DNA of 48,269 nt from an uncultured Bacteroidales bacterium. GTDB lineage: Bacteria > Bacteroidota > Bacteroidia > Bacteroidales > Paludibacteraceae. The translations under genes were made by a program, and so were the position numbers. The notes under the pieces are model-generated. The model saw only the letters and a list, made by a program, of their open reading frames with translations. It did not search any database and was not told the origin of the DNA. Location: NCBI GenBank assembly GCA_902774185.1, contig CACYHE010000022.1, positions 1 through 48,269 on the forward strand, read 5' to 3'. Shown here in pieces: positions 1 to 48,269 of this stretch (the stretch's first letter is position 1; each line of letters starts with the position of its first letter).

Positions 1-1
1 A

Positions 2-895
2 GGTTACAGTAACTTGACCGCTCCTGCCGCAGAAGGTCTGAGTGCAGACAAGGATGATAACATCTGCTTCAAGCTTACGGAGGCAGGTATCGTTAAGGTT
101 ATCTACTTTGTAGCCGAAGAGAAAGAGACCTTCAAGTTAGAAGGTAAGTTCTACGTAGCTCCGGTTGAGAAGAAGTACTACGCAAAGAACAACTGGGGTG
201 CCGGTACAGAGTGGACTTGGAAAGAGATGACCAAGGATGATGAGGATAGCTATTACTTGCAAGCAGTCTTCGGTGGTACGGGTGTAAATATCAACACCGC
301 TGAATCTGAAGAAGGTCAACTCTGGTTTGCAGCAAAAGATATCGATGCTTTCTTGAATGATGATTATTATACAGAAACTACACTCGAAGCAAAGGATACG
401 GTTATCTTCTACTACACTCCGAGTGAGGAGATGCTTGCTGCTCTCGTTATCGGTAAGTACGTTCCGACTCTGGCTGATGGTTTCTACCTCGTAGGTACCT
501 TCAACGGTGTAGATGCTTGGAACTTATCTGACCTCTCTGCTGAGAAACTGTTCAAAGCAACGGACGTAGAAGGTCAATACAGCATTGACGTGACCCTCAT
601 GGACGGCGACCACTTCAAAGCGATCAAGGTGGAGAAAGATGCCATCATACAATGGTATCCGGACGGCACCGACAACGATTATGTGGTGGACGCTAGCCAC
701 GCAGGTCAGAAGACCATCTACTTCCGTCCTTCCTTCTGGCAGGATTGGAACGGTCACTTCTACGTAGCTCCGAATGGTGGTGATGCAATCAACAACATCA
801 ATGCTACGAAGGCAGTCAAAGTGCTCCGTGACGGTCAGATTATGATCATCAAGGGCAACAAGACATTCAATGTATTAGGTGCGGAGATCCGCTAA
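2..895 (+). CDS. Secreted carbohydrate-binding-like modular protein, 5' truncated by window edge
   Basis: The reading frame is open to the first base of the window, so the real start lies upstream; the TTG at 14 is only the first start-like codon. The visible part matches the last two modules of the next gene: an all-beta module ending near position 150, then a module opening with GFYLVGTFNG and carrying WYPDGT and IYFRP. Such beta-sandwich modules resemble the starch-binding modules of SusE/SusF-type outer-membrane proteins, so binding of glycan at the cell surface is the likely role; that is inference from module style, not from a recognised family signature. The last ~26 residues (VKVLRDGQIMIIKG, then FNVLGAEIR) form a C-terminal motif shared with three other secreted proteins in this window. 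It is followed by a terminator hairpin, and its close similarity to the downstream gene indicates a tandem duplication. Confidence 0.7.
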   Translation, partial: GYSNLTAPAAEGLSADKDDNICFKLTEAGIVKVIYFVAEEKETFKLEGKFYVAPVEKKYYAKNNWGAGTEWTWKEMTKDDEDSYYLQAVFGGTGVNINTAESEEGQLWFAAKDIDAFLNDDYYTETTLEAKDTVIFYYTPSEEMLAALVIGKYVPTLADGFYLVGTFNGVDAWNLSDLSAEKLFKATDVEGQYSIDVTLMDGDHFKAIKVEKDAIIQWYPDGTDNDYVVDASHAGQKTIYFRPSFWQDWNGHFYVAPNGGDAINNINATKAVKVLRDGQIMIIKGNKTFNVLGAEIR

Positions 896-903
896 TAGAC
901 GAT

Positions 904-929
904 GGGGCAGTCGTGCATTCGGCTGCCCC
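904..929 (+). terminator. Rho-independent terminator after the first gene
   Basis: GGGGCAG at 904-910 pairs with CTGCCCC at 923-929, followed by ATATC and a run of seven T. It separates the first modular protein gene from the second. Confidence 0.8.
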
Positions 930-970
930 ATATCTTTTTTTGCAAACAAATTAACTTAAAACTATTTATC

Positions 971-3067
971 ATGAGAAAATGTCTCTCTTTTTTCGTAGCT
1001 GCGCTCTTTAGCGCAACGATGTTTGGCGCCACCTACACTGTAGCGGGTGACCAAACTGTTTTGGGTTCTAATTGGGACATCAATGATGCCAACAATGAAA
1101 TGACTTTGGTTGATGGTGTTTATACCCTCGTCAAAGAAAACCTTACTCTTAGTGCAAGAGAGTATGAGTACAAGGTGGTGAAAGACCACAACTGGGATGC
1201 GATGCAGATGGGTAACCAGAAGTTTACTGTTTCCGAAAATGGTATCTACAATGTGACTTTTACATTCAATGAGTCAGTAGGCATTTCAAGTATCAGCGCT
1301 GTGGCAGACAAGAAAGGCGATGCGGAAATTGACCCGACGGTATCCATCAAGGGTTCTTGGGATGGTTGGAACGCAGAAGTGAAATTTACATTAGCGGAAG
1401 ACAAAAAATCGGCTACTGTCAAAAAATTAATGGACGCGAAGACCTATGAGTTCAAAGTGATTGTAAATGGCGGTTGGCGCTCGAATGGAGGAACGATCAA
1501 TCGTGAGAATCCGAGTGCAGCAGGCATCACCGAAAACCTCAACGCGAACATCAACCTCGTAGCTGACATGTCAGGTGAATATACCTTCACTTGGACCTTT
1601 GAGACCAACACCTTCGCTGTCACCTTCCCGGAAGAGAGCATCCCCATTGAGCATACCTACACCGTAGCTGGTACTCCTGCTTCTCTCTTCGGTACCGAAT
1701 GGGATCCTTCGAATGCAGACAACGACATGACAAAGCAAGAGGACGGTTCCTATAAGTGGGAGCAAAAAAATCTGGCGCTGGCTGTAGGAGAAATCAAGTT
1801 CAAAGTGGTAGAGGATCGCGATTGGGCTAACGCTTATCCTGCGAGTGACTATGTGCTGAAAATCACAGAAGCTGCTACTTATACGCTCACGATTACGTTC
1901 AACAACGGAGAGGTATCCGCGCAAGCTGTGAAAGAAGACGATCCCGTAACGCTCCCGACTGTAGCTATTGCCGGTGAAATGAATGAATGGAATGTAGAGG
2001 TGGACGTTATGACTGCTGCAGAGGATGGTCTGACCGCAAGCGTTACGATGGTATTGCCTGCGGAGGATGTAGAGTTCAAGGTAGTGGTTAACGGTCATTG
2101 GTTGGCGAAGGATGCTATCTATGACATTACGCGTGTGAATCCGACCGTAGAGAATGTGGATCAAGAGATTCCTCTCGGCCCGAATTTAAGACTCAAGGCG
2201 GACGCTGAAGGTGAGTATGTCTTCACCTGGACTTATGCTACCAACACGCTCGTTGTTACCTTCCCGGAGGCAGGCCCGGTTGTTGATCAACCGAAGTTCT
2301 ATGTAACGGGTAATAAGGAATTGGTAGGTGATCCCGAACTCGCATGGAAACCTGCTGCTATCCAGTCCATGACGGACACGTTGGAGTTAAACCTCAATGC
2401 CGGTATTGACTACGAGCTTAAGGTGAACTTGAATGGTACATGGGAAGACGAGAATAATGTGAAAGGATTTGGTGAATTGACAGAAGTAGCAGAAGGCTTG
2501 AATGATGTAGGTAATGACCATAACATTGGTTTCCGTCTCGCGGAGGATGGTGTTGTAAAAGTTATATATATCGCTGCAACGGATGAACAACCGGAAGTAT
2601 TCAAACTGATCGGAAACTTCTCCAAGGAAGTTCCTCCTGTAACTCCTGACGGTTACTACCTCGTAGGTACCATCACCGGTTGGTCTGTTGTATCGGATGC
2701 TCCTCATACTTTCCAATCTACTGCTGTAGAAGGTGAGTACATTCTTCACTTCACGCTGACTGAAGGGGATGCAATCAAGGTGGTTGGTGTTGAGAACGGC
2801 GCCGAGACTTGGTATCCGGAAGGTATGGGTACGGAGTACACTGTAGATGCAGACCATGCAGGAGAGAAAGAGATCTACTTCCGCCCTGCCGGTAACGCAG
2901 AGTGGACTGCATTCGGCGGCTTCATCTATATCGCTCCGAATACGACTCCCGAAGAGGCTATCATCAATACCCAAGACGGTATCAAAGCCGTTAAGACAAT
3001 TGAGAATGGTCAGATCGTAATCATCAAAGCCGGTGTACGTTATAATGTATTAGGTACCCGCCTCTAA
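971..3067 (+). CDS. Secreted multi-module carbohydrate-binding-like protein with C-terminal sorting-like motif
   Basis: The ATG at 971 starts a signal peptide (MRKCLSFFVAALFSATMFGA), so it is preferred over the upstream in-frame start at 902. The 698-residue product has about six beta modules. Modules at ~21-115 and ~230-320 share the YTVAG...WD...NDMT...FKVV.D.DW pattern, which resembles X25-type modules of bacterial pullulanases. Modules at ~123-222 and ~331-435 open with SIKGSWDGWN and AIAGEMNEWN, like glycogen/starch-binding folds. Modules at ~441-550 and ~560-660 match the preceding gene. The end (VKTIENGQIVIIKAG, then YNVLGTRL) carries the shared C-terminal motif. Likely an exported, surface-exposed glycan-binding protein; no catalytic domain is visible. 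The alternating A-B-A-B layout shows internal duplication. Confidence 0.75.
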   Translation: MRKCLSFFVAALFSATMFGATYTVAGDQTVLGSNWDINDANNEMTLVDGVYTLVKENLTLSAREYEYKVVKDHNWDAMQMGNQKFTVSENGIYNVTFTFNESVGISSISAVADKKGDAEIDPTVSIKGSWDGWNAEVKFTLAEDKKSATVKKLMDAKTYEFKVIVNGGWRSNGGTINRENPSAAGITENLNANINLVADMSGEYTFTWTFETNTFAVTFPEESIPIEHTYTVAGTPASLFGTEWDPSNADNDMTKQEDGSYKWEQKNLALAVGEIKFKVVEDRDWANAYPASDYVLKITEAATYTLTITFNNGEVSAQAVKEDDPVTLPTVAIAGEMNEWNVEVDVMTAAEDGLTASVTMVLPAEDVEFKVVVNGHWLAKDAIYDITRVNPTVENVDQEIPLGPNLRLKADAEGEYVFTWTYATNTLVVTFPEAGPVVDQPKFYVTGNKELVGDPELAWKPAAIQSMTDTLELNLNAGIDYELKVNLNGTWEDENNVKGFGELTEVAEGLNDVGNDHNIGFRLAEDGVVKVIYIAATDEQPEVFKLIGNFSKEVPPVTPDGYYLVGTITGWSVVSDAPHTFQSTAVEGEYILHFTLTEGDAIKVVGVENGAETWYPEGMGTEYTVDADHAGEKEIYFRPAGNAEWTAFGGFIYIAPNTTPEEAIINTQDGIKAVKTIENGQIVIIKAGVRYNVLGTRL

Positions 3068-3086
3068 TCGATCCATCAATCCCAAC

Positions 3087-3119
3087 AAGAAAGAGGGACG
3101 CCCTGCGTTCCTCTTTCTT
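3087..3119. terminator. Terminator hairpin, probably bidirectional
   Basis: A 15-bp stem (3087-3101 with 3105-3119, one G-T wobble) with a 3-nt loop lies between convergent genes. The 3' arm is pyrimidine-rich and runs into the TCTTTTG repeat tract. Confidence 0.75.
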
Positions 3120-3214
3120 TGTCTTTTGTCTTTTGTCTTTTGTCTTTTATCTTTTATCTTTTATCTTTTATCTTTTATCTCTTATCTTTTATCTCTTATC
3201 TTTTATCTCTAATC
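3120..3214. repeat. Heptanucleotide tandem repeat TCTTTTG/TCTTTTA
   Basis: About 13 units of seven bases, the first ones TCTTTTG and the rest TCTTTTA with some TCTCTTA. The repeat extends into the 3' end of the alkaline phosphatase gene on the minus strand, supplying its last codons (R-D-K-R) and stop. Confidence 0.9.
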
Positions 3215-4602
3215 GCCTTCCTCATCAGCGGAACGATCTCTGTATTATCGTGCCAACCGCTGAGCAGTTGTGCGTTCGGACCAATAGAGAAGATAGGTAC
3301 TGCGTGTGCACTGTGCGCGTAAGTCGTCCAACCTACATGCGCTTTCTTGTTCAGCAGCGCCAGACCCTTATCGCCTAACTTATTGATGGACTTATACATT
3401 GTCTTAGTGCTCTTCGTCTTACCCTTGCAAGCAGCCTTGTAGAGATCTTTCAGTTTGGCTTCTTCCTCTTTGGTGATCTCTACGTCCTCCCAGAAACCTA
3501 AATACTGCCGATAGATGGCTTGTACCTGTTCCCAACTCGGTTTCTTGTTCTCTTTGAATAACTGCGTGAACGCGTCACTCAGTACCCATGACGAACATTT
3601 CTGGTACTGCAGTTGATCCAAGTGCAGCGTATAATCGCTATTACCCAATGCCAAACCGCCTGTCTCATGGTCTGCTGTCACAACAATCAAAGTCTCATCC
3701 GGATGAGCCAAATAGAAGTCATAAGCCACCTGCATCGCTTCGTTCATGTCCCATACCTCACCGAAAGCCGTAGCTGCATCGTCGCCGTGACACGCATAGT
3801 CGATCATTCCGCCTTCTACCATCATAAAGAATTTCTCATGACGCGCCTCTAAGAACGGAACAGCAACACGCACAATCTGATTCAGCGTCAAGTCGCCTTC
3901 TTTGCGGTCGATGGCATAGGTCAGGTTACTGCCATGCTTCGCACCCTGATCATCGTCTTTCTGTACAAGGATGAGTTTGCTGATTTCTGATTGCTGAAGA
4001 CGGATAGCTTCTTCGTATCCATGAGCCACCGTGTACCCTGCTTGCTCGGCATTGCGGTACAGGTTGATCTCTTGGTCATCATCCTTGCCCTGCGGGTAAT
4101 GGAAACCGGCGCCGCCGAAGAAGTCAAAACCGCTTTCTGCTAACTGCAGACCGATCTCATAGTACTTATCCCGGTCATCCACATGTCCGTAGAAAGCACC
4201 CGGTGTAGCATGGTCGATGGCTACCGTCGTCATGATACCGATACCCCAGCCCTCTGCCTTCAACTCTTCGGCAATAGTGGTCAGACGGGCACTGTCCTGG
4301 TCCAGACCTAACATCCCGTTCTTGGTCTTCGTGCCGGTAGCCAGACAGGTACCGGCAGCAGCCGAATCGGTGATGCCGTTCGTCTTCGAATAACTGGACG
4401 CATGGCCCGAATAGGGGAAGGTCGTCATCAAGGTCTGTACGCGACCTAAAGGCTCACCCGCCAAGGCGGAACGATACATTTCTGCACCTAACACTTGGTT
4501 GGAACCCATACCGTCTCCGATAAAATAGAATACGTACTTAATTTCCGCGCTTACGGCGAGGGCTACGATGAGTAGCGTCGCCAGAAGGATTGTTTTTTTC
4601 AT
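3196..4602 (-). CDS. phoA: Alkaline phosphatase (PhoA family), secreted
   Basis: A 468-residue phosphomonoesterase with an N-terminal signal peptide (MKKTILLATLLIVALAVSA). Visible active-site elements are FYFIGDGMG (Asp30, metal ligand), ITDSAAAGT with the nucleophilic Ser80, IDHATPGAFYGHV, VEGGMIDYACHGDD and VVTADHETGGL; together these are diagnostic for the alkaline phosphatase superfamily and suggest a two-zinc plus magnesium site. It would release phosphate from organic esters in the periplasm or outside. It is last of three minus-strand genes, overlaps the 3' end of the exonuclease frame by 65 bases, and has no recognisable promoter of its own, so it may depend on readthrough. Its C-terminus (RDKR) comes from a heptamer repeat tract. 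Confidence 0.92.
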   Translation of the reverse strand: MKKTILLATLLIVALAVSAEIKYVFYFIGDGMGSNQVLGAEMYRSALAGEPLGRVQTLMTTFPYSGHASSYSKTNGITDSAAAGTCLATGTKTKNGMLGLDQDSARLTTIAEELKAEGWGIGIMTTVAIDHATPGAFYGHVDDRDKYYEIGLQLAESGFDFFGGAGFHYPQGKDDDQEINLYRNAEQAGYTVAHGYEEAIRLQQSEISKLILVQKDDDQGAKHGSNLTYAIDRKEGDLTLNQIVRVAVPFLEARHEKFFMMVEGGMIDYACHGDDAATAFGEVWDMNEAMQVAYDFYLAHPDETLIVVTADHETGGLALGNSDYTLHLDQLQYQKCSSWVLSDAFTQLFKENKKPSWEQVQAIYRQYLGFWEDVEITKEEEAKLKDLYKAACKGKTKSTKTMYKSINKLGDKGLALLNKKAHVGWTTYAHSAHAVPIFSIGPNAQLLSGWHDNTEIVPLMRKAIRDKR

Positions 4603-5455
4603 ATAGTTTCGTTTTTATACTTTCAGCTTTCGACTTTATACTTTCCGCTTTCGACTTTATACTTTCCGCTTTCTTCTGCTGTTGCCGATGCCGTTTGCGT
4701 TTGCGTGCCTCGCGTCTTCTTTCCCGTTGATGTTCCTCCCGCTCTTCAGGTGTCAAATGAGTTGGCGGTTCAATCCCCTGTTCCCTCAACCGCTGGTCCT
4801 GTATCTCCTGCTGATGGGCGATCATCCGTTCTTTCTCTTCCGCCTTCATCGCTTCCACCTGCTTGGGATCCAAGGTCTCGTGTGCCAACAGATCCTCGTA
4901 GATCAGCAAGGTTGCCCATGCGTCGGTACTTGCATAACGTGCCTGCTCTGGCGTTAAGTGACTGTTCTCCCAGTTGGTTAACTGCTGGGTCTTCGATATC
5001 TTCTTACCGAAACAGATGGCGAAGATCTTCTGCAATCCCATCTCCAGGATACCGTACTTCGCTACCATCGACTGTACGTCCACGCAGTTGGCCGGCACGA
5101 AGTTACGTCTTCTCCTCAGTCCGTTGATGTCATCCCGGAACGCCAACCCAACCTTGCAGATACTCGGGTCCGCAAACAGATCTGCCAACTCCTGCGGCAT
5201 GCCTACATGCGTCAACCGAAACAGGTAACAGCGTTCGTGACTCGCTACCTGTACCAAGGCGGTAGGGTAGTGGGTTCCGCGTTGAAAACTGGGACGTGCC
5301 TCCGTATCGACACCCAACACAGACTGCGTACGCAGATAGGCAACCGCCTCGGCAACCTGCTCCGGCTTGTCCACCACGATCACCTCTCCCTCAAATGCCG
5401 CTACAGGCATCACCTGTACCAACTCCTTACTGATATGTTGAATATATTCTTTCAA
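4538..5455 (-). CDS. 3'-5' exonuclease, DEDDy superfamily (RNase D-like)
   Basis: The 305-residue protein carries the DEDDy exonuclease domain at ~25-195: GVDTEA (Asp50, Glu52), FRDDING (Asp108/109) and YASTD (Tyr174, Asp178), the four acidic residues plus tyrosine of the RNase D/WRN-like fold. It probably trims RNA or DNA 3' ends; the substrate cannot be told. It follows a DUF5063 gene by 24 bases, an order I know from other Bacteroidota. After ~200 the protein becomes highly charged (REEHQRERRREARKRKRH) and then repeats KAESIKS three times. That tail is encoded by a heptamer array at 4614-4676 and runs on 65 bases into phoA, so the natural C-terminus is probably repeat-derived and variable. 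Confidence 0.85.
   Translation of the reverse strand: MKEYIQHISKELVQVMPVAAFEGEVIVVDKPEQVAEAVAYLRTQSVLGVDTEARPSFQRGTHYPTALVQVASHERCYLFRLTHVGMPQELADLFADPSICKVGLAFRDDINGLRRRRNFVPANCVDVQSMVAKYGILEMGLQKIFAICFGKKISKTQQLTNWENSHLTPEQARYASTDAWATLLIYEDLLAHETLDPKQVEAMKAEEKERMIAHQQEIQDQRLREQGIEPPTHLTPEEREEHQRERRREARKRKRHRQQQKKAESIKSKAESIKSKAESIKTKLYEKNNPSGDATHRSPRRKRGN
4614..4676. repeat. Array of nine TTTNNNC heptamers (three 21-bp units)
   Basis: Read on the plus strand: TTTATAC, TTTCAGC, TTTCGAC, TTTATAC, TTTCCGC, TTTCGAC, TTTATAC, TTTCCGC, TTTCTTC. On the minus strand it lies just upstream of phoA and codes for the KAESIKS repeats at the end of the exonuclease. Confidence 0.9.
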
Positions 5456-5492
5456 TTTTCAACTTTCAATTTTCAACTTTCAATTTTCATTT
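5451..5492. repeat. Heptamer repeat TTCAATT/TTCAACT, six units
   Basis: Alternating TTCAATT and TTCAACT units fill the gap between the DUF5063 gene and the exonuclease gene. On the minus strand they supply the last codons and stop of the DUF5063 protein (G-E-N-E-N-stop). Confidence 0.9.
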
Positions 5493-5992
5493 TCCCCTAA
5501 GGCATGTAAAGCGCGCATTACTGCGATCAGTTTTTGTCCCCAATGTTCCTCGAATGCTTCGCGACAAGCAACCACCGCATCGTTCATGATCGGTTCTTCT
5601 CCTGTCTGAAAAGCAGCAGCCAAGTCTTTCAACTCCTGATAGATATCGGCCATCCCTTCGGATATATAGGCGGTCTGAACCTCGTCCGTGTAGATCCCCC
5701 GATCGACAAACACATCCAGATACGCATCGTCCGAACCCAACAGGTTACGAACACCTACCAAGGCGTAGTTATAGTCCTCTTCCGTCACAAAACGCTGCGG
5801 CTCTTCCTCTTCCATCATTCGCTCTGCAGGCTCCAGCAAGCGTGTCCGCAGATAGAGTACCGGCAATATCCGAAGAACCTGCTCCCGCCATTCGTCACGA
5901 TCGTACTCACTGCTTTTCTCTACCAACAGGCAGGTCTGCGCTGCGGCGGTCACAAAAGCAATCGTACTGTCCTTATAAATATAATTTTGCAT
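5480..5992 (-). CDS. DUF5063 domain-containing protein
   Basis: A 170-residue acidic, mostly helical cytoplasmic protein with no signal peptide (MQNYIYKDSTIAFVTAAAQT). The pattern FVTAAAQTCLLVE near the start, YNYALVGVRNLLGSDD in the middle and AFEEHWGQKLIAVMRALHAL near the end fits the DUF5063 family of Bacteroidota as I recognise it. Its function is unknown. In other members of the phylum it commonly sits next to a DEDDy exonuclease and an RlmI-type methyltransferase; here the exonuclease follows directly and the methyltransferase is about 12 kb away. It is transcribed from a divergent promoter shared with the coiled-coil gene at 6105. The C-terminal GENEN is encoded by the heptamer repeat. 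Confidence 0.7.
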   Translation of the reverse strand: MQNYIYKDSTIAFVTAAAQTCLLVEKSSEYDRDEWREQVLRILPVLYLRTRLLEPAERMMEEEEPQRFVTEEDYNYALVGVRNLLGSDDAYLDVFVDRGIYTDEVQTAYISEGMADIYQELKDLAAAFQTGEEPIMNDAVVACREAFEEHWGQKLIAVMRALHALGENEN

Positions 5993-6009
5993 ACTATCAT
6001 TAATAAAAA

Positions 6010-6067
6010 CGCTGCAAAGTTACAATTTTTTTTGCATATGTGCAAATTTTGTAGTATCTTTGCAGCG
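6010..6067. promoter_or_regulatory. Symmetrical divergent promoter pair
   Basis: Plus strand: TTTG at 6031-6034, 20-nt spacer, TATCTTTG at 6055-6062. Minus strand: TTTG (plus CAAA 6043-6046), 20-nt spacer, TAACTTTG (plus 6015-6022). The whole region is an inverted repeat bounded by CGCTGCAAAG (6010-6019) and CTTTGCAGCG (6058-6067), so the two -33 boxes interleave at the centre. Confidence 0.9.
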
Positions 6068-6104
6068 TTTTTTGACGCAAACAGTTTTTAAATACAAAAT
6101 AAAA

Positions 6105-6746
6105 ATGAAAAAATTCGTTTTATCGGCCTTTATGGCATTGAGCATGGTTGCTGTAGCACAGACAGTAACACCTATTACTTTCGAAGTTGCTGAGTTTAAA
6201 AAGGACTCTTTGCGTACCCTCTACATCTCTGAGCCGCCTATGTATCGCGCAGCTTTGGATATGGTAGAGAAAGCATTGGACAAGAACATTGAGGACCTCA
6301 AGAAGGCAAAAGCAGAACTCAAAGTGGAGCAGACCTTGGCGAAGGAGATGAAGAACTCGCTTGTGCAGGCTACCAAGATGACCGCTTCGATGAAGAAACT
6401 CTATTCCAAAGAGGAGGGGGAACTCAAATCGATGCAGAAAGTGATCGAGGGTCAGCAGAAGATGTTGAATAAGCAGAAAGACCTCAATCAGGAGAGTCGT
6501 GAAGCGTATATGGCTTTCCTCGAGAACCAGCAGAAGGAACTCGGTTACTCGATTCGCGAAGTAGCAGAGCGTCAACGTGCCGTATCCGAACTGGAGACAG
6601 CCGTACAAAACAGCCAAACACAACTGCAGACCTACAACCAGCAGATCACCAACAAAGCTGCTGAGTTGGCACGTATGGAGGCACAGATCAAAGAGTTGCT
6701 CACCAGCCTCAAAGCAGAGCAGAAAGCAGCCAAGGCACTTCAATAA
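6105..6746 (+). CDS. Secreted coiled-coil protein of unknown function
   Basis: The ATG at 6105 opens a signal peptide (MKKFVLSAFMALSMVAVAQT) and is preferred over the in-frame start at 6060, which lies in the promoter. The mature part (~195 residues) is rich in Lys, Glu and Gln with heptad-like spacing from ~45 to the end, so it is a periplasmic coiled coil. I do not recognise a named family. It is the first gene after the divergent promoter and is followed by upp after a gap filled with the AATCCCT repeat. A structural or chaperone-like envelope role is possible but is only inferred from composition. Confidence 0.7.
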   Translation: MKKFVLSAFMALSMVAVAQTVTPITFEVAEFKKDSLRTLYISEPPMYRAALDMVEKALDKNIEDLKKAKAELKVEQTLAKEMKNSLVQATKMTASMKKLYSKEEGELKSMQKVIEGQQKMLNKQKDLNQESREAYMAFLENQQKELGYSIREVAERQRAVSELETAVQNSQTQLQTYNQQITNKAAELARMEAQIKELLTSLKAEQKAAKALQ

Positions 6747-6779
6747 TCCCTAATCCCTAATCTCTAATCCCTAATCCCT
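6745..6779. repeat. Heptamer repeat AATCCCT, five units
   Basis: Five units (one AATCTCT) occupy nearly the whole gap between the coiled-coil gene and upp; the first unit overlaps the stop codon. Confidence 0.9.
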
Positions 6780-6788
6780 CATTCGAAC

Positions 6789-7466
6789 ATGAAGGTCATC
6801 AACCTCTCTGAGCAGAACAGCGTGCTCAACCAGTTTTTGCGTGAAATACGCGACGTGGATATCCAGAAGGATAGCCTTCGTTTCCGCCATAACATCGAGC
6901 GTATCGGCGAAGTGATGGCAATCGAACTAAGTAAGACACTCGACTATGAGCACACCGATGTGCAGACGCCGCTGGGCGTGGCGCCGGTGAATACGATCTC
7001 GGATAAACTGGTATTGGCGACCATCCTGCGTGCCGGACTTCCGCTGCATCAGGGATTCCTCAATATCTTCGATGGCGCAGAGAACGCATTCCTCAGTGCT
7101 TACCGTCGTGTCAATGCAAAAGGGGAATTGGAGATTGTGGCGGAATATATGGCTTCGCCTTCCGTCGAAGGAAAGACGCTCATCGTAGCCGACCCGATGT
7201 TGGCTACCGGCATGTCGATGGAAGTGGGTTATCTGGCGCTGCTCCGGCATGGCAAACCCAAACATACGCATTTGTGCTGCACGATTGCAACGCCCAAGTC
7301 AATTGAGTACATGCGCAATGCACTCAACGACAGTCCGGATGTTACCCTCTGGTGTGCAGCGGTCGATCCGATCTTGAACGAGAAGAAATATATCGTTCCG
7401 GGACTTGGCGATGCGGGCGATTTGTGTTACGGAATAAAAATACACCTGTCTGATCGCTCCTCTTAA
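6789..7466 (+). CDS. upp: Uracil phosphoribosyltransferase
   Basis: A 225-residue cytoplasmic enzyme that converts uracil and PRPP to UMP (pyrimidine salvage). Diagnostic motifs: ILRAGLP at 79-85, the PRPP loop LIVADPMLATGMS at 131-143, and the uracil-binding C-terminal segment YIVPGLGDAGD. The length agrees with Bacteroidota UPRTases. The vanZ-like gene begins only 7 bases after its stop, so they are probably cotranscribed with the coiled-coil gene upstream and dprA downstream. Confidence 0.93.
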   Translation: MKVINLSEQNSVLNQFLREIRDVDIQKDSLRFRHNIERIGEVMAIELSKTLDYEHTDVQTPLGVAPVNTISDKLVLATILRAGLPLHQGFLNIFDGAENAFLSAYRRVNAKGELEIVAEYMASPSVEGKTLIVADPMLATGMSMEVGYLALLRHGKPKHTHLCCTIATPKSIEYMRNALNDSPDVTLWCAAVDPILNEKKYIVPGLGDAGDLCYGIKIHLSDRSS

Positions 7467-7473
7467 ATCTTAT

Positions 7474-7830
7474 ATGGTCTATCTACCCGCCGTGCTCGTC
7501 ACGGCGGGTATTGCTATTCTGAGCCTCACGGAAAGCAGTCACATGCCTTCCGTATCCGTCAATGATAAACTGATACACGGTTTGATGTATGGCGTGTTGG
7601 CGGTTTCATGGCTTATCCCTCTCTTGCGCACATGCCCGCACGTACGTACCTATTTATATGTGTGCGCAAGTGCCACAATGTATGGAGCGCTGATGGAAAC
7701 CTTGCAGCGTTTCTGCACCCTCACCCGTTCCGGCGAGATTGCCGACCTCCTGGCGGATTTCATCGGCGTTGCCATCGGCATCGGCATCGTAGCGCTGCTA
7801 AAATGGCTAAATAGCTCAATGACTAAATAA
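7474..7830 (+). CDS. VanZ-like family membrane protein
   Basis: A 118-residue protein with about four transmembrane segments. DKLIHGLMYGVLA and YGALMETLQRF followed by GEIADLLADFIGVAIG are the typical VanZ-like signatures (His and Glu in membrane context). The family includes VanZ, linked to teicoplanin resistance, but most bacterial members are uncharacterised, so no specific role is assigned. The last codons and stop (S-M-T-K-stop) abut the 22-bp repeat that precedes dprA. Confidence 0.8.
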   Translation: MVYLPAVLVTAGIAILSLTESSHMPSVSVNDKLIHGLMYGVLAVSWLIPLLRTCPHVRTYLYVCASATMYGALMETLQRFCTLTRSGEIADLLADFIGVAIGIGIVALLKWLNSSMTK

Positions 7831-7883
7831 ATGGTACATGGTAAATGACCAAATGGTACATGGTAAATGACCAAATGGTAAAT
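7829..7883. repeat. 22-bp tandem repeat carrying dprA start codons
   Basis: Two exact copies of a 22-bp unit beginning AAATGGTACATGG (7829-7850, 7851-7872) plus a partial third. They contain several ATG codons in the dprA frame. A close relative of the same unit precedes queA at 40500-40535. Confidence 0.9.
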
Positions 7884-8954
7884 CCTCTCTTCGATATCGC
7901 CCTCAGTCTGCTCTACCGCACCCGTCTGCGGAAAGGACTTGCCTTGCTGGATCGTTATGGTTCAGCCGAAGAAGCATGGCGTCATATCGATGAACCGGAC
8001 ATGCAGACTAATTGGGATCGGGCGCAACAGGAACTCGAATGGATTCAAGCGCACGGGATACGTGTCTGGTCGCTCTCTGATGAGAACTATCCCTACCGTT
8101 TGCGTCAGTGCCCCGACCGACCGATGATCCTCTATTCCAAAGGGAATGTCTTGCCTTCGGACGGACATATCGTCTCTATCGTTGGAACACGTCGGGCGAC
8201 CGAGCGGGGCAAAGAGTTAACCCAGACGCTGGTTAGAGAGCTGCACGAGAACCTGGATCAGGTCACCATCGTCAGCGGTGGGGCTTACGGCATCGACATC
8301 GCAGCCCATAGGGCTGCAATAAAAGCAGGTATCCCAACCATCATCGTGCCTGCCCATGGCTTGGACCGTATCTACCCCTATCAGCATCGCCAAGACGCGA
8401 TAGCCGCACTCGAGCATGGTGGGTTATTGACCGAGTTCCCTTCGGGAACGGAACCCATTGCGCCTTATTTCATTCAGCGTAACCGTATCGTAGCCGGACT
8501 TGCCGACGCCGTAGTGGTCGTCGAGTCCAAGGAACGAGGCGGTAGTCTCGTCACGGCGCAAATGGCATGTGACTATGACCGTGAACTATTCGCTTTTCCG
8601 GGACGGCCTACCGACGAGACAGCACGAGGATGTAATAACCTCATCTGCTCCAATAAAGCCCAACTCATCAACGGCGCCGATGACCTCATCCAAGCCATGC
8701 AGTGGGAAACGAGAGCAGACAACCTCAAACCTTTCAACCTTCAAACGACGATGGTTGGCCTTCTGGACGATCTTAGTTCCACCCAACAGGCGATCCTGAC
8801 CAAACTGCAGGAAGCCGAAGACGGGCTGCATATCAATCTGCTCGTTATGGAACTGTGCCAACCCTACGAACAAGTGTCTTCGGACCTCGTTATGCTCGAG
8901 ATTCAAGGCCTCGTTCGCTCCCTTCCGGGCGGAATTTATCGCTTTGTGCGTTAA
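7845..8954 (+). CDS. dprA: DNA-processing protein DprA/Smf
   Basis: Loads RecA on incoming single-stranded DNA during natural transformation. The Rossmann-like core shows SIVGTRRATERG, VSGGAYGIDIAAHRAA, TIIVPAHGLDRIYP, GLLTEFPSG, YFIQRNRIVAGLADAVVVVES, GSLVTAQMA and FAFPGRP, all DprA hallmarks; a winged-helix-like domain ends the protein (GLHINLLVMEL...VRSLPGGIYRF). The longest frame (369 residues) starts at 7845, but ATGs at 7845, 7860 and 7875 all lie in the 22-bp repeat, so the true start is undecided; conserved sequence begins at NPLFDIALSLLYRT. A short repeat-derived segment (LKPFNLQTT, 8724-8747) links the core to the winged helix. Confidence 0.92.
   Translation: MTKWYMVNDQMVNPLFDIALSLLYRTRLRKGLALLDRYGSAEEAWRHIDEPDMQTNWDRAQQELEWIQAHGIRVWSLSDENYPYRLRQCPDRPMILYSKGNVLPSDGHIVSIVGTRRATERGKELTQTLVRELHENLDQVTIVSGGAYGIDIAAHRAAIKAGIPTIIVPAHGLDRIYPYQHRQDAIAALEHGGLLTEFPSGTEPIAPYFIQRNRIVAGLADAVVVVESKERGGSLVTAQMACDYDRELFAFPGRPTDETARGCNNLICSNKAQLINGADDLIQAMQWETRADNLKPFNLQTTMVGLLDDLSSTQQAILTKLQEAEDGLHINLLVMELCQPYEQVSSDLVMLEIQGLVRSLPGGIYRFVR
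8724..8747. repeat. Three 8-bp units in frame within dprA
   Basis: CCTCAAAC, CTTTCAAC, CTTCAAAC: 24 bases, so frame-neutral as a block, in the linker between the two DprA domains. Confidence 0.7.
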
Positions 8955-8969
8955 AAATGCATTTTATTC

Positions 8970-9000
8970 TTGCATATATGCAAAAATTTTTGTAATTTTG
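8970..9000 (+). promoter_or_regulatory. Promoter for the small membrane protein/topoisomerase operon
   Basis: TTGC at 8970-8973, 19-nt spacer, TAATTTTG at 8993-9000, the Bacteroidota -33/-7 pattern. The -33 region lies in the palindrome TTGCATATATGCAA. Confidence 0.8.
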
Positions 9001-9012
9001 CACGCTGTTTGA

Positions 9013-9046
9013 AAATCGTAAATCGTAAATCGTCAAATCGTAAATG
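9013..9046. repeat. Heptamer repeat AAATCGT, four units
   Basis: AAATCGT three times, then CAAATCGT and AAATG, in the leader between promoter and start codon. The same words occur at 41745-41777. Confidence 0.85.
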
Positions 9047-9051
9047 ATTTT

Positions 9052-9219
9052 ATGGAAACATTTTTGAAGTATTTAGGCGTTATTCTCCTCCTCGTAGGCG
9101 TATTGTGCATCGTGCTGTATCGCTTTATGCTGCCGCAGAACTGGCTGCTCGTTTGCAGCATGGTATTTGAGATAGCTGGTATCTTCGCCTTTATCTTTAT
9201 TAATAGAGCCCTGAAATAA
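9052..9219 (+). CDS. Small two-helix membrane protein
   Basis: A 55-residue frame from ATG 9052 to TAA 9217-9219. Residues ~7-25 (GVILLLVGVLCIVLY) and ~30-50 are hydrophobic, separated by a short RFMLPQNW turn, giving a hairpin-like double-spanning protein. It has its own upstream promoter and ends 3 bases before the topoisomerase gene, which makes a real, cotranslated gene likely. I cannot name a family or function. Confidence 0.65.
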   Translation: METFLKYLGVILLLVGVLCIVLYRFMLPQNWLLVCSMVFEIAGIFAFIFINRALK

Positions 9220-9222
9220 CCT

Positions 9223-11898
9223 ATGGCGGGTCAGAGCGGATTCAATGATGCGGTGAAGTATCATTTGACAGGCATGTACCAGGATTGGTTCCTGGACTAT
9301 GCTTCGTATGTGATACTCGAGCGGGCTGTGCCGGCAATTGAGGATGGTCTCAAGCCGGTGCAACGTCGTATATTGCATGCCATGAAAACCGTCGATGACG
9401 GGAAGTATAATAAGGTGGCAAATATCGTCGGACAGACGATGCAATATCACCCGCATGGTGACGCGTCTATCGGAGATGCACTTGTCCAACTCGGACAGAA
9501 GGATCTGCTCATTGACTGCCAGGGAAACTGGGGGAATATCCTTACCGGTGATGGCGCTGCGGCGCCTCGTTATATCGAGGCACGGCTCTCTAAGTTCGCA
9601 CTCGAAGCGGTCTTCAACCCCAAGACCACCGAGTGGATGAAGTCCTACGATGGTCGTAAGAATGAACCGATCCATCTGCCGGTTAAGTTCCCGCTGCTCT
9701 TGGCGCAAGGGGTCGAAGGTATTGCCGTCGGTCTGAACTCCAAGATCCTGCCCCATAACTTCAACGAACTGTGCGACGCCTCTCTGGCGTACCTTCGCAA
9801 TGAAGAGTTTGCCCTCTATCCCGACTTCCCGACAGGAGGCATCATCGACGTCACCAAATATAACGACGGAGAGCGGGGCGGGTCGGTCAAAATACGTGCG
9901 CGTATCCAGAAAGCGGATGACAACAAGACGCTGATCATCACCGAGATACCGTTCGGTACCACAACTTCCAAGATCATCGAGACAATCCTCAAAGCCAACC
10001 AGAAAGGAAAGATCAAGATCAAGAAGATCGATGACTTCACGGCCGACACCGCACGTATCGTTGTGCAACTCGCACCGGGTTCGTCGTCCGACAAGGCGAT
10101 CGATGCCCTCTACGCCTTCACTGACTGCGAAGTCAACATCTCGCCGAACTGCTGCGTCGTCGAAAACCGTAAACCGATCTTCACCACCGTCAGCAATCTG
10201 CTCAAACTATCGACCGAGAATACCAAAGCCCTGCTCAAATGGGAACTCGAGATAGAGAAATCCGAACTCGAAGAGAAATACTTCTATACTTCCCTCGAGA
10301 AAATCTTCATTGAGAACCGTATCTATAAGCAGGAGGGGTATGAGAACGCTCCGGACAAGGAGAAACTCATCGCCTTTGTCGATGATGCCCTCACGCCCTT
10401 CAAACCGCAACTCATTCGCGAAGTACGAACCGAAGATATCGAGAAACTGTTTGAGATCCGAATGATCCGTATCACTAAGTTCGACTCCAAGAAAGCGGAT
10501 GAACTGATGAAGGATCTGGAGAAGAAGATCAAAGCCTGCATCAAGAACCTCAACCACCTCACCGATTATACGATCGCGTGGTTTGAGATGCTCAAAAAGA
10601 AATACGGCGAAGCCTATCCGCGTCGTACCGAAGTGCGTAACTTCGGCGCGATCAACGTCAAGGCCGTTGTTGAAAACAACGAGAAGCTCTATATCAACCG
10701 TGAAGAAGGCTTCGTCGGAACAGGGCTTAAGAAAGACGAGTTCCTCTTCAACTGCTCCGACATCGATGATATCATCGTTTTCCATAAAGACGGTAAATAC
10801 AAGGTCATGAAGGTAGCGGAGAAACTGTTCGTCGGAACCGACATCCTCTACATCGCCGTCTTCCAACGTGGCGATGACCGCACCGTCTATAACGTCGTCT
10901 ATCGGGATGGTAAGAAGGGCATCTATTTCATGAAACGCTTCAACGTCACCGGCGTAGCCAAAGATAAGGAATACGACCTTACCCAAGGTAAACCGGGGTC
11001 GAAGATCGTCTATTTCACCGCCAACCCCAACGGCGAAGCCGAAGTCATCAAAGTGACGCTCAAACCTGCGCTACACCTCAAGAAACTCGAGGTATGCAAA
11101 GACCTCTCCGAACTGGCGGTCAAGTCCCGTACGGCAAGAGGAAACGTGCTGACCAAATTCGAAGTCAAGTCCATTACCCTCAAGGAGAAGGGACATTCTA
11201 CCATCGGCGGACGTAAGGTCTGGTTCGATGCCGATGTGCTGCGTATCAACTACGACGAGCACGGAACCTACCTCGGCGAGTTCTTCGATGAAGAGCGGAT
11301 TCTTGTCATCAATAACGATGGTACCTATTACACCACTTCCTATGACCTCACTGCGCATTTCGAGGATAACATCCTTCGCATTGAGAAATGGGATCCGGAG
11401 AAAGTGTGGTCGCTTATCCAATGGAACGGAGAACTCAAATACTACTATGGCAAACGCTTCAAACTGGACGATGCGAATGCCAAGATTCAATCCATCTTAG
11501 GCGAAGACAAAGACTCCCGTATTGCGCTCCTCTCCGATCGGGAAGAAGCCACCTTCCGTGTCCTCTTTGCCGATGAGAACAAAGCGCCGCTCGAGATACG
11601 CATGTCCGAGTTTATCGATGAGAAATCCGCCAAGGCGAAAGGCAAACGTGTCACAACCCTTGACGTCGCTTCCTTCGAAGATATCACTCCCGAGCCTGAG
11701 GTGTCTCCCGATGAAACGGGAGAAACCCTAGAGGATGAGGTGTCCCCGTTAAGCGGGGAAACCCTAGACGGAAGGGGTTCTGAATCCCCCGTCGATATAC
11801 CGGTATCACGTGATACCGATATCCCGGCAGAAATCGAAGTCGAAGGCGTTAAAATGACGATAGAACCTCCCAAAGACACCCAATTGGATTTGTTCTAA
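9223..11898 (+). CDS. parC: DNA gyrase/topoisomerase IV subunit A (ParC-like)
   Basis: A type IIA topoisomerase cleavage subunit, 891 residues, that cuts and passes duplex DNA with a GyrB/ParE partner not in this window. The N-terminal breakage domain has EDGLKPVQRRILHAM (~40-54), QYHPHGDAS (74-82) and the catalytic AAAPRYIEARLSK with Tyr117. A central coiled coil (~340-450) is followed by a beta-pinwheel-like C-terminal region (~490-800). In Bacteroidota this shorter form is commonly called ParC or topoisomerase IV subunit A; parC versus gyrA is inferred. The last ~80 residues are acidic, Pro/Ser/Thr-rich and repetitive (EVSPDETGETLED, then EVSPLSGETLDG), and are encoded by hairpin-forming repeats (11699-11826). 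The ending QLDLF is short and hydrophobic. Confidence 0.88.
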   Translation: MAGQSGFNDAVKYHLTGMYQDWFLDYASYVILERAVPAIEDGLKPVQRRILHAMKTVDDGKYNKVANIVGQTMQYHPHGDASIGDALVQLGQKDLLIDCQGNWGNILTGDGAAAPRYIEARLSKFALEAVFNPKTTEWMKSYDGRKNEPIHLPVKFPLLLAQGVEGIAVGLNSKILPHNFNELCDASLAYLRNEEFALYPDFPTGGIIDVTKYNDGERGGSVKIRARIQKADDNKTLIITEIPFGTTTSKIIETILKANQKGKIKIKKIDDFTADTARIVVQLAPGSSSDKAIDALYAFTDCEVNISPNCCVVENRKPIFTTVSNLLKLSTENTKALLKWELEIEKSELEEKYFYTSLEKIFIENRIYKQEGYENAPDKEKLIAFVDDALTPFKPQLIREVRTEDIEKLFEIRMIRITKFDSKKADELMKDLEKKIKACIKNLNHLTDYTIAWFEMLKKKYGEAYPRRTEVRNFGAINVKAVVENNEKLYINREEGFVGTGLKKDEFLFNCSDIDDIIVFHKDGKYKVMKVAEKLFVGTDILYIAVFQRGDDRTVYNVVYRDGKKGIYFMKRFNVTGVAKDKEYDLTQGKPGSKIVYFTANPNGEAEVIKVTLKPALHLKKLEVCKDLSELAVKSRTARGNVLTKFEVKSITLKEKGHSTIGGRKVWFDADVLRINYDEHGTYLGEFFDEERILVINNDGTYYTTSYDLTAHFEDNILRIEKWDPEKVWSLIQWNGELKYYYGKRFKLDDANAKIQSILGEDKDSRIALLSDREEATFRVLFADENKAPLEIRMSEFIDEKSAKAKGKRVTTLDVASFEDITPEPEVSPDETGETLEDEVSPLSGETLDGRGSESPVDIPVSRDTDIPAEIEVEGVKMTIEPPKDTQLDLF
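11699..11826. repeat. Hairpin-forming repeats within the parC 3' end
   Basis: Two imperfect ~38-bp copies begin GAGGTGTC and end AAACCCTAGA; each carries a hairpin (TCTCCCG/CGGGAGA at 11704-11723; TCCCCG/CGGGGA at 11743-11759). They are followed by a GGGG/CCCC stem and a period-8 array of CGATATAC-like units at 11793-11824, which contains an 18-bp perfect palindrome at 11801-11818. Confidence 0.8.
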
Positions 11899-11931
11899 CT
11901 AAGCATAAGAATACTTTATTTATGTTTATGT

Positions 11932-12056
11932 CTGATTATTGATTTATTCTCGTCAGAGATAAGGATTTGATTGAATGAGTCATGTTGAATTTATTCATAA
12001 ATGAGTCAGACAAACAAAGACTTATGGATTATGTAATAATCTAAATCAATAATCAG
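11932..12056. repeat. 15-bp perfect inverted repeat in the parC-maf gap
   Basis: CTGATTATTGATTTA at 11932-11946 and TAAATCAATAATCAG at 12042-12056 are exact reverse complements about 95 bases apart. The interval contains no coding frame and is AT-rich. Confidence 0.85.
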
Positions 12057-12082
12057 TGTTTATCTTTGTTTATTTTCTTAAT
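12057..12082. repeat. 26-bp direct repeat, copy 1
   Basis: This 26-base stretch just before the maf start codon is identical to 12992-13017, so the two copies bracket maf. A shorter related stretch (TTTATTTATGTTTAT) occurs near 11917. Confidence 0.85.
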
Positions 12083-12085
12083 AAT

Positions 12086-12712
12086 ATGGAAATAATATTA
12101 GGTTCTCAAAGCCCTCGTCGTCGCGAATTAATGGCAGGTTTAGACCTGCCCTTTACGGCAATCACCATCGATGCCGACGAGTCGTATCCTGCTGATTTGC
12201 AGGCAGGTGACATTCCTTATTTCATCTCTCGTGCCAAGGCACAAGCCTATGCCCCGAAACTCCAACCGAACCAACTGCTTATCACCGCAGATACCATCGT
12301 TTGGGTGGACGGTCATATGCTCGGTAAACCACATGATGCCGACGAAGCCTGCGCCATGCTCCGTGCCCTCAGCGGCAAAACCCATCAAGTCTATACCGCC
12401 GTCACCTTTGCTAGGAAGCTTCCAACTATGGACTCTCCACTAGAAGGCTTCTCTCAACTCTCAACTCTCAACTCTCAACTTGTTTTATCGACGTTAGTCG
12501 ATTGTACGCATGTGACATTTGCAGAATTAACCGACGCTGAGATCGACTATTATGTCTCTCATTACCGTCCTTTCGATAAAGCCGGTGCCTATGGAGTGCA
12601 GGAATGGATCGGTTACATCGCTTGTACCGGAATGAACGGTTCTTATTTCAACGTCATGGGCTTCCCCGTCCATCTCGTCTATCAGTATCTCAAGGACCAT
12701 TTCGAGTTTTAA
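12086..12712 (+). CDS. maf: Maf family nucleoside triphosphate pyrophosphatase
   Basis: House-cleaning pyrophosphatase that hydrolyses non-canonical NTPs such as dTTP/UTP analogues. The 208-residue product starts at ATG 12086 with MEIILGSQSPRRREL (the SxxRR motif), and has ITADTIV (catalytic Asp69), GKP (80-82), SGKTHQVYTAV and YGVQEWIGYIACTGMNGSY, all typical of Maf. Between VTFAR (~110) and CTHVTF (~140) there is an extra ~27-residue loop containing SQLSTLNSQL; it is encoded partly by four exact CTCAACT heptamers. Loss or gain of one heptamer would shift the frame and remove the C-terminal third. Confidence 0.92.
   Translation: MEIILGSQSPRRRELMAGLDLPFTAITIDADESYPADLQAGDIPYFISRAKAQAYAPKLQPNQLLITADTIVWVDGHMLGKPHDADEACAMLRALSGKTHQVYTAVTFARKLPTMDSPLEGFSQLSTLNSQLVLSTLVDCTHVTFAELTDAEIDYYVSHYRPFDKAGAYGVQEWIGYIACTGMNGSYFNVMGFPVHLVYQYLKDHFEF
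12453..12480. repeat. Four exact CTCAACT heptamers within maf
   Basis: Perfect 4 x 7 bp array in frame in maf, coding for part of the SQLSTLNSQL loop. The same peptide words appear in the coiled-coil protein at 38115 (QQLSTLNSQLSE). Confidence 0.95.
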
Positions 12713-12717
12713 AAATA

Positions 12718-12765
12718 TGCACTGAGAAAAGTGAGATTTCTCAGAATTCTCACAATTCTCATGCA
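12718..12765. repeat. TGCA-bounded inverted array, period 9
   Basis: Units such as GTGAGATTT and CTCACAATT repeat every 9 bases, with the first half the imperfect reverse complement of the second; ends are TGCACTGAG and CTCATGCA. Confidence 0.75.
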
Positions 12766-12771
12766 ATTTTT

Positions 12772-12830
12772 TGCATGGCGATATTGACGATTTTGGCGAT
12801 ATCGCCAATATCGCCACTTTCGCCAGTGCA
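12772..12830 (+). terminator. TGCA-bounded inverted array, probable maf terminator
   Basis: Period-9 units (GGCGATATT/GCCAATATC) face each other around the perfect palindrome TTGGCGATATCGCCAA at 12793-12808; the outer ends are TGCATGGCG and CGCCAGTGCA. Seven T follow directly, as in a rho-independent terminator. Confidence 0.75.
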
Positions 12831-12991
12831 TTTTTTTGTCTATTTAATTTTTCTATAGTATTATATACTATGTATATAATACAGTGTGTTTAAAACTTTA
12901 GTTATTCCTTATATATTCCTTAACCATTCCTTGATCATTACCGGTACTCCGTCCTATTCCCCTGCTTATAAAACCGCAATGAATTTATTTA

Positions 12992-13017
12992 TGTTTATCT
13001 TTGTTTATTTTCTTAAT
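12992..13017. repeat. 26-bp direct repeat, copy 2
   Basis: Identical to 12057-12082; see that entry. Confidence 0.85.
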
Positions 13018-13060
13018 TTCCTGCTATTTTGCATGCAAAATAAAAATATCTGCAAAATAA

Positions 13061-13092
13061 TTTGCAAATATCAAAGATATTTAGTACCTTTG
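13061..13092 (+). promoter_or_regulatory. Promoter of the large surface protein gene
   Basis: TTTG at 13061-13064, 20-nt spacer, TACCTTTG at 13085-13092, about 60 bases before the start codon. Confidence 0.88.
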
Positions 13093-13153
13093 CATCCGGA
13101 TTTGAAAACAACATAAAACGATATAAATTATTAACTTAAAAATCTCAAACATT

Positions 13154-16100
13154 ATGAGGAAATTTAAACTATTTTTCGCCTGCTTGCTGATGGCCGTCCT
13201 CAGCATCGGGCAAATGTGGGGAGAGGATGTTACCGGAACTATCAATTTCGGTAGTGGATCCAGTTGCACAAATGTAAATGCGACATCAGTTTCGGGAGAT
13301 GACAGCCAAGGAAATACCTGGACTGTTACAACGGCAGGAACTACTTCGTTTACTCCCAATGCGAATTATGCGCAGATTGGAGCTAGCAAGAAACCGGCTT
13401 CGAGCATTACGTTTACTACTACGTTAGCTGAAGATCAGGAAATTACTTCTTTTTCTGCAAAATTCGGAGGCTTTAGTGGAACCCAAGGTGCTGTAACGTT
13501 AAAAGTTGACGACACGACAGTTGGAACCGGTTCGTTGAATGCAACAAGCGATGTTACAGTTGAGAATTCATCGAGTGAGACAGGCAAGGTACTTACCGTC
13601 ACGGTAACAGGAATTGCCAAAGGTGTTAAAGCATATTATATTTCTTACACTTATTCTACAGGTGGTGGCGACACTCCTCCGACTCCTAAAACATTGGAGA
13701 GTGTTTCTGTTTCCGGTACGCCGACCAAAACATCATACTTTGCGGGACAAGATTTTGATCCGGCAGGTTTGACGGTAACCGGTCACTATTCTGATGACAC
13801 AAATGCCGAAATCACTTCTGATATTACTTGGTCTTATGATCCGGCACAGGAGCTTGCAGAGAATCAAACTTCTATTAACGTTAAAGCTACTGTAAGCGAT
13901 ATCACAAGTGTTGAATGGTATGAGGTATCAGGTTTGACCGTTGCTGCGGGTCCGGACGTATTCATAGATCTTGTGGATGCAGGATGGGGACTTCCTACGT
14001 CTTACGTAGTCGCAGAAACATCATATACAAAAGGAGATATTACTATTAAACTTGCGGGTTCTACCGGTAATGGATTCAAGGTATTCACCAATTCTAATAT
14101 CATCCTTGGTAAAGAAGGTGCTTATTTGGAATTGCCTGCTTTTGAATCTCCAATTGAAAGAATTGTAGTTGCCGGAAATAGCGGAGGTTCTGGTAAGGTA
14201 ACATGGAATATCTTCAAGGATAACGCTGCTGTAAGTACAGCTGTTACCGGATGTAAAGAAGATGCTTATACATTCAACATTGATCCGTTGGAGGCAAATG
14301 TAGTATATCGTGTAAAAGTAACGAATGAAAACAATCTCCAAATCAAGAATATCCAAATATTCTTCGGAGAAGCTCCGGCTGTTACAAAACCGAGTATTTC
14401 CGGTGAGACTCCGTTCTTGAATTCTACGAATGTATCGATCAGTATTCCTGAAGGTACAACGGTATATTATACTACCGATGGTTCCGATCCTAAAACGGCA
14501 GCTACACTGTATTCTGCTTCGTTTGCATTGAATAGTAGCGCAACGGTTAAAGCAATTGCTACTGATGGCGCAAATTGGAGCGAGATGGTGGAAAAGGCGT
14601 TTGTTAAGGGAACCGTTTTGTCTGTAACCGAGGCACGTGCTGCTATTGACGCAGCTCCTGCCGGTACAGAAAATCAATTTGTAAAAGGTATCATTAGTCA
14701 GATAGATAGTTATAACAGTACCTATAAGTCGATTACTTATTGGATCTCGGAAGATGGGACAGCGACAAACAAGCTTCAGGTGTATAGCGGTTTGGCGGGA
14801 GTTGTTAAGGAAGCCTTTGAATCAACTGCTGATTTGAATGTTGGTGACTCGGTAGTAGTTAAAGGAACTATTAAGAAATATAATTCTACTTACGAGTTCG
14901 ATAAGAACAATACAGTTGCTTATCGTTTGCCGATAGCTCGTCTCGCATGGAGCGCAGAGAGTTATGCTGCAGATATTGACAATCAGCAAAGCAATGTATA
15001 TCCGACATTAATGAATACGGATAATGTTGCTATTTCTTATGGCAGTACAGATGGCTCTGTCGCTACTATTAACGGCGAAGGTGAGATTTCTTTAGTTGCA
15101 GTCGGTACAACCACTATTAAGGCTACGTTTGTCGGTAGTGATAGCTATAGATGGAACTATGCAAGTTATACCCTGAATGTAGGAAGTTCTCTTGTTCACG
15201 CTACTATCTCGTTTGATGTGGATGGTGGAGATGCTATTGAACCGTTGACCGACAAGCAAGCTGTTGTTCTGGAGGAACTTCCTGTTGCAACAAAGGCCGG
15301 CAAGAACTTCGGTGGTTGGTTTAAAGATCAAGAGAAGAATGACCCTGTCGTAGCTGAGGCTCTTACAGGCGATATCACTCTCTATGCCAAATGGCTCGAT
15401 CCGTACACTATTGCTGAGGCTATGGCTGTTATTGATGCTGCCCCGGCTGGTACGGCAAATCAATATGTAGCAGGTATTATCAGCCAAATTGATTCTTATA
15501 ATAACACATATAAATCAATTACCTATTGGATTTCTGCAGATGGAACGAAAACTAATCAGTTGGAAGTATATGGCGGTTTGATTGGTAATGCAGCAACGGC
15601 TCTTGGCAAAGAAACCTTCACGACGAAGGAAGATCTGAAATTGGGCGACCAAGTGGTTGTTAAGGGAACTCTTAAGAAATATAATTCTACCTACGAGTTC
15701 GACAAGGACAACATTATCTATTCGTTCAGCCGCAAAGCAGAGGCTGGTTTGGCATGGGACGAGCCGTCGCTCGATGCTTATATTGGTGTGACTACTACCT
15801 TCCTGAATTTGACGAATCCTCATACGCTGACTGTTACTTATAGCAGTAGTGATGCGGCAAAAGCTGAGATTGATGAAACAACCGGTGCTATCACGCTTAA
15901 AGCGGTTGGTACAACAACGATTACAGCCACTTTCGCAGGTAATGAAGATTACAAAGCTGCTGAGGTATCCTACACGCTGAATGTATATGAGCCGATTGTT
16001 TCTGGTACAATCACCTATGAGGAGAACGGCGGTACTGAAGTTGCTGACGTAACGGAGCCTGTAGATAACTTCCCGGATCCGCTGCCAACAACGACCAAAG

Positions 16101-17176
16101 AGAACTGTCTCTTCGACGGTTGGTGGAGTACTTCTACTTTTGAGGATGGAACGAAGGCTGTTGCCGGAGCTCCGATGGACGGTAACGTTACGCTCTATGC
16201 AAAATGGATTGAGATCTCTGAGTGGGCATTTGTTTATAGCAGCAATGTAAAGATGGTTCACACCGGCAGTGGCACGGACAATGGAACAATTACAATCAGT
16301 GAAACTGCATACAAATTAGTGAAGGCCGGTGCTAGTAAAGCTACTGGTACGATTAAGGTAACGGTTCCTGTTGGTACAACTGACTTACATTTCCATGCAT
16401 TCGCTTGGAGCAATCAATCTTCAAAGATTCAAATTGCAGGTGTAGAGAACCCGTCTATTACCGAGTTTGATTTGGCTGCGGAGAGTGGAGCTTCCGGTTC
16501 CGGCAATGACTTCACGTTGCAAGGTAATCCTGTTGACCAATACTTCCATGTATCGTTCGATGCTGTTGCAGAAGAGACAGAGATCGTCTTCTCGAAAGCA
16601 GACGGTTCTGCGGATAACCGCTTCTTCTTCTACGGTGTTAACCAAGTAGGTGGTGACTTCGGTTCTTATCAACGCGGCGTAACAAACGGTAACTACGGTA
16701 CGATCTGTCTGCCGAAGGCAGGTGTGATGACGGGCGCTACGCTGTTTGAGATCGCTGACTATGCAAACGGCATGATCTATGTGGACGAGGTTGAAGGCGG
16801 TGTAATGGAAGCCGGTAAACCGTATATCTTCCAAGCTACAAGCGATCAGCTGAATGTCGCTTATACCTCTAACGTAGAAGAAACCGCAGGTGAGAATAAC
16901 GGTCTCCACGGATTCTACAATCTGACGAATGAGAATGCACAATTCGATATTCCGGCAGATGCAGGTAACTATATTCTCTACCAGAACCAATACTGGTTGG
17001 TAAGCGGTCGTGCTGCATATATCGCTAACTACCGTGCGTACATCAAGGAGCAGACAGCTACCGGTATCAACGAGTTGAACGCTGCTGAGGCTCCGGTTAA
17101 GATGATCATGAACGGTCAACTCTACATCCTCCGTGGAGAGAAACTCTATGATGCAACAGGCCGTTTGGTAAAATAA
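13154..17176 (+). CDS. Large multi-domain surface protein with Ig-like and InlB-type repeats
   Basis: 1340 residues with a signal peptide (~1-23). In order: N-terminal beta domain (~24-175), Ig-like Big_3-type module (~180-263, LTVTGHYSDDT), beta domain (~268-408), chitobiase C-terminal-like module (~411-480, YYTTDGSDPK), OB-like module 1 (~488-592), Big_2-like Ig module (~597-676), Listeria-Bacteroides (InlB) repeat (~682-749, GWFKDQ...LYAKW), OB-like module 2 (~750-862), second Ig module (~864-945), second InlB repeat (~950-1018), beta domains to ~1310, then the shared C-terminal motif (VKMIMNGQLYILRGEKLYD, then ATGRLVK). The OB-Ig-InlB cassette is duplicated. It lacks an enzyme domain, so a surface adhesin or matrix protein exported by type IX secretion is the best inference. 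It has its own promoter and a small peptide gene follows. Confidence 0.8.
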   Translation: MRKFKLFFACLLMAVLSIGQMWGEDVTGTINFGSGSSCTNVNATSVSGDDSQGNTWTVTTAGTTSFTPNANYAQIGASKKPASSITFTTTLAEDQEITSFSAKFGGFSGTQGAVTLKVDDTTVGTGSLNATSDVTVENSSSETGKVLTVTVTGIAKGVKAYYISYTYSTGGGDTPPTPKTLESVSVSGTPTKTSYFAGQDFDPAGLTVTGHYSDDTNAEITSDITWSYDPAQELAENQTSINVKATVSDITSVEWYEVSGLTVAAGPDVFIDLVDAGWGLPTSYVVAETSYTKGDITIKLAGSTGNGFKVFTNSNIILGKEGAYLELPAFESPIERIVVAGNSGGSGKVTWNIFKDNAAVSTAVTGCKEDAYTFNIDPLEANVVYRVKVTNENNLQIKNIQIFFGEAPAVTKPSISGETPFLNSTNVSISIPEGTTVYYTTDGSDPKTAATLYSASFALNSSATVKAIATDGANWSEMVEKAFVKGTVLSVTEARAAIDAAPAGTENQFVKGIISQIDSYNSTYKSITYWISEDGTATNKLQVYSGLAGVVKEAFESTADLNVGDSVVVKGTIKKYNSTYEFDKNNTVAYRLPIARLAWSAESYAADIDNQQSNVYPTLMNTDNVAISYGSTDGSVATINGEGEISLVAVGTTTIKATFVGSDSYRWNYASYTLNVGSSLVHATISFDVDGGDAIEPLTDKQAVVLEELPVATKAGKNFGGWFKDQEKNDPVVAEALTGDITLYAKWLDPYTIAEAMAVIDAAPAGTANQYVAGIISQIDSYNNTYKSITYWISADGTKTNQLEVYGGLIGNAATALGKETFTTKEDLKLGDQVVVKGTLKKYNSTYEFDKDNIIYSFSRKAEAGLAWDEPSLDAYIGVTTTFLNLTNPHTLTVTYSSSDAAKAEIDETTGAITLKAVGTTTITATFAGNEDYKAAEVSYTLNVYEPIVSGTITYEENGGTEVADVTEPVDNFPDPLPTTTKENCLFDGWWSTSTFEDGTKAVAGAPMDGNVTLYAKWIEISEWAFVYSSNVKMVHTGSGTDNGTITISETAYKLVKAGASKATGTIKVTVPVGTTDLHFHAFAWSNQSSKIQIAGVENPSITEFDLAAESGASGSGNDFTLQGNPVDQYFHVSFDAVAEETEIVFSKADGSADNRFFFYGVNQVGGDFGSYQRGVTNGNYGTICLPKAGVMTGATLFEIADYANGMIYVDEVEGGVMEAGKPYIFQATSDQLNVAYTSNVEETAGENNGLHGFYNLTNENAQFDIPADAGNYILYQNQYWLVSGRAAYIANYRAYIKEQTATGINELNAAEAPVKMIMNGQLYILRGEKLYDATGRLVK

Positions 17177-17186
17177 TAGGTTTTGT

Positions 17187-17226
17187 CGGGATACCGGTAT
17201 GCCGATATTCCGGTATACCGCTCCCG
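17187..17226. repeat. Period-8 CGGTATAC-type repeat, five units
   Basis: CGGGATAC, CGGTATGC, CGATATTC, CGGTATAC, CGCTCCCG. Partly self-complementary end to end. Same word family as 11793-11824 and 34661-34692. Confidence 0.8.
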
Positions 17227-17245
17227 ATTGACTCGAAAACGAAAT

Positions 17246-17401
17246 ATGATTATGAAAAAGAATTATATGCAACCCTGTGTTGAAGCAGCACAATTGCAAT
17301 TGAGCACAATGGTATTAGCCGGAAGCCCTGCCGGAATCGGCGGTGGTGACAATACCGGTAACATTCCGGGTGGCGGTACTGATCCTATTCCCGGCGATTA
17401 A
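17246..17401 (+). CDS. Short Gly/Pro-rich peptide, precursor-like
   Basis: A 51-residue frame from ATG 17246 (or 49 residues from 17252: MKKNYMQPCVEAAQLQLSTM, then VLAGSPAGIGGGD). The pattern of MKK-Y-x-x-P, an amphipathic VEAAQLQLS stretch, an LAGS junction and a Gly-rich tail ending PIPGD resembles the many short Bacteroidales peptides of unknown role that follow surface-protein genes. There is no typical signal peptide hydrophobic core. It could be a secreted or processed peptide, but that is inference. It lies 69 bases after the large surface protein across a period-8 repeat, and a strong terminator follows. Confidence 0.6.
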   Translation: MIMKKNYMQPCVEAAQLQLSTMVLAGSPAGIGGGDNTGNIPGGGTDPIPGD

Positions 17402-17415
17402 TGACCGTCTGACAT

Positions 17416-17431
17416 TCGCCCTTTAGGGCGA
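17416..17431. other. Perfect 16-bp hairpin TCGCCCTTTAGGGCGA
   Basis: A short perfect inverted repeat just before the terminator, after the peptide gene stop. It may be part of the transcript end structure. Confidence 0.6.
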
Positions 17432-17438
17432 CAAATCG

Positions 17439-17469
17439 CAACAACCCTGCCAAATCGGTGGGGTTGTTG
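17439..17469 (+). terminator. Rho-independent terminator
   Basis: CAACAACCC (17439-17447) pairs with GGGTTGTTG (17461-17469), followed by TAGATTTATTT. Confidence 0.8.
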
Positions 17470-17477
17470 TAGATTTA

Positions 17478-17509
17478 TTTGCATAATTCAAAAAAAAGTT
17501 GTACCTTTG
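17478..17509 (+). promoter_or_regulatory. Promoter of the nucleosidase-rlmI operon
   Basis: TTTG at 17478-17481, 20-nt spacer, TACCTTTG at 17502-17509; start codon 20 bases further. Confidence 0.88.
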
Positions 17510-17528
17510 CAGCGAAATTTGAAACAAT

Positions 17529-18020
17529 ATGGCTAAATACATTATCATGGCAGAGGATGGTGAACGCGTTTTGTTGGACAAGGCGCGGGAACAACTGGGC
17601 TTGGATCTGAGTGATGCAACCCTCCTATATACGGGCGTGGGCGCGATAAATATCATAAGGAGTTTGCAGAATCTCGATCGAGACGCAGAACTATATAATA
17701 TCGGCTATGCCGGTAGTGCGAACTTCGATCTCGGTACCTGGGTAGAGGTTACCGAAGTGCGCCTCAACCATCCCAATGTGACGTACAAGGAACCCGAGTT
17801 GAAAATCTCAAATTTCAAATCTCAAATCTCAAATTGCCGTCAGGCCATCTGCTATTCCAATACCGATTTTGTACTGGCATCGGATTATAGAGATTGCGTC
17901 TTTGATATGGAATTGGCATATATTGCTGCGCTGGGCTTCAAGAACCTGCACTCGCTCAAATATGTAAGCGATAATCTATCGCTACACGCCTACCATGATT
18001 TAACCCACGGAGTAGAATGA
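17529..18020 (+). CDS. Nucleoside phosphorylase/MTA-SAH nucleosidase-like protein
   Basis: A short (163-residue) member of the nucleoside phosphorylase I fold. YTGVGAINIIRSL (~34-46), NIGYAGS (~57-63) and VFDMELAYIA (~124-133, the D-M-E ribose/purine-binding motif) mark the family. Full-length MTA/SAH nucleosidases are about 230 residues, so this is a reduced form and its substrate is uncertain. Residues ~91-102 (LKISNFKSQISN) are an extra loop encoded by four TCTCAAA-type heptamers. The stop overlaps the rlmI start (ATGA), so the two are translationally coupled. Confidence 0.7.
   Translation: MAKYIIMAEDGERVLLDKAREQLGLDLSDATLLYTGVGAINIIRSLQNLDRDAELYNIGYAGSANFDLGTWVEVTEVRLNHPNVTYKEPELKISNFKSQISNCRQAICYSNTDFVLASDYRDCVFDMELAYIAALGFKNLHSLKYVSDNLSLHAYHDLTHGVE
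17806..17833. repeat. Four TCTCAAA-type heptamers in frame
   Basis: TCTCAAA, TTTCAAA, TCTCAAA, TCTCAAA inside the nucleosidase-like gene; nearly identical to the array in the THUMP methyltransferase at 40195-40222. Confidence 0.95.
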
Positions 18021-19345
18021 CCACCATCTCTCTAAAACCGCATAAAGAGGAGTCCCTCAAACGCTTTCACCCTTGGGTGTTTAGCGGAGCGATTGCACGT
18101 GTTGTATTGGATGCAAAGCACAAAGGCGACGCCCCCGAAGAAGGTGAACTCGTTTGTGTGCGTTCGGCAGCGAACGAGGTCCTCGGTGTCGGTCATTGGC
18201 AAGTAGGTAGCATCGCCGTACGAATCTTGGCGTTCGGCGTGGAAGAGTTACCGAAGGATTTTTGGGCAGAACGTATCCGTGCCGCGTACCAAGTGAGGGA
18301 GGCGATCGGGTTGGTAAGGATTCCGAATAATCCGAATAATCCGAATATTCCGAATAACACCTTCCGCCTTATTCACGGCGAAGGCGATTTCCTTCCCGGA
18401 CTCATCGTCGATGTCTATGCCGATACGGCGGTGGTACAAGCCCATTCGGTAGGTATGCATGTCTGCCGGAACGAGATAGCCGAGGCGCTTATAGCCGAAG
18501 TGCCGCAAGTGAAGAACGTCTATTATAAGTCCGATGATACCCTGCCGTTCAAAGCTCCCATCGAAGGCGAGAAGGTCGGCTGGCTCAAACGACATCAAAC
18601 CATTTCAAACGATGTCAAACGACATCAAACAATTTCAAACGATGTCAAACAACTTCAAACCATTTCAAACGATGTCAAACAATCTCAAACAGCCGAAGAA
18701 TACTGGTCCATCGAAAACGGTCTTTCCTTCCGCATCGATTGGTTGAGAGGACAGAAGACGGGTTTCTTTGTCGATCAACGGGAGAACAGGGCGCTCGTAG
18801 AACGCTATGCGAAGGACAAAGACGTGCTGAATATGTTCTGCTATACCGGCGGGTTCTCCTTATATGCCCTGCGAGGCGGTGCGAAGTGCGTGGACTCGGT
18901 CGATGTAAGCCAGAAAGCAATCGACCTGGTGAATATCAACGTGGCGCGTAATTTTCCCGATGCCACGAACCATAGAGCCGTTGCTGCTGACGCGTTTGAG
19001 TATCTGAGCCAACAGAAAGCGGAAGGCAAGACTTATGATCTCATTATCTTGGATCCTCCGGCTTTTGCCAAACATCGTGACGCGGTAAAGAATGCCTTAC
19101 GTGGCTATCAGCGCATCAATGCCAAGGCGATAGAGATGATTCGCCCGGGAGGAATATTGTTTACCTTCTCTTGCTCACAGGCTGTGGATAAAGAGGCCTT
19201 CCGTCTGGCGGTGTTCAGTGCGGCCGCACAGGTAGGGCGCAAAGTAAGGATCTTGCATCAGTTGCATCAACCGCAAGACCACCCCATAAACATCTATCAC
19301 CCCGAAGGGGAATATCTGAAGGGACTTGTGCTTTATGTGGAATAA
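18017..19345 (+). CDS. rlmI: Class I SAM-dependent rRNA (cytosine-5) methyltransferase, RlmI type
   Basis: N-terminal PUA domain (LKRFHPWVFSGAI, ~14-26) and C-terminal Rossmann methyltransferase with KTGFFVDQRENR, the SAM-binding MFCYTGGFSLYA (~275-286) and the catalytic LDPPAFAKHR (~345-354) identify an RlmI/YccW-like enzyme that methylates 23S rRNA. At 442 residues it is longer than the usual ~390-400 because of two repeat-encoded inserts: IPNNPNNPNIPNN (~102-114, 9-bp units) and a decapeptide repeat RHQTISNDVK (~190-224, 10-bp units) between the PUA/EEHEE part and the catalytic domain. It overlaps the upstream gene by 4 bases. Confidence 0.9.
   Translation: MTTISLKPHKEESLKRFHPWVFSGAIARVVLDAKHKGDAPEEGELVCVRSAANEVLGVGHWQVGSIAVRILAFGVEELPKDFWAERIRAAYQVREAIGLVRIPNNPNNPNIPNNTFRLIHGEGDFLPGLIVDVYADTAVVQAHSVGMHVCRNEIAEALIAEVPQVKNVYYKSDDTLPFKAPIEGEKVGWLKRHQTISNDVKRHQTISNDVKQLQTISNDVKQSQTAEEYWSIENGLSFRIDWLRGQKTGFFVDQRENRALVERYAKDKDVLNMFCYTGGFSLYALRGGAKCVDSVDVSQKAIDLVNINVARNFPDATNHRAVAADAFEYLSQQKAEGKTYDLIILDPPAFAKHRDAVKNALRGYQRINAKAIEMIRPGGILFTFSCSQAVDKEAFRLAVFSAAAQVGRKVRILHQLHQPQDHPINIYHPEGEYLKGLVLYVE
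18321..18356. repeat. Four 9-bp units TTCCGAATA/ATCCGAATA in rlmI
   Basis: In-frame array coding for a P-N-N tripeptide repeat. Same words on the coding strand of murI near 23909-23945. Confidence 0.95.
18581..18690. repeat. Eleven decamers N4-TCAAAC within rlmI
   Basis: Eleven consecutive 10-bp units in which TCAAAC is invariant and the four bases before it vary (tggc, gaca, catt, gatg, gaca, aatt, gatg, aact, catt, gatg, aatc). They encode the repeated RHQTISNDVK segment. Confidence 0.97.
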
Positions 19346-19350
19346 CAACC

Positions 19351-19396
19351 TCAAACGACCTCAAACGACATCAAACGACATCAAACAATTTCAAAT
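19351..19396. repeat. TCAAAC-N4 array between rlmI and the exonuclease
   Basis: Four TCAAAC units with spacers gacc, gaca, gaca, aatt and a final TCAAAT merging with the ATG of the next gene. The spacers are the same words as in the rlmI array. Confidence 0.93.
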
Positions 19397-20260
19397 ATGC
19401 AATTAGTTTGTTTTGACACAGAGACGACGGGATTGGATGTGCAGAAAGAGCACATTATCCAATTATCGTTGGTGAAATTTGAAACAGAAACGTGGTCGGT
19501 TTTGGACCAGCGTGATTGGTATATCTTGCCCGAAGTGGAGTTTGAGATCCCTGCGGAAGCGGAGGCTGTGCATCATATCAGCAAGGCCTTCTTGCTGGAG
19601 AATGGTGTGTCTCTGCGTAGTATATACAACGAATTACTCGCTTTTACGAACGGTTGTGACATGCTTAGTTACAACGGAAACGGTTACGACGCACCTATCT
19701 TGCATTATAATTTGAAGCGTCTGGGCTTGACGTTCGATTTTGAACATCGCACCTGGTACGACGCTTTGCTATTGGAGCGTATCCATACCGCCGGTAAGGT
19801 GGATGAGAACGGGGAACGTTTGCATAATAACCTGACCAGTGCCTACACCCGTTATTATGGTCATCCCTTTGAGGGAGCCCATAACTCTCTGGACGACGTG
19901 ATGGCTACTATCGAGGTGTTCAAAGCGCAAGTGCGTGAGCATGGTTGGGAATGGGCGCAACGTGATGAGTTTGATTTCATCTGTTTTGACCGTTGGTTAG
20001 TCAAAAAAGGCGGGTATTATTACTTGACACAAGGCGCGCATAAGAATGAATCGATTGACTCGATGGTTCGTATTGACCGCAGTTATCTGGAATGGATCGT
20101 GGATAAATGTCAATGGACCGATGACCAGACACGGGAGATCATCAACCCGTATATCGGTCGTTATACCTCTCCTTTCTCTCCGTCCGCTACGCTTAACCCT
20201 TCAAGAGGTAAAAAACGGAGCAAAGGAATTATTACAGACGCCGACTTGTGCTTGTTCTGA
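19397..20260 (+). CDS. 3'-5' exonuclease, DEDDh superfamily (DnaQ-like)
   Basis: FDTETTGLD (Asp7, Glu9) opens the ExoI motif; NGNGYDAPIL (Asp98) is ExoII and HNSLDD (His162, Asp167) ExoIII, so this is a DEDDh proofreading-type exonuclease. At 287 residues it has ~100 extra residues after the nuclease fold (QRDEFDFICFDRWLVKKGGY...), a region I do not recognise. It may be a stand-alone epsilon-like or RNase T-like enzyme. The start directly follows a TCAAAC repeat tract. The CotH-family gene starts 2 bases after its stop. Confidence 0.85.
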   Translation: MQLVCFDTETTGLDVQKEHIIQLSLVKFETETWSVLDQRDWYILPEVEFEIPAEAEAVHHISKAFLLENGVSLRSIYNELLAFTNGCDMLSYNGNGYDAPILHYNLKRLGLTFDFEHRTWYDALLLERIHTAGKVDENGERLHNNLTSAYTRYYGHPFEGAHNSLDDVMATIEVFKAQVREHGWEWAQRDEFDFICFDRWLVKKGGYYYLTQGAHKNESIDSMVRIDRSYLEWIVDKCQWTDDQTREIINPYIGRYTSPFSPSATLNPSRGKKRSKGIITDADLCLF

Positions 20261-20261
20261 T

Positions 20262-21971
20262 ATGAAAAGACGCTTGTTGTTACTCTGCTGCTTGGTCATA
20301 GGCACATTTGCTTTCGCCGATCAGGTGCTAACCGGTACTGCGCTTAGCGGCAACGGTTGGCGGGGGCTGGACCTCGGGCAACGCTATGTCATCACCCAAG
20401 TAGGATGGACGCCTACCAGTACGACTACAGCGGAATTGGGCTTGTTTGAAGGAGCCAATAGTCCGGATTTCATGGACGCTATCCCCCTCTACATGCACGA
20501 CGGGTTATCACAGGCGAATCAGATGAACTATGCCTCAGTGGATTGTTCCCGGGGATTCCGCTATGTGCGTTACCGCAAGTCGGATAACAAAGGCGACTAT
20601 AAAATCTCGGCACTGGAGTTTAGAGGCAATCTCGGCGCAGGCAATGATCAGCATCTGGTTCAGTTAACCAACCTCCCGACGGTGGTCATTCATACCAAGG
20701 ATAACGTCGCGCCTTACGACAAAGAGCACGAGATCACATGTCTGGTAACCATCATCTCCAATAACGGAACAGCCGTTCTGACGGATACGGCTACGATTCG
20801 GGAACGCGGAAACGCTTCGCGTACCTTTCCCAAGAAACCCTACCGAATCAAGTTCGCCAACAAACATAAGGTCTTAGGTTCAAAGGCAAGTGCCAAGAAA
20901 TGGACCTTGATCAATAACTACGGCGATAAGACCTTGATGCGTAATCAGTTGGCGTTCGAGTTAAGTCGCTGTTTCGGGATGCCTTATACGCCTTTTTGTG
21001 CCTATGTGGACGTGATCCTCAACGGCGATTATAAGGGTTGTTATCAACTCTGCGACCAGATAGAGGTGCGTAAGAATCGGGTGGATATCACAGAGATGAC
21101 GACGAGCGATATCAGCGGAGATGCCTTAACAGGCGGTTATCTGATAGAGGCTGATGCCTATGCCGGGGATGAACCTGTGCAGGGGATGTTCTGGTCAGAT
21201 AGAGGAACCGGTGTCACCATCAAGTCTCCGGACCAAGATGAGATTACTCCGGAGCAGAAAGAATATATCCGTTCGCACTATAACAAGATGGAGAATAACT
21301 GGAGGACGTATCTGGATCTGAATACCTTCCTTCGGCATTTCTTAGTAGGCGAGATGAGCGGCAATACGGATACCTATTGGAGTATGTACTTGTATAAACA
21401 CCGTTCGAACGATACGCTGTATGTCGGTCCCTGTTGGGATTTTGACTTGGCGTTTGAGAATGATAACCGCACCTATCCGATTAGTCATCTCAACGATTAT
21501 ATCTACCGTACTAACGGCAGTACGACAGGCTATCTGCGAACCTTGGTGGATCAGATCGTAGTACAAGATGCAGCGGCCAAACAGAAGTTAGCGGATATCT
21601 GGGCGAAGGCACGCCGTGCCGGTTTTACGGAGGAGTCTTTCATCGCGTATATAGATGAGCAGGCAGCGTTGTTGGAACAGTCGCAACGTCTCAATTTTAT
21701 GCGCTGGCAGAACTTGTTGAATTCGTATGTTCACCAGAATCCGAAAACATATGGTTCCTATGCAGGGGAAGTAGAAAATGTACGCAATTATATCAACTAT
21801 CGAATCCCATGGATGGATAACAAACTGGGCTTCGATCGCAATACCTTAAATAAAGAAGGTTTGGAGAATGAACAAGCTCCGGAAGAATGCATCAAAATAG
21901 TCCAAGACGGACAACTGTTTATCCTGCGAAACGGGCATAAATATACCGTTTCAGGTGCGTTAATTGAATAA
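20262..21971 (+). CDS. CotH kinase family protein, secreted, with C-terminal sorting-like motif
   Basis: The ATG at 20262 begins a signal peptide (MKRRLLLLCCLVIGTFAFA); the longer frame from 20046 overlaps the exonuclease and is rejected. After an F5/8-like beta domain (~20-130) comes a CotH domain with IRERGNAS, PKKPYRIKF, WTLINNYGDKTLMRNQLAFEL, GGYLIEAD and CWDFDLAFEN (~390), the pattern of CotH-type atypical kinases first known from Bacillus spore coats; in Bacteroidota such proteins are surface or polysaccharide-associated and their substrates are unknown. The end (IKIVQDGQLFILRNGHKY, then TVSGALIE) has the C-terminal motif shared with three other secreted proteins here. Confidence 0.87.
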   Translation: MKRRLLLLCCLVIGTFAFADQVLTGTALSGNGWRGLDLGQRYVITQVGWTPTSTTTAELGLFEGANSPDFMDAIPLYMHDGLSQANQMNYASVDCSRGFRYVRYRKSDNKGDYKISALEFRGNLGAGNDQHLVQLTNLPTVVIHTKDNVAPYDKEHEITCLVTIISNNGTAVLTDTATIRERGNASRTFPKKPYRIKFANKHKVLGSKASAKKWTLINNYGDKTLMRNQLAFELSRCFGMPYTPFCAYVDVILNGDYKGCYQLCDQIEVRKNRVDITEMTTSDISGDALTGGYLIEADAYAGDEPVQGMFWSDRGTGVTIKSPDQDEITPEQKEYIRSHYNKMENNWRTYLDLNTFLRHFLVGEMSGNTDTYWSMYLYKHRSNDTLYVGPCWDFDLAFENDNRTYPISHLNDYIYRTNGSTTGYLRTLVDQIVVQDAAAKQKLADIWAKARRAGFTEESFIAYIDEQAALLEQSQRLNFMRWQNLLNSYVHQNPKTYGSYAGEVENVRNYINYRIPWMDNKLGFDRNTLNKEGLENEQAPEECIKIVQDGQLFILRNGHKYTVSGALIE

Positions 21972-22005
21972 AAATGCAAATTTTAACACTTTTTTGGTGG
22001 AAAAA

Positions 22006-22037
22006 TTTGTGTATATCAATTTTTTGTAGTACCTTTG
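22006..22037 (+). promoter_or_regulatory. Promoter of tRNA-Cys
   Basis: TTTG at 22006-22009, 20-nt spacer, TACCTTTG at 22030-22037; the tRNA begins 18 bases later. It may also serve sufB by readthrough. Confidence 0.88.
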
Positions 22038-22055
22038 CACTCGCTTTTGACAAAC

Positions 22056-22127
22056 GGCCGGTTGGATGAGCGACTTAGTCAGCGGTCTGCAAAACCGTTT
22101 AGAGCGGTTTGACTCCGCTACCGGCCT
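22056..22127 (+). tRNA. tRNA-Cys (anticodon GCA), noncanonical D/T-loop contact
   Basis: Acceptor stem GGCCGGT/ACCGGCC is perfect and is followed by U73, the cysteine discriminator. Anticodon arm GCGGT-CTGCAAA-ACCGT carries GCA at 22089-22091. T arm is AGCGG-TTTGACT-CCGCT. The D arm has a 3-bp stem and the loop GAGCGACTTA. Compared with the norm, G19 appears as A and C56 as T, a compensated change, while the G15-G48 pair known from bacterial tRNA-Cys is kept. CCA is not encoded. A terminator follows at 22132. Confidence 0.88.
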
Positions 22128-22131
22128 CTGA

Positions 22132-22158
22132 GACAGTCACTCAAAACGAGTGACTGTC
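22132..22158 (+). terminator. Terminator after tRNA-Cys
   Basis: Perfect 11-bp stem GACAGTCACTC/GAGTGACTGTC with loop AAAAC, followed by TTTGTTTG. Confidence 0.88.
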
Positions 22159-22161
22159 TTT

Positions 22162-22225
22162 GTTTGAAGGTTTGAAAGTTTGAGGGTTTTCAAACGATAT
22201 CAAACAACCTCAAACAATCTCAAAC
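22162..22225. repeat. Head-to-head GTTTGA/TCAAAC array before sufB
   Basis: Three GTTTGA units (22162, 22170, 22178; period 8) face four TCAAAC units (22190, 22200, 22210, 22220; period 10). The arms are complementary and could fold as a hairpin in DNA or RNA. Confidence 0.9.
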
Positions 22226-22236
22226 GCGAAGCATTT

Positions 22237-23688
22237 ATGGATTCGGTCATAAAAGACATAACGGAACAGGAGTACAAGTACGGCTTCACCACGGACGTGG
22301 AGACGGAAATTGTACCGGCAGGACTGAACGAGGATATCGTTCGGTTGATTTCGGCGAAGAAAAACGAACCGGAATGGTTGCTGGAGTTCCGCTTGAAAGC
22401 TTTCCGTAAATGGCAAACCATGCCGCTTCCTACTTGGGCACACTTAGACATCCCCGAGATTGATTTCCAAGCGATATCGTACTATGCTGCGCCAAAGACC
22501 AAATCGCAAATGTCAAATGACAAATCACAAATGTCGAATGACATTGATCCCGAGATCATGAAGACCTTCGATAAACTCGGTATTCCTTTGGAGGAACGGG
22601 CAGCGTTGGCAGGAAACATGGCAGTAGATGCGGTCATGGATTCGGTATCCGTGAAGACGACCTTCCGTGAGACCTTGGCGGAGAAGGGCATCATCTTCTG
22701 TTCGATTTCCGAAGCGGTACGCGAATATCCGGATTTGGTTCAAAAATACCTCGGCAGTGTCGTCCCTCCGACCGATAATTTCTATGCGGCGTTGAACTCG
22801 GCGGTCTTCTCGGATGGTTCTTTTGTCTATGTTCCGAAAGGCGTTCGGTGTCCGATGGAACTAAGTACCTATTTCCGTATCAATGCCGGTAATACGGGGC
22901 AGTTTGAACGGACATTACTGATTGCCGATGAAGGAGCATATCTGTCTTATTTAGAGGGATGTACAGCGCCGATGAGGGATGAGAACCAGTTGCATGCAGC
23001 GATCGTGGAAATCGTAGTGCATAAGGATGCGGAAGTGAAGTATTCGACTGTCCAGAACTGGTATCCTGGTGACAAGAACGGTAAAGGCGGTATCTATAAT
23101 TTTGTGACCAAACGCGGTATCACGCACGAGAATGCACGGCTCAGTTGGACGCAAGTGGAGACGGGTAGTGCCATCACATGGAAATACCCAAGTTGTATTC
23201 TGCGAGGAGATAACTCCAGTGCTGAGTTCTATTCGGTTGCGGTAACCAATAACTACCAACAAGCCGATACAGGAACCAAGATGATTCATATCGGTAAGAA
23301 TACGCGCTCACGCATCGTATCGAAAGGTATCTCTGCCGGACATAGTCAGAATGCGTATCGAGGTCTGGTGAAGATGGGCGCGAAGGCGGAGAATGCCCGC
23401 AATTACAGTCAGTGTGACAGTCTGTTGTTGGGCGACAAATGCGGTGCGCACACCTTCCCGGATATGATCATCATGAATCCGACGGCGACGGTAGAGCACG
23501 AAGCAACAACCAGTAAGATCAACGAAGATCAACTCTTTTATTGCCAGCAACGCGGCATCGGATTGGAAGATGCAGTAGGATTGATCGTAAACGGATACGC
23601 CAAAGAGGTGATGGACAAACTGCCGATGGAATTTGCAGTCGAAGCCCAGAAACTCTTACAAGTTTCGCTCGAAGGAAGCGTCGGCTAA
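22237..23688 (+). CDS. sufB: Fe-S cluster assembly scaffold protein SufB
   Basis: Scaffold of the SUF iron-sulfur assembly complex, acting with SufC and SufD. The ATG at 22237 ([17 protein letters not shown]) matches SufB starts; the longer frame from 22180 would translate the repeat. The 483-residue product shows [55 protein letters not shown] and [10 protein letters not shown] (a conserved Cys-His segment near the C-terminus), typical of SufB. Residues ~89-102 are a duplicated KSQMSND encoded by two 21-bp units. sufC, sufD and sufS are not adjacent, unlike the common sufBCDS order, and the next gene is convergent murI. Confidence 0.93.
22501..22542. repeat. Two 21-bp units in frame within sufB
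   Basis: AAATCGCAAATG... and AAATCACAAATG..., 21 bases each with two differences, encoding KSQMSND twice in an N-terminal loop. Confidence 0.92.
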
Positions 23689-23691
23689 CCA

Positions 23692-23724
23692 GATTCCTAG
23701 GTTCCTGGTCTCCTAGTTTCCTAA
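23692..23724. repeat. 8-bp repeat GATTCCTA-type between sufB and murI
   Basis: GATTCCTA, GGTTCCTG, GTCTCCTA, GTTTCCTA fill the gap between the convergent genes and reach the murI stop. No classical terminator is visible here. Confidence 0.75.
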
Positions 23725-24585
23725 TTGGATACTTTCCGCCTGAATTGGCGAACCCAAGAAATTAGATGCGGATTGTGAGAAACGATCCGCATTTTCTGTG
23801 GTCAGATAGGTACACGAGCCACCGGTAATCAACTGCTCGCGATACTCAGGATGACGCGAGAGATAGTCCTTTAGACTATGAGCGACCAAATCGCCTTGCG
23901 CGATGGTCTGAATATTCGGAGTATTCGGAATAATCGGATTATTCTGAAGCCACGCATCGATTTTTGCTTGAAGTAGTGGATAATGCGTGCAACCTAAAAC
24001 CAGCGTGTCTATTTGAGGATCTTTAGATAGGATCGCACGGAGATACTCATCGACAAAAAAGTCAGCGCCCTCATTGGTAAATTCTCCGCTTTCGATAAGT
24101 GGAACCCACATCGGACAGGCTTGCTGCGAGATAGTCAGATTAGGAGCAATCTTTTCCAATTCGAGGACGTAAGACTCGGAGCTGACGGTGGCTGGCGTAC
24201 CTAATATACCAACGTGTTTTGATTTCGTAATGGCAGGCACGGCTTCTACCGTCGGCCGAATCACACCAAGGACGTTCACCGGCTTTCCTCTGCTCATCGC
24301 TAATCGCTCATCGTTAATCGTTACCAGATCCTTTTGTTGGATGGTACGGAGTGCTTTCGCACTTGCGGTGTTGCAGGCCAGAATGATTAAGGCACAGTTT
24401 TTGTTAATGAGGTATTGAACCGCTTGCAGCGTATAGCGATAGATGACATCAAACGAGTGCGTGCCATAGGGCGCACGTGCGTTGTCTCCAAGGTAGAGAT
24501 AGTCGTACCCGGGTAGTTCGCGACGGATAGCATCCAAGATGGTTAAACCGCCGTATCCGCTATCAAAAATACCTATTTTTGCCAT
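23713..24585 (-). CDS. murI: Glutamate racemase
   Basis: Makes D-glutamate for peptidoglycan. The ATG at 24585 (MAKIGIFDSGYGGLTIL) is the family start; the longer frame to 24666 includes the promoter and is rejected. Hallmarks: GDNARAPYG (33-41), ACNTAS with catalytic Cys71, and GCTHYP with the second catalytic cysteine. 290 residues, slightly long because of two repeat-coded inserts: VTINDERLAMSRG (24292-24319, four heptamers) and NNPIIPNTPNIQT (23909-23945, 9-bp units), the latter matching the rlmI insert. It is divergent from dnaN, with back-to-back promoters. Confidence 0.93.
   Translation of the reverse strand: MAKIGIFDSGYGGLTILDAIRRELPGYDYLYLGDNARAPYGTHSFDVIYRYTLQAVQYLINKNCALIILACNTASAKALRTIQQKDLVTINDERLAMSRGKPVNVLGVIRPTVEAVPAITKSKHVGILGTPATVSSESYVLELEKIAPNLTISQQACPMWVPLIESGEFTNEGADFFVDEYLRAILSKDPQIDTLVLGCTHYPLLQAKIDAWLQNNPIIPNTPNIQTIAQGDLVAHSLKDYLSRHPEYREQLITGGSCTYLTTENADRFSQSASNFLGSPIQAESIQLGN
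23909..23945. repeat. 9-bp TCCGAATA-type repeat in murI
   Basis: On the coding (minus) strand the units read AATCCGATT, ATTCCGAAT, ACTCCGAAT, ATT. Same family as 18321-18356 in rlmI. Confidence 0.85.
24292..24319. repeat. Four heptamers GCTCATC/GCTAATC in murI
   Basis: Plus strand: GCTCATC, GCTAATC, GCTCATC, GTTAATC, a 28-bp in-frame block coding for the NDERLAMS region. Confidence 0.88.
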
Positions 24586-24594
24586 AATCGGCTG

Positions 24595-24663
24595 CAAAAT
24601 TACTACTTTTTTATCAAATATGCAAAAAAAACTTGCGTATATCAACTTTTTTTTGTAATTTTG
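24595..24663. promoter_or_regulatory. Divergent promoters of murI and dnaN
   Basis: Minus (murI): TAATTTTG (plus CAAAATTA 24595-24602) with TTTG at plus 24623-24626, 20-nt spacer. Plus (dnaN): TTGC at 24633-24636, 19-nt spacer, TAATTTTG at 24656-24663. Confidence 0.88.
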
Positions 24664-24721
24664 CACGCTTAAATGTAAACATTTAATTGAAAAGGCAAAA
24701 ATAATTAAAAAATATACGTAT

Positions 24722-25846
24722 ATGAAATTTACTATTTCGAGTTCAAAACTCTTTTCTCAATTACAGGCAGTAAGCCGCGTGATTAACAGTAAAAATGCGT
24801 TACCTATCTTGGATGACGTTCTGTTTGATTTGGCAGGTAATGAGTTGAAGTTAACCGCTTCGGACGGAGAGACGACAATCCGTACGTCGGTTGAAGTGGA
24901 AGCTGTTGAGGGTCAGGGTAAGGTAGCTTCGGCTGCTAAGTTGTTGCTGGAGACCCTCAAGGAGTTCAGTGAGCAACCGCTGGTATTCACCATTGACGAG
25001 AATAACTTCGCAGTGAACATGGTTAGCCAGAACGGTACGTACTCCTTCGTGGGTGTGAACGGTAATGAGTATCCTCAGATGCCGGAGGCAGAGGCTGACG
25101 CACGTGAGTTGGTTTTGCCGGCTAAGGTACTGCAGAATGCCATCGAGAAGACCATATTCTGCACCGCAGACGATGACTTGCGTCCGGTGATGAACGGTGT
25201 CTTCTTTGATATCGCTGCCGATAAGGTAACGATGGTAGCCACCGATGCACACCGTCTGGTTCGTTACTCGAACACCGGTGTACAGGCAGGTGTGCAGGCA
25301 AGTTTCATCCTGCCGAAGAAACCGGCAGGTCTGTTGAAGAACCTGTTGGCAAAGGCAGAGGAAGAGGTGAAAGTGACCTTTGGTGCCAAGAATGCTCGTT
25401 TTGAGTTTGGCAGCACAATCATCGTTTGCCGTCAGATCGAGGGCCGTTTCCCGAACTACAATGCCGTTATTCCGCAGGGTAACCAGAATATCGTGACCGT
25501 GGATCGTCAGACTATTATCAACGCTTGTAAGCGTGTGGCTGTGTTTGCAAACAACGGTACGGCTCAACTGCGTCTGGCTTTGAGTGAGAACCAGATCAAG
25601 ATCAGCGCACAGGATATCGATTTCTCGACGAGTGCAGAGGAGACCATCAGCTGCAGTTATAACGGTACACCCATGGCTATCGGTTTCAAGGCTCCGTTCC
25701 TGATTGACCTGCTCAGCTCGATTGAGAGTGACGATGTACAACTTAAGTTGGCAGACCCTGCTCGTGCAGGTCTGATTCTGCCGGCGGAGAACGAGGAGAA
25801 TGAAGATGTCCTCATGTTGTTAATGCCGATGTTGCTGAACGATTAA
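24722..25846 (+). CDS. dnaN: DNA polymerase III beta subunit (sliding clamp)
   Basis: A 374-residue processivity clamp of the replicative polymerase. MKFTISSSKLFSQLQAVSRVINSKNALPILDDVLF is the usual opening; the three clamp repeats are recognisable, with VATDAHRLVRY and RQIEGRFPNYNAVIP in the middle one and the LLMPMLLND ending typical of Bacteroidota. The gene is not near a dnaA here; it heads the long co-directional block and is followed after one base by a DUF4954 gene. Transcribed from the divergent promoter at 24633-24663. Confidence 0.95.
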   Translation: MKFTISSSKLFSQLQAVSRVINSKNALPILDDVLFDLAGNELKLTASDGETTIRTSVEVEAVEGQGKVASAAKLLLETLKEFSEQPLVFTIDENNFAVNMVSQNGTYSFVGVNGNEYPQMPEAEADARELVLPAKVLQNAIEKTIFCTADDDLRPVMNGVFFDIAADKVTMVATDAHRLVRYSNTGVQAGVQASFILPKKPAGLLKNLLAKAEEEVKVTFGAKNARFEFGSTIIVCRQIEGRFPNYNAVIPQGNQNIVTVDRQTIINACKRVAVFANNGTAQLRLALSENQIKISAQDIDFSTSAEETISCSYNGTPMAIGFKAPFLIDLLSSIESDDVQLKLADPARAGLILPAENEENEDVLMLLMPMLLND

Positions 25847-25847
25847 T

Positions 25848-27830
25848 ATGTTTCGTTCATTAACAACACAAGAGATTGCGCAGCTGGAAGCGCAGGGATG
25901 TTCGGCTAAGAACTGGGCAGATGTGGAGGTAGCGGAGGCGTTTGATGCCCGCTACGTCCGCAATACCTCTTTCTCCGGACATAACAAGTTAGGCGTTTTC
26001 CATCGTGAAATCACGTTGCCGGGTGGGTTGAGTATCCATTCGGGTATCTATAATGCGACCTTGCACAACTGCGAAGTGGGGGACGATGCACATCTGTATA
26101 ACATCCATAACTACATTGCCAATTATCATATCGGCGCGAACACCTGTATCGAGAACGTGAACGCTATTCTGGTGGATGGTAAGAGCACGTTTGGAAACGG
26201 TGTGCGTGTTCCGGTGATGAATGAGGGGGGTGGTCGTGAGATCCCTATCTTTAATGAGTTGAGTGCGAGTCTGGCATATATCCTCACGCTCTATCGTCAC
26301 CGTCCGGAAATGATTCGTGAGGTGGAGCGTCTGGTGGACGCCTATGCGGAGGAGCAGGCGTCAGACCACGGTTACATAGGCGACCATGTGCGTATCCTTA
26401 ACTGCGGAAGCATCAAGAATGTGCGGGTGGGGGACTATGCAGAGTTGGTAGGTGTAAGCCGTTTGAAGAATGGAACGATTAACTCGAATGAGTCAGCTCC
26501 GGTGCGTCTGGGGAGCGGTGTGAAGTGTGCTGATTTTATCATCGCTTCGGGCGTAGAGATCGGTGACTCAACACTGGTGGATAAGTGTTTCGTGGGACAG
26601 GGATGTATCTTCGACAAGCACTATTCGGCAGGCGAGAGTCTGTTCTTCTCCAACTGTCAAGGCATGCACGGTGAGGCTTGTGCTATCTTCGCCGGACCTT
26701 ACACGGTCACCCACCACAAGAGTACGTTGCTGATAGCCGGTATGTTCTCCTTCCTGAACGCCGGTTCGGGTAGTAACCAGAGTAACCATATGTACAAACT
26801 CGGTCCGATCCATCAAGGTATCGCAGAACGCGGTGCGAAGACGACAAGTGACAGCTATCTGTTGTGGCCGAGTAAGATAGGTGCGTTCAGTCTGGTGATG
26901 GGGCGTCATACCCACCATGCGGACACGAGCGACCTGCCGTTCTCCTATCTGATTGAGAATCAAGCAGATAGTTTTCTAGTACCGGGTGCCAATTTGCGTA
27001 CGGTAGGTACAATCCGTGACGCTCAGAAATGGCCGAAACGTGATAACCGAAAGGATCCCAATAAGTTGGATCAGATCAATTTTAACTTATTGAGTCCTTA
27101 CACAGTGCAGAAGATGTGGCGTGGTCGCGAAGTGCTGAATGAGTTACAGGAGCTGAGCGGAGAGAATACCGAAGTGTACGGTTATAAGAACTGCAAGATC
27201 CGTAACAGCTCATTGAAACATGGTCGTGACTTATATACGATCGGTATTCAGAAGTTCTTGGGAAACAGTCTGATCAGTCGTTTGGAGAAAAGCGAATGGC
27301 ACAGTTTGGAGGAGATCCATGCCGTCTTGCGTCCGGATAGCGAAATAGGATTAGGCGATTGGGTCGATATGGCAGGACTGATTGCGCCGCGTAGCGAGGT
27401 GACACGTCTGTTGGATGATATAGAAGCCGACAAGTTGAGTCTCGCTGCTATTCGTCAACGTCTGGAGAAGATGCATGCGGACTATTACTCGTACGAATGG
27501 ACTTGGGCTTGCAAGAAATTAGAGCAGCTATGGGGTTGTAAGGTGTCGGAAGTGACTCTGGATCAATTGCGCAAGACCATTCAAGAATGGCGCGAAGCGG
27601 TGGTTCGTTTGGATCAGATGGTCTATGACGATGCCCGCAAAGAATTCGATTTGAATAGTCAGACCGGCTTTGGTGTGGACGGAGATCGTGAACAAGCGGA
27701 GGCGGATTTCGAAGAGGTGCGTGGCTCGTTTGAGTCCAACTCGTTCGTCAAGGCGGTGCTCGAACATATTGAAACAAAGACTAAGTTAGGAAACGGCATG
27801 CTCGCCAAACTGGCGGAAGTGAATGAGTGA
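25848..27830 (+). CDS. DUF4954 family protein (left-handed beta-helix)
   Basis: A 660-residue cytoplasmic protein with no signal peptide. Hexapeptide-repeat character is strong at ~60-290 (CEVGDDAHLYNIHNYIANY, HVRILNCGSIKNVRVGDYAEL, GVEIGDSTLVDKCFVGQGC), indicating a left-handed beta-helix like that of acyl- or nucleotidyl-transferases, followed by a helical C-terminal half. I recognise it as the Bacteroidota DUF4954 family, which often follows dnaN; its reaction is unknown. The start is 1 base after dnaN and its end overlaps rnz by 8 bases, so it is in the same operon. Confidence 0.8.
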   Translation: MFRSLTTQEIAQLEAQGCSAKNWADVEVAEAFDARYVRNTSFSGHNKLGVFHREITLPGGLSIHSGIYNATLHNCEVGDDAHLYNIHNYIANYHIGANTCIENVNAILVDGKSTFGNGVRVPVMNEGGGREIPIFNELSASLAYILTLYRHRPEMIREVERLVDAYAEEQASDHGYIGDHVRILNCGSIKNVRVGDYAELVGVSRLKNGTINSNESAPVRLGSGVKCADFIIASGVEIGDSTLVDKCFVGQGCIFDKHYSAGESLFFSNCQGMHGEACAIFAGPYTVTHHKSTLLIAGMFSFLNAGSGSNQSNHMYKLGPIHQGIAERGAKTTSDSYLLWPSKIGAFSLVMGRHTHHADTSDLPFSYLIENQADSFLVPGANLRTVGTIRDAQKWPKRDNRKDPNKLDQINFNLLSPYTVQKMWRGREVLNELQELSGENTEVYGYKNCKIRNSSLKHGRDLYTIGIQKFLGNSLISRLEKSEWHSLEEIHAVLRPDSEIGLGDWVDMAGLIAPRSEVTRLLDDIEADKLSLAAIRQRLEKMHADYYSYEWTWACKKLEQLWGCKVSEVTLDQLRKTIQEWREAVVRLDQMVYDDARKEFDLNSQTGFGVDGDREQAEADFEEVRGSFESNSFVKAVLEHIETKTKLGNGMLAKLAEVNE

Positions 27831-28632
27831 AGCAAAAGTAACGATATTAGGATGCGGTAGTGCAAAGCCGACGAAGACGACTTCGCCTTCGGCGCAGTTG
27901 GTGGACTTATGCGATAAGACCTTTCTGGTGGATTGCGGTGAAGGAGTGATCTTGACAATGCAGAAATTAGGAGTTCATACCTCCCGTCTGTATAATATCT
28001 TCATCAGTCACTTGCACGGCGACCACTGCTTCGGGTTAATCGGTCTGCTGACGACACTCGGTATGCTTAAGCGTACGCAGCCGATGCATATCTACGCACA
28101 ACCGGATCTGGAGAAGTTACTTCAACCGCTGTTGGATTATCACGCTAACGACCGGAAGTATGAGATCATCTTCCATCCGATCAATCCTCGCAAGCACGAA
28201 GTGATTTTTGAGGACCGCACGGTGAGTGTGGAGACCATTCCGTTGAAACACGGAGTGCCGACCTGCGGATTCCTTTTCAAAGAGACGCATCGCGTGAAGA
28301 AAGAGGATGGTTCGTTTGACTACGTCACCCGTAAACGTTATGCCTATTGTTCGGACACGCAGTATAGCGAGAAGATCATACCGATCATCGAAGGTGTGGA
28401 TACGCTCTATCATGAGTCCACGTTCCTTAACGAGCACGGAGCGCGTAGCAGAGAGGTCAAACACTCAACCGCTGCCGAGGCGGCTACGATAGCTCAGAAG
28501 GCGAAGGTTGGGAAATTGATTCTCGGGCACTATAGTGCAAGGGTAGAAGACCATAGTCTTTTCCTGCAAGAAGCTAAACCGATATTTGACAATACCGTTT
28601 TGGCGGAAGAAAATTTGCAATTTGAAATTTGA
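27823..28632 (+). CDS. rnz: Ribonuclease Z
   Basis: A metallo-beta-lactamase-fold endonuclease that trims tRNA precursors at their 3' side, needed here because neither of the tRNA genes checked encodes CCA. The 269-residue protein shows ILGCGSAKPT near the start, the zinc motif SHLHGDH (His63, His65, Asp67, His68), YCSDTQYSE, YHESTFLNE, HSTAAEAA and GHYSAR, all RNase Z hallmarks. It overlaps the DUF4954 gene by 8 bases and is followed by radA. Confidence 0.92.
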   Translation: MSEAKVTILGCGSAKPTKTTSPSAQLVDLCDKTFLVDCGEGVILTMQKLGVHTSRLYNIFISHLHGDHCFGLIGLLTTLGMLKRTQPMHIYAQPDLEKLLQPLLDYHANDRKYEIIFHPINPRKHEVIFEDRTVSVETIPLKHGVPTCGFLFKETHRVKKEDGSFDYVTRKRYAYCSDTQYSEKIIPIIEGVDTLYHESTFLNEHGARSREVKHSTAAEAATIAQKAKVGKLILGHYSARVEDHSLFLQEAKPIFDNTVLAEENLQFEI

Positions 28633-28640
28633 AAACACAA

Positions 28641-30014
28641 ATGGCAAAGCCAACCATCCAATATGTCTGTTCGTCCTGTGGGGCTAAAGCTCCGCAGTTA
28701 TTAGGTCGTTGTCCGGTTTGCGGCGAATGGGGCACGTATGAAGAGGAAGTCCTACAGCGAAGCGGTCTTTCAGCGAAGCGGTCTTTCAGCGAACGCGGTC
28801 TTACAGGCGAAGCCGGTGTTCCTCAACGTCTTCAAGACGTGGTCGCTACCGAAGAGATGCGGATTGACATGCACAATGGTGAGTTGAACCGTGTGTTGGG
28901 TGGAGGTCTGGTACCGGGCAGTCTGGTGTTGTTGGGAGGAGAACCGGGTATCGGTAAATCGACCTTGGCATTACAAGTGCTCATGCAGTTAGGCGAACGC
29001 AAGACTTTGTACGCTTCAGGCGAAGAGAGTGTCCGGCAACTGAAGTTACGTGCAGAGCGTCTGGCGGGAAATGCGGAGAACCTGTACATATCCAGCGAGA
29101 CCTCATTGGAACGCATCTTGGAGCAGGTGAAAGAGATCGAACCCGAAGTGGTGGTGATCGACTCTATTCAGACGATAGGTACCGAGGCGATCGATGCCTC
29201 GATAGGTTCGTTGAGCCAGGTACGTGAGTGCGCAGCGCGTATCTTGGAGTTCGCCAAGACACGTAATATCCCGTTCTTTATCATCGGACATATCAATAAA
29301 GAGGGTTCGTTGGCGGGACCGAAAGTACTGGAGCATATCGTGGATACAGTCCTTCAGTTTGAGGGTGATCAGCAGTATATGTACCGCATCCTGCGTGCGC
29401 AGAAGAACCGTTTTGGTTCCACGGCGGAATTAGGTATCTACGAGATGCGGCAGGACGGTTTGCGCGAAGTGACGAACCCGTCGGAGTTGTTGCTTTCTAC
29501 GGCACGGGAAGGATTGAGCGGTATAGCCATCGCTGCGGCTGTGGAAGGGGTACGACCGTTCTTGATTGAGGTACAAGCGCTGGTCTCAAGTGCCGCCTAT
29601 GGTACACCACAACGTTCTTCTACCGGTTTTGACGGCAGACGACTGAATATGTTACTGGCGGTATTGGAGAAACGGGTAGGGTTTAAGTTACTGCAGAAAG
29701 ATGTGTTCCTCAATATAGCGGGCGGACTTCGGGTACAAGATCCGGCGATAGACTTGGCGGTTCTGGCAGCGGTATTGAGCAGTAACATGGATATAGCATT
29801 GGATGCAGGTACTTGTCTCTGCGGCGAAGTGGGTCTGGCAGGTGAGATACGGTCGGTGAACCGTATAGAGCAGCGCATACAAGAGGCGCAGAAATTGGGA
29901 TTCAAACGGATTATGATTCCGGCAGAACAGAAAGTGGATAGTTCGCGTTTTAAAATAGAGATTGTGCCGGTGAAGAAAGTGACGGACGCCTTTAGAATGC
30001 TGATTAAAGGATGA
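28641..30014 (+). CDS. radA: DNA repair protein RadA
   Basis: A RecA-like ATPase that promotes branch migration in recombination. The ATG at 28641 (MAKPTIQYVCSSCGA) is used instead of the upstream TTG. An N-terminal zinc finger (Cys10, Cys13, Cys24, Cys27), Walker A GEPGIGKST (~99-107), the RadA-specific KNRFG motif and a C-terminal Lon-like domain are present; 457 residues is normal. Between the finger and the ATPase, the segment RSGLSAKRSFSERGL is encoded by three to four copies of a 16-bp unit (28755-28820). The stop overlaps the porG start (ATGA). Confidence 0.94.
   Translation: MAKPTIQYVCSSCGAKAPQLLGRCPVCGEWGTYEEEVLQRSGLSAKRSFSERGLTGEAGVPQRLQDVVATEEMRIDMHNGELNRVLGGGLVPGSLVLLGGEPGIGKSTLALQVLMQLGERKTLYASGEESVRQLKLRAERLAGNAENLYISSETSLERILEQVKEIEPEVVVIDSIQTIGTEAIDASIGSLSQVRECAARILEFAKTRNIPFFIIGHINKEGSLAGPKVLEHIVDTVLQFEGDQQYMYRILRAQKNRFGSTAELGIYEMRQDGLREVTNPSELLLSTAREGLSGIAIAAAVEGVRPFLIEVQALVSSAAYGTPQRSSTGFDGRRLNMLLAVLEKRVGFKLLQKDVFLNIAGGLRVQDPAIDLAVLAAVLSSNMDIALDAGTCLCGEVGLAGEIRSVNRIEQRIQEAQKLGFKRIMIPAEQKVDSSRFKIEIVPVKKVTDAFRMLIKG
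28755..28820. repeat. 16-bp repeat in frame within radA
   Basis: CAGCGAAGCGGTCTTT at 28755-28770 and 28771-28786, a near copy at 28787-28802 and a degenerate fourth. They encode the linker after the zinc finger. Confidence 0.9.
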
Positions 30015-30724
30015 GAAACGGACGGTTGTACATAGTGCTTTTGGCTTTTTGCGCATTGTTCCTGACACCTGTTCAGGCGCAATTGGGCAGTCAACCTTAT
30101 ACCTGCGAGATCGGTTTGCAGGCTGGTTGCGGTTATTATGCCGGTGATGCCGCTCCGCATATCTTCATGCATCCAAGAGAAGCCTACGGAATCCATTTCC
30201 GGTATAAGTTCACCAAACGCTGGGCGATACAGGCGAAAGTGTCGGGTCAGCGTATCATGGGAAATGATTTTACCATGCAAGGAGACAAATTGAGTTCTAC
30301 ATGGCAAACCCAGATGGTGAATGCCGATGTGATGGCGGAGTTTAACTTCTTCCGCTTTGGTTCGGCAAACAAATATGACAAACGAATAAAACCCTATACG
30401 CCATATATCTTCTTAGGTATCGGAACGGGTGTGTATAACGGTGAATGGTTAGGATCGGCAAAAAGCGGCACGCACGCAGCACCCTATATTCCGCTAGGTG
30501 TCGGATTTAAATGGAAATTTCATGAACAATGCGGTTTGAATATCGCTTGGCAACATAATATATACATGACAGATAATCTGGAATGCCGTGAGACACTGGA
30601 TAACAAATACCAGATGAACGGATGGAACTGGATGAACTGCGATGTAACAGGAATGCTGACAGTAGGCGTCGTTTTCGAGTTCGCAAGAGCGAAGAAACCA
30701 TGCCGGATATGCAATACGGATTAA
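30011..30724 (+). CDS. porG: PorG-like outer-membrane beta-barrel (DUF6089 family), type IX secretion
   Basis: A 237-residue protein with a signal peptide ([23 protein letters not shown]) and an all-beta mature part with alternating aromatic strands ([46 protein letters not shown]). DUF6089/PorG proteins are outer-membrane partners of the type IX secretion trans-envelope complex. The assignment rests mainly on gene order: porG-uppS-bamA-ompH-ompH is the arrangement I know for the Porphyromonas gingivalis porG locus. It overlaps radA by 4 bases and precedes uppS by 1 base. Confidence 0.8.
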
Positions 30725-30725
30725 G

Positions 30726-31475
30726 ATGAGTTATAAACAACAAATAGACAAAGAGCGTTTGCCGCGGCATATAGCCATCATCATGGATGGAAACGGTCGA
30801 TGGGCGAAGAAGCAAGGATTGGCGCGTATGTTTGGTCACAAACAGGGTGTGGAGACAGTGCATAACATCACGGTAGCTGCTACAGAACTGGGTGTGGAGT
30901 ATTTGACGCTTTATACGTTCAGTACCGAAAACTGGAATCGTCCCAAAGAGGAGGTGGATGCGTTAATGGGCTTGCTGGTGGATACGATCGTCAAAGAGAC
31001 ACCGACACTGATGAATAACAACGTGCGTCTGCAGACGATCGGCGATATCGACCGATTGCCGGAAGGAACGAAACAGAAGTTCTTGGGCTGTATCGATCAA
31101 ACAAGTGTGAACACGGGCTTGACGATGGTGATAGCGCTCAGTTATTCGGCGCGTTGGGAGATTACGGAAGCGATGCGCAAAGCCGTTCGAGAGGCACAGG
31201 CAGGTAACTTGCGTCCCGAAGAGGTGAACGAGCAGATGGTCAGTTCCTTGATGACAACGGCGCAGATGCCGGATCCCGACCTGCTTATCCGAACCAGCGG
31301 AGAGTACCGTATCAGTAATTTCCTATTATGGCAATTGGCATATAGCGAATTGTATTTCACCGATTGCTTATGGCCGGAGTTCACAGAAGAAGAGTTATAC
31401 AGGGCGATTGTGGATTACCAGAAACGTGAAAGAAGATTCGGTAAGACGAGCGAACAAGTAAAAGTGACAAAATGA
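30726..31475 (+). CDS. uppS: Isoprenyl transferase (undecaprenyl diphosphate synthase)
   Basis: Makes the C55 lipid carrier for peptidoglycan and O-antigen by cis-prenyl chain elongation. [17 protein letters not shown] (~15-31, Asp21 binds Mg-diphosphate), [23 protein letters not shown] and [19 protein letters not shown] are the conserved regions; 249 residues is the usual length. It lies between porG and bamA with gaps of 1 and 3 bases. Confidence 0.95.
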
Positions 31476-31478
31476 GCA

Positions 31479-34103
31479 ATGAGAATTGAGAGGAATATAT
31501 ATAGGCTAATTGTGTTGTGGATGGTGATTCTTTCGCCTTTCACTCTTCACCTTTCCTCGTTATCTGCGCAGGATAGTGTAGCAGTCAGCACCTTACCGGA
31601 TTTCGAATACGGTATGACACGTAAGACGTACGAGATAGCCGGTATTGCGGTAGAAGGAGCAGATAGTTACGAGGATTTTGTGCTGATTGGTTTCTCCGGC
31701 TTGGCGGTCGGGGACAAGATTGAAGTGCCCGGTGATCAGATCACCAAAGCCATCAAGCGTTTCTGGAAACAGGGTTTGTTCTCGTCTGTGAAGATCAAAG
31801 CCAGTAAGATAGAGGGAAATAAGATCTGGCTGGTTATTGCCTTGGAGCAACGTCCTCGTATCAGCGAAGTGAGATATGAAGGATTGAAGAAAAGTGAGCG
31901 GGAAGATGTGGAAGTGAAAGCCGGTATTCGTCAAGGCAGTCAGATGACTCCGAATGTGGAGGACCATGCTAAGACGGTGATTAAGAAATACCTGGCAGAG
32001 AAAGGATTCCATAATGCCGATGTGCAGATCATCCAGCGTAACGATCCGGATCATCCGGGGTACGTTCGCGTGTTGGTAGGTGTAGATAAGAAGGAGAAGA
32101 CGAAAGTGGGTAAGATCTATATCACCGGTAACGAGGCTTTGACCGATGTGCAGATCAACAAGGCGATGAAGAAGACAAATGATAATCATATCATCAATCT
32201 CTTCCGTACCAAAAAGTTCGTGACGGCCGAATACGAGAAAGACAAACAGGCCGTTATTGAGAAATACAACGAGCATGGTTATCGTGACGCATACATCGTA
32301 GCCGATTCGGTGATTCCTAATCCCGAAGATCCGACACGGGTGGATGTCTATATGATCATCGATGAGGGTGAGAAATATTATGTTCGTTCTGTGAAATGGG
32401 TAGGTAATACCGTTTATCCTTATGAACTGCTGGATGCTACGTTGGGAGTCAAACCCGGTGACGTGTATAATCTGAAAACACTGAACGACCGTCTGACGGG
32501 AGATGATGATGCGGTAAGCAAGTTATATACCGATCGTGGATACTTGTTCTTTAATGTGGAACCCGTGGAGGTGAATGTGTCGAATGACTCCATTGATTTC
32601 GAGATGCGTATGTACGAAGGTAAACCGGCTACCATCAACGAGATCAATATCGTAGGAAACACACGCGTGTACGAGCATGTAGTTCGGCGTGAGTTATATA
32701 CCAAACCCGGTCAGTTGTACAGTCAGTCGGATATTATGCGTTCGTTGCGTGAGTTGGCGCAGATGGGACACTTCGATCAGGAGAAGTTAGTGCCGGATAT
32801 CCAACCGAATCCGGAAGAAGGAACGGTGGATATCACTTATCAGTTGCAGACCAAGTCCAGCGACCAGATAGAGTTCTCTTTAGGATGGGGCGCAACAGGT
32901 CTGGTGGGGTCTATCGGATTGAAGTTTACCAACTTTGCTATCCAGAATCTGTTTAATAAGAAGTCTTATCGTATCGTACCGCAGGGCGAAGGACAGACTT
33001 TCTCCATCAATGCGCGTACGAATGGTATCTATTATACCCAGGCATCCATTTCGTTCTTGGAACCATGGTTGGGAGGTAAACGACCGAACAGTCTGAGTGC
33101 AAGTATCTATTTCGCCAATCAGACCGGTTATTCAAGCCGTTATCAGAAGGCATACCAGAATCTGTATAACACCTATTCGAGTTATTACTACTATTCCGGT
33201 AACAGCAATTATTACCAGCAGTTAGCGGAATCGGAGGCGGATAGAGACAAGTATTTGCGTACCTTGGGTATCTCTATCGGTTACGGTAAACGTCTGCGTT
33301 GGCCGGACGACTATTTCTCGTTCTATGCAGAACTCAGTTATCAGATGTATATGATGAAAGACTGGGCATACCTGTTGATCTCCAACGGAACCAGTCATAA
33401 CCTGGCGCTGAATCTGCAACTTAGCCGTTCGTCCATTGATAACCCGATCTATACGCGTCGAGGCAGTCAGTTTACGATAGGCGTTAAGTTGACACCGCCT
33501 TGGTCGTTGTTCGGCAATAAAGACTATTCGCAGCTGACGACCTCGGAGAAATACCATCTCATTGAATATCACAAATGGAAATTCTCCGGCAAAGTGTTCA
33601 CGCCGCTTACGCGGGATAGCAAACTGGTGTTGATGACGCGTGCCGAGTTCGGTTACCTGGGGCATTACAACCAGTATCTGAAGTCTCCGTTCGAGACCTA
33701 TTATATGGGAGGTGACGGTATGTCGGCTTATACCAGTTATTCAACGGAATATATCTCCATGCGTGGTTATTCATCGGGTTCATTGACCCCGTATGACGTC
33801 ACTACGGGACGTAACATGGGTTATCTGTATAATAAGTTTACAATGGAACTCCGTTACCCGATCTCGCTGGAGCAGAATGCCACGATCTGGGCACATGTGT
33901 TCATGGAAGCCGGAAACTGTTTCTCCGATATCAAAGAATACAATCCGTTCAACCTGAAGCGTTCCGCCGGTGTGGGTGTTCGTATCTTCCTGCCGATGTT
34001 CGGTCTGTTAGGTGTTGACTGGGGTTGGGGCTTCGATGAGATCAACGGAAGTAAGCAATACGGAGGCAGTCAGTTCCACTTCGTACTCGGACAAGAACTA
34101 TAA
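31479..34103 (+). CDS. bamA: Outer-membrane assembly factor BamA
   Basis: An Omp85-family protein that inserts beta-barrel proteins in the outer membrane. The 874-residue product has a signal peptide (~1-30), a series of POTRA domains (~50-450; EISEVRYEGLKK-like, VGKIYITGNEAL, VRSVKWVGNTVYP, INEINIVGNTRV are POTRA strands) and a C-terminal 16-strand barrel with MRYGG-type region and GVDWGWGFDE near the end, finishing FHFVLGQEL. Bacteroidota members of this length are standard. The following ompH/skp chaperone genes fit a joint role in envelope biogenesis. Confidence 0.93.
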   Translation: MRIERNIYRLIVLWMVILSPFTLHLSSLSAQDSVAVSTLPDFEYGMTRKTYEIAGIAVEGADSYEDFVLIGFSGLAVGDKIEVPGDQITKAIKRFWKQGLFSSVKIKASKIEGNKIWLVIALEQRPRISEVRYEGLKKSEREDVEVKAGIRQGSQMTPNVEDHAKTVIKKYLAEKGFHNADVQIIQRNDPDHPGYVRVLVGVDKKEKTKVGKIYITGNEALTDVQINKAMKKTNDNHIINLFRTKKFVTAEYEKDKQAVIEKYNEHGYRDAYIVADSVIPNPEDPTRVDVYMIIDEGEKYYVRSVKWVGNTVYPYELLDATLGVKPGDVYNLKTLNDRLTGDDDAVSKLYTDRGYLFFNVEPVEVNVSNDSIDFEMRMYEGKPATINEINIVGNTRVYEHVVRRELYTKPGQLYSQSDIMRSLRELAQMGHFDQEKLVPDIQPNPEEGTVDITYQLQTKSSDQIEFSLGWGATGLVGSIGLKFTNFAIQNLFNKKSYRIVPQGEGQTFSINARTNGIYYTQASISFLEPWLGGKRPNSLSASIYFANQTGYSSRYQKAYQNLYNTYSSYYYYSGNSNYYQQLAESEADRDKYLRTLGISIGYGKRLRWPDDYFSFYAELSYQMYMMKDWAYLLISNGTSHNLALNLQLSRSSIDNPIYTRRGSQFTIGVKLTPPWSLFGNKDYSQLTTSEKYHLIEYHKWKFSGKVFTPLTRDSKLVLMTRAEFGYLGHYNQYLKSPFETYYMGGDGMSAYTSYSTEYISMRGYSSGSLTPYDVTTGRNMGYLYNKFTMELRYPISLEQNATIWAHVFMEAGNCFSDIKEYNPFNLKRSAGVGVRIFLPMFGLLGVDWGWGFDEINGSKQYGGSQFHFVLGQEL

Positions 34104-34105
34104 AC

Positions 34106-34129
34106 GTTTGAAAGTTTGAAGGTTTGAAA
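34106..34129. repeat. Three 8-bp GTTTGAAA units before ompH1
   Basis: GTTTGAAA, GTTTGAAG, GTTTGAAA run directly into GTTATG, the start codon of the first ompH gene. Confidence 0.85.
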
Positions 34130-34132
34130 GTT

Positions 34133-34651
34133 ATGAAAAGAATCAGTATATTATTTTTTGCAGCTATGCTGCTTTGTGGCACAGCTTTTGCTAAAGATCA
34201 ATCGGTAGCATATATCGATATGACGTATATCCTCAAAAACCTGCCGCAATATGAGCAGGCGAATGAGCAGTTGACGATGCTCTCCAAACGTTGGCAGAAA
34301 GAGATCGATGCGGCGCAGCAGGAAGCACGGGTGATGGCAACGAACTATCAGACGGAGCAGATCTTCTTGAGCGAAGCTTTGCGTACGCAACGTGAGCAAG
34401 AGATCGTGAAGAAAGAGCAGGAAGTGTTGGAATTGAAACGTAAGTATTTCGGTCAGGAAGGGGAGTTGTATAAGAAGCGTGAAGCGCTGATTAAGCCGAT
34501 CCAAGATGAGATATACAATGCGATTCAGGAATTGGCGAACGAGAAACATATAGATGTCGTCAAAGATCGTTCGGCAGACCCTGCGCTCATCTATATGTCG
34601 TCCAAACTGGACGTATCCGATCAGGTACTGCAGAAACTGGGAGCCAAATAA
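34133..34651 (+). CDS. OmpH/Skp family periplasmic chaperone, copy 1
   Basis: A 172-residue protein with a signal peptide (MKRISILFFAAMLLCGTAFA) and the Skp/OmpH pattern: VAYIDMTYILKNLPQYEQ at the start of the mature part, a long coiled coil (~45-130) and a closing ALIYMSSKLDVSDQVLQKLG. Skp holds unfolded outer-membrane proteins for BamA. The start at 34133 is preferred over TTG 34124, which lies in the repeat. It is followed by a second paralogue across a period-8 repeat. Confidence 0.9.
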   Translation: MKRISILFFAAMLLCGTAFAKDQSVAYIDMTYILKNLPQYEQANEQLTMLSKRWQKEIDAAQQEARVMATNYQTEQIFLSEALRTQREQEIVKKEQEVLELKRKYFGQEGELYKKREALIKPIQDEIYNAIQELANEKHIDVVKDRSADPALIYMSSKLDVSDQVLQKLGAK

Positions 34652-34660
34652 TTACCTGTC

Positions 34661-34692
34661 GATATACCGTTATACCGGTATCCCGATATCCC
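34661..34692. repeat. Period-8 GATATACC repeat, four units
   Basis: GATATACC, GTTATACC, GGTATCCC, GATATCCC between the two ompH genes; related to 11793-11824 and 17187-17226. Confidence 0.88.
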
Positions 34693-34720
34693 GAGATTAA
34701 CTAAAAACAAATTAAACAAT

Positions 34721-35212
34721 ATGAAAAAAATTATTATTGCAATGATGCTGGTTCTGCCTTTGGCAGTCAGCGCACAGAAATTCGGCCACATCAACACGCA
34801 GGAGTTGTTTGCGCAGATGCCGGAAGTCAATCAAGTGAAATTGAAGATGGACACCATCAACAATCAGTACGAGTCGCAATTGGCTATGATGCAGGAGGAG
34901 TTCCAAAAGAAAGTGCAGGACTATCAGGCACAAGAGGCAACAATGGCAGATGCTATCAAGCAGATTCGTCAACAGGAGTTGCAGGAGATGCAGCAACGTA
35001 TCCAGTTGTTCTACCAGACAGCAGAGCAGGATATCTCCCGTAAACAGCAGGAACTTCTGACTCCGGTACACGAGAAAATGACCAAAGCCATCAAGGCGGT
35101 CGGAGAGCGCGAAGGTTATACCTATATCTTCGACAGCGCAGCGATGGTACATGTAGGAGCAGATGCTATTGATGCCACTCCGGCAGTAAAGAAAGAACTC
35201 GGTATCAAGTAA
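34721..35212 (+). CDS. OmpH/Skp family periplasmic chaperone, copy 2
   Basis: A 163-residue paralogue with signal peptide (MKKIIIAMMLVLPLAVSA), KFGHINTQELFAQMPEV opening, a Gln-rich coiled coil (~45-120) and a C-terminal YTYIFDSAAMVHVG strand region, the Skp hallmark. It presumably works with copy 1 and BamA. The stop codon overlaps the start of the 41-residue ORF that follows (TAATG). Confidence 0.9.
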   Translation: MKKIIIAMMLVLPLAVSAQKFGHINTQELFAQMPEVNQVKLKMDTINNQYESQLAMMQEEFQKKVQDYQAQEATMADAIKQIRQQELQEMQQRIQLFYQTAEQDISRKQQELLTPVHEKMTKAIKAVGEREGYTYIFDSAAMVHVGADAIDATPAVKKELGIK

Positions 35213-35337
35213 TGGCTGACGGTTATTTGGAAAGTCACTATGCGGAATATGAGAAGAAAAAGGCAGAGTGGCTAAAAAAGAAATCAAAATATTCCTATAC
35301 GTATGGTAAAAGCAATTCAACAAACCCTACGCGATAG
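35212..35337 (+). CDS. Small basic protein (41 residues), unknown function
   Basis: A frame starting on the A of the ompH2 stop codon (TAATG) and overlapping the MFS gene by 35 bases. The sequence opens MADGYLESHYAEYEKKKAEW and is rich in Lys and Tyr. Short proteins beginning MADNYLE-like occur in Bacteroidota and are often annotated vaguely; this looks like one of them, but the match is from memory of the pattern. The tight stop-start overlap supports real translation. Confidence 0.5.
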   Translation: MADGYLESHYAEYEKKKAEWLKKKSKYSYTYGKSNSTNPTR

Positions 35338-36952
35338 CGCAGCTGCGCGTTGGACCGCCTTGTTACTACTCGCTTTGGCGATGTTTTGTTCGTATATTTT
35401 TATGGACATTCTGTCGCCGATTAAAGATCTGATGCAGTCCACTCGTGGATGGGACTCCACGGCATTTGGAACAATGCAGGGCGCAGAGACATTCCTGAAT
35501 GTATTTATTTTCTTCCTTATCTTTGCCGGTATTATCTTGGATAAGATGGGCGTTCGTTTTACGGCGGTGTTATCCGGCGTAGTGATGCTTGTCGGCGGTA
35601 TCATCAAGTGGTATGCCGTTTCATCCAGTTTTATCGGAAGCGGTTTGGAAGAGTGGTTCAATAATCACCTCAATTATATCCCCTTGTTTGACGAGTTGGG
35701 CGTTTCTCCTTTCTATAAAGGCATGCCTGCGTCAGCAAAACTGGCAGCAGTCGGTTTTATGATCTTCGGTTGTGGTACTGAAATGGCAGGTATCACCGTG
35801 TCACGTGGTATCGTGAAATGGTTCAAGGGAAGAGAGACCGCAATGGCGATGGGATCCGAAATGGCGCTTGCCCGTCTGGGGGTAGCTACCTGTATGCTCT
35901 TCTCGCCGTTCTTCGCCAAACTGGGTGGTCATGTAGATGTTTCCCGTTCGGTAGCCTTCGGTGTGGTACTCCTTTGTATCGCTCTGATGATGTTCATCGT
36001 TTATTTCTTCATGGATAAGAAACTCGATGCTCAGACCGGAGAGGCAGAAGAAGCGGATGAACCGTTTAAGATTTCGGACATCGGTCAGATTCTGAAGAGT
36101 AGCGGCTTCTGGTTGGTGGCTCTGCTGTGTGTGTTGTACTACAGTGCTATCTTCCCCTTCCAGAAATATGCAACGAACATGCTGCAATGCAACTTGACGC
36201 TGCACGAAGGAACCGGTATCTGGGGAAGTAACAAGATCATGTTTATCCAGTACGGTGTGATGCTGTTTGTGGCAGCGTGTGCTTTCGCAGGCAACTTCTC
36301 GAAGAAAACGATTAAGAAAGTAATTCTGATGAGTCTGGCTGCACTGGCATTGGTGGTATATTGCTATATGGGTTACAAACGCGGTACGGCAGAGACTGTC
36401 TTTGCGGTATTCCCGTTATTGGCTGTCGCAATTACGCCGATGTTGGGTAAGTATGTGGATACGAAAGGTAAAGCGGCTTCGATGCTGATGATCGGATCGC
36501 TTTTACTGATTATCTGCCATTTGACATTTGCGTTCGTCTTGCCGCTCTTCAAAGGTAATGAGATAGGCGGACTGATCGTTGCATATGGTACCATCTTGGT
36601 ATTGGGCGCTTCCTTCTCTTTGGTTCCCGCAGCGTTGTGGCCGAGTGTGCCCAAACTGGTGGATGAGAAAATTATCGGTTCGGCGTACGCACTGATCTTC
36701 TGGATTCAGAACATCGGATTGTGGTTGTTCCCCTTGCTGATCGGTAAGGTGCTGGATAAGACCAATGCAGATATCAAAGCGCAAGAGGCTTTAGGTACCA
36801 TCTCTACCGAAGAAGCAGCGGTTTCGCTTGATTATACTTGGGCACTGGTGATGTTGGCTGCTTTGGGATTGGCTGCATTGTGCGTCGGTTTTGTGCTCAG
36901 AATCGTTGACAGGAAGAAACACATCGGTCTGGAGGAACCGAACATCAAATAA
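35303..36952 (+). CDS. Major facilitator superfamily transporter
   Basis: A 549-residue integral membrane protein with about 12 hydrophobic segments (e.g. ~20-38, ~68-88, ~95-112, ~145-165, ~200-225). KMGVRFTAVLSG after the second helix, and a second half beginning around WLVALLCVLYYS, give the two-bundle MFS layout. The cytoplasmic loop at ~237-262 is acidic. The substrate cannot be inferred; the family in Bacteroidota includes nitrate, sugar and peptide-like carriers. It sits between ompH2 and murF with a 2-base gap to murF, so it might move a wall-related solute, but that is only context. Confidence 0.85.
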   Translation: MVKAIQQTLRDSAAARWTALLLLALAMFCSYIFMDILSPIKDLMQSTRGWDSTAFGTMQGAETFLNVFIFFLIFAGIILDKMGVRFTAVLSGVVMLVGGIIKWYAVSSSFIGSGLEEWFNNHLNYIPLFDELGVSPFYKGMPASAKLAAVGFMIFGCGTEMAGITVSRGIVKWFKGRETAMAMGSEMALARLGVATCMLFSPFFAKLGGHVDVSRSVAFGVVLLCIALMMFIVYFFMDKKLDAQTGEAEEADEPFKISDIGQILKSSGFWLVALLCVLYYSAIFPFQKYATNMLQCNLTLHEGTGIWGSNKIMFIQYGVMLFVAACAFAGNFSKKTIKKVILMSLAALALVVYCYMGYKRGTAETVFAVFPLLAVAITPMLGKYVDTKGKAASMLMIGSLLLIICHLTFAFVLPLFKGNEIGGLIVAYGTILVLGASFSLVPAALWPSVPKLVDEKIIGSAYALIFWIQNIGLWLFPLLIGKVLDKTNADIKAQEALGTISTEEAAVSLDYTWALVMLAALGLAALCVGFVLRIVDRKKHIGLEEPNIK

Positions 36953-36954
36953 GT

Positions 36955-38106
36955 ATGGATTGGAGCTTCCTAATAAAAAATCAGGATTCAATACATGTCA
37001 CAACAGACAGCCGGATGGTCACTTCCGGCTCTGTCTTTGTGGCGCTCAAAGGGGAACATTTTGACGGTAATGATTTCGTGGAACAGGCGCGTAAGGACGG
37101 CGCACAATATGTCATCTGCGGCGAGAATGCCTTGGCGGACCTGCAAGATTTGGCTCGTGCTTGGCGTCGGGAATTAGGTTTGCCGATCCTTGCTATCACC
37201 GGTACGAACGGTAAGACGACAACCAAAGAGTTGACATCTGCCGTACTGAAGACCAAGTATAACTTGTACTATACCCAGGGTAACCTCAATAATGCCATCG
37301 GTGTGCCCCTTACCTTATTAAGTATAACGCGCGCGCACGAGATGGCGATAGTCGAAATGGGCGCTTCGCATCCCGGAGATATCAAGGAACTGGTGGATAT
37401 AGCGGAACCGAACTACGGACTCATCACCAATGTGGGCAAAGCACATCTGCAAGGTTTTGGTTCGTTCGAAGGCGTGCAGCAGACAAAAGCAGAGTTGTAC
37501 GATTATCTGCGTGCACATAACGGCCTTTGCTTCCGGAATATCGACAACCCGTATCTGGCAAAGATGGCGGGAGACCTGAATACGGTTGAATACCATACCG
37601 GAACCATGCCGGAAGGTACGCATCTCGTAGGCGGTTATAACGCTGAGAATGTATCGGCTGCCATATGTGTGGGTACGTATTTCGGAGTCAACGAAGAAGA
37701 AGCTTTGGCGGCTATACGCGCGTATGTTCCTTCTAACAACCGCTCGCAATTGATGCAAACGGAGCGGAATACAGTGGTGGTAGATGCCTATAATGCCAAC
37801 CCAACGTCCATGACCGCAGCAATCAATGCGTTCAAGGGAGACTGCTATATTTTGGGTGCTATGAGAGAGTTGGGGGACTATAGCCATCTGGAGCATCAGA
37901 ACATCGTGAACATGTTGTTGGAACGAAAGGCGGATACGGTGTTATTAGTGGGAGATGAATATAGACAAACCACAGCGCCTTATCCTATCTTTGATAACGT
38001 GGATGCGCTCTGCGCGTATCTGCAAAAAGAACCTCTGCAAAAACATATCATTTTAGTAAAAGGCAGTAGAAGCAACCAATTGGAGAAAGTACTGCCGTTA
38101 TTATAA
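36955..38106 (+). CDS. murF: UDP-MurNAc-tripeptide D-Ala-D-Ala ligase, short form
   Basis: Adds D-alanyl-D-alanine to the peptidoglycan precursor. VTTDSRMVTSGSVFVAL is the MurE/MurF N-domain, ITGTNGKTTTKEL (81-93) the P-loop, EMGASHPGDI and NVGKAHLQGFGS the central motifs, YNAENVSAAICVG and DAYNANPTSM (C-domain) typical of MurF. At 383 residues it is shorter than the usual ~430-450; the gap is between YHTGTMPEGTH and LVGGYN, where other MurF proteins have about 40 more residues of the central domain. The reading frame is intact, so it is probably functional. Confidence 0.92.
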   Translation: MDWSFLIKNQDSIHVTTDSRMVTSGSVFVALKGEHFDGNDFVEQARKDGAQYVICGENALADLQDLARAWRRELGLPILAITGTNGKTTTKELTSAVLKTKYNLYYTQGNLNNAIGVPLTLLSITRAHEMAIVEMGASHPGDIKELVDIAEPNYGLITNVGKAHLQGFGSFEGVQQTKAELYDYLRAHNGLCFRNIDNPYLAKMAGDLNTVEYHTGTMPEGTHLVGGYNAENVSAAICVGTYFGVNEEEALAAIRAYVPSNNRSQLMQTERNTVVVDAYNANPTSMTAAINAFKGDCYILGAMRELGDYSHLEHQNIVNMLLERKADTVLLVGDEYRQTTAPYPIFDNVDALCAYLQKEPLQKHIILVKGSRSNQLEKVLPLL

Positions 38107-38114
38107 AGACAGCT

Positions 38115-39008
38115 ATGAAGAAAAATGCAAAAAACGTAGGTTTGCTAATCGCCATCGGTGTACTGGTGGTAGTCGTTGGCGGATTGACATACCTCTATTT
38201 CAGTCAGCGTACTGAATTGACCGAACTGGTGGAACAGATGACGATAGAGAAGGAGGAACTGGAGGAAGAATACGAAGATCTGGCGATCCAATTCGACGGA
38301 TTTCAAGAACTGGATATCCGTAATGACTCCTTACAAGACTTACTCAGTCGTGAACAACAACGGGTACAAGACCTGTTGGAGGAACTGCGTGTGACCAAGG
38401 CATCCAATGCACGTCGTATCAATGAACTCAAAAAAGAGTTGGCGACAATGCGTGAGGTTATGAAAGACTATGTGCGTCAGATCGATAGTCTGAATGTGAC
38501 CAATGCGCGTCTCACGGAAGAGAACCAACTGGTGAAGAGAGAAAATCAACTGGTGAAGAATGAGAACCAGCAACTCTCAACCCTCAATTCGCAGCTCTCG
38601 GAGACTGTTTCCCGTGCATCGATGTTGGAAGTCAGTGCGTGTGCGTTAAAAACCTTGGATAAGAACGACAAGAAAACGTCTTTCCAACGCAAAGTGCGTA
38701 AACTGCAATTCGATTTTGTGATTGCTAAAAATATCACATGCGAACCCGGTTTAAAGAATCTGTATGCACGTATCATGGATCCCGAAGGAAACCTGATGGG
38801 AGAGGATCCTGCTCATGTGTTTACCTTTGAGAGCGGAGAGATTCCCTATTCGTTGGTACAGCAGTTTGAGTATAGCGGAGAAGTGTATGAAGGTGTCTGC
38901 TATTATCCGTTAGCAGAAGAAGAGGTCGCACAAGCAGGTATCTATTCCATTGATTTCTTCTGCGATGGCAACATGATCGGCTCTTACCCCTTCCAATTAA
39001 AGAAATGA
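38115..39008 (+). CDS. Single-pass membrane protein with coiled coil and C-terminal beta domain
   Basis: 297 residues: short basic N-terminus, one transmembrane helix (~8-28, VGLLIAIGVLVVVVGGLTYLY), a coiled coil (~30-170) and a C-terminal globular domain (~175-297) with FDFVIAKNITCEPG, LYARIMDPEG and SIDFFCDGNMIGSYPFQLKK. I do not recognise a named family; similar genes follow murF in other Bacteroidota. The coiled coil includes QQLSTLNSQLSE, encoded by heptamer-like repeats and almost the same peptide as the maf insert. An envelope-anchored structural role is plausible. Confidence 0.7.
   Translation: MKKNAKNVGLLIAIGVLVVVVGGLTYLYFSQRTELTELVEQMTIEKEELEEEYEDLAIQFDGFQELDIRNDSLQDLLSREQQRVQDLLEELRVTKASNARRINELKKELATMREVMKDYVRQIDSLNVTNARLTEENQLVKRENQLVKNENQQLSTLNSQLSETVSRASMLEVSACALKTLDKNDKKTSFQRKVRKLQFDFVIAKNITCEPGLKNLYARIMDPEGNLMGEDPAHVFTFESGEIPYSLVQQFEYSGEVYEGVCYYPLAEEEVAQAGIYSIDFFCDGNMIGSYPFQLKK
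38574..38601. repeat. Heptamer repeat CTCTCAA/CCCTCAA in the coiled-coil gene
   Basis: CTCTCAA, CCCTCAA, TTCGCAG, CTCTCGG: four degenerate heptamers in frame. Confidence 0.7.
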
Positions 39009-39011
39009 TGC

Positions 39012-39104
39012 GAGAGGGATTCGAAAATTGCGGAGCAATAATCGACAGAGCGAAGCGGCGGAGAACTCCCGACCGTGGGTGTGAGAAGGCCCTGTCTTCT
39101 CTAT
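39012..39104. other. Non-coding stretch with a tRNA 3'-end-like fragment
   Basis: The 14 bases GAGAGGGATTCGAA at 39012-39025 are identical to 39156-39169 inside tRNA-Ser(TGA), in the same orientation. The rest shows no complete cloverleaf. It may be a tRNA remnant left by recombination or integration. Confidence 0.5.
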
Positions 39105-39147
39105 AAAATTAGTAGGAGCACCTACTAAGGATGCTCCTACTGATTTT
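39105..39147. terminator. Terminator hairpin of tRNA-Ser(TGA)
   Basis: 16-bp stem (39105-39120 with 39132-39147, one wobble) with AAAAT/ATTTT ends, directly beyond the tRNA 3' end on the minus strand; it can also stop the upstream plus-strand operon. Confidence 0.85.
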
Positions 39148-39149
39148 AG

Positions 39150-39234
39150 CGGAAAGAGAGGGATTCGAACCCCCGGTACCTTTCAGTACTTCGGTTTTCA
39201 AGACCGACGCAATAGACCACTCTGCCATCTTTCC
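39150..39234 (-). tRNA. tRNA-Ser (anticodon TGA)
   Basis: Minus-strand acceptor GGAAAGA pairs with TCTTTCC; anticodon arm CGGTCTTGAAAACCG gives TGA (reads UCA/UCG family); a long variable arm, as in all serine tRNAs, follows, and the T arm has GGTTCGAATCC. The discriminator is G and CCA is not encoded. Confidence 0.95.
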
Positions 39235-39247
39235 TCGAAAGCGGGTG

Positions 39248-39279
39248 CAAAGGTACTACAAAAAAATGACATACACAAA
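39248..39279 (-). promoter_or_regulatory. Promoter of tRNA-Ser(TGA)
   Basis: On the minus strand TTTG (plus 39276-39279), 20-nt spacer, TACCTTTG (plus 39248-39255), 13 bases from the tRNA. Confidence 0.88.
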
Positions 39280-39294
39280 TAATTTATCAAAAAA

Positions 39295-40494
39295 ATGAAA
39301 CAGCAGGCTACTTTTTTGATGTTAGCCAAGACTTTTAAGGGTCTCGAAGAGGTGTTGGCGCAGGAACTGATTGAGTTGGGCGCCAATGATGTGCAGTTGG
39401 AGCGACGTGCTGTTTCATTTCGTGGCGATAAGGAACTTCTGTATCGCGCCAACTTGTGTCTGCGTACCGCTATCCGTATCCTTGTTCCCGTAAAAAAGGA
39501 TCGGCTGAAGGCGAAAGGCGAGCGGTTGAAACCCGAAGATCAAGTGTACGCAATTGCCAAATCCGTGGATTGGAGTCGTTATATGACGGAGGATAATACC
39601 TTTGTCATTGACACGACGGTCTATAGTGAGTTTTTCCATAACAGCCTCTTCGTTACGTACCGCGTCAAAGATGCGATAGCCGATTATTGGAATGAGAAAA
39701 CCGGAAAACGGCCGAACGTCAATGCGGAGAATCCGGATATCCGAATCAACCTGCATATTGGTAACGACCAAGTAACTCTTTCCCTGGATAGTAGCGGTGA
39801 GAGTCTGCATAAACGCGGGTATCGCGTGGCTACTACCGAAGCGCCGATCAGCGAAGTGCTGGCTGCCGGCATGCTTCTGATGGCGGGTTGGAAAGGTCAA
39901 TCGGATTTCTATGACCCTATGTGCGGTTCTGGAACACTGCTCATTGAGGCGGCGCTTATTGCGCGCAACATTGCACCGGGAGTGTTCCGACAATCATTTG
40001 CCTTTGAGAAATGGCCGGACTTTGATGCGGATTTATGGAGCGACATCTATAATGATGACAGCAACAAACGTGAGTTCGAACATAAGATATACGGGTCTGA
40101 CGCTTCTTTCTATGCCATCCAACAAGCCGCCAAGAACATCAAATCTGCCGGTGTTCAGAAAGACATCGAACTAAAGCAGATTCGCATGGAAGAAATTTCA
40201 AATATCAAATCTCAAATCTCAAATCCATCACCTTTGGTGATGTTGAATCCTCCTTACGGAGAGCGGCTCAAGAGTAACAAGGAGATGGAAGACCTGTATG
40301 GAGCCATCGGTTCTACCCTTAAACATCAGTTCGCAGGGGCAACTGCTTGGATTATATCGTCCAATGCGGAGGCTATGAAGCGGATCGGTCTCAAACCATC
40401 CAAGAAATACCGTTTACTCAACGGCGAACTCGACTGCCAGTTCAATCGCTACGACCTTTTTGCAGGAAAGCGAAATGACCAAATGGCTAAATAA
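39295..40494 (+). CDS. THUMP-domain class I SAM-dependent RNA methyltransferase (RlmL/RlmK-like)
   Basis: The N-terminal ~170 residues form a ferredoxin-like plus THUMP RNA-binding region ([35 protein letters not shown]); the catalytic domain shows [29 protein letters not shown] (~204-219, SAM site) and NPPYGERL (~317, catalytic). This is the RlmL N-domain architecture that makes m2G in 23S rRNA, or a close relative acting on tRNA. Two inserts appear repeat-derived: [14 protein letters not shown] (~69-82) and [13 protein letters not shown] (~302-314), the second placed directly before the catalytic motif. 399 residues. Confidence 0.88.
40195..40222. repeat. Four ATCTCAA-type heptamers in the THUMP methyltransferase
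   Basis: ATTTCAA, ATATCAA, ATCTCAA, ATCTCAA; close to the array at 17806-17833. Confidence 0.95.
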
Positions 40495-40499
40495 TACAA

Positions 40500-40535
40500 T
40501 AAATGGTACATGGTAAATGAAGAAATGGTAAATCA
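40500..40535. repeat. AAATGGTACATGGTAAATG repeat carrying the queA start
   Basis: Same words as the dprA leader repeat (7829-7883). ATG codons at 40510 and 40525 are in the queA frame. Confidence 0.85.
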
Positions 40536-41760
40536 ACCAATCTATATCGCCGATTATAACTACCCCTTACCCGACGAGCGTATCGCCAAATATCCGCTGC
40601 CGGAACGTGACCATAGTAAACTGCTGGTCTATCGGGATGGGCAGGTGAGCGAAGACCGTTTTTACAATATAGGGGATTATATTGCCCCGAATGCGCTCCT
40701 TATATATAATAATACGCGCGTGATACAAGCGCGTTTGGAGTTTCATAAACCTACCGGAGCACGCATTGAGGTATTCTGCTTGGAACCCCTTACTCCCCAT
40801 GACTATCAACTGTCGTTGGGCTCCACCACCGGTTGTACATGGAAATGTATGGTGGGTAACGCCAAGAAATGGCACGATAGTGACGTGATAAAATTGCAAA
40901 TCACCAATCACCAATCACCAATTACCATTTGTGCGCATAAAGAGGCACAAATTGGTAACACCTTCGCCGTTCGCTTTGAATGGGACGAAGAGAACGTCTC
41001 TTTTGCTGAGATCTTGGATGCGGCAGGCGAGTTGCCTATCCCTCCGTATCTGAACCGCAAGACCGAGGAATCGGATTTGCGTACGTACCAGACCGTTTAT
41101 TCACGAATCAAAGGTTCCGTTGCAGCGCCTACAGCCGGGCTGCATTTTACGGAGAAAGTCCTGGATGATATCCACTCTCGCGGTATAGAGACAGATGAAG
41201 TAACGCTCCATGTGGGTGCCGGTACTTTCCTTCCCGTTAAAACCGCAGATGCCAATGAGCACGTAATGCATACGGAAATCATTGCCGTACCACGTGAGAC
41301 AATTGCACATATTCAAGCTAAATTGGGGCACATCGTAGCTGTTGGTACCACCTCCATGCGTACCCTCGAATCACTCTATTTTATCGGAGCAAAACTTCGT
41401 GATGTTGAGATGTCGAAATCTAATAATCTCGAGATTCACGTCGGTCAGTTCGAACCCTATGAGGAGGCTTTCGACTTTCGACTTTCGACTTTCGACTCTT
41501 TACAGGCCATTCTTGACTATCTGGATGCAACCGGTCAGACGACACTACATGCGGAAACGCAGATCATGATCAAACCCGGTTATACCTTCCATGTGGTGGA
41601 TCAACTCATCACCAATTTTCACCAACCGCAATCCACCTTGCTTTTGCTGGTAAGTGCTTTTGTGGATGGAGACTGGCATACAATCTACGATTATGCCCTC
41701 TCTCATGACTTTCGTTTCCTCTCCTACGGAGACAGTTCCATCCTTAATCGTAAATCGTAA
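40510..41760 (+). CDS. queA: S-adenosylmethionine:tRNA ribosyltransferase-isomerase
   Basis: Adds the epoxycyclopentanediol precursor in queuosine synthesis at the tRNA wobble position. DYNYPLPDERIAKYPLPERDHSKLLVY, NNTRVIQARL, GSVAAPTAGLHFT, LHVGAGTFLPVK, VGTTSMRTLESL and TNFHQPQSTLLLLVSAF are QueA hallmarks. At 416 residues it is longer than the usual ~350 (two repeat inserts: LQITNHQSPITI at 40900-40927 and FDFRLSTFDS at 41469-41496). The start is uncertain: the first residues MVNEEMVNQP come from the upstream repeat, and the last residues NRKS from the downstream one. Confidence 0.93.
   Translation: MVNEEMVNQPIYIADYNYPLPDERIAKYPLPERDHSKLLVYRDGQVSEDRFYNIGDYIAPNALLIYNNTRVIQARLEFHKPTGARIEVFCLEPLTPHDYQLSLGSTTGCTWKCMVGNAKKWHDSDVIKLQITNHQSPITICAHKEAQIGNTFAVRFEWDEENVSFAEILDAAGELPIPPYLNRKTEESDLRTYQTVYSRIKGSVAAPTAGLHFTEKVLDDIHSRGIETDEVTLHVGAGTFLPVKTADANEHVMHTEIIAVPRETIAHIQAKLGHIVAVGTTSMRTLESLYFIGAKLRDVEMSKSNNLEIHVGQFEPYEEAFDFRLSTFDSLQAILDYLDATGQTTLHAETQIMIKPGYTFHVVDQLITNFHQPQSTLLLLVSAFVDGDWHTIYDYALSHDFRFLSYGDSSILNRKS
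40900..40927. repeat. Four ATCACCA heptamers in queA
   Basis: ATCACCA three times then ATTACCA, 28 bases, in frame. Confidence 0.95.
41469..41496. repeat. Four exact TTTCGAC heptamers in queA
   Basis: Perfect 4 x 7 bp array in frame. The word TTTCGAC also occurs in the array at 4614-4676. Confidence 0.97.
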
Positions 41761-41777
41761 ATCGTCCAATCGTAAAT
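41745..41777. repeat. AAATCGT heptamer repeat between queA and tatD
   Basis: TAATCGT, AAATCGT, AAATCGT, CCAATCGT, AAAT then ATG of tatD; supplies the queA stop and last codons. Same words as 9013-9046. Confidence 0.88.
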
Positions 41778-42584
41778 ATGATAGATACGCATTGTCACAT
41801 AGATGAAGAAGCTTTCGATGCCGATCGCGAAGAAGTAATCGCGCGTCAGAAGGAGAGTGGAGTAGAGGCAATGATTGTGCCCGGAGTCAATGTGGCATCT
41901 ATAGAAACGGTGCTACAGGTATGCCACGCGCATCCCGGTTATTGCTATCCCGCTTTGGGCTTGCATCCGGAGGATGTGAAAGCTGATTGGCAAGAACAAC
42001 TGGCGGTCGTAGAAGCAGCGATTCGTGCTCACCGGGACGAGTTGGTCGCAATAGGTGAGATAGGACTCGATTATTATTGGGATAAGACCTACAAAGAAGA
42101 ACAGAAAGAAGTCCTTCGTCGTCAACTGCTCTTGGCAGCGGAGTTGGACCTGCCTGTCATCCTCCATAACCGTGAAGCTACCGAAGACATCCTGAACATC
42201 GTAAAAGAAATCGTCAATTGTCAATCGTCCAATCCTCAATTGTCTGGTGTGTTCCATTGTTTCAATGGCAGTAAAGAAACGGCGCAGCAAATTCTTGACC
42301 TCGGTTTCTATCTTGGTATCGGCGGCGTCCTCACTTTCAAAAACTGTAAGTTAGGAGAAACGTTGCAAGAACTTCAAATGTCAAACAAATATCAAATATC
42401 AAATCGTCTCGTTCTCGAGACGGACGCACCCTATATGGCTCCTGTTCCGCATCGGGGAGAACGCAATGAAAGCCGATTCATGATCCATGTGGCAGAACGA
42501 TTGGCGCAGGTGTATAATTGCACTATAGAGGACATGATTTCTGCAACAACAGCCAATGCAAAACGACTTTTTCGGCTAAAATAA
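41778..42584 (+). CDS. tatD: TatD family metal-dependent hydrolase
   Basis: A 268-residue TIM-barrel phosphodiesterase/DNase of the amidohydrolase superfamily. Metal-binding motifs: MIDTHCHIDEEAF (His5, His7), GEIGLDYYW (Glu), PVILHNREA (His), FHCFNGS (His) and LETDAPYMAP (Asp). Family members have been linked to DNA repair and tRNA or protein quality control; the biological role here is not determined. Two inserts look repeat-derived: IVNCQSSNPQLSG (42212-42244) and LQMSNKYQISNR (~42373-42403). Confidence 0.9.
   Translation: MIDTHCHIDEEAFDADREEVIARQKESGVEAMIVPGVNVASIETVLQVCHAHPGYCYPALGLHPEDVKADWQEQLAVVEAAIRAHRDELVAIGEIGLDYYWDKTYKEEQKEVLRRQLLLAAELDLPVILHNREATEDILNIVKEIVNCQSSNPQLSGVFHCFNGSKETAQQILDLGFYLGIGGVLTFKNCKLGETLQELQMSNKYQISNRLVLETDAPYMAPVPHRGERNESRFMIHVAERLAQVYNCTIEDMISATTANAKRLFRLK
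42212..42244. repeat. CGTCAAT/TGTCAAT heptamers in tatD
   Basis: CGTCAAT, TGTCAAT, CGTCCAA, TCCTCAA, TTGTC; a degenerate in-frame array. Confidence 0.82.
42373..42403. repeat. TCAAA-type repeat in tatD, second site
   Basis: TTCAAATG, TCAAACAA, ATATCAA, ATATCAA before ATCGTCTC; in frame. Confidence 0.8.
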
Positions 42585-42614
42585 CGAAAATTTGTAAAAA
42601 AAATGCGCAAATTC

Positions 42615-42645
42615 TTGCGTATGTCACAAAAAAGCAGTACCTTTG
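42615..42645 (+). promoter_or_regulatory. Promoter of tRNA-Ser(GGA)
   Basis: TTGC at 42615-42618, 19-nt spacer, TACCTTTG at 42638-42645. Confidence 0.85.
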
Positions 42646-42680
42646 TAGCCGATTATGATGAATGCGCATTCGTGCGCGAG

Positions 42681-42768
42681 GGAGAGATGCTCGAGTGGTT
42701 GAAGAGGCACGCCTGGAAAGCGTGTAAACTCCAAAAGGGTTTCCGGGGTTCGAATCCCCGTCTCTCCG
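42681..42768 (+). tRNA. tRNA-Ser (anticodon GGA)
   Basis: Acceptor GGAGAGA/TCTCTCC, D arm TGCTCGAGTGGTTGAAGAGGC, anticodon loop CTGGAAA (GGA), long variable arm, T arm CGGGGTTCGAATCCCCG, discriminator G. CCA not encoded. Confidence 0.96.
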
Positions 42769-42820
42769 CAAAGATGACTTTAAATTTAAAACACAAATAA
42801 CTCAATTAAATTTTTATCTC

Positions 42821-43669
42821 ATGAAAAAAGTATTTGCAACCCTTACAGTGCTGGCTATGCTGACTTTCGGTAGCGCAGCAGTAATGGCAGAAGAAAATGA
42901 AGCAGTTGCTAATGAGCAACCTGCTGTAGAAAACGTAGACGAAGACGCTGCTGCTCCTGCAGACGTTGAAGAAGTAGAAGCTCAAGAGGAAGACCAGGCT
43001 CCGGCTAAAGAAGACGGTGGCGTTGTTGCTCTCCACAAGACACTGAAGATTAAATTTATCGAAGGTGGTGCCGGCTTCATGGCTTTGACCCTCATCACCC
43101 TTGTTCTTGGCTTGGGTATCTGTATCGAGCGTCTTATCTATTTGTCGCTTAGCAAGACCAATACCAAAGCGCTGTTGGCTAAAGTAGAAGCAGCTCTCAA
43201 AGAAGGTGGTATTGAGAAAGCATTGGAGGTTTGCCGTAATACCCGTGGTCCGGTAGCTTCTATTTTCTATCAGGGCTTGAGCCGCTATGACGAGGGTATC
43301 GACGTAGTCGAGAAGACTGTTGCCAGCTATGGTGGCGTTCAACTCGGTTTGTTGGAGAAGAACCTCTCTTGGATTTCGCTCTTCATCGCTATCGCTCCGT
43401 CTCTCGGTTTCTTGGGTACCATTATCGGTATGATCGCTGCATTCGATAAGATTCAACAGGTAGGTGATATTTCTGCTACTGTTGTTGCCGGCGGTATCAA
43501 GGTTGCTCTGTTGACCACCCTCCTCGGTTTGATCATCGCTATCATTCTGCAGTTGTTCTACAACTTGATCCTTTATTTAATTGAGAGCTTGGTTAACGAG
43601 ATGGAGGACAGCTCGATCAGCCTGCTTGATATTATTGTAGAGTACGACGCTGCCCAGAAGAAGAAATAA
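42821..43669 (+). CDS. exbB: MotA/TolQ/ExbB family proton channel protein
   Basis: Channel component of the ExbBD/TonB energy-transducing system of the inner membrane. 282 residues: signal-like N-terminus (MKKVFATLTVLAMLTFGSA), an acidic Ala/Glu/Pro-rich segment (~24-65), then three membrane segments (~78-98, ~168-190, ~207-232). LSWISLFIAIAPSLGFLGTIIGMIAAFDKI is the family signature region. The N-terminal acidic extension is common in Bacteroidota ExbB. It heads an operon with an unknown membrane protein and two exbD genes. Confidence 0.9.
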   Translation: MKKVFATLTVLAMLTFGSAAVMAEENEAVANEQPAVENVDEDAAAPADVEEVEAQEEDQAPAKEDGGVVALHKTLKIKFIEGGAGFMALTLITLVLGLGICIERLIYLSLSKTNTKALLAKVEAALKEGGIEKALEVCRNTRGPVASIFYQGLSRYDEGIDVVEKTVASYGGVQLGLLEKNLSWISLFIAIAPSLGFLGTIIGMIAAFDKIQQVGDISATVVAGGIKVALLTTLLGLIIAIILQLFYNLILYLIESLVNEMEDSSISLLDIIVEYDAAQKKK

Positions 43670-43674
43670 TAGTC

Positions 43675-43751
43675 GTTTGAAATGGTTTGAGATAGTTTGA
43701 GGGGTTGAGACAATGTCAAACACTATCAAACAACATCAAACAACATCAAAC
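43675..43751. repeat. Head-to-head GTTTGA/TCAAAC array, period 10
   Basis: GTTTGA at 43675, 43685, 43695 and TTGAGA at 43705 face TCAAAC at 43716, 43726, 43736, 43746. Period 10 in both arms; the arms are mutually complementary. Confidence 0.93.
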
Positions 43752-43775
43752 AAACAATTTAAAATTCTGAGCAAT

Positions 43776-44264
43776 ATGAAAAACTATAAATTATTCCCTA
43801 AAATCACTTTGTGGGCGCTCCTCGGTCTCGGTGTAATGTTCATCATAATGTTCTTCCGGGGCGGTAACAGCGGTACACACGAAGTGGCAGGAGATATCTT
43901 GAGTATCCCCCGATTTACGGACCCGTATCTGATTTGGGCCTATATCCTTGTCGCTCTCGCTATGGTAGCTGCAATTGTATCGGTTGTAATGCTCCTCGTT
44001 CAGGTGTTCAAGAAAGACAAGAAAAAAGGTTTTATGGTACTCGCCATCCTCTTCGCATACCTCTATCTGATTCCTCAAATCTGCTGGGCACTTGCTAGTC
44101 CGGCTGAGGTAAACATTATCGGTTACGAAGGAAGCGATAACGCCGGCACAATGGCTCGCTTGAGCGATGCAATGCTCTATTGGACCTATTTCGCCGTGCT
44201 GTCAACGTTTGTAGTACTGGTATGGGCTATCATCAAGATTATTATCAGTCATAATAAGAAATAA
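43776..44264 (+). CDS. Membrane protein of the ExbB/ExbD operon
   Basis: The ATG at 43776 (MKNYKLFPKITLWALLGLGV) is chosen because the longer frame from 43713 translates the TCAAAC repeat. 162 residues with about four transmembrane helices (~10-27, ~52-75, ~86-105, ~135-158). I recognise only the genomic position: a similar gene separates exbB from exbD in many Bacteroidota. The function is unknown; a helper of the proton channel is a contextual guess. Confidence 0.75.
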   Translation: MKNYKLFPKITLWALLGLGVMFIIMFFRGGNSGTHEVAGDILSIPRFTDPYLIWAYILVALAMVAAIVSVVMLLVQVFKKDKKKGFMVLAILFAYLYLIPQICWALASPAEVNIIGYEGSDNAGTMARLSDAMLYWTYFAVLSTFVVLVWAIIKIIISHNKK

Positions 44265-44276
44265 ATCACATTTGTC

Positions 44277-44855
44277 ATGGCAAAGAAAATCCCACAGATT
44301 AACGCCAGCTCTATGGCCGACATCTCGTTCCTGTTGCTGATTTTCTTCTTGGTGACCACCTCTATGGATGTAAACCAAGGACTGGCTCGCCGTCTGCCTG
44401 CGCCTATCCCTCCCGATCAGAAAGTCGAAGATAAGGATATCAACAAGCGTAACCTCTTGGTGGTCAAGATAAACTCGGCTAACCAATTGATGGTGCAAGG
44501 CCAGTTGATGGATGTGAAGCAGCTTCGCGAGAAAGCCAAAGAGTTCATTAAGAACGAGAATAATGCAGACTACTATCCGAAACTCGTTGAGGAAGATTTC
44601 GGTGCTCCCTTCGGTATGATCAAATATACCAAGGATCACGTCATCTCCGTTCAGAACGACGTGGATACTCAGTATCAGGCATATCTCGATGTTCAAAATG
44701 AACTGGTAGCGGCGTATAATGAATTGCGTGAAGAATGCGCGCAGAAGTATTTCCACAAGGCTTACAAAGAGCTCGAGGATGATCAACAGAAGCAGATTCA
44801 GAAGATCTATCCTCAGAAGATTTCGGAGGCAGAGCCTAAAAATTACGGTAATTGA
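44277..44855 (+). CDS. exbD: Biopolymer transport protein ExbD, copy 1
   Basis: 192 residues; a single N-terminal transmembrane helix (SMADISFLLLIFFLVTTSM, ~12-30) with the conserved proton-translocating Asp at position 15, then a periplasmic domain (~45-192) longer than in Escherichia coli, with a Gln/Glu-rich end. It works with ExbB to energise TonB-dependent receptors. The second exbD starts 2 bases after its stop. Confidence 0.92.
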   Translation: MAKKIPQINASSMADISFLLLIFFLVTTSMDVNQGLARRLPAPIPPDQKVEDKDINKRNLLVVKINSANQLMVQGQLMDVKQLREKAKEFIKNENNADYYPKLVEEDFGAPFGMIKYTKDHVISVQNDVDTQYQAYLDVQNELVAAYNELREECAQKYFHKAYKELEDDQQKQIQKIYPQKISEAEPKNYGN

Positions 44856-44856
44856 T

Positions 44857-45311
44857 ATGGCAAAGATACGTAGAAATGAGAAACGTGAGATGCCGGCGCT
44901 CAATACGTCGTCTCTCCCTGATATTATCTTTTCTTCATGTCCGTTACCACAATGAAGGAGGTAACATACAAGGTTAGTATTCATAACCCGCAGGCTACCG
45001 AGCTCACGAAGTTGGAGAAGAAATCCCTTGTGCGCTATATCTATGTAGGTGTTCCTACTGCAGATTTCGTAAAGACCTACGGTTCTGATACCCGTATCCA
45101 GTTGGATGACGCTTTTGCAGAAGCAAAAGAGATTGGTGACTTCATTATCAATGAGCGCTCCTCTATGAAAGAGTCTGAGCAACCCTTGATGACCGTCTCC
45201 ATTAAAGCCGACAAGGATACCCGAATGGGCGTTATCGCGGATATCAAACAGGAACTCCGTCGCGCATATGCACTGAAGATCAGTTATGCTGCTACGCAGC
45301 GAAGCAACTAA
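44857..45311 (+). pseudogene. exbD: ExbD copy 2, frameshifted within its transmembrane helix
   Basis: The first fragment (44857-44955) starts MAKIRRNEKREMPALNTSS with LPDIIF, then reads off frame to a stop. The second (44937-45311) resumes in another frame at FFMSVTTMKEVTYKV and continues to the normal ExbD end (QELRRAYALKISYAA). Family members read through as LPDIIF-MLL-FFFMSVTTM, so about 10 or 13 bases are missing between TTT and TCTTCATG at about 44929-44933. The conserved Asp is in fragment 1, the periplasmic domain in fragment 2. It is either a real inactivating deletion, a slippage at the TTC-rich helix codons, or an assembly error. Confidence 0.82.
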
Positions 45312-45331
45312 GCCAACATTTAGTTCGATAT

Positions 45332-45367
45332 ACAATGAAAGCCATCCTTTCGGGTGGCTTTCATTGT
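45332..45367. terminator. Bidirectional terminator between convergent operons
   Basis: 16-bp stem ACAATGAAAGCCATCC/GGGTGGCTTTCATTGT with one wobble and loop TTTC, between the exbD and pseudouridine synthase genes. Confidence 0.88.
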
Positions 45368-45382
45368 TGTATAGGGTGTCGT

Positions 45383-46300
45383 CTATAACAGCACCCGGTT
45401 GAACTCTTTGGGAACCGGGCTCTCAAAGCGAACCACTTTCTCGGTCACGGGATGAATGAACGCCAGAACCTTGGCATGCAGGCAGAGTCGGTCTATCGGG
45501 CTGCTTTCATTGCCGTGTCCGTACTTACGGTCGCCTACCACCGGACATCCCTTGCTTGCCAGATGCACACGGATCTGATTCGTTCGTCCCGTCTCCAAGT
45601 GCAACTCTACCAGCGAATATAACTGATTACTGATTACTGACGGCTGACTACTGACGCGCAGCGTCTTATAGTTCGTAATAGCGATATCTCCGCCATCATC
45701 CACAGGCGATGAATAAACGACCGCATTGCGTTTGTCTTCCGTCAACCAGGTCGTGATCTTACCTTCTCGTGGTTCCAATACACCCTCTGCTAACGCGATA
45801 TAGGTGCGTTCCTGTACCAACTCGCGCCAGTACTCACGCATATAGTGCTGCAACTCCTCGGAACGTGCGAAAACCAACAAACCGCTCGTCTCTCGATCCA
45901 GACGGTGAACAACATAAATACCTGCGCGTGCGTTCTGTTTCTTGACGTACGCGCGCAGGATAGAGTAGGCGGTCGTCTCACTGCTGCCCGGTGTAGCGGC
46001 TACTGTCAGAAGTCCCGGTTGCTTGTTCACAACAATCAGATCATCGTCCTCATACACGATCTTTAGTTTCGGGTGCGTCAGCTGGCTGTTACCCCGTCCC
46101 GAACTAACGGTCACTACGTCGCCCGTCTTGAGGGCAAAATCATGTCGCGTCTGGATAGCGTTGCCCACTTTGACGCGTCGCTGACCCAATAACTGCTTGA
46201 CGGATGATTTCGCCATTCCTCCCATCTTGGAGATGAGAAAGTCCATGAGTTGCGCCGACTCGGTAACTTTTAATACGGTGTCTTGTTTTCTTTTTATCAT
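45383..46300 (-). CDS. RluA-family pseudouridine synthase
   Basis: An N-terminal S4 RNA-binding domain (~15-65, MAKSSVKQLLGQRRVKVGN) is followed by the catalytic fold with VVHRLDRETSGLLVFA (catalytic Asp135), RNAVVYSS, LVELHLETGRTNQIRVHLA and PVVGDRKYG. It isomerises uridine in rRNA or tRNA; RluD versus another RluA-type specificity cannot be settled. 305 residues. The SSQPSVISNQLYS loop is encoded by five heptamers (45621-45655). Confidence 0.9.
   Translation of the reverse strand: MIKRKQDTVLKVTESAQLMDFLISKMGGMAKSSVKQLLGQRRVKVGNAIQTRHDFALKTGDVVTVSSGRGNSQLTHPKLKIVYEDDDLIVVNKQPGLLTVAATPGSSETTAYSILRAYVKKQNARAGIYVVHRLDRETSGLLVFARSEELQHYMREYWRELVQERTYIALAEGVLEPREGKITTWLTEDKRNAVVYSSPVDDGGDIAITNYKTLRVSSQPSVISNQLYSLVELHLETGRTNQIRVHLASKGCPVVGDRKYGHGNESSPIDRLCLHAKVLAFIHPVTEKVVRFESPVPKEFNRVLL
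45621..45655. repeat. Five TACTGAT-type heptamers in the pseudouridine synthase gene
   Basis: Plus strand: AACTGAT, TACTGAT, TACTGAC, GGCTGAC, TACTGAC, in frame on the minus strand. Confidence 0.9.
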
Positions 46301-46308
46301 GATTTTTT

Positions 46309-46334
46309 GTGATCTTGTGATTTCGTGATCTTGA
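46309..46334. repeat. 8-bp repeat TGTGATCT-type before the pseudouridine synthase gene
   Basis: TGTGATCT, TGTGATTT, CGTGATCT, TG between the PnuC-like and pseudouridine synthase genes. Confidence 0.75.
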
Positions 46335-46337
46335 GGT

Positions 46338-47099
46338 TTATTTTTTCACAAAGATTTTTGCCCAATAGAGGTTCTCCGGTTTGGTGGCTTTGATCCATGC
46401 AATTCCTGCCATTGAGTTGATAACAAGGAAGAAGGTGAACAGCACAATGGAGAAGATATTTCCGAGGATAATAAACAAGCCGATACCTGCTACACTATAA
46501 ATAAACCAATATATCCAAGAGTCGGTTTTACGATAGATCAGCCAATAATTGGCGAGGAAGGAACTTGAAATCAGTAAACCGTTAAGTAGTTTTACCGGTA
46601 CGTTCTCCATGATTCCTTCATGGTAAATGGCAATTGATGCCATAACCCAATCACCAACTGTGATGAAAATCAGCATAGCGATAGAGAGAATGAGACGTGG
46701 TGTGTCCAGAAATTTCGGTTCGAAACTTGCTCCGCCATCCTCTTTGTTTCTGCTCCATTTATAGATGGACATCATTTGGAAGGGAATGAAAACCATAAAG
46801 AAGAGGAAAGCGCTGTCATATCCTCCTTGTAGAACAAACTGAATGCCCAGTAAGATAGACATGACTATACCGGCGAAGAAACCGGTATAGTTTTGCGGGT
46901 CACGGATAGTCAGGATGTATGCTACGCCGATGATAGAAGCAGGAATGCCGACTACCCAAGCGGGATCGTTCCATTTCAATAATGTGGCGGACGGGAAAAT
47001 CATTTCCGCAATCCATAATATGGCCAATAAAGCGCCGAAAAGAATAATTGAGATGATAAAATTACGCCCTAACGCCTTCCAAAGATGTGTGTTTTTCAT
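46338..47099 (-). CDS. PnuC-like nicotinamide mononucleotide/riboside transporter
   Basis: A 253-residue membrane protein with about seven to eight helices. The C-terminal half carries FLANYWLIYRKTDSWIYWFIYSVAGIGLF (the W-x-x-x-x-K...W-x-x-W pattern of PnuC) and FQMMSIYKWSRNKEDGG in the middle. PnuC proteins carry nicotinamide riboside or a related vitamin across the inner membrane; the ligand is not certain (a thiamine-type PnuT or riboflavin-type PnuX is possible). It is placed between an rRNA-modification gene and ribosomal protein genes. Confidence 0.72.
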   Translation of the reverse strand: MKNTHLWKALGRNFIISIILFGALLAILWIAEMIFPSATLLKWNDPAWVVGIPASIIGVAYILTIRDPQNYTGFFAGIVMSILLGIQFVLQGGYDSAFLFFMVFIPFQMMSIYKWSRNKEDGGASFEPKFLDTPRLILSIAMLIFITVGDWVMASIAIYHEGIMENVPVKLLNGLLISSSFLANYWLIYRKTDSWIYWFIYSVAGIGLFIILGNIFSIVLFTFFLVINSMAGIAWIKATKPENLYWAKIFVKK

Positions 47100-47100
47100 A

Positions 47101-47135
47101 AAATCTTAAATCTTAAATTTTAAATCTTAAATAAC
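47101..47135. repeat. AAATCTT heptamer repeat
   Basis: AAATCTT, AAATCTT, AAATTTT, AAATCTT, AAATAAC: leader of the PnuC-like gene on the minus strand. Confidence 0.85.
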
Positions 47136-47138
47136 AAT

Positions 47139-47164
47139 AAGGGCGGACACAATCGTCCGCCCTT
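47139..47164 (-). terminator. Terminator after rpmE2
   Basis: AAGGGCGGAC/GTCCGCCCTT stem, followed on the minus strand by a T-rich stretch. Confidence 0.85.
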
Positions 47165-47178
47165 GTTGTTGCCCGCAA

Positions 47179-47433
47179 TTACTTGCGCGTGCGGTTGCCG
47201 TAACGGGACATGAATTTGTCCACACGACCTGCGGTGTCCACGAGTTTGGACTTACCGGTGTAGAACGGGTGACTCGTGTTCGAGATCTCCAGCTTGATAA
47301 GCGGATACTTAACGCCGTCGATTTCGATCGTGTCCTTGGTAGCAGCTGTAGAGCGGCTGAAGAACTGAGTACCGTCAGACATATCTTTGAAAACTACTAC
47401 GCGGTAGTTATCAGGATGAATTCCAGCTTTCAT
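47179..47433 (-). CDS. rpmE2: 50S ribosomal protein L31 type B
   Basis: 84 residues, [19 protein letters not shown] opening, [25 protein letters not shown] and [13 protein letters not shown] are typical of the type B (zinc-free, no CxxC) form of bL31. It is next to rplI but separated by a head-to-head repeat array, and its own terminator follows. Confidence 0.95.
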
Positions 47434-47453
47434 AATTTAAATGAATTTAATTT

Positions 47454-47537
47454 GTTTGACATTGTTTGATATTGTTTGAGGGTTTGATGTCGTTAACTGA
47501 ATTAAACTATTTCAAACTACTTCAAACTATTTCAAAC
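47454..47537. repeat. Head-to-head GTTTGA/TCAAAC array between rpmE2 and rplI
   Basis: GTTTGA at 47454, 47464, 47474, 47482 face TTAAAC at 47502 and TCAAAC at 47512, 47522, 47532. Largely period 10, arms complementary. Confidence 0.92.
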
Positions 47538-47544
47538 TTTTCAA

Positions 47545-47988
47545 TTACTCAGCAACTACGTTGAGCTTAATGTCAGCTTTTACCTCACGATGCAGACGAG
47601 CCTGTGCGGTGTACTCACCAACCTGCTTGATCGGCTCAGCGATCGTGATCACCTTCTTGTCGATGATGATCTCGTTAGCTTTCAGCGCGTCAGCGATGTT
47701 TTGGGTGGTTACTGTACCGAAGATCTTACCGTCCTCGTTTGCTTTTACTTTAACCTCGATTACGGTCTCTGCCAACTTAGCCTCCAGAGCCTGAGCATCA
47801 GCCAGGATCTTAGCTGCCTTGTGAGCCTGCTGTTTGAGGTTCTCAGCCAGTTGCTTCTTGTTGCTTTCATTAGCGATGATAGCAATCTTCTGCGGCAACA
47901 GGTAGTTGCGTCCGTAGCCGTCACGTACTTTTACGATGTCGTTCTTGAAACCCAGATTAGCCAGGTCTTGAATCAAAATTACTTCCAT
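47545..47988 (-). CDS. rplI: 50S ribosomal protein L9
   Basis: 147 residues; MEVILIQDLANLGFKNDIVKVRDGYGRNYLLPQK is the bL9 N-domain, a long helix (~45-75) connects to the C-domain (FGTVTTQNIADALK, EYTAQARLHREVKADI). bL9 sits at the base of the L1 stalk. It follows rpsR in the usual rpsF-rpsR-rplI operon of the phylum; the short gap holds an ACTTTAA heptamer tract. Confidence 0.96.
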   Translation of the reverse strand: MEVILIQDLANLGFKNDIVKVRDGYGRNYLLPQKIAIIANESNKKQLAENLKQQAHKAAKILADAQALEAKLAETVIEVKVKANEDGKIFGTVTTQNIADALKANEIIIDKKVITIAEPIKQVGEYTAQARLHREVKADIKLNVVAE

Positions 47989-47997
47989 AATCTCTCA

Positions 47998-48020
47998 ACT
48001 TTAAACTTTAAACTTTAAAC
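47998..48020. repeat. ACTTTAA heptamer repeat between rpsR and rplI
   Basis: ACTTTAA three times plus AC, just upstream of the rplI start on the minus strand. Confidence 0.85.
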
Positions 48021-48025
48021 TGGGT

Positions 48026-48269
48026 TTACTTCATCATATCGGTTACGTAAGGCAGCAATGCCAGGTGGCGTGCTTTCTTAACGGCCTGAGCAACTTTGCG
48101 TTGGAACTTCAACGAAGTACCGGTAATACGACGCGGCAGGATCTTACCTTGCTCGTTCAGGAACTTCTTGAGGAACTCAGGATCTTTGTAATCGATGTAC
48201 TTGATACCGCTCTTTTTGAAACGGCAGTACTTTTTCTTCTTCTGATCCGAACCTTGCGGAGTCAGATAG
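48026..48269 (-). CDS. rpsR: 30S ribosomal protein S18, 5' truncated by window edge
   Basis: The last 80 codons are present: [39 protein letters not shown], then [19 protein letters not shown] and [15 protein letters not shown], the bS18 sequence typical of Bacteroidota. The stop is at 48026-48028; the first residues lie beyond the window. rpsF is expected upstream. Confidence 0.96.

What the first reader, a model, noticed from the sequence alone, without database searches (positions are those of the whole stretch)
3120..48020. A dense, window-wide system of 7-10 bp tandem repeats in gaps and inside core genes
More than 30 short arrays occur in 48 kb, with unit lengths of mainly 7, and also 8, 9 and 10 (sometimes 16, 21 or 22, where the 21s are three 7s). 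The same words recur at distant sites: TCAAAC-N4, ATCTCAA, AAATCGT, TTTCGAC, TCCGAATA, CTCAACT, GATATACC. They lie between co-directional genes right up to start codons, and in frame in at least eleven conserved genes as extra loops. Four units (28 bp) is the commonest in-gene size. This looks like an active process that creates or spreads short arrays, not random low complexity. Cyanobacterial STRR heptamers are the closest known parallel; I know no equivalent described for Bacteroidales with insertion into so many housekeeping genes.
Basis: partly seen in the sequence, partly recalled or inferred. Interest (0 to 1): 0.85.

Follow-up and report, generated by a model that had tools for sequence, protein, structure and literature searches.

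The report
Shape-shifting seven-letter repeats inside bacterial genes
In one group of gut bacteria, short repeats of seven DNA letters sit inside many genes and in the gaps between genes, and related species carry different repeat words at the same spots, which points to a fast and still unexplained process that writes and rewrites them.

Summary
In detail: 55 tandem arrays in the window (TRF score >=30; simulations average 6-8) and 38 at >=40 (simulations about 1). It is genome-wide and typical of one group of gut Paludibacteraceae. Period-7 arrays lie inside 43 of 334 genes of the own-genome sample and 50 of 343 of a relative's, against 1 of 135 and 0 of 181 in other Bacteroidales, although 7 is not a multiple of 3. 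Orthologous sites carry different heptamers in different species, or nothing. Between loci 81-96% identical, 28 of 53 site comparisons are empty in the partner; of 25 with arrays in both, 10 differ in word; gene sites keep frame in 26 of 29. Words coincide across a genome (0.034) more than between genomes (0.015) or after letter shuffling (0.004). No reverse transcriptase or Y1 transposase was found in the own genome; ExoVII, RecJ and MutS are present. Best reading: long simple-sequence repeats of unusual intensity, arriving mostly as blocks near 24-35 nt, partly moved by short-tract copying, filtered for frame and loop position. The generating step is inferred. New variant of a known kind.

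The parts
3118..3208 (.). period-7 array TTTATCT/TTTGTCT, 13 copies, between convergent genes, reaching the 3' end of an alkaline phosphatase gene
4607..4673 (.). 21-mer array (three 7s), just before the start of the minus-strand gene 3196-4602
5449..5494 (.). period-7/14 array CTTTCAATTTTCAA at a gene boundary
6744..6779 (.). period-7 array TAATCCC from a stop codon into the gap
7828..7883 (.). TAAATGG-type array (22-mer) over a stop codon and the start of dprA; holds the 21-mer found exactly at 10 places in the genome
9013..9045 (.). period-7 array AAATCGT in a gap
12451..12480 (.). period-7 array CTCTCAA inside a Maf-like gene
12734..12825 (.). period-9 arrays in a gap; 12776-12825 reads TGGCGATAT units then ATATCGCCA units (inverted)
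17803..17834 (.). period-7 array AAATCTC inside gene 17529-18020; four relatives have other period-7-like words here
18322..18357 (.). period-9 array TCCGAATAA inside an RlmI-like methyltransferase gene; heptamers in G015 and G003, 27-nt shorter empty allele in G022 and G006
18585..18690 (.). TCAAAC-N4 10-mer array inside the same gene; absent in four relatives
19344..19388 (.). TCAAAC-N4 array between genes; not found in four relatives
22162..22225 (.). inverted pair: GTTTGA 8-mers then TCAAAC-N4 10-mers, upstream of a sufBD-like gene
22500..22543 (.). period-7 array CAAATGA inside the SufB/D-like gene; CAACAGC-type array in G015, shorter alleles in G003, G022, G006
23910..23948 (.). period-9 array inside a racemase-like gene
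24292..24320 (.). period-7/14 array GCTAATC inside the same gene; variable in four relatives
28755..28813 (.). 16-mer array CAGCGAAGCGGTCTTT inside a RadA-like gene; the same kind of sequence lies in another gene of L106
40193..40225 (.). period-7 array AAATCTC inside an RlmL-like gene; arrays in 11 genomes cluster at this site
40500..40533 (.). TAAATGG-type array over the start of queA
40899..40927 (.). period-7 array AATCACC in queA, residues about 130-140, a predicted beta-hairpin tip; AATTACA, AATTAAA or no array in others
41468..41497 (.). period-7 array CTTTCGA in queA, residues about 320-330, a loop and the first turn of a helix; shared with G015
41746..41777 (.). period-7 array AATCGTA at the queA/tatD junction; arrays in 13 genomes cluster here
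42209..42244 (.). period-7 array AATCGTC inside tatD; arrays in 11 genomes cluster here
43675..43753 (.). inverted pair of 10-mer arrays (GTTTGA side, TCAAAC side) between genes; heptamer-like sequence in G015, G022 and G006
47101..47132 (.). period-7 array AAATCTT near a gene start; related arrays in G003 and G006
47452..47544 (.). inverted pair of 10-mer arrays (TTGTTTGACA / AAACTATTTC) between genes
47997..48021 (.). period-7 array AACTTTA near a gene start; shorter or different in G003 and G006

Best explanation
The arrays are a dispersed, fast-turning set of long simple-sequence repeats, mostly of period 7, in one group of gut Paludibacteraceae. Shown: genome-wide abundance; period-7 arrays in about 6-15% of sampled genes of five array-rich genomes and in gaps; gain, loss and word change at orthologous sites; frame kept; a genome-biased vocabulary shared by genes and gaps. 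Inferred: a new array is mostly laid down as a block in one step by replication- or repair-linked synthesis with a 7-nt phase (slippage or template switching), in part templated by arrays elsewhere in the cell; arrays are also exchanged by short-tract recombination, including between species at the same site; selection keeps those that preserve the frame, avoid stops and fall in tolerated loops or spacers. Most single arrays probably have no function of their own. My split: description 0.9, a trans-copying component 0.55, any specific enzyme below 0.25.
For: Excess over simulation; 43 of 334 and 50 of 343 genes against 1 of 135 and 0 of 181. In genes 75 period-7 segments against 14 of period 6 and 9 of period 8, commonest length bin 31-34 nt, while periods 9 and 12 decline with length; 239 of 303 in-gene arrays have periods that are not multiples of 3. 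Different words or none at orthologous sites. Of 53 site comparisons 28 none, 15 same, 10 different; gene sites in frame 26 of 29, gap sites 11 of 24; the partner segment holds an array in 45 of 74 rows against 4 of 444 random segments. Word coincidence 0.0337 within, 0.0153 between, block-permutation maximum 0.0235, letter shuffle 0.0040 and 0.0023. Genes and gaps share words: 227 of 8278 pairs, shuffled mean 28.9. One short-tract case: a 70-nt identical run in queA of L106 and L119, 73% identical overall, while L101, sister of L106, lacks it. 16 of 24 empty alleles show no seed.
Against: 8 of 24 empty alleles hold a seed within one mismatch against 2.4 by chance (maximum 7), so local slippage starts some arrays. 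Unit order is not inherited beyond permutation in G000, G003 and G006. Same-site words in different genomes are also more alike than unrelated ones (24% against 9.3%), so part of the pattern is plain inheritance. Genome-specific mutation bias of a kind not modelled could also give a vocabulary. Control loci are not free of arrays: 2.9-3.0 per 10 kb of any period, more than G003 (2.63); only period 7 sets the group apart. No generating enzyme was identified.
Confidence: 0.5

Rival explanations
1. Ordinary local slippage only: each array grows from its own seed by polymerase slippage with a 7-nt preference; genome-specific words reflect genome-specific mutation or slippage bias.
For: Heptamers are the commonest 5-11-nt repeat in most genomes, explained by polymerase contact length (Mrazek 2007 as told in PMC4679880). 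Seeds at 8 of 24 empty alleles against 2.4 by chance. Unit order not inherited in three of four genomes. Concerted one-base changes in L119/L123 fit slippage homogenisation.
Against: In-gene period-7 lengths peak rather than decline; 16 of 24 empty sites have no seed; words coincide across unrelated loci far above letter shuffle; single-unit steps would shift the frame.
Confidence: 0.3
2. A mobile-element enzyme (reverse transcriptase, retron, DGR or REP-associated Y1 transposase) writes the arrays.
For: Seedless insertions and genome-specific words look templated.
Against: RT family PF00078 in 2 of 17 genomes, not in G000; Y1 family PF01797 in 7 of 17 (6 over cut-off), not in G000, G006 or G015. 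G000 is 87% complete, so a missed gene is possible. Cas1 and other integrases were not searched.
Confidence: 0.07
3. The arrays are binding sites of nucleic-acid-binding proteins, whose changing specificity drives the species-specific words.
For: TCAAACNAYN units keep eight positions nearly fixed over 51 units and occur as inverted pairs; period-11 arrays lie almost only outside genes (46 of 385 against 3 of 354).
Against: Four genomes hold 113 different heptamer classes, too many for one factor; half of the period-7 arrays are inside genes with no positional preference.
Confidence: 0.08
4. Selection on protein loops alone produced low-complexity codons that look like arrays.
For: In-gene words mostly lack stops (55 of 183 contain one in circular reading) and are A-rich on the coding strand (131 to 31).
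Against: Gaps carry the same words, and in-gene periods are mostly not multiples of 3 (239 of 303).
Confidence: 0.03
5. Assembly or binning artefact of one draft genome.
For: The genomes compared are nearly all metagenome assemblies.
Against: The pattern recurs in genomes from several separate projects, with frame kept.
Confidence: 0.02

Closest known systems
Long simple-sequence repeats (LSSR, units 5-11 nt), Mrazek et al. 2007; seen only as described in PMC4679880
   Same: Tandem units of 5-11 nt beyond expectation, heptamers commonest, lineage-scattered.
   Different: [quoted passage not shown] here 239 of 303 in-gene arrays are not. Here orthologous sites change word.
TAACTGA heptamer repeats of Beggiatoaceae, Cyanobacteria and five Bacteroidetes (MacGregor 2015, PMC4679880; abstract, passages and sections 3 and 12 seen)
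   Same: Heptamer direct repeats, often just before start codons; Paludibacter propionicigenes has two sets.
   Different: One fixed word, mostly intergenic; here 113 word classes in four genomes, none of them TAACTGA, and half in genes.
GGGAATC and GGGGA(C/T)T heptamer arrays of Xanthomonas and Nostoc (PMC4692102; passages seen)
   Same: Heptamer arrays dispersed over the genome, four units the majority, fixed and variable unit positions.
   Different: One G-rich quadruplex-forming word per genome; here words are A-rich and only 13 of 360 have GGG or CCC.
Cyanobacterial STRR heptamers (recalled; one search gave listings only)
   Same: Tandem heptamers in gaps.
   Different: Recalled as mainly intergenic with few consensus words.
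Rickettsia palindromic elements (recalled; one search gave listings only)
   Same: Dispersed repeats tolerated in frame inside conserved genes.
   Different: Recalled as longer palindromic elements, not tandem heptamers.

Membership tests
LSSR (5-11-nt units) | Tandem repeats of 5-11 nt longer or more numerous than expected for the genome | tested here: met
LSSR (5-11-nt units) | Heptamers the most abundant class | tested here: met
LSSR (5-11-nt units) | In coding regions, units that are multiples of three most likely (an observed trend, not a defining rule) | tested here: not met
   64 of 303 are multiples of three
TAACTGA repeat family | The word TAACTGA | tested here: not met
   0 of 360 period-7 arrays in four genomes
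Xanthomonas/Nostoc G4 heptamers | G-rich, quadruplex-capable unit | tested here: not met
   GGG or CCC in 13 of 360 words; GGGAATC in 0
Cyanobacterial STRR | Tandem heptamers mainly between genes (feature recalled) | tested here: not met
   183 of 360 period-7 arrays lie in genes
Phase-variation (contingency) repeats | Copy-number change within a strain that switches a gene | not testable with these tools
   one genome per species; gene sites keep frame between species in 26 of 29
RT/DGR/retron or RAYT-driven repeats | The enzyme gene in the array-bearing genome | tested here: not met
   no PF00078 or PF01797 match in G000, 87% complete
Rickettsia palindromic elements | Long palindromic element (recalled) | not tested
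   arrays are tandem by construction of the search; palindromy was not measured

The most novel reading that the evidence does not exclude
These bacteria have an unknown trans-acting process that copies 7-nt-phased sequence from array to array across the genome. Period 7 is then the shared register that lets unlike words pair, so each species drifts to its own dialect of heptamers, rewritten in place inside working genes, and proteins draw new loop sequence from a common pool of words.
Probability: 0.25. Interest if true: 0.92.

Novelty: new variant of a known kind. Interest (0 to 1): 0.74.

Why it matters
It is a natural system in which many array births, losses and word changes inside conserved proteins can be read across dozens of related species. 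That makes directly testable how tandem repeats are born, why seven is the favoured period in bacteria, and how much loop sequence a core enzyme tolerates. It is also a warning: in these genomes extra loops and spacer repeats are not by themselves evidence of function.

Tried and rejected
Whole-array copying in trans was my first reading. The unit-permutation test supports it only in G015 (irregular arrays, k=24: 41 pairs, permuted mean 21.7, maximum 35), not in G000 (10 against 8.5), G003 (2 against 3.2) or G006 (4 against 6.1), so it was lowered to a vocabulary effect of unsettled cause. Loss of ExoVII, RecJ or MutS: rejected (14, 13 and 14 of 14 genomes; RecJ not found in G307, whose completeness is not given). 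RT or Y1 enzymes: not supported. Protein-level selection alone: rejected. Viral source: AATCACCx3 is in 12 viral contigs, six of them above 0.6 G+C; the 21-mer in none; not pursued. Coding-strand A-richness (131 to 31 in genes, against 1854 to 1572 for random coding 7-mers) was not used for mechanism, since hydrophilic loops could select it.

The first QueA alignment was misoriented for minus-strand loci and replaced. One search aligned non-collinear flanks; its events there were not used. Outputs were cut by the tool, so sites in the cut part were not seen. One search left out window arrays before 17000. Rows dropped: arrays under 27 nt (324 kept); four loci that duplicate G genomes (L099, L101, L102, L110) and arrays whose flanks did not map; ten genome pairs taken as close, of which the tree shows that at least those joining L122 or L120 to L119 or L123, or to each other, are not sisters. 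In-56 sites are counted per pair, so sites of L104 enter against two partners and are not independent. Three of 29 gene-site length differences (2, 32, 5) are not multiples of 3; misplaced anchors are likely but were not checked one by one. Gene calls come from my own script. E. coli, phage-record and plasmid-record collections were not searched.
Full report
WHAT WAS CHECKED. The window is contig C22 of a 2.19-Mb draft genome, G000, 35 contigs, 87% complete. TRF finds 55 merged arrays at score 30 or more and 38 at 40 or more; Markov simulations of order 1-5 average 6-8 and about 1. Arrays sit in gaps, over stop and start codons, and inside genes such as Maf, an RlmI-like methyltransferase, SufB/D, a racemase, RlmL-like, QueA and TatD; 14 genes hold one of score 40 or more, two of them weakly.

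GENOME-WIDE AND LINEAGE-SPECIFIC. A 448-kb sample of the own genome, window included, has 248 arrays at score 40 or more, 114 of period 7. Relatives have 121 (53 of period 7) in 460 kb (G003), 168 (77) in 460 kb (G006) and 241 (110) in 443 kb (G015). The nearest named records are Paludibacteraceae and 'Bacteroidales bacterium' metagenome assemblies, many with ruminant or horse-gut names (best 80 of 584 loci kept). With my gene caller, genes holding a period-7 array are 43 of 334 (G000), 50 of 343 (G015), 32 of 376 (G003), 30 of 357 (G006) and 21 of 323 (G307), against 1 of 135 in Paludibacter-like and 0 of 181 in other Bacteroidales loci; G011 and G016, same genus by the tool, have 0 of 44 each in 55-60 kb, G014 1 of 40. 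The controls are not free of arrays: 2.9-3.0 of any period per 10 kb, above G003 (2.63), and 0.43-0.59 of period 7; what sets the group apart is period 7 and its presence in genes. On a QueA tree, 21 of 28 rows of one supported clade (window included) have at least 1.0 period-7 array per 10 kb, against 9 of the 33 other rows. In 247 genomes of the order, AATCACCx3 with up to one mismatch occurs in 11, two of them G000 and a same-genus genome. The 21-mer TAAATGGTACATGGTAAATGA, with up to one mismatch, is in 22 of 61 same-genus genomes.

PERIOD AND SIZE. In genes a direct autocorrelation scan finds 75 period-7 segments against 14 of period 6 and 9 of period 8. The period-7 lengths do not fall off: the fullest bin is 31-34 nt (18 segments); the 15-17 bin (13) is partly chance (11 in the Markov control, genes and gaps together). 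Periods 9 and 12 decline with length, as stepwise slippage would give. Of 303 in-gene arrays with period up to 16, 239 have periods that are not multiples of 3. Growth one unit at a time would pass through frameshifts, so arrays in genes most likely arrive, or are exchanged, as blocks (inference).

SAME SITE, DIFFERENT WORD. The window from 17000 on was aligned with up to six relatives (part of the output was cut). At 17803 the own genome has AAATCTC, and G015, G003, G022 and G006 have TTAGCTG-, AATCAAC-, AATCTCC- and AGATTTC-like sequence. At 18322 a 9-mer array faces heptamers in two relatives and a 27-nt shorter empty allele in two. Some sites show no array in the relatives (25277 is such a case and probably no array at all). 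With 54 relatives mapped to the window, 22 of 40 site clusters hold period-7 arrays from two or more genomes, up to 13 at one site. In QueA the two arrays fall at a predicted beta-hairpin tip and in a loop running into a helix (mean pLDDT 72).

FAST TURNOVER. In twelve locus pairs 81-96% identical, 53 site comparisons give 28 with no array in the partner, 15 with the same word, 10 with a different word; length differences are multiples of 3 at 26 of 29 gene sites and 11 of 24 gap sites. An array is present in 45 of 74 partner segments against 4 of 444 random ones. One pair at 95.6% (L112, L113) has a 7-mer array in one and an array of period 8 (4 by another TRF row) in the other at the same gap. 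In L119 and L123 (91.6%) three units of one array differ by the same A/G change while the unit between them does not, and an 11-mer array differs at the same positions in unit after unit at constant length: concerted change within arrays, two examples.

VOCABULARY. Words of arrays on different 20-kb stretches coincide at 0.0337 within a genome (556 of 16489 pairs) and 0.0153 between genomes (721 of 47197); permuting genome labels over 84 stretches reaches at most 0.0235. Letter-shuffled words give 0.0040 and 0.0023, random genomic 7-mers 0.0010. Genes and gaps share words. In the site data, words within one mismatch make up 20% of same-genome pairs (417), 24% of same-site pairs (262) and 9.3% of unrelated pairs (5735); 0 of 300 permutations reached either of the first two. 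So a word depends both on the site's history and on the genome. Unit order is not inherited beyond permutation in G000, G003 and G006 and is in G015. Of 24 empty alleles, 8 hold a seed of the partner's word within one mismatch, against 2.4 in random segments (maximum 7): some arrays start locally, two thirds show no seed.

SHORT-TRACT EXCHANGE. L106 and L119 are 73% identical where aligned, yet share a 70-nt identical run in queA made of the same irregular AATTAAA array and near flanks; L122 shares 38 nt of it. L101, sister of L106 and 93-99% identical to it in the 150-nt blocks on both sides, lacks the array. Import of a short tract from another species explains this one case; its frequency is unknown. 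Flank identity minus the pair mean is -0.039 at different-word rows (18), -0.020 at empty rows (29), +0.008 at same-word rows (27) and +0.005 (sd 0.051) at random positions, which fits some such imports but is weak.

MECHANISM. No reverse transcriptase (PF00078) or Y1 transposase (PF01797) is found in G000; they occur in 2 and 7 of 17 genomes. ExoVII and MutS are present in 14 of 14 genomes, RecJ in 13, in array-rich and array-poor members alike. What remains most likely is replication- or repair-linked synthesis with a 7-nt phase, partly templated by existing arrays, plus short-tract exchange, then selection for frame, few stops (55 of 183 in-gene words contain a stop in circular reading, against 84 of 91 at gene ends) and loop position. 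The generating step is inference.

A SECOND CLASS. TCAAACNAYN 10-mers (134 overlapping three-core matches in G000, reversed control 3) keep TCAAAC by definition of the search, and A (50 of 51) and Y (51 of 51) at positions 8 and 9, while positions 7 and 10 vary. Three times in the window GTTTGA units face TCAAAC units. Period-11 arrays are nearly confined to gaps and gene ends (46 of 385 against 3 of 354 in genes). These may be protein-binding arrays phased near a helical turn; not tested.

LITERATURE. Searches on heptanucleotide repeats with Bacteroidetes, STRR, simple sequence repeats with slippage, palindromic elements, Paludibacteraceae with tandem repeats (no paper), heptamer repeats with concerted evolution and rumen Bacteroidales listed no description of such arrays in this group; only listed titles and abstract starts were seen, and most subscription papers are not held. 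I saw the abstract in part, passages and sections 3 and 12 of PMC4679880, passages of PMC4692102 and of PMC4060949. Mrazek 2007 was seen only as cited there.

Noticed in passing
window 22162-22225, 43675-43753, 47452-47544; also 12776-12825: Arrays come as inverted pairs: GTTTGA-type units followed by TCAAAC-type units (and TGGCGATAT then ATATCGCCA), which could form hairpins or paired binding sites.
   Followed up: partly
four-genome sample: Period-11 arrays lie almost only outside genes (46 of 385 against 3 of 354 in genes), unlike period 7, which suggests a separate, perhaps helically phased, class.
   Followed up: partly
G130, G184 and G299 (reversed control): The control word CCACTAAx3 matched 54, 33 and 9 times in three other Bacteroidales genomes, so other lineages seem to have heptamer arrays with other words.
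   Followed up: no
window 28755-28813; L106 near 7200-7600: A dispersed GTCAGCGAAGCGGTCT-type sequence sits in frame in different genes of different species and looks like another in-gene repeat family; CCTCCC...GGGAGG palindromes also sit in gene loops of some relatives.
   Followed up: no
L278-L289 (viral contigs): Exact AATCACCx3 occurs in 12 viral contigs, six of them above 0.6 G+C, unlike this genome.
   Followed up: no
L177 (Bacteroidaceae MAG, 21 kb): A locus outside the group with six period-7 arrays in 21 kb.
   Followed up: no
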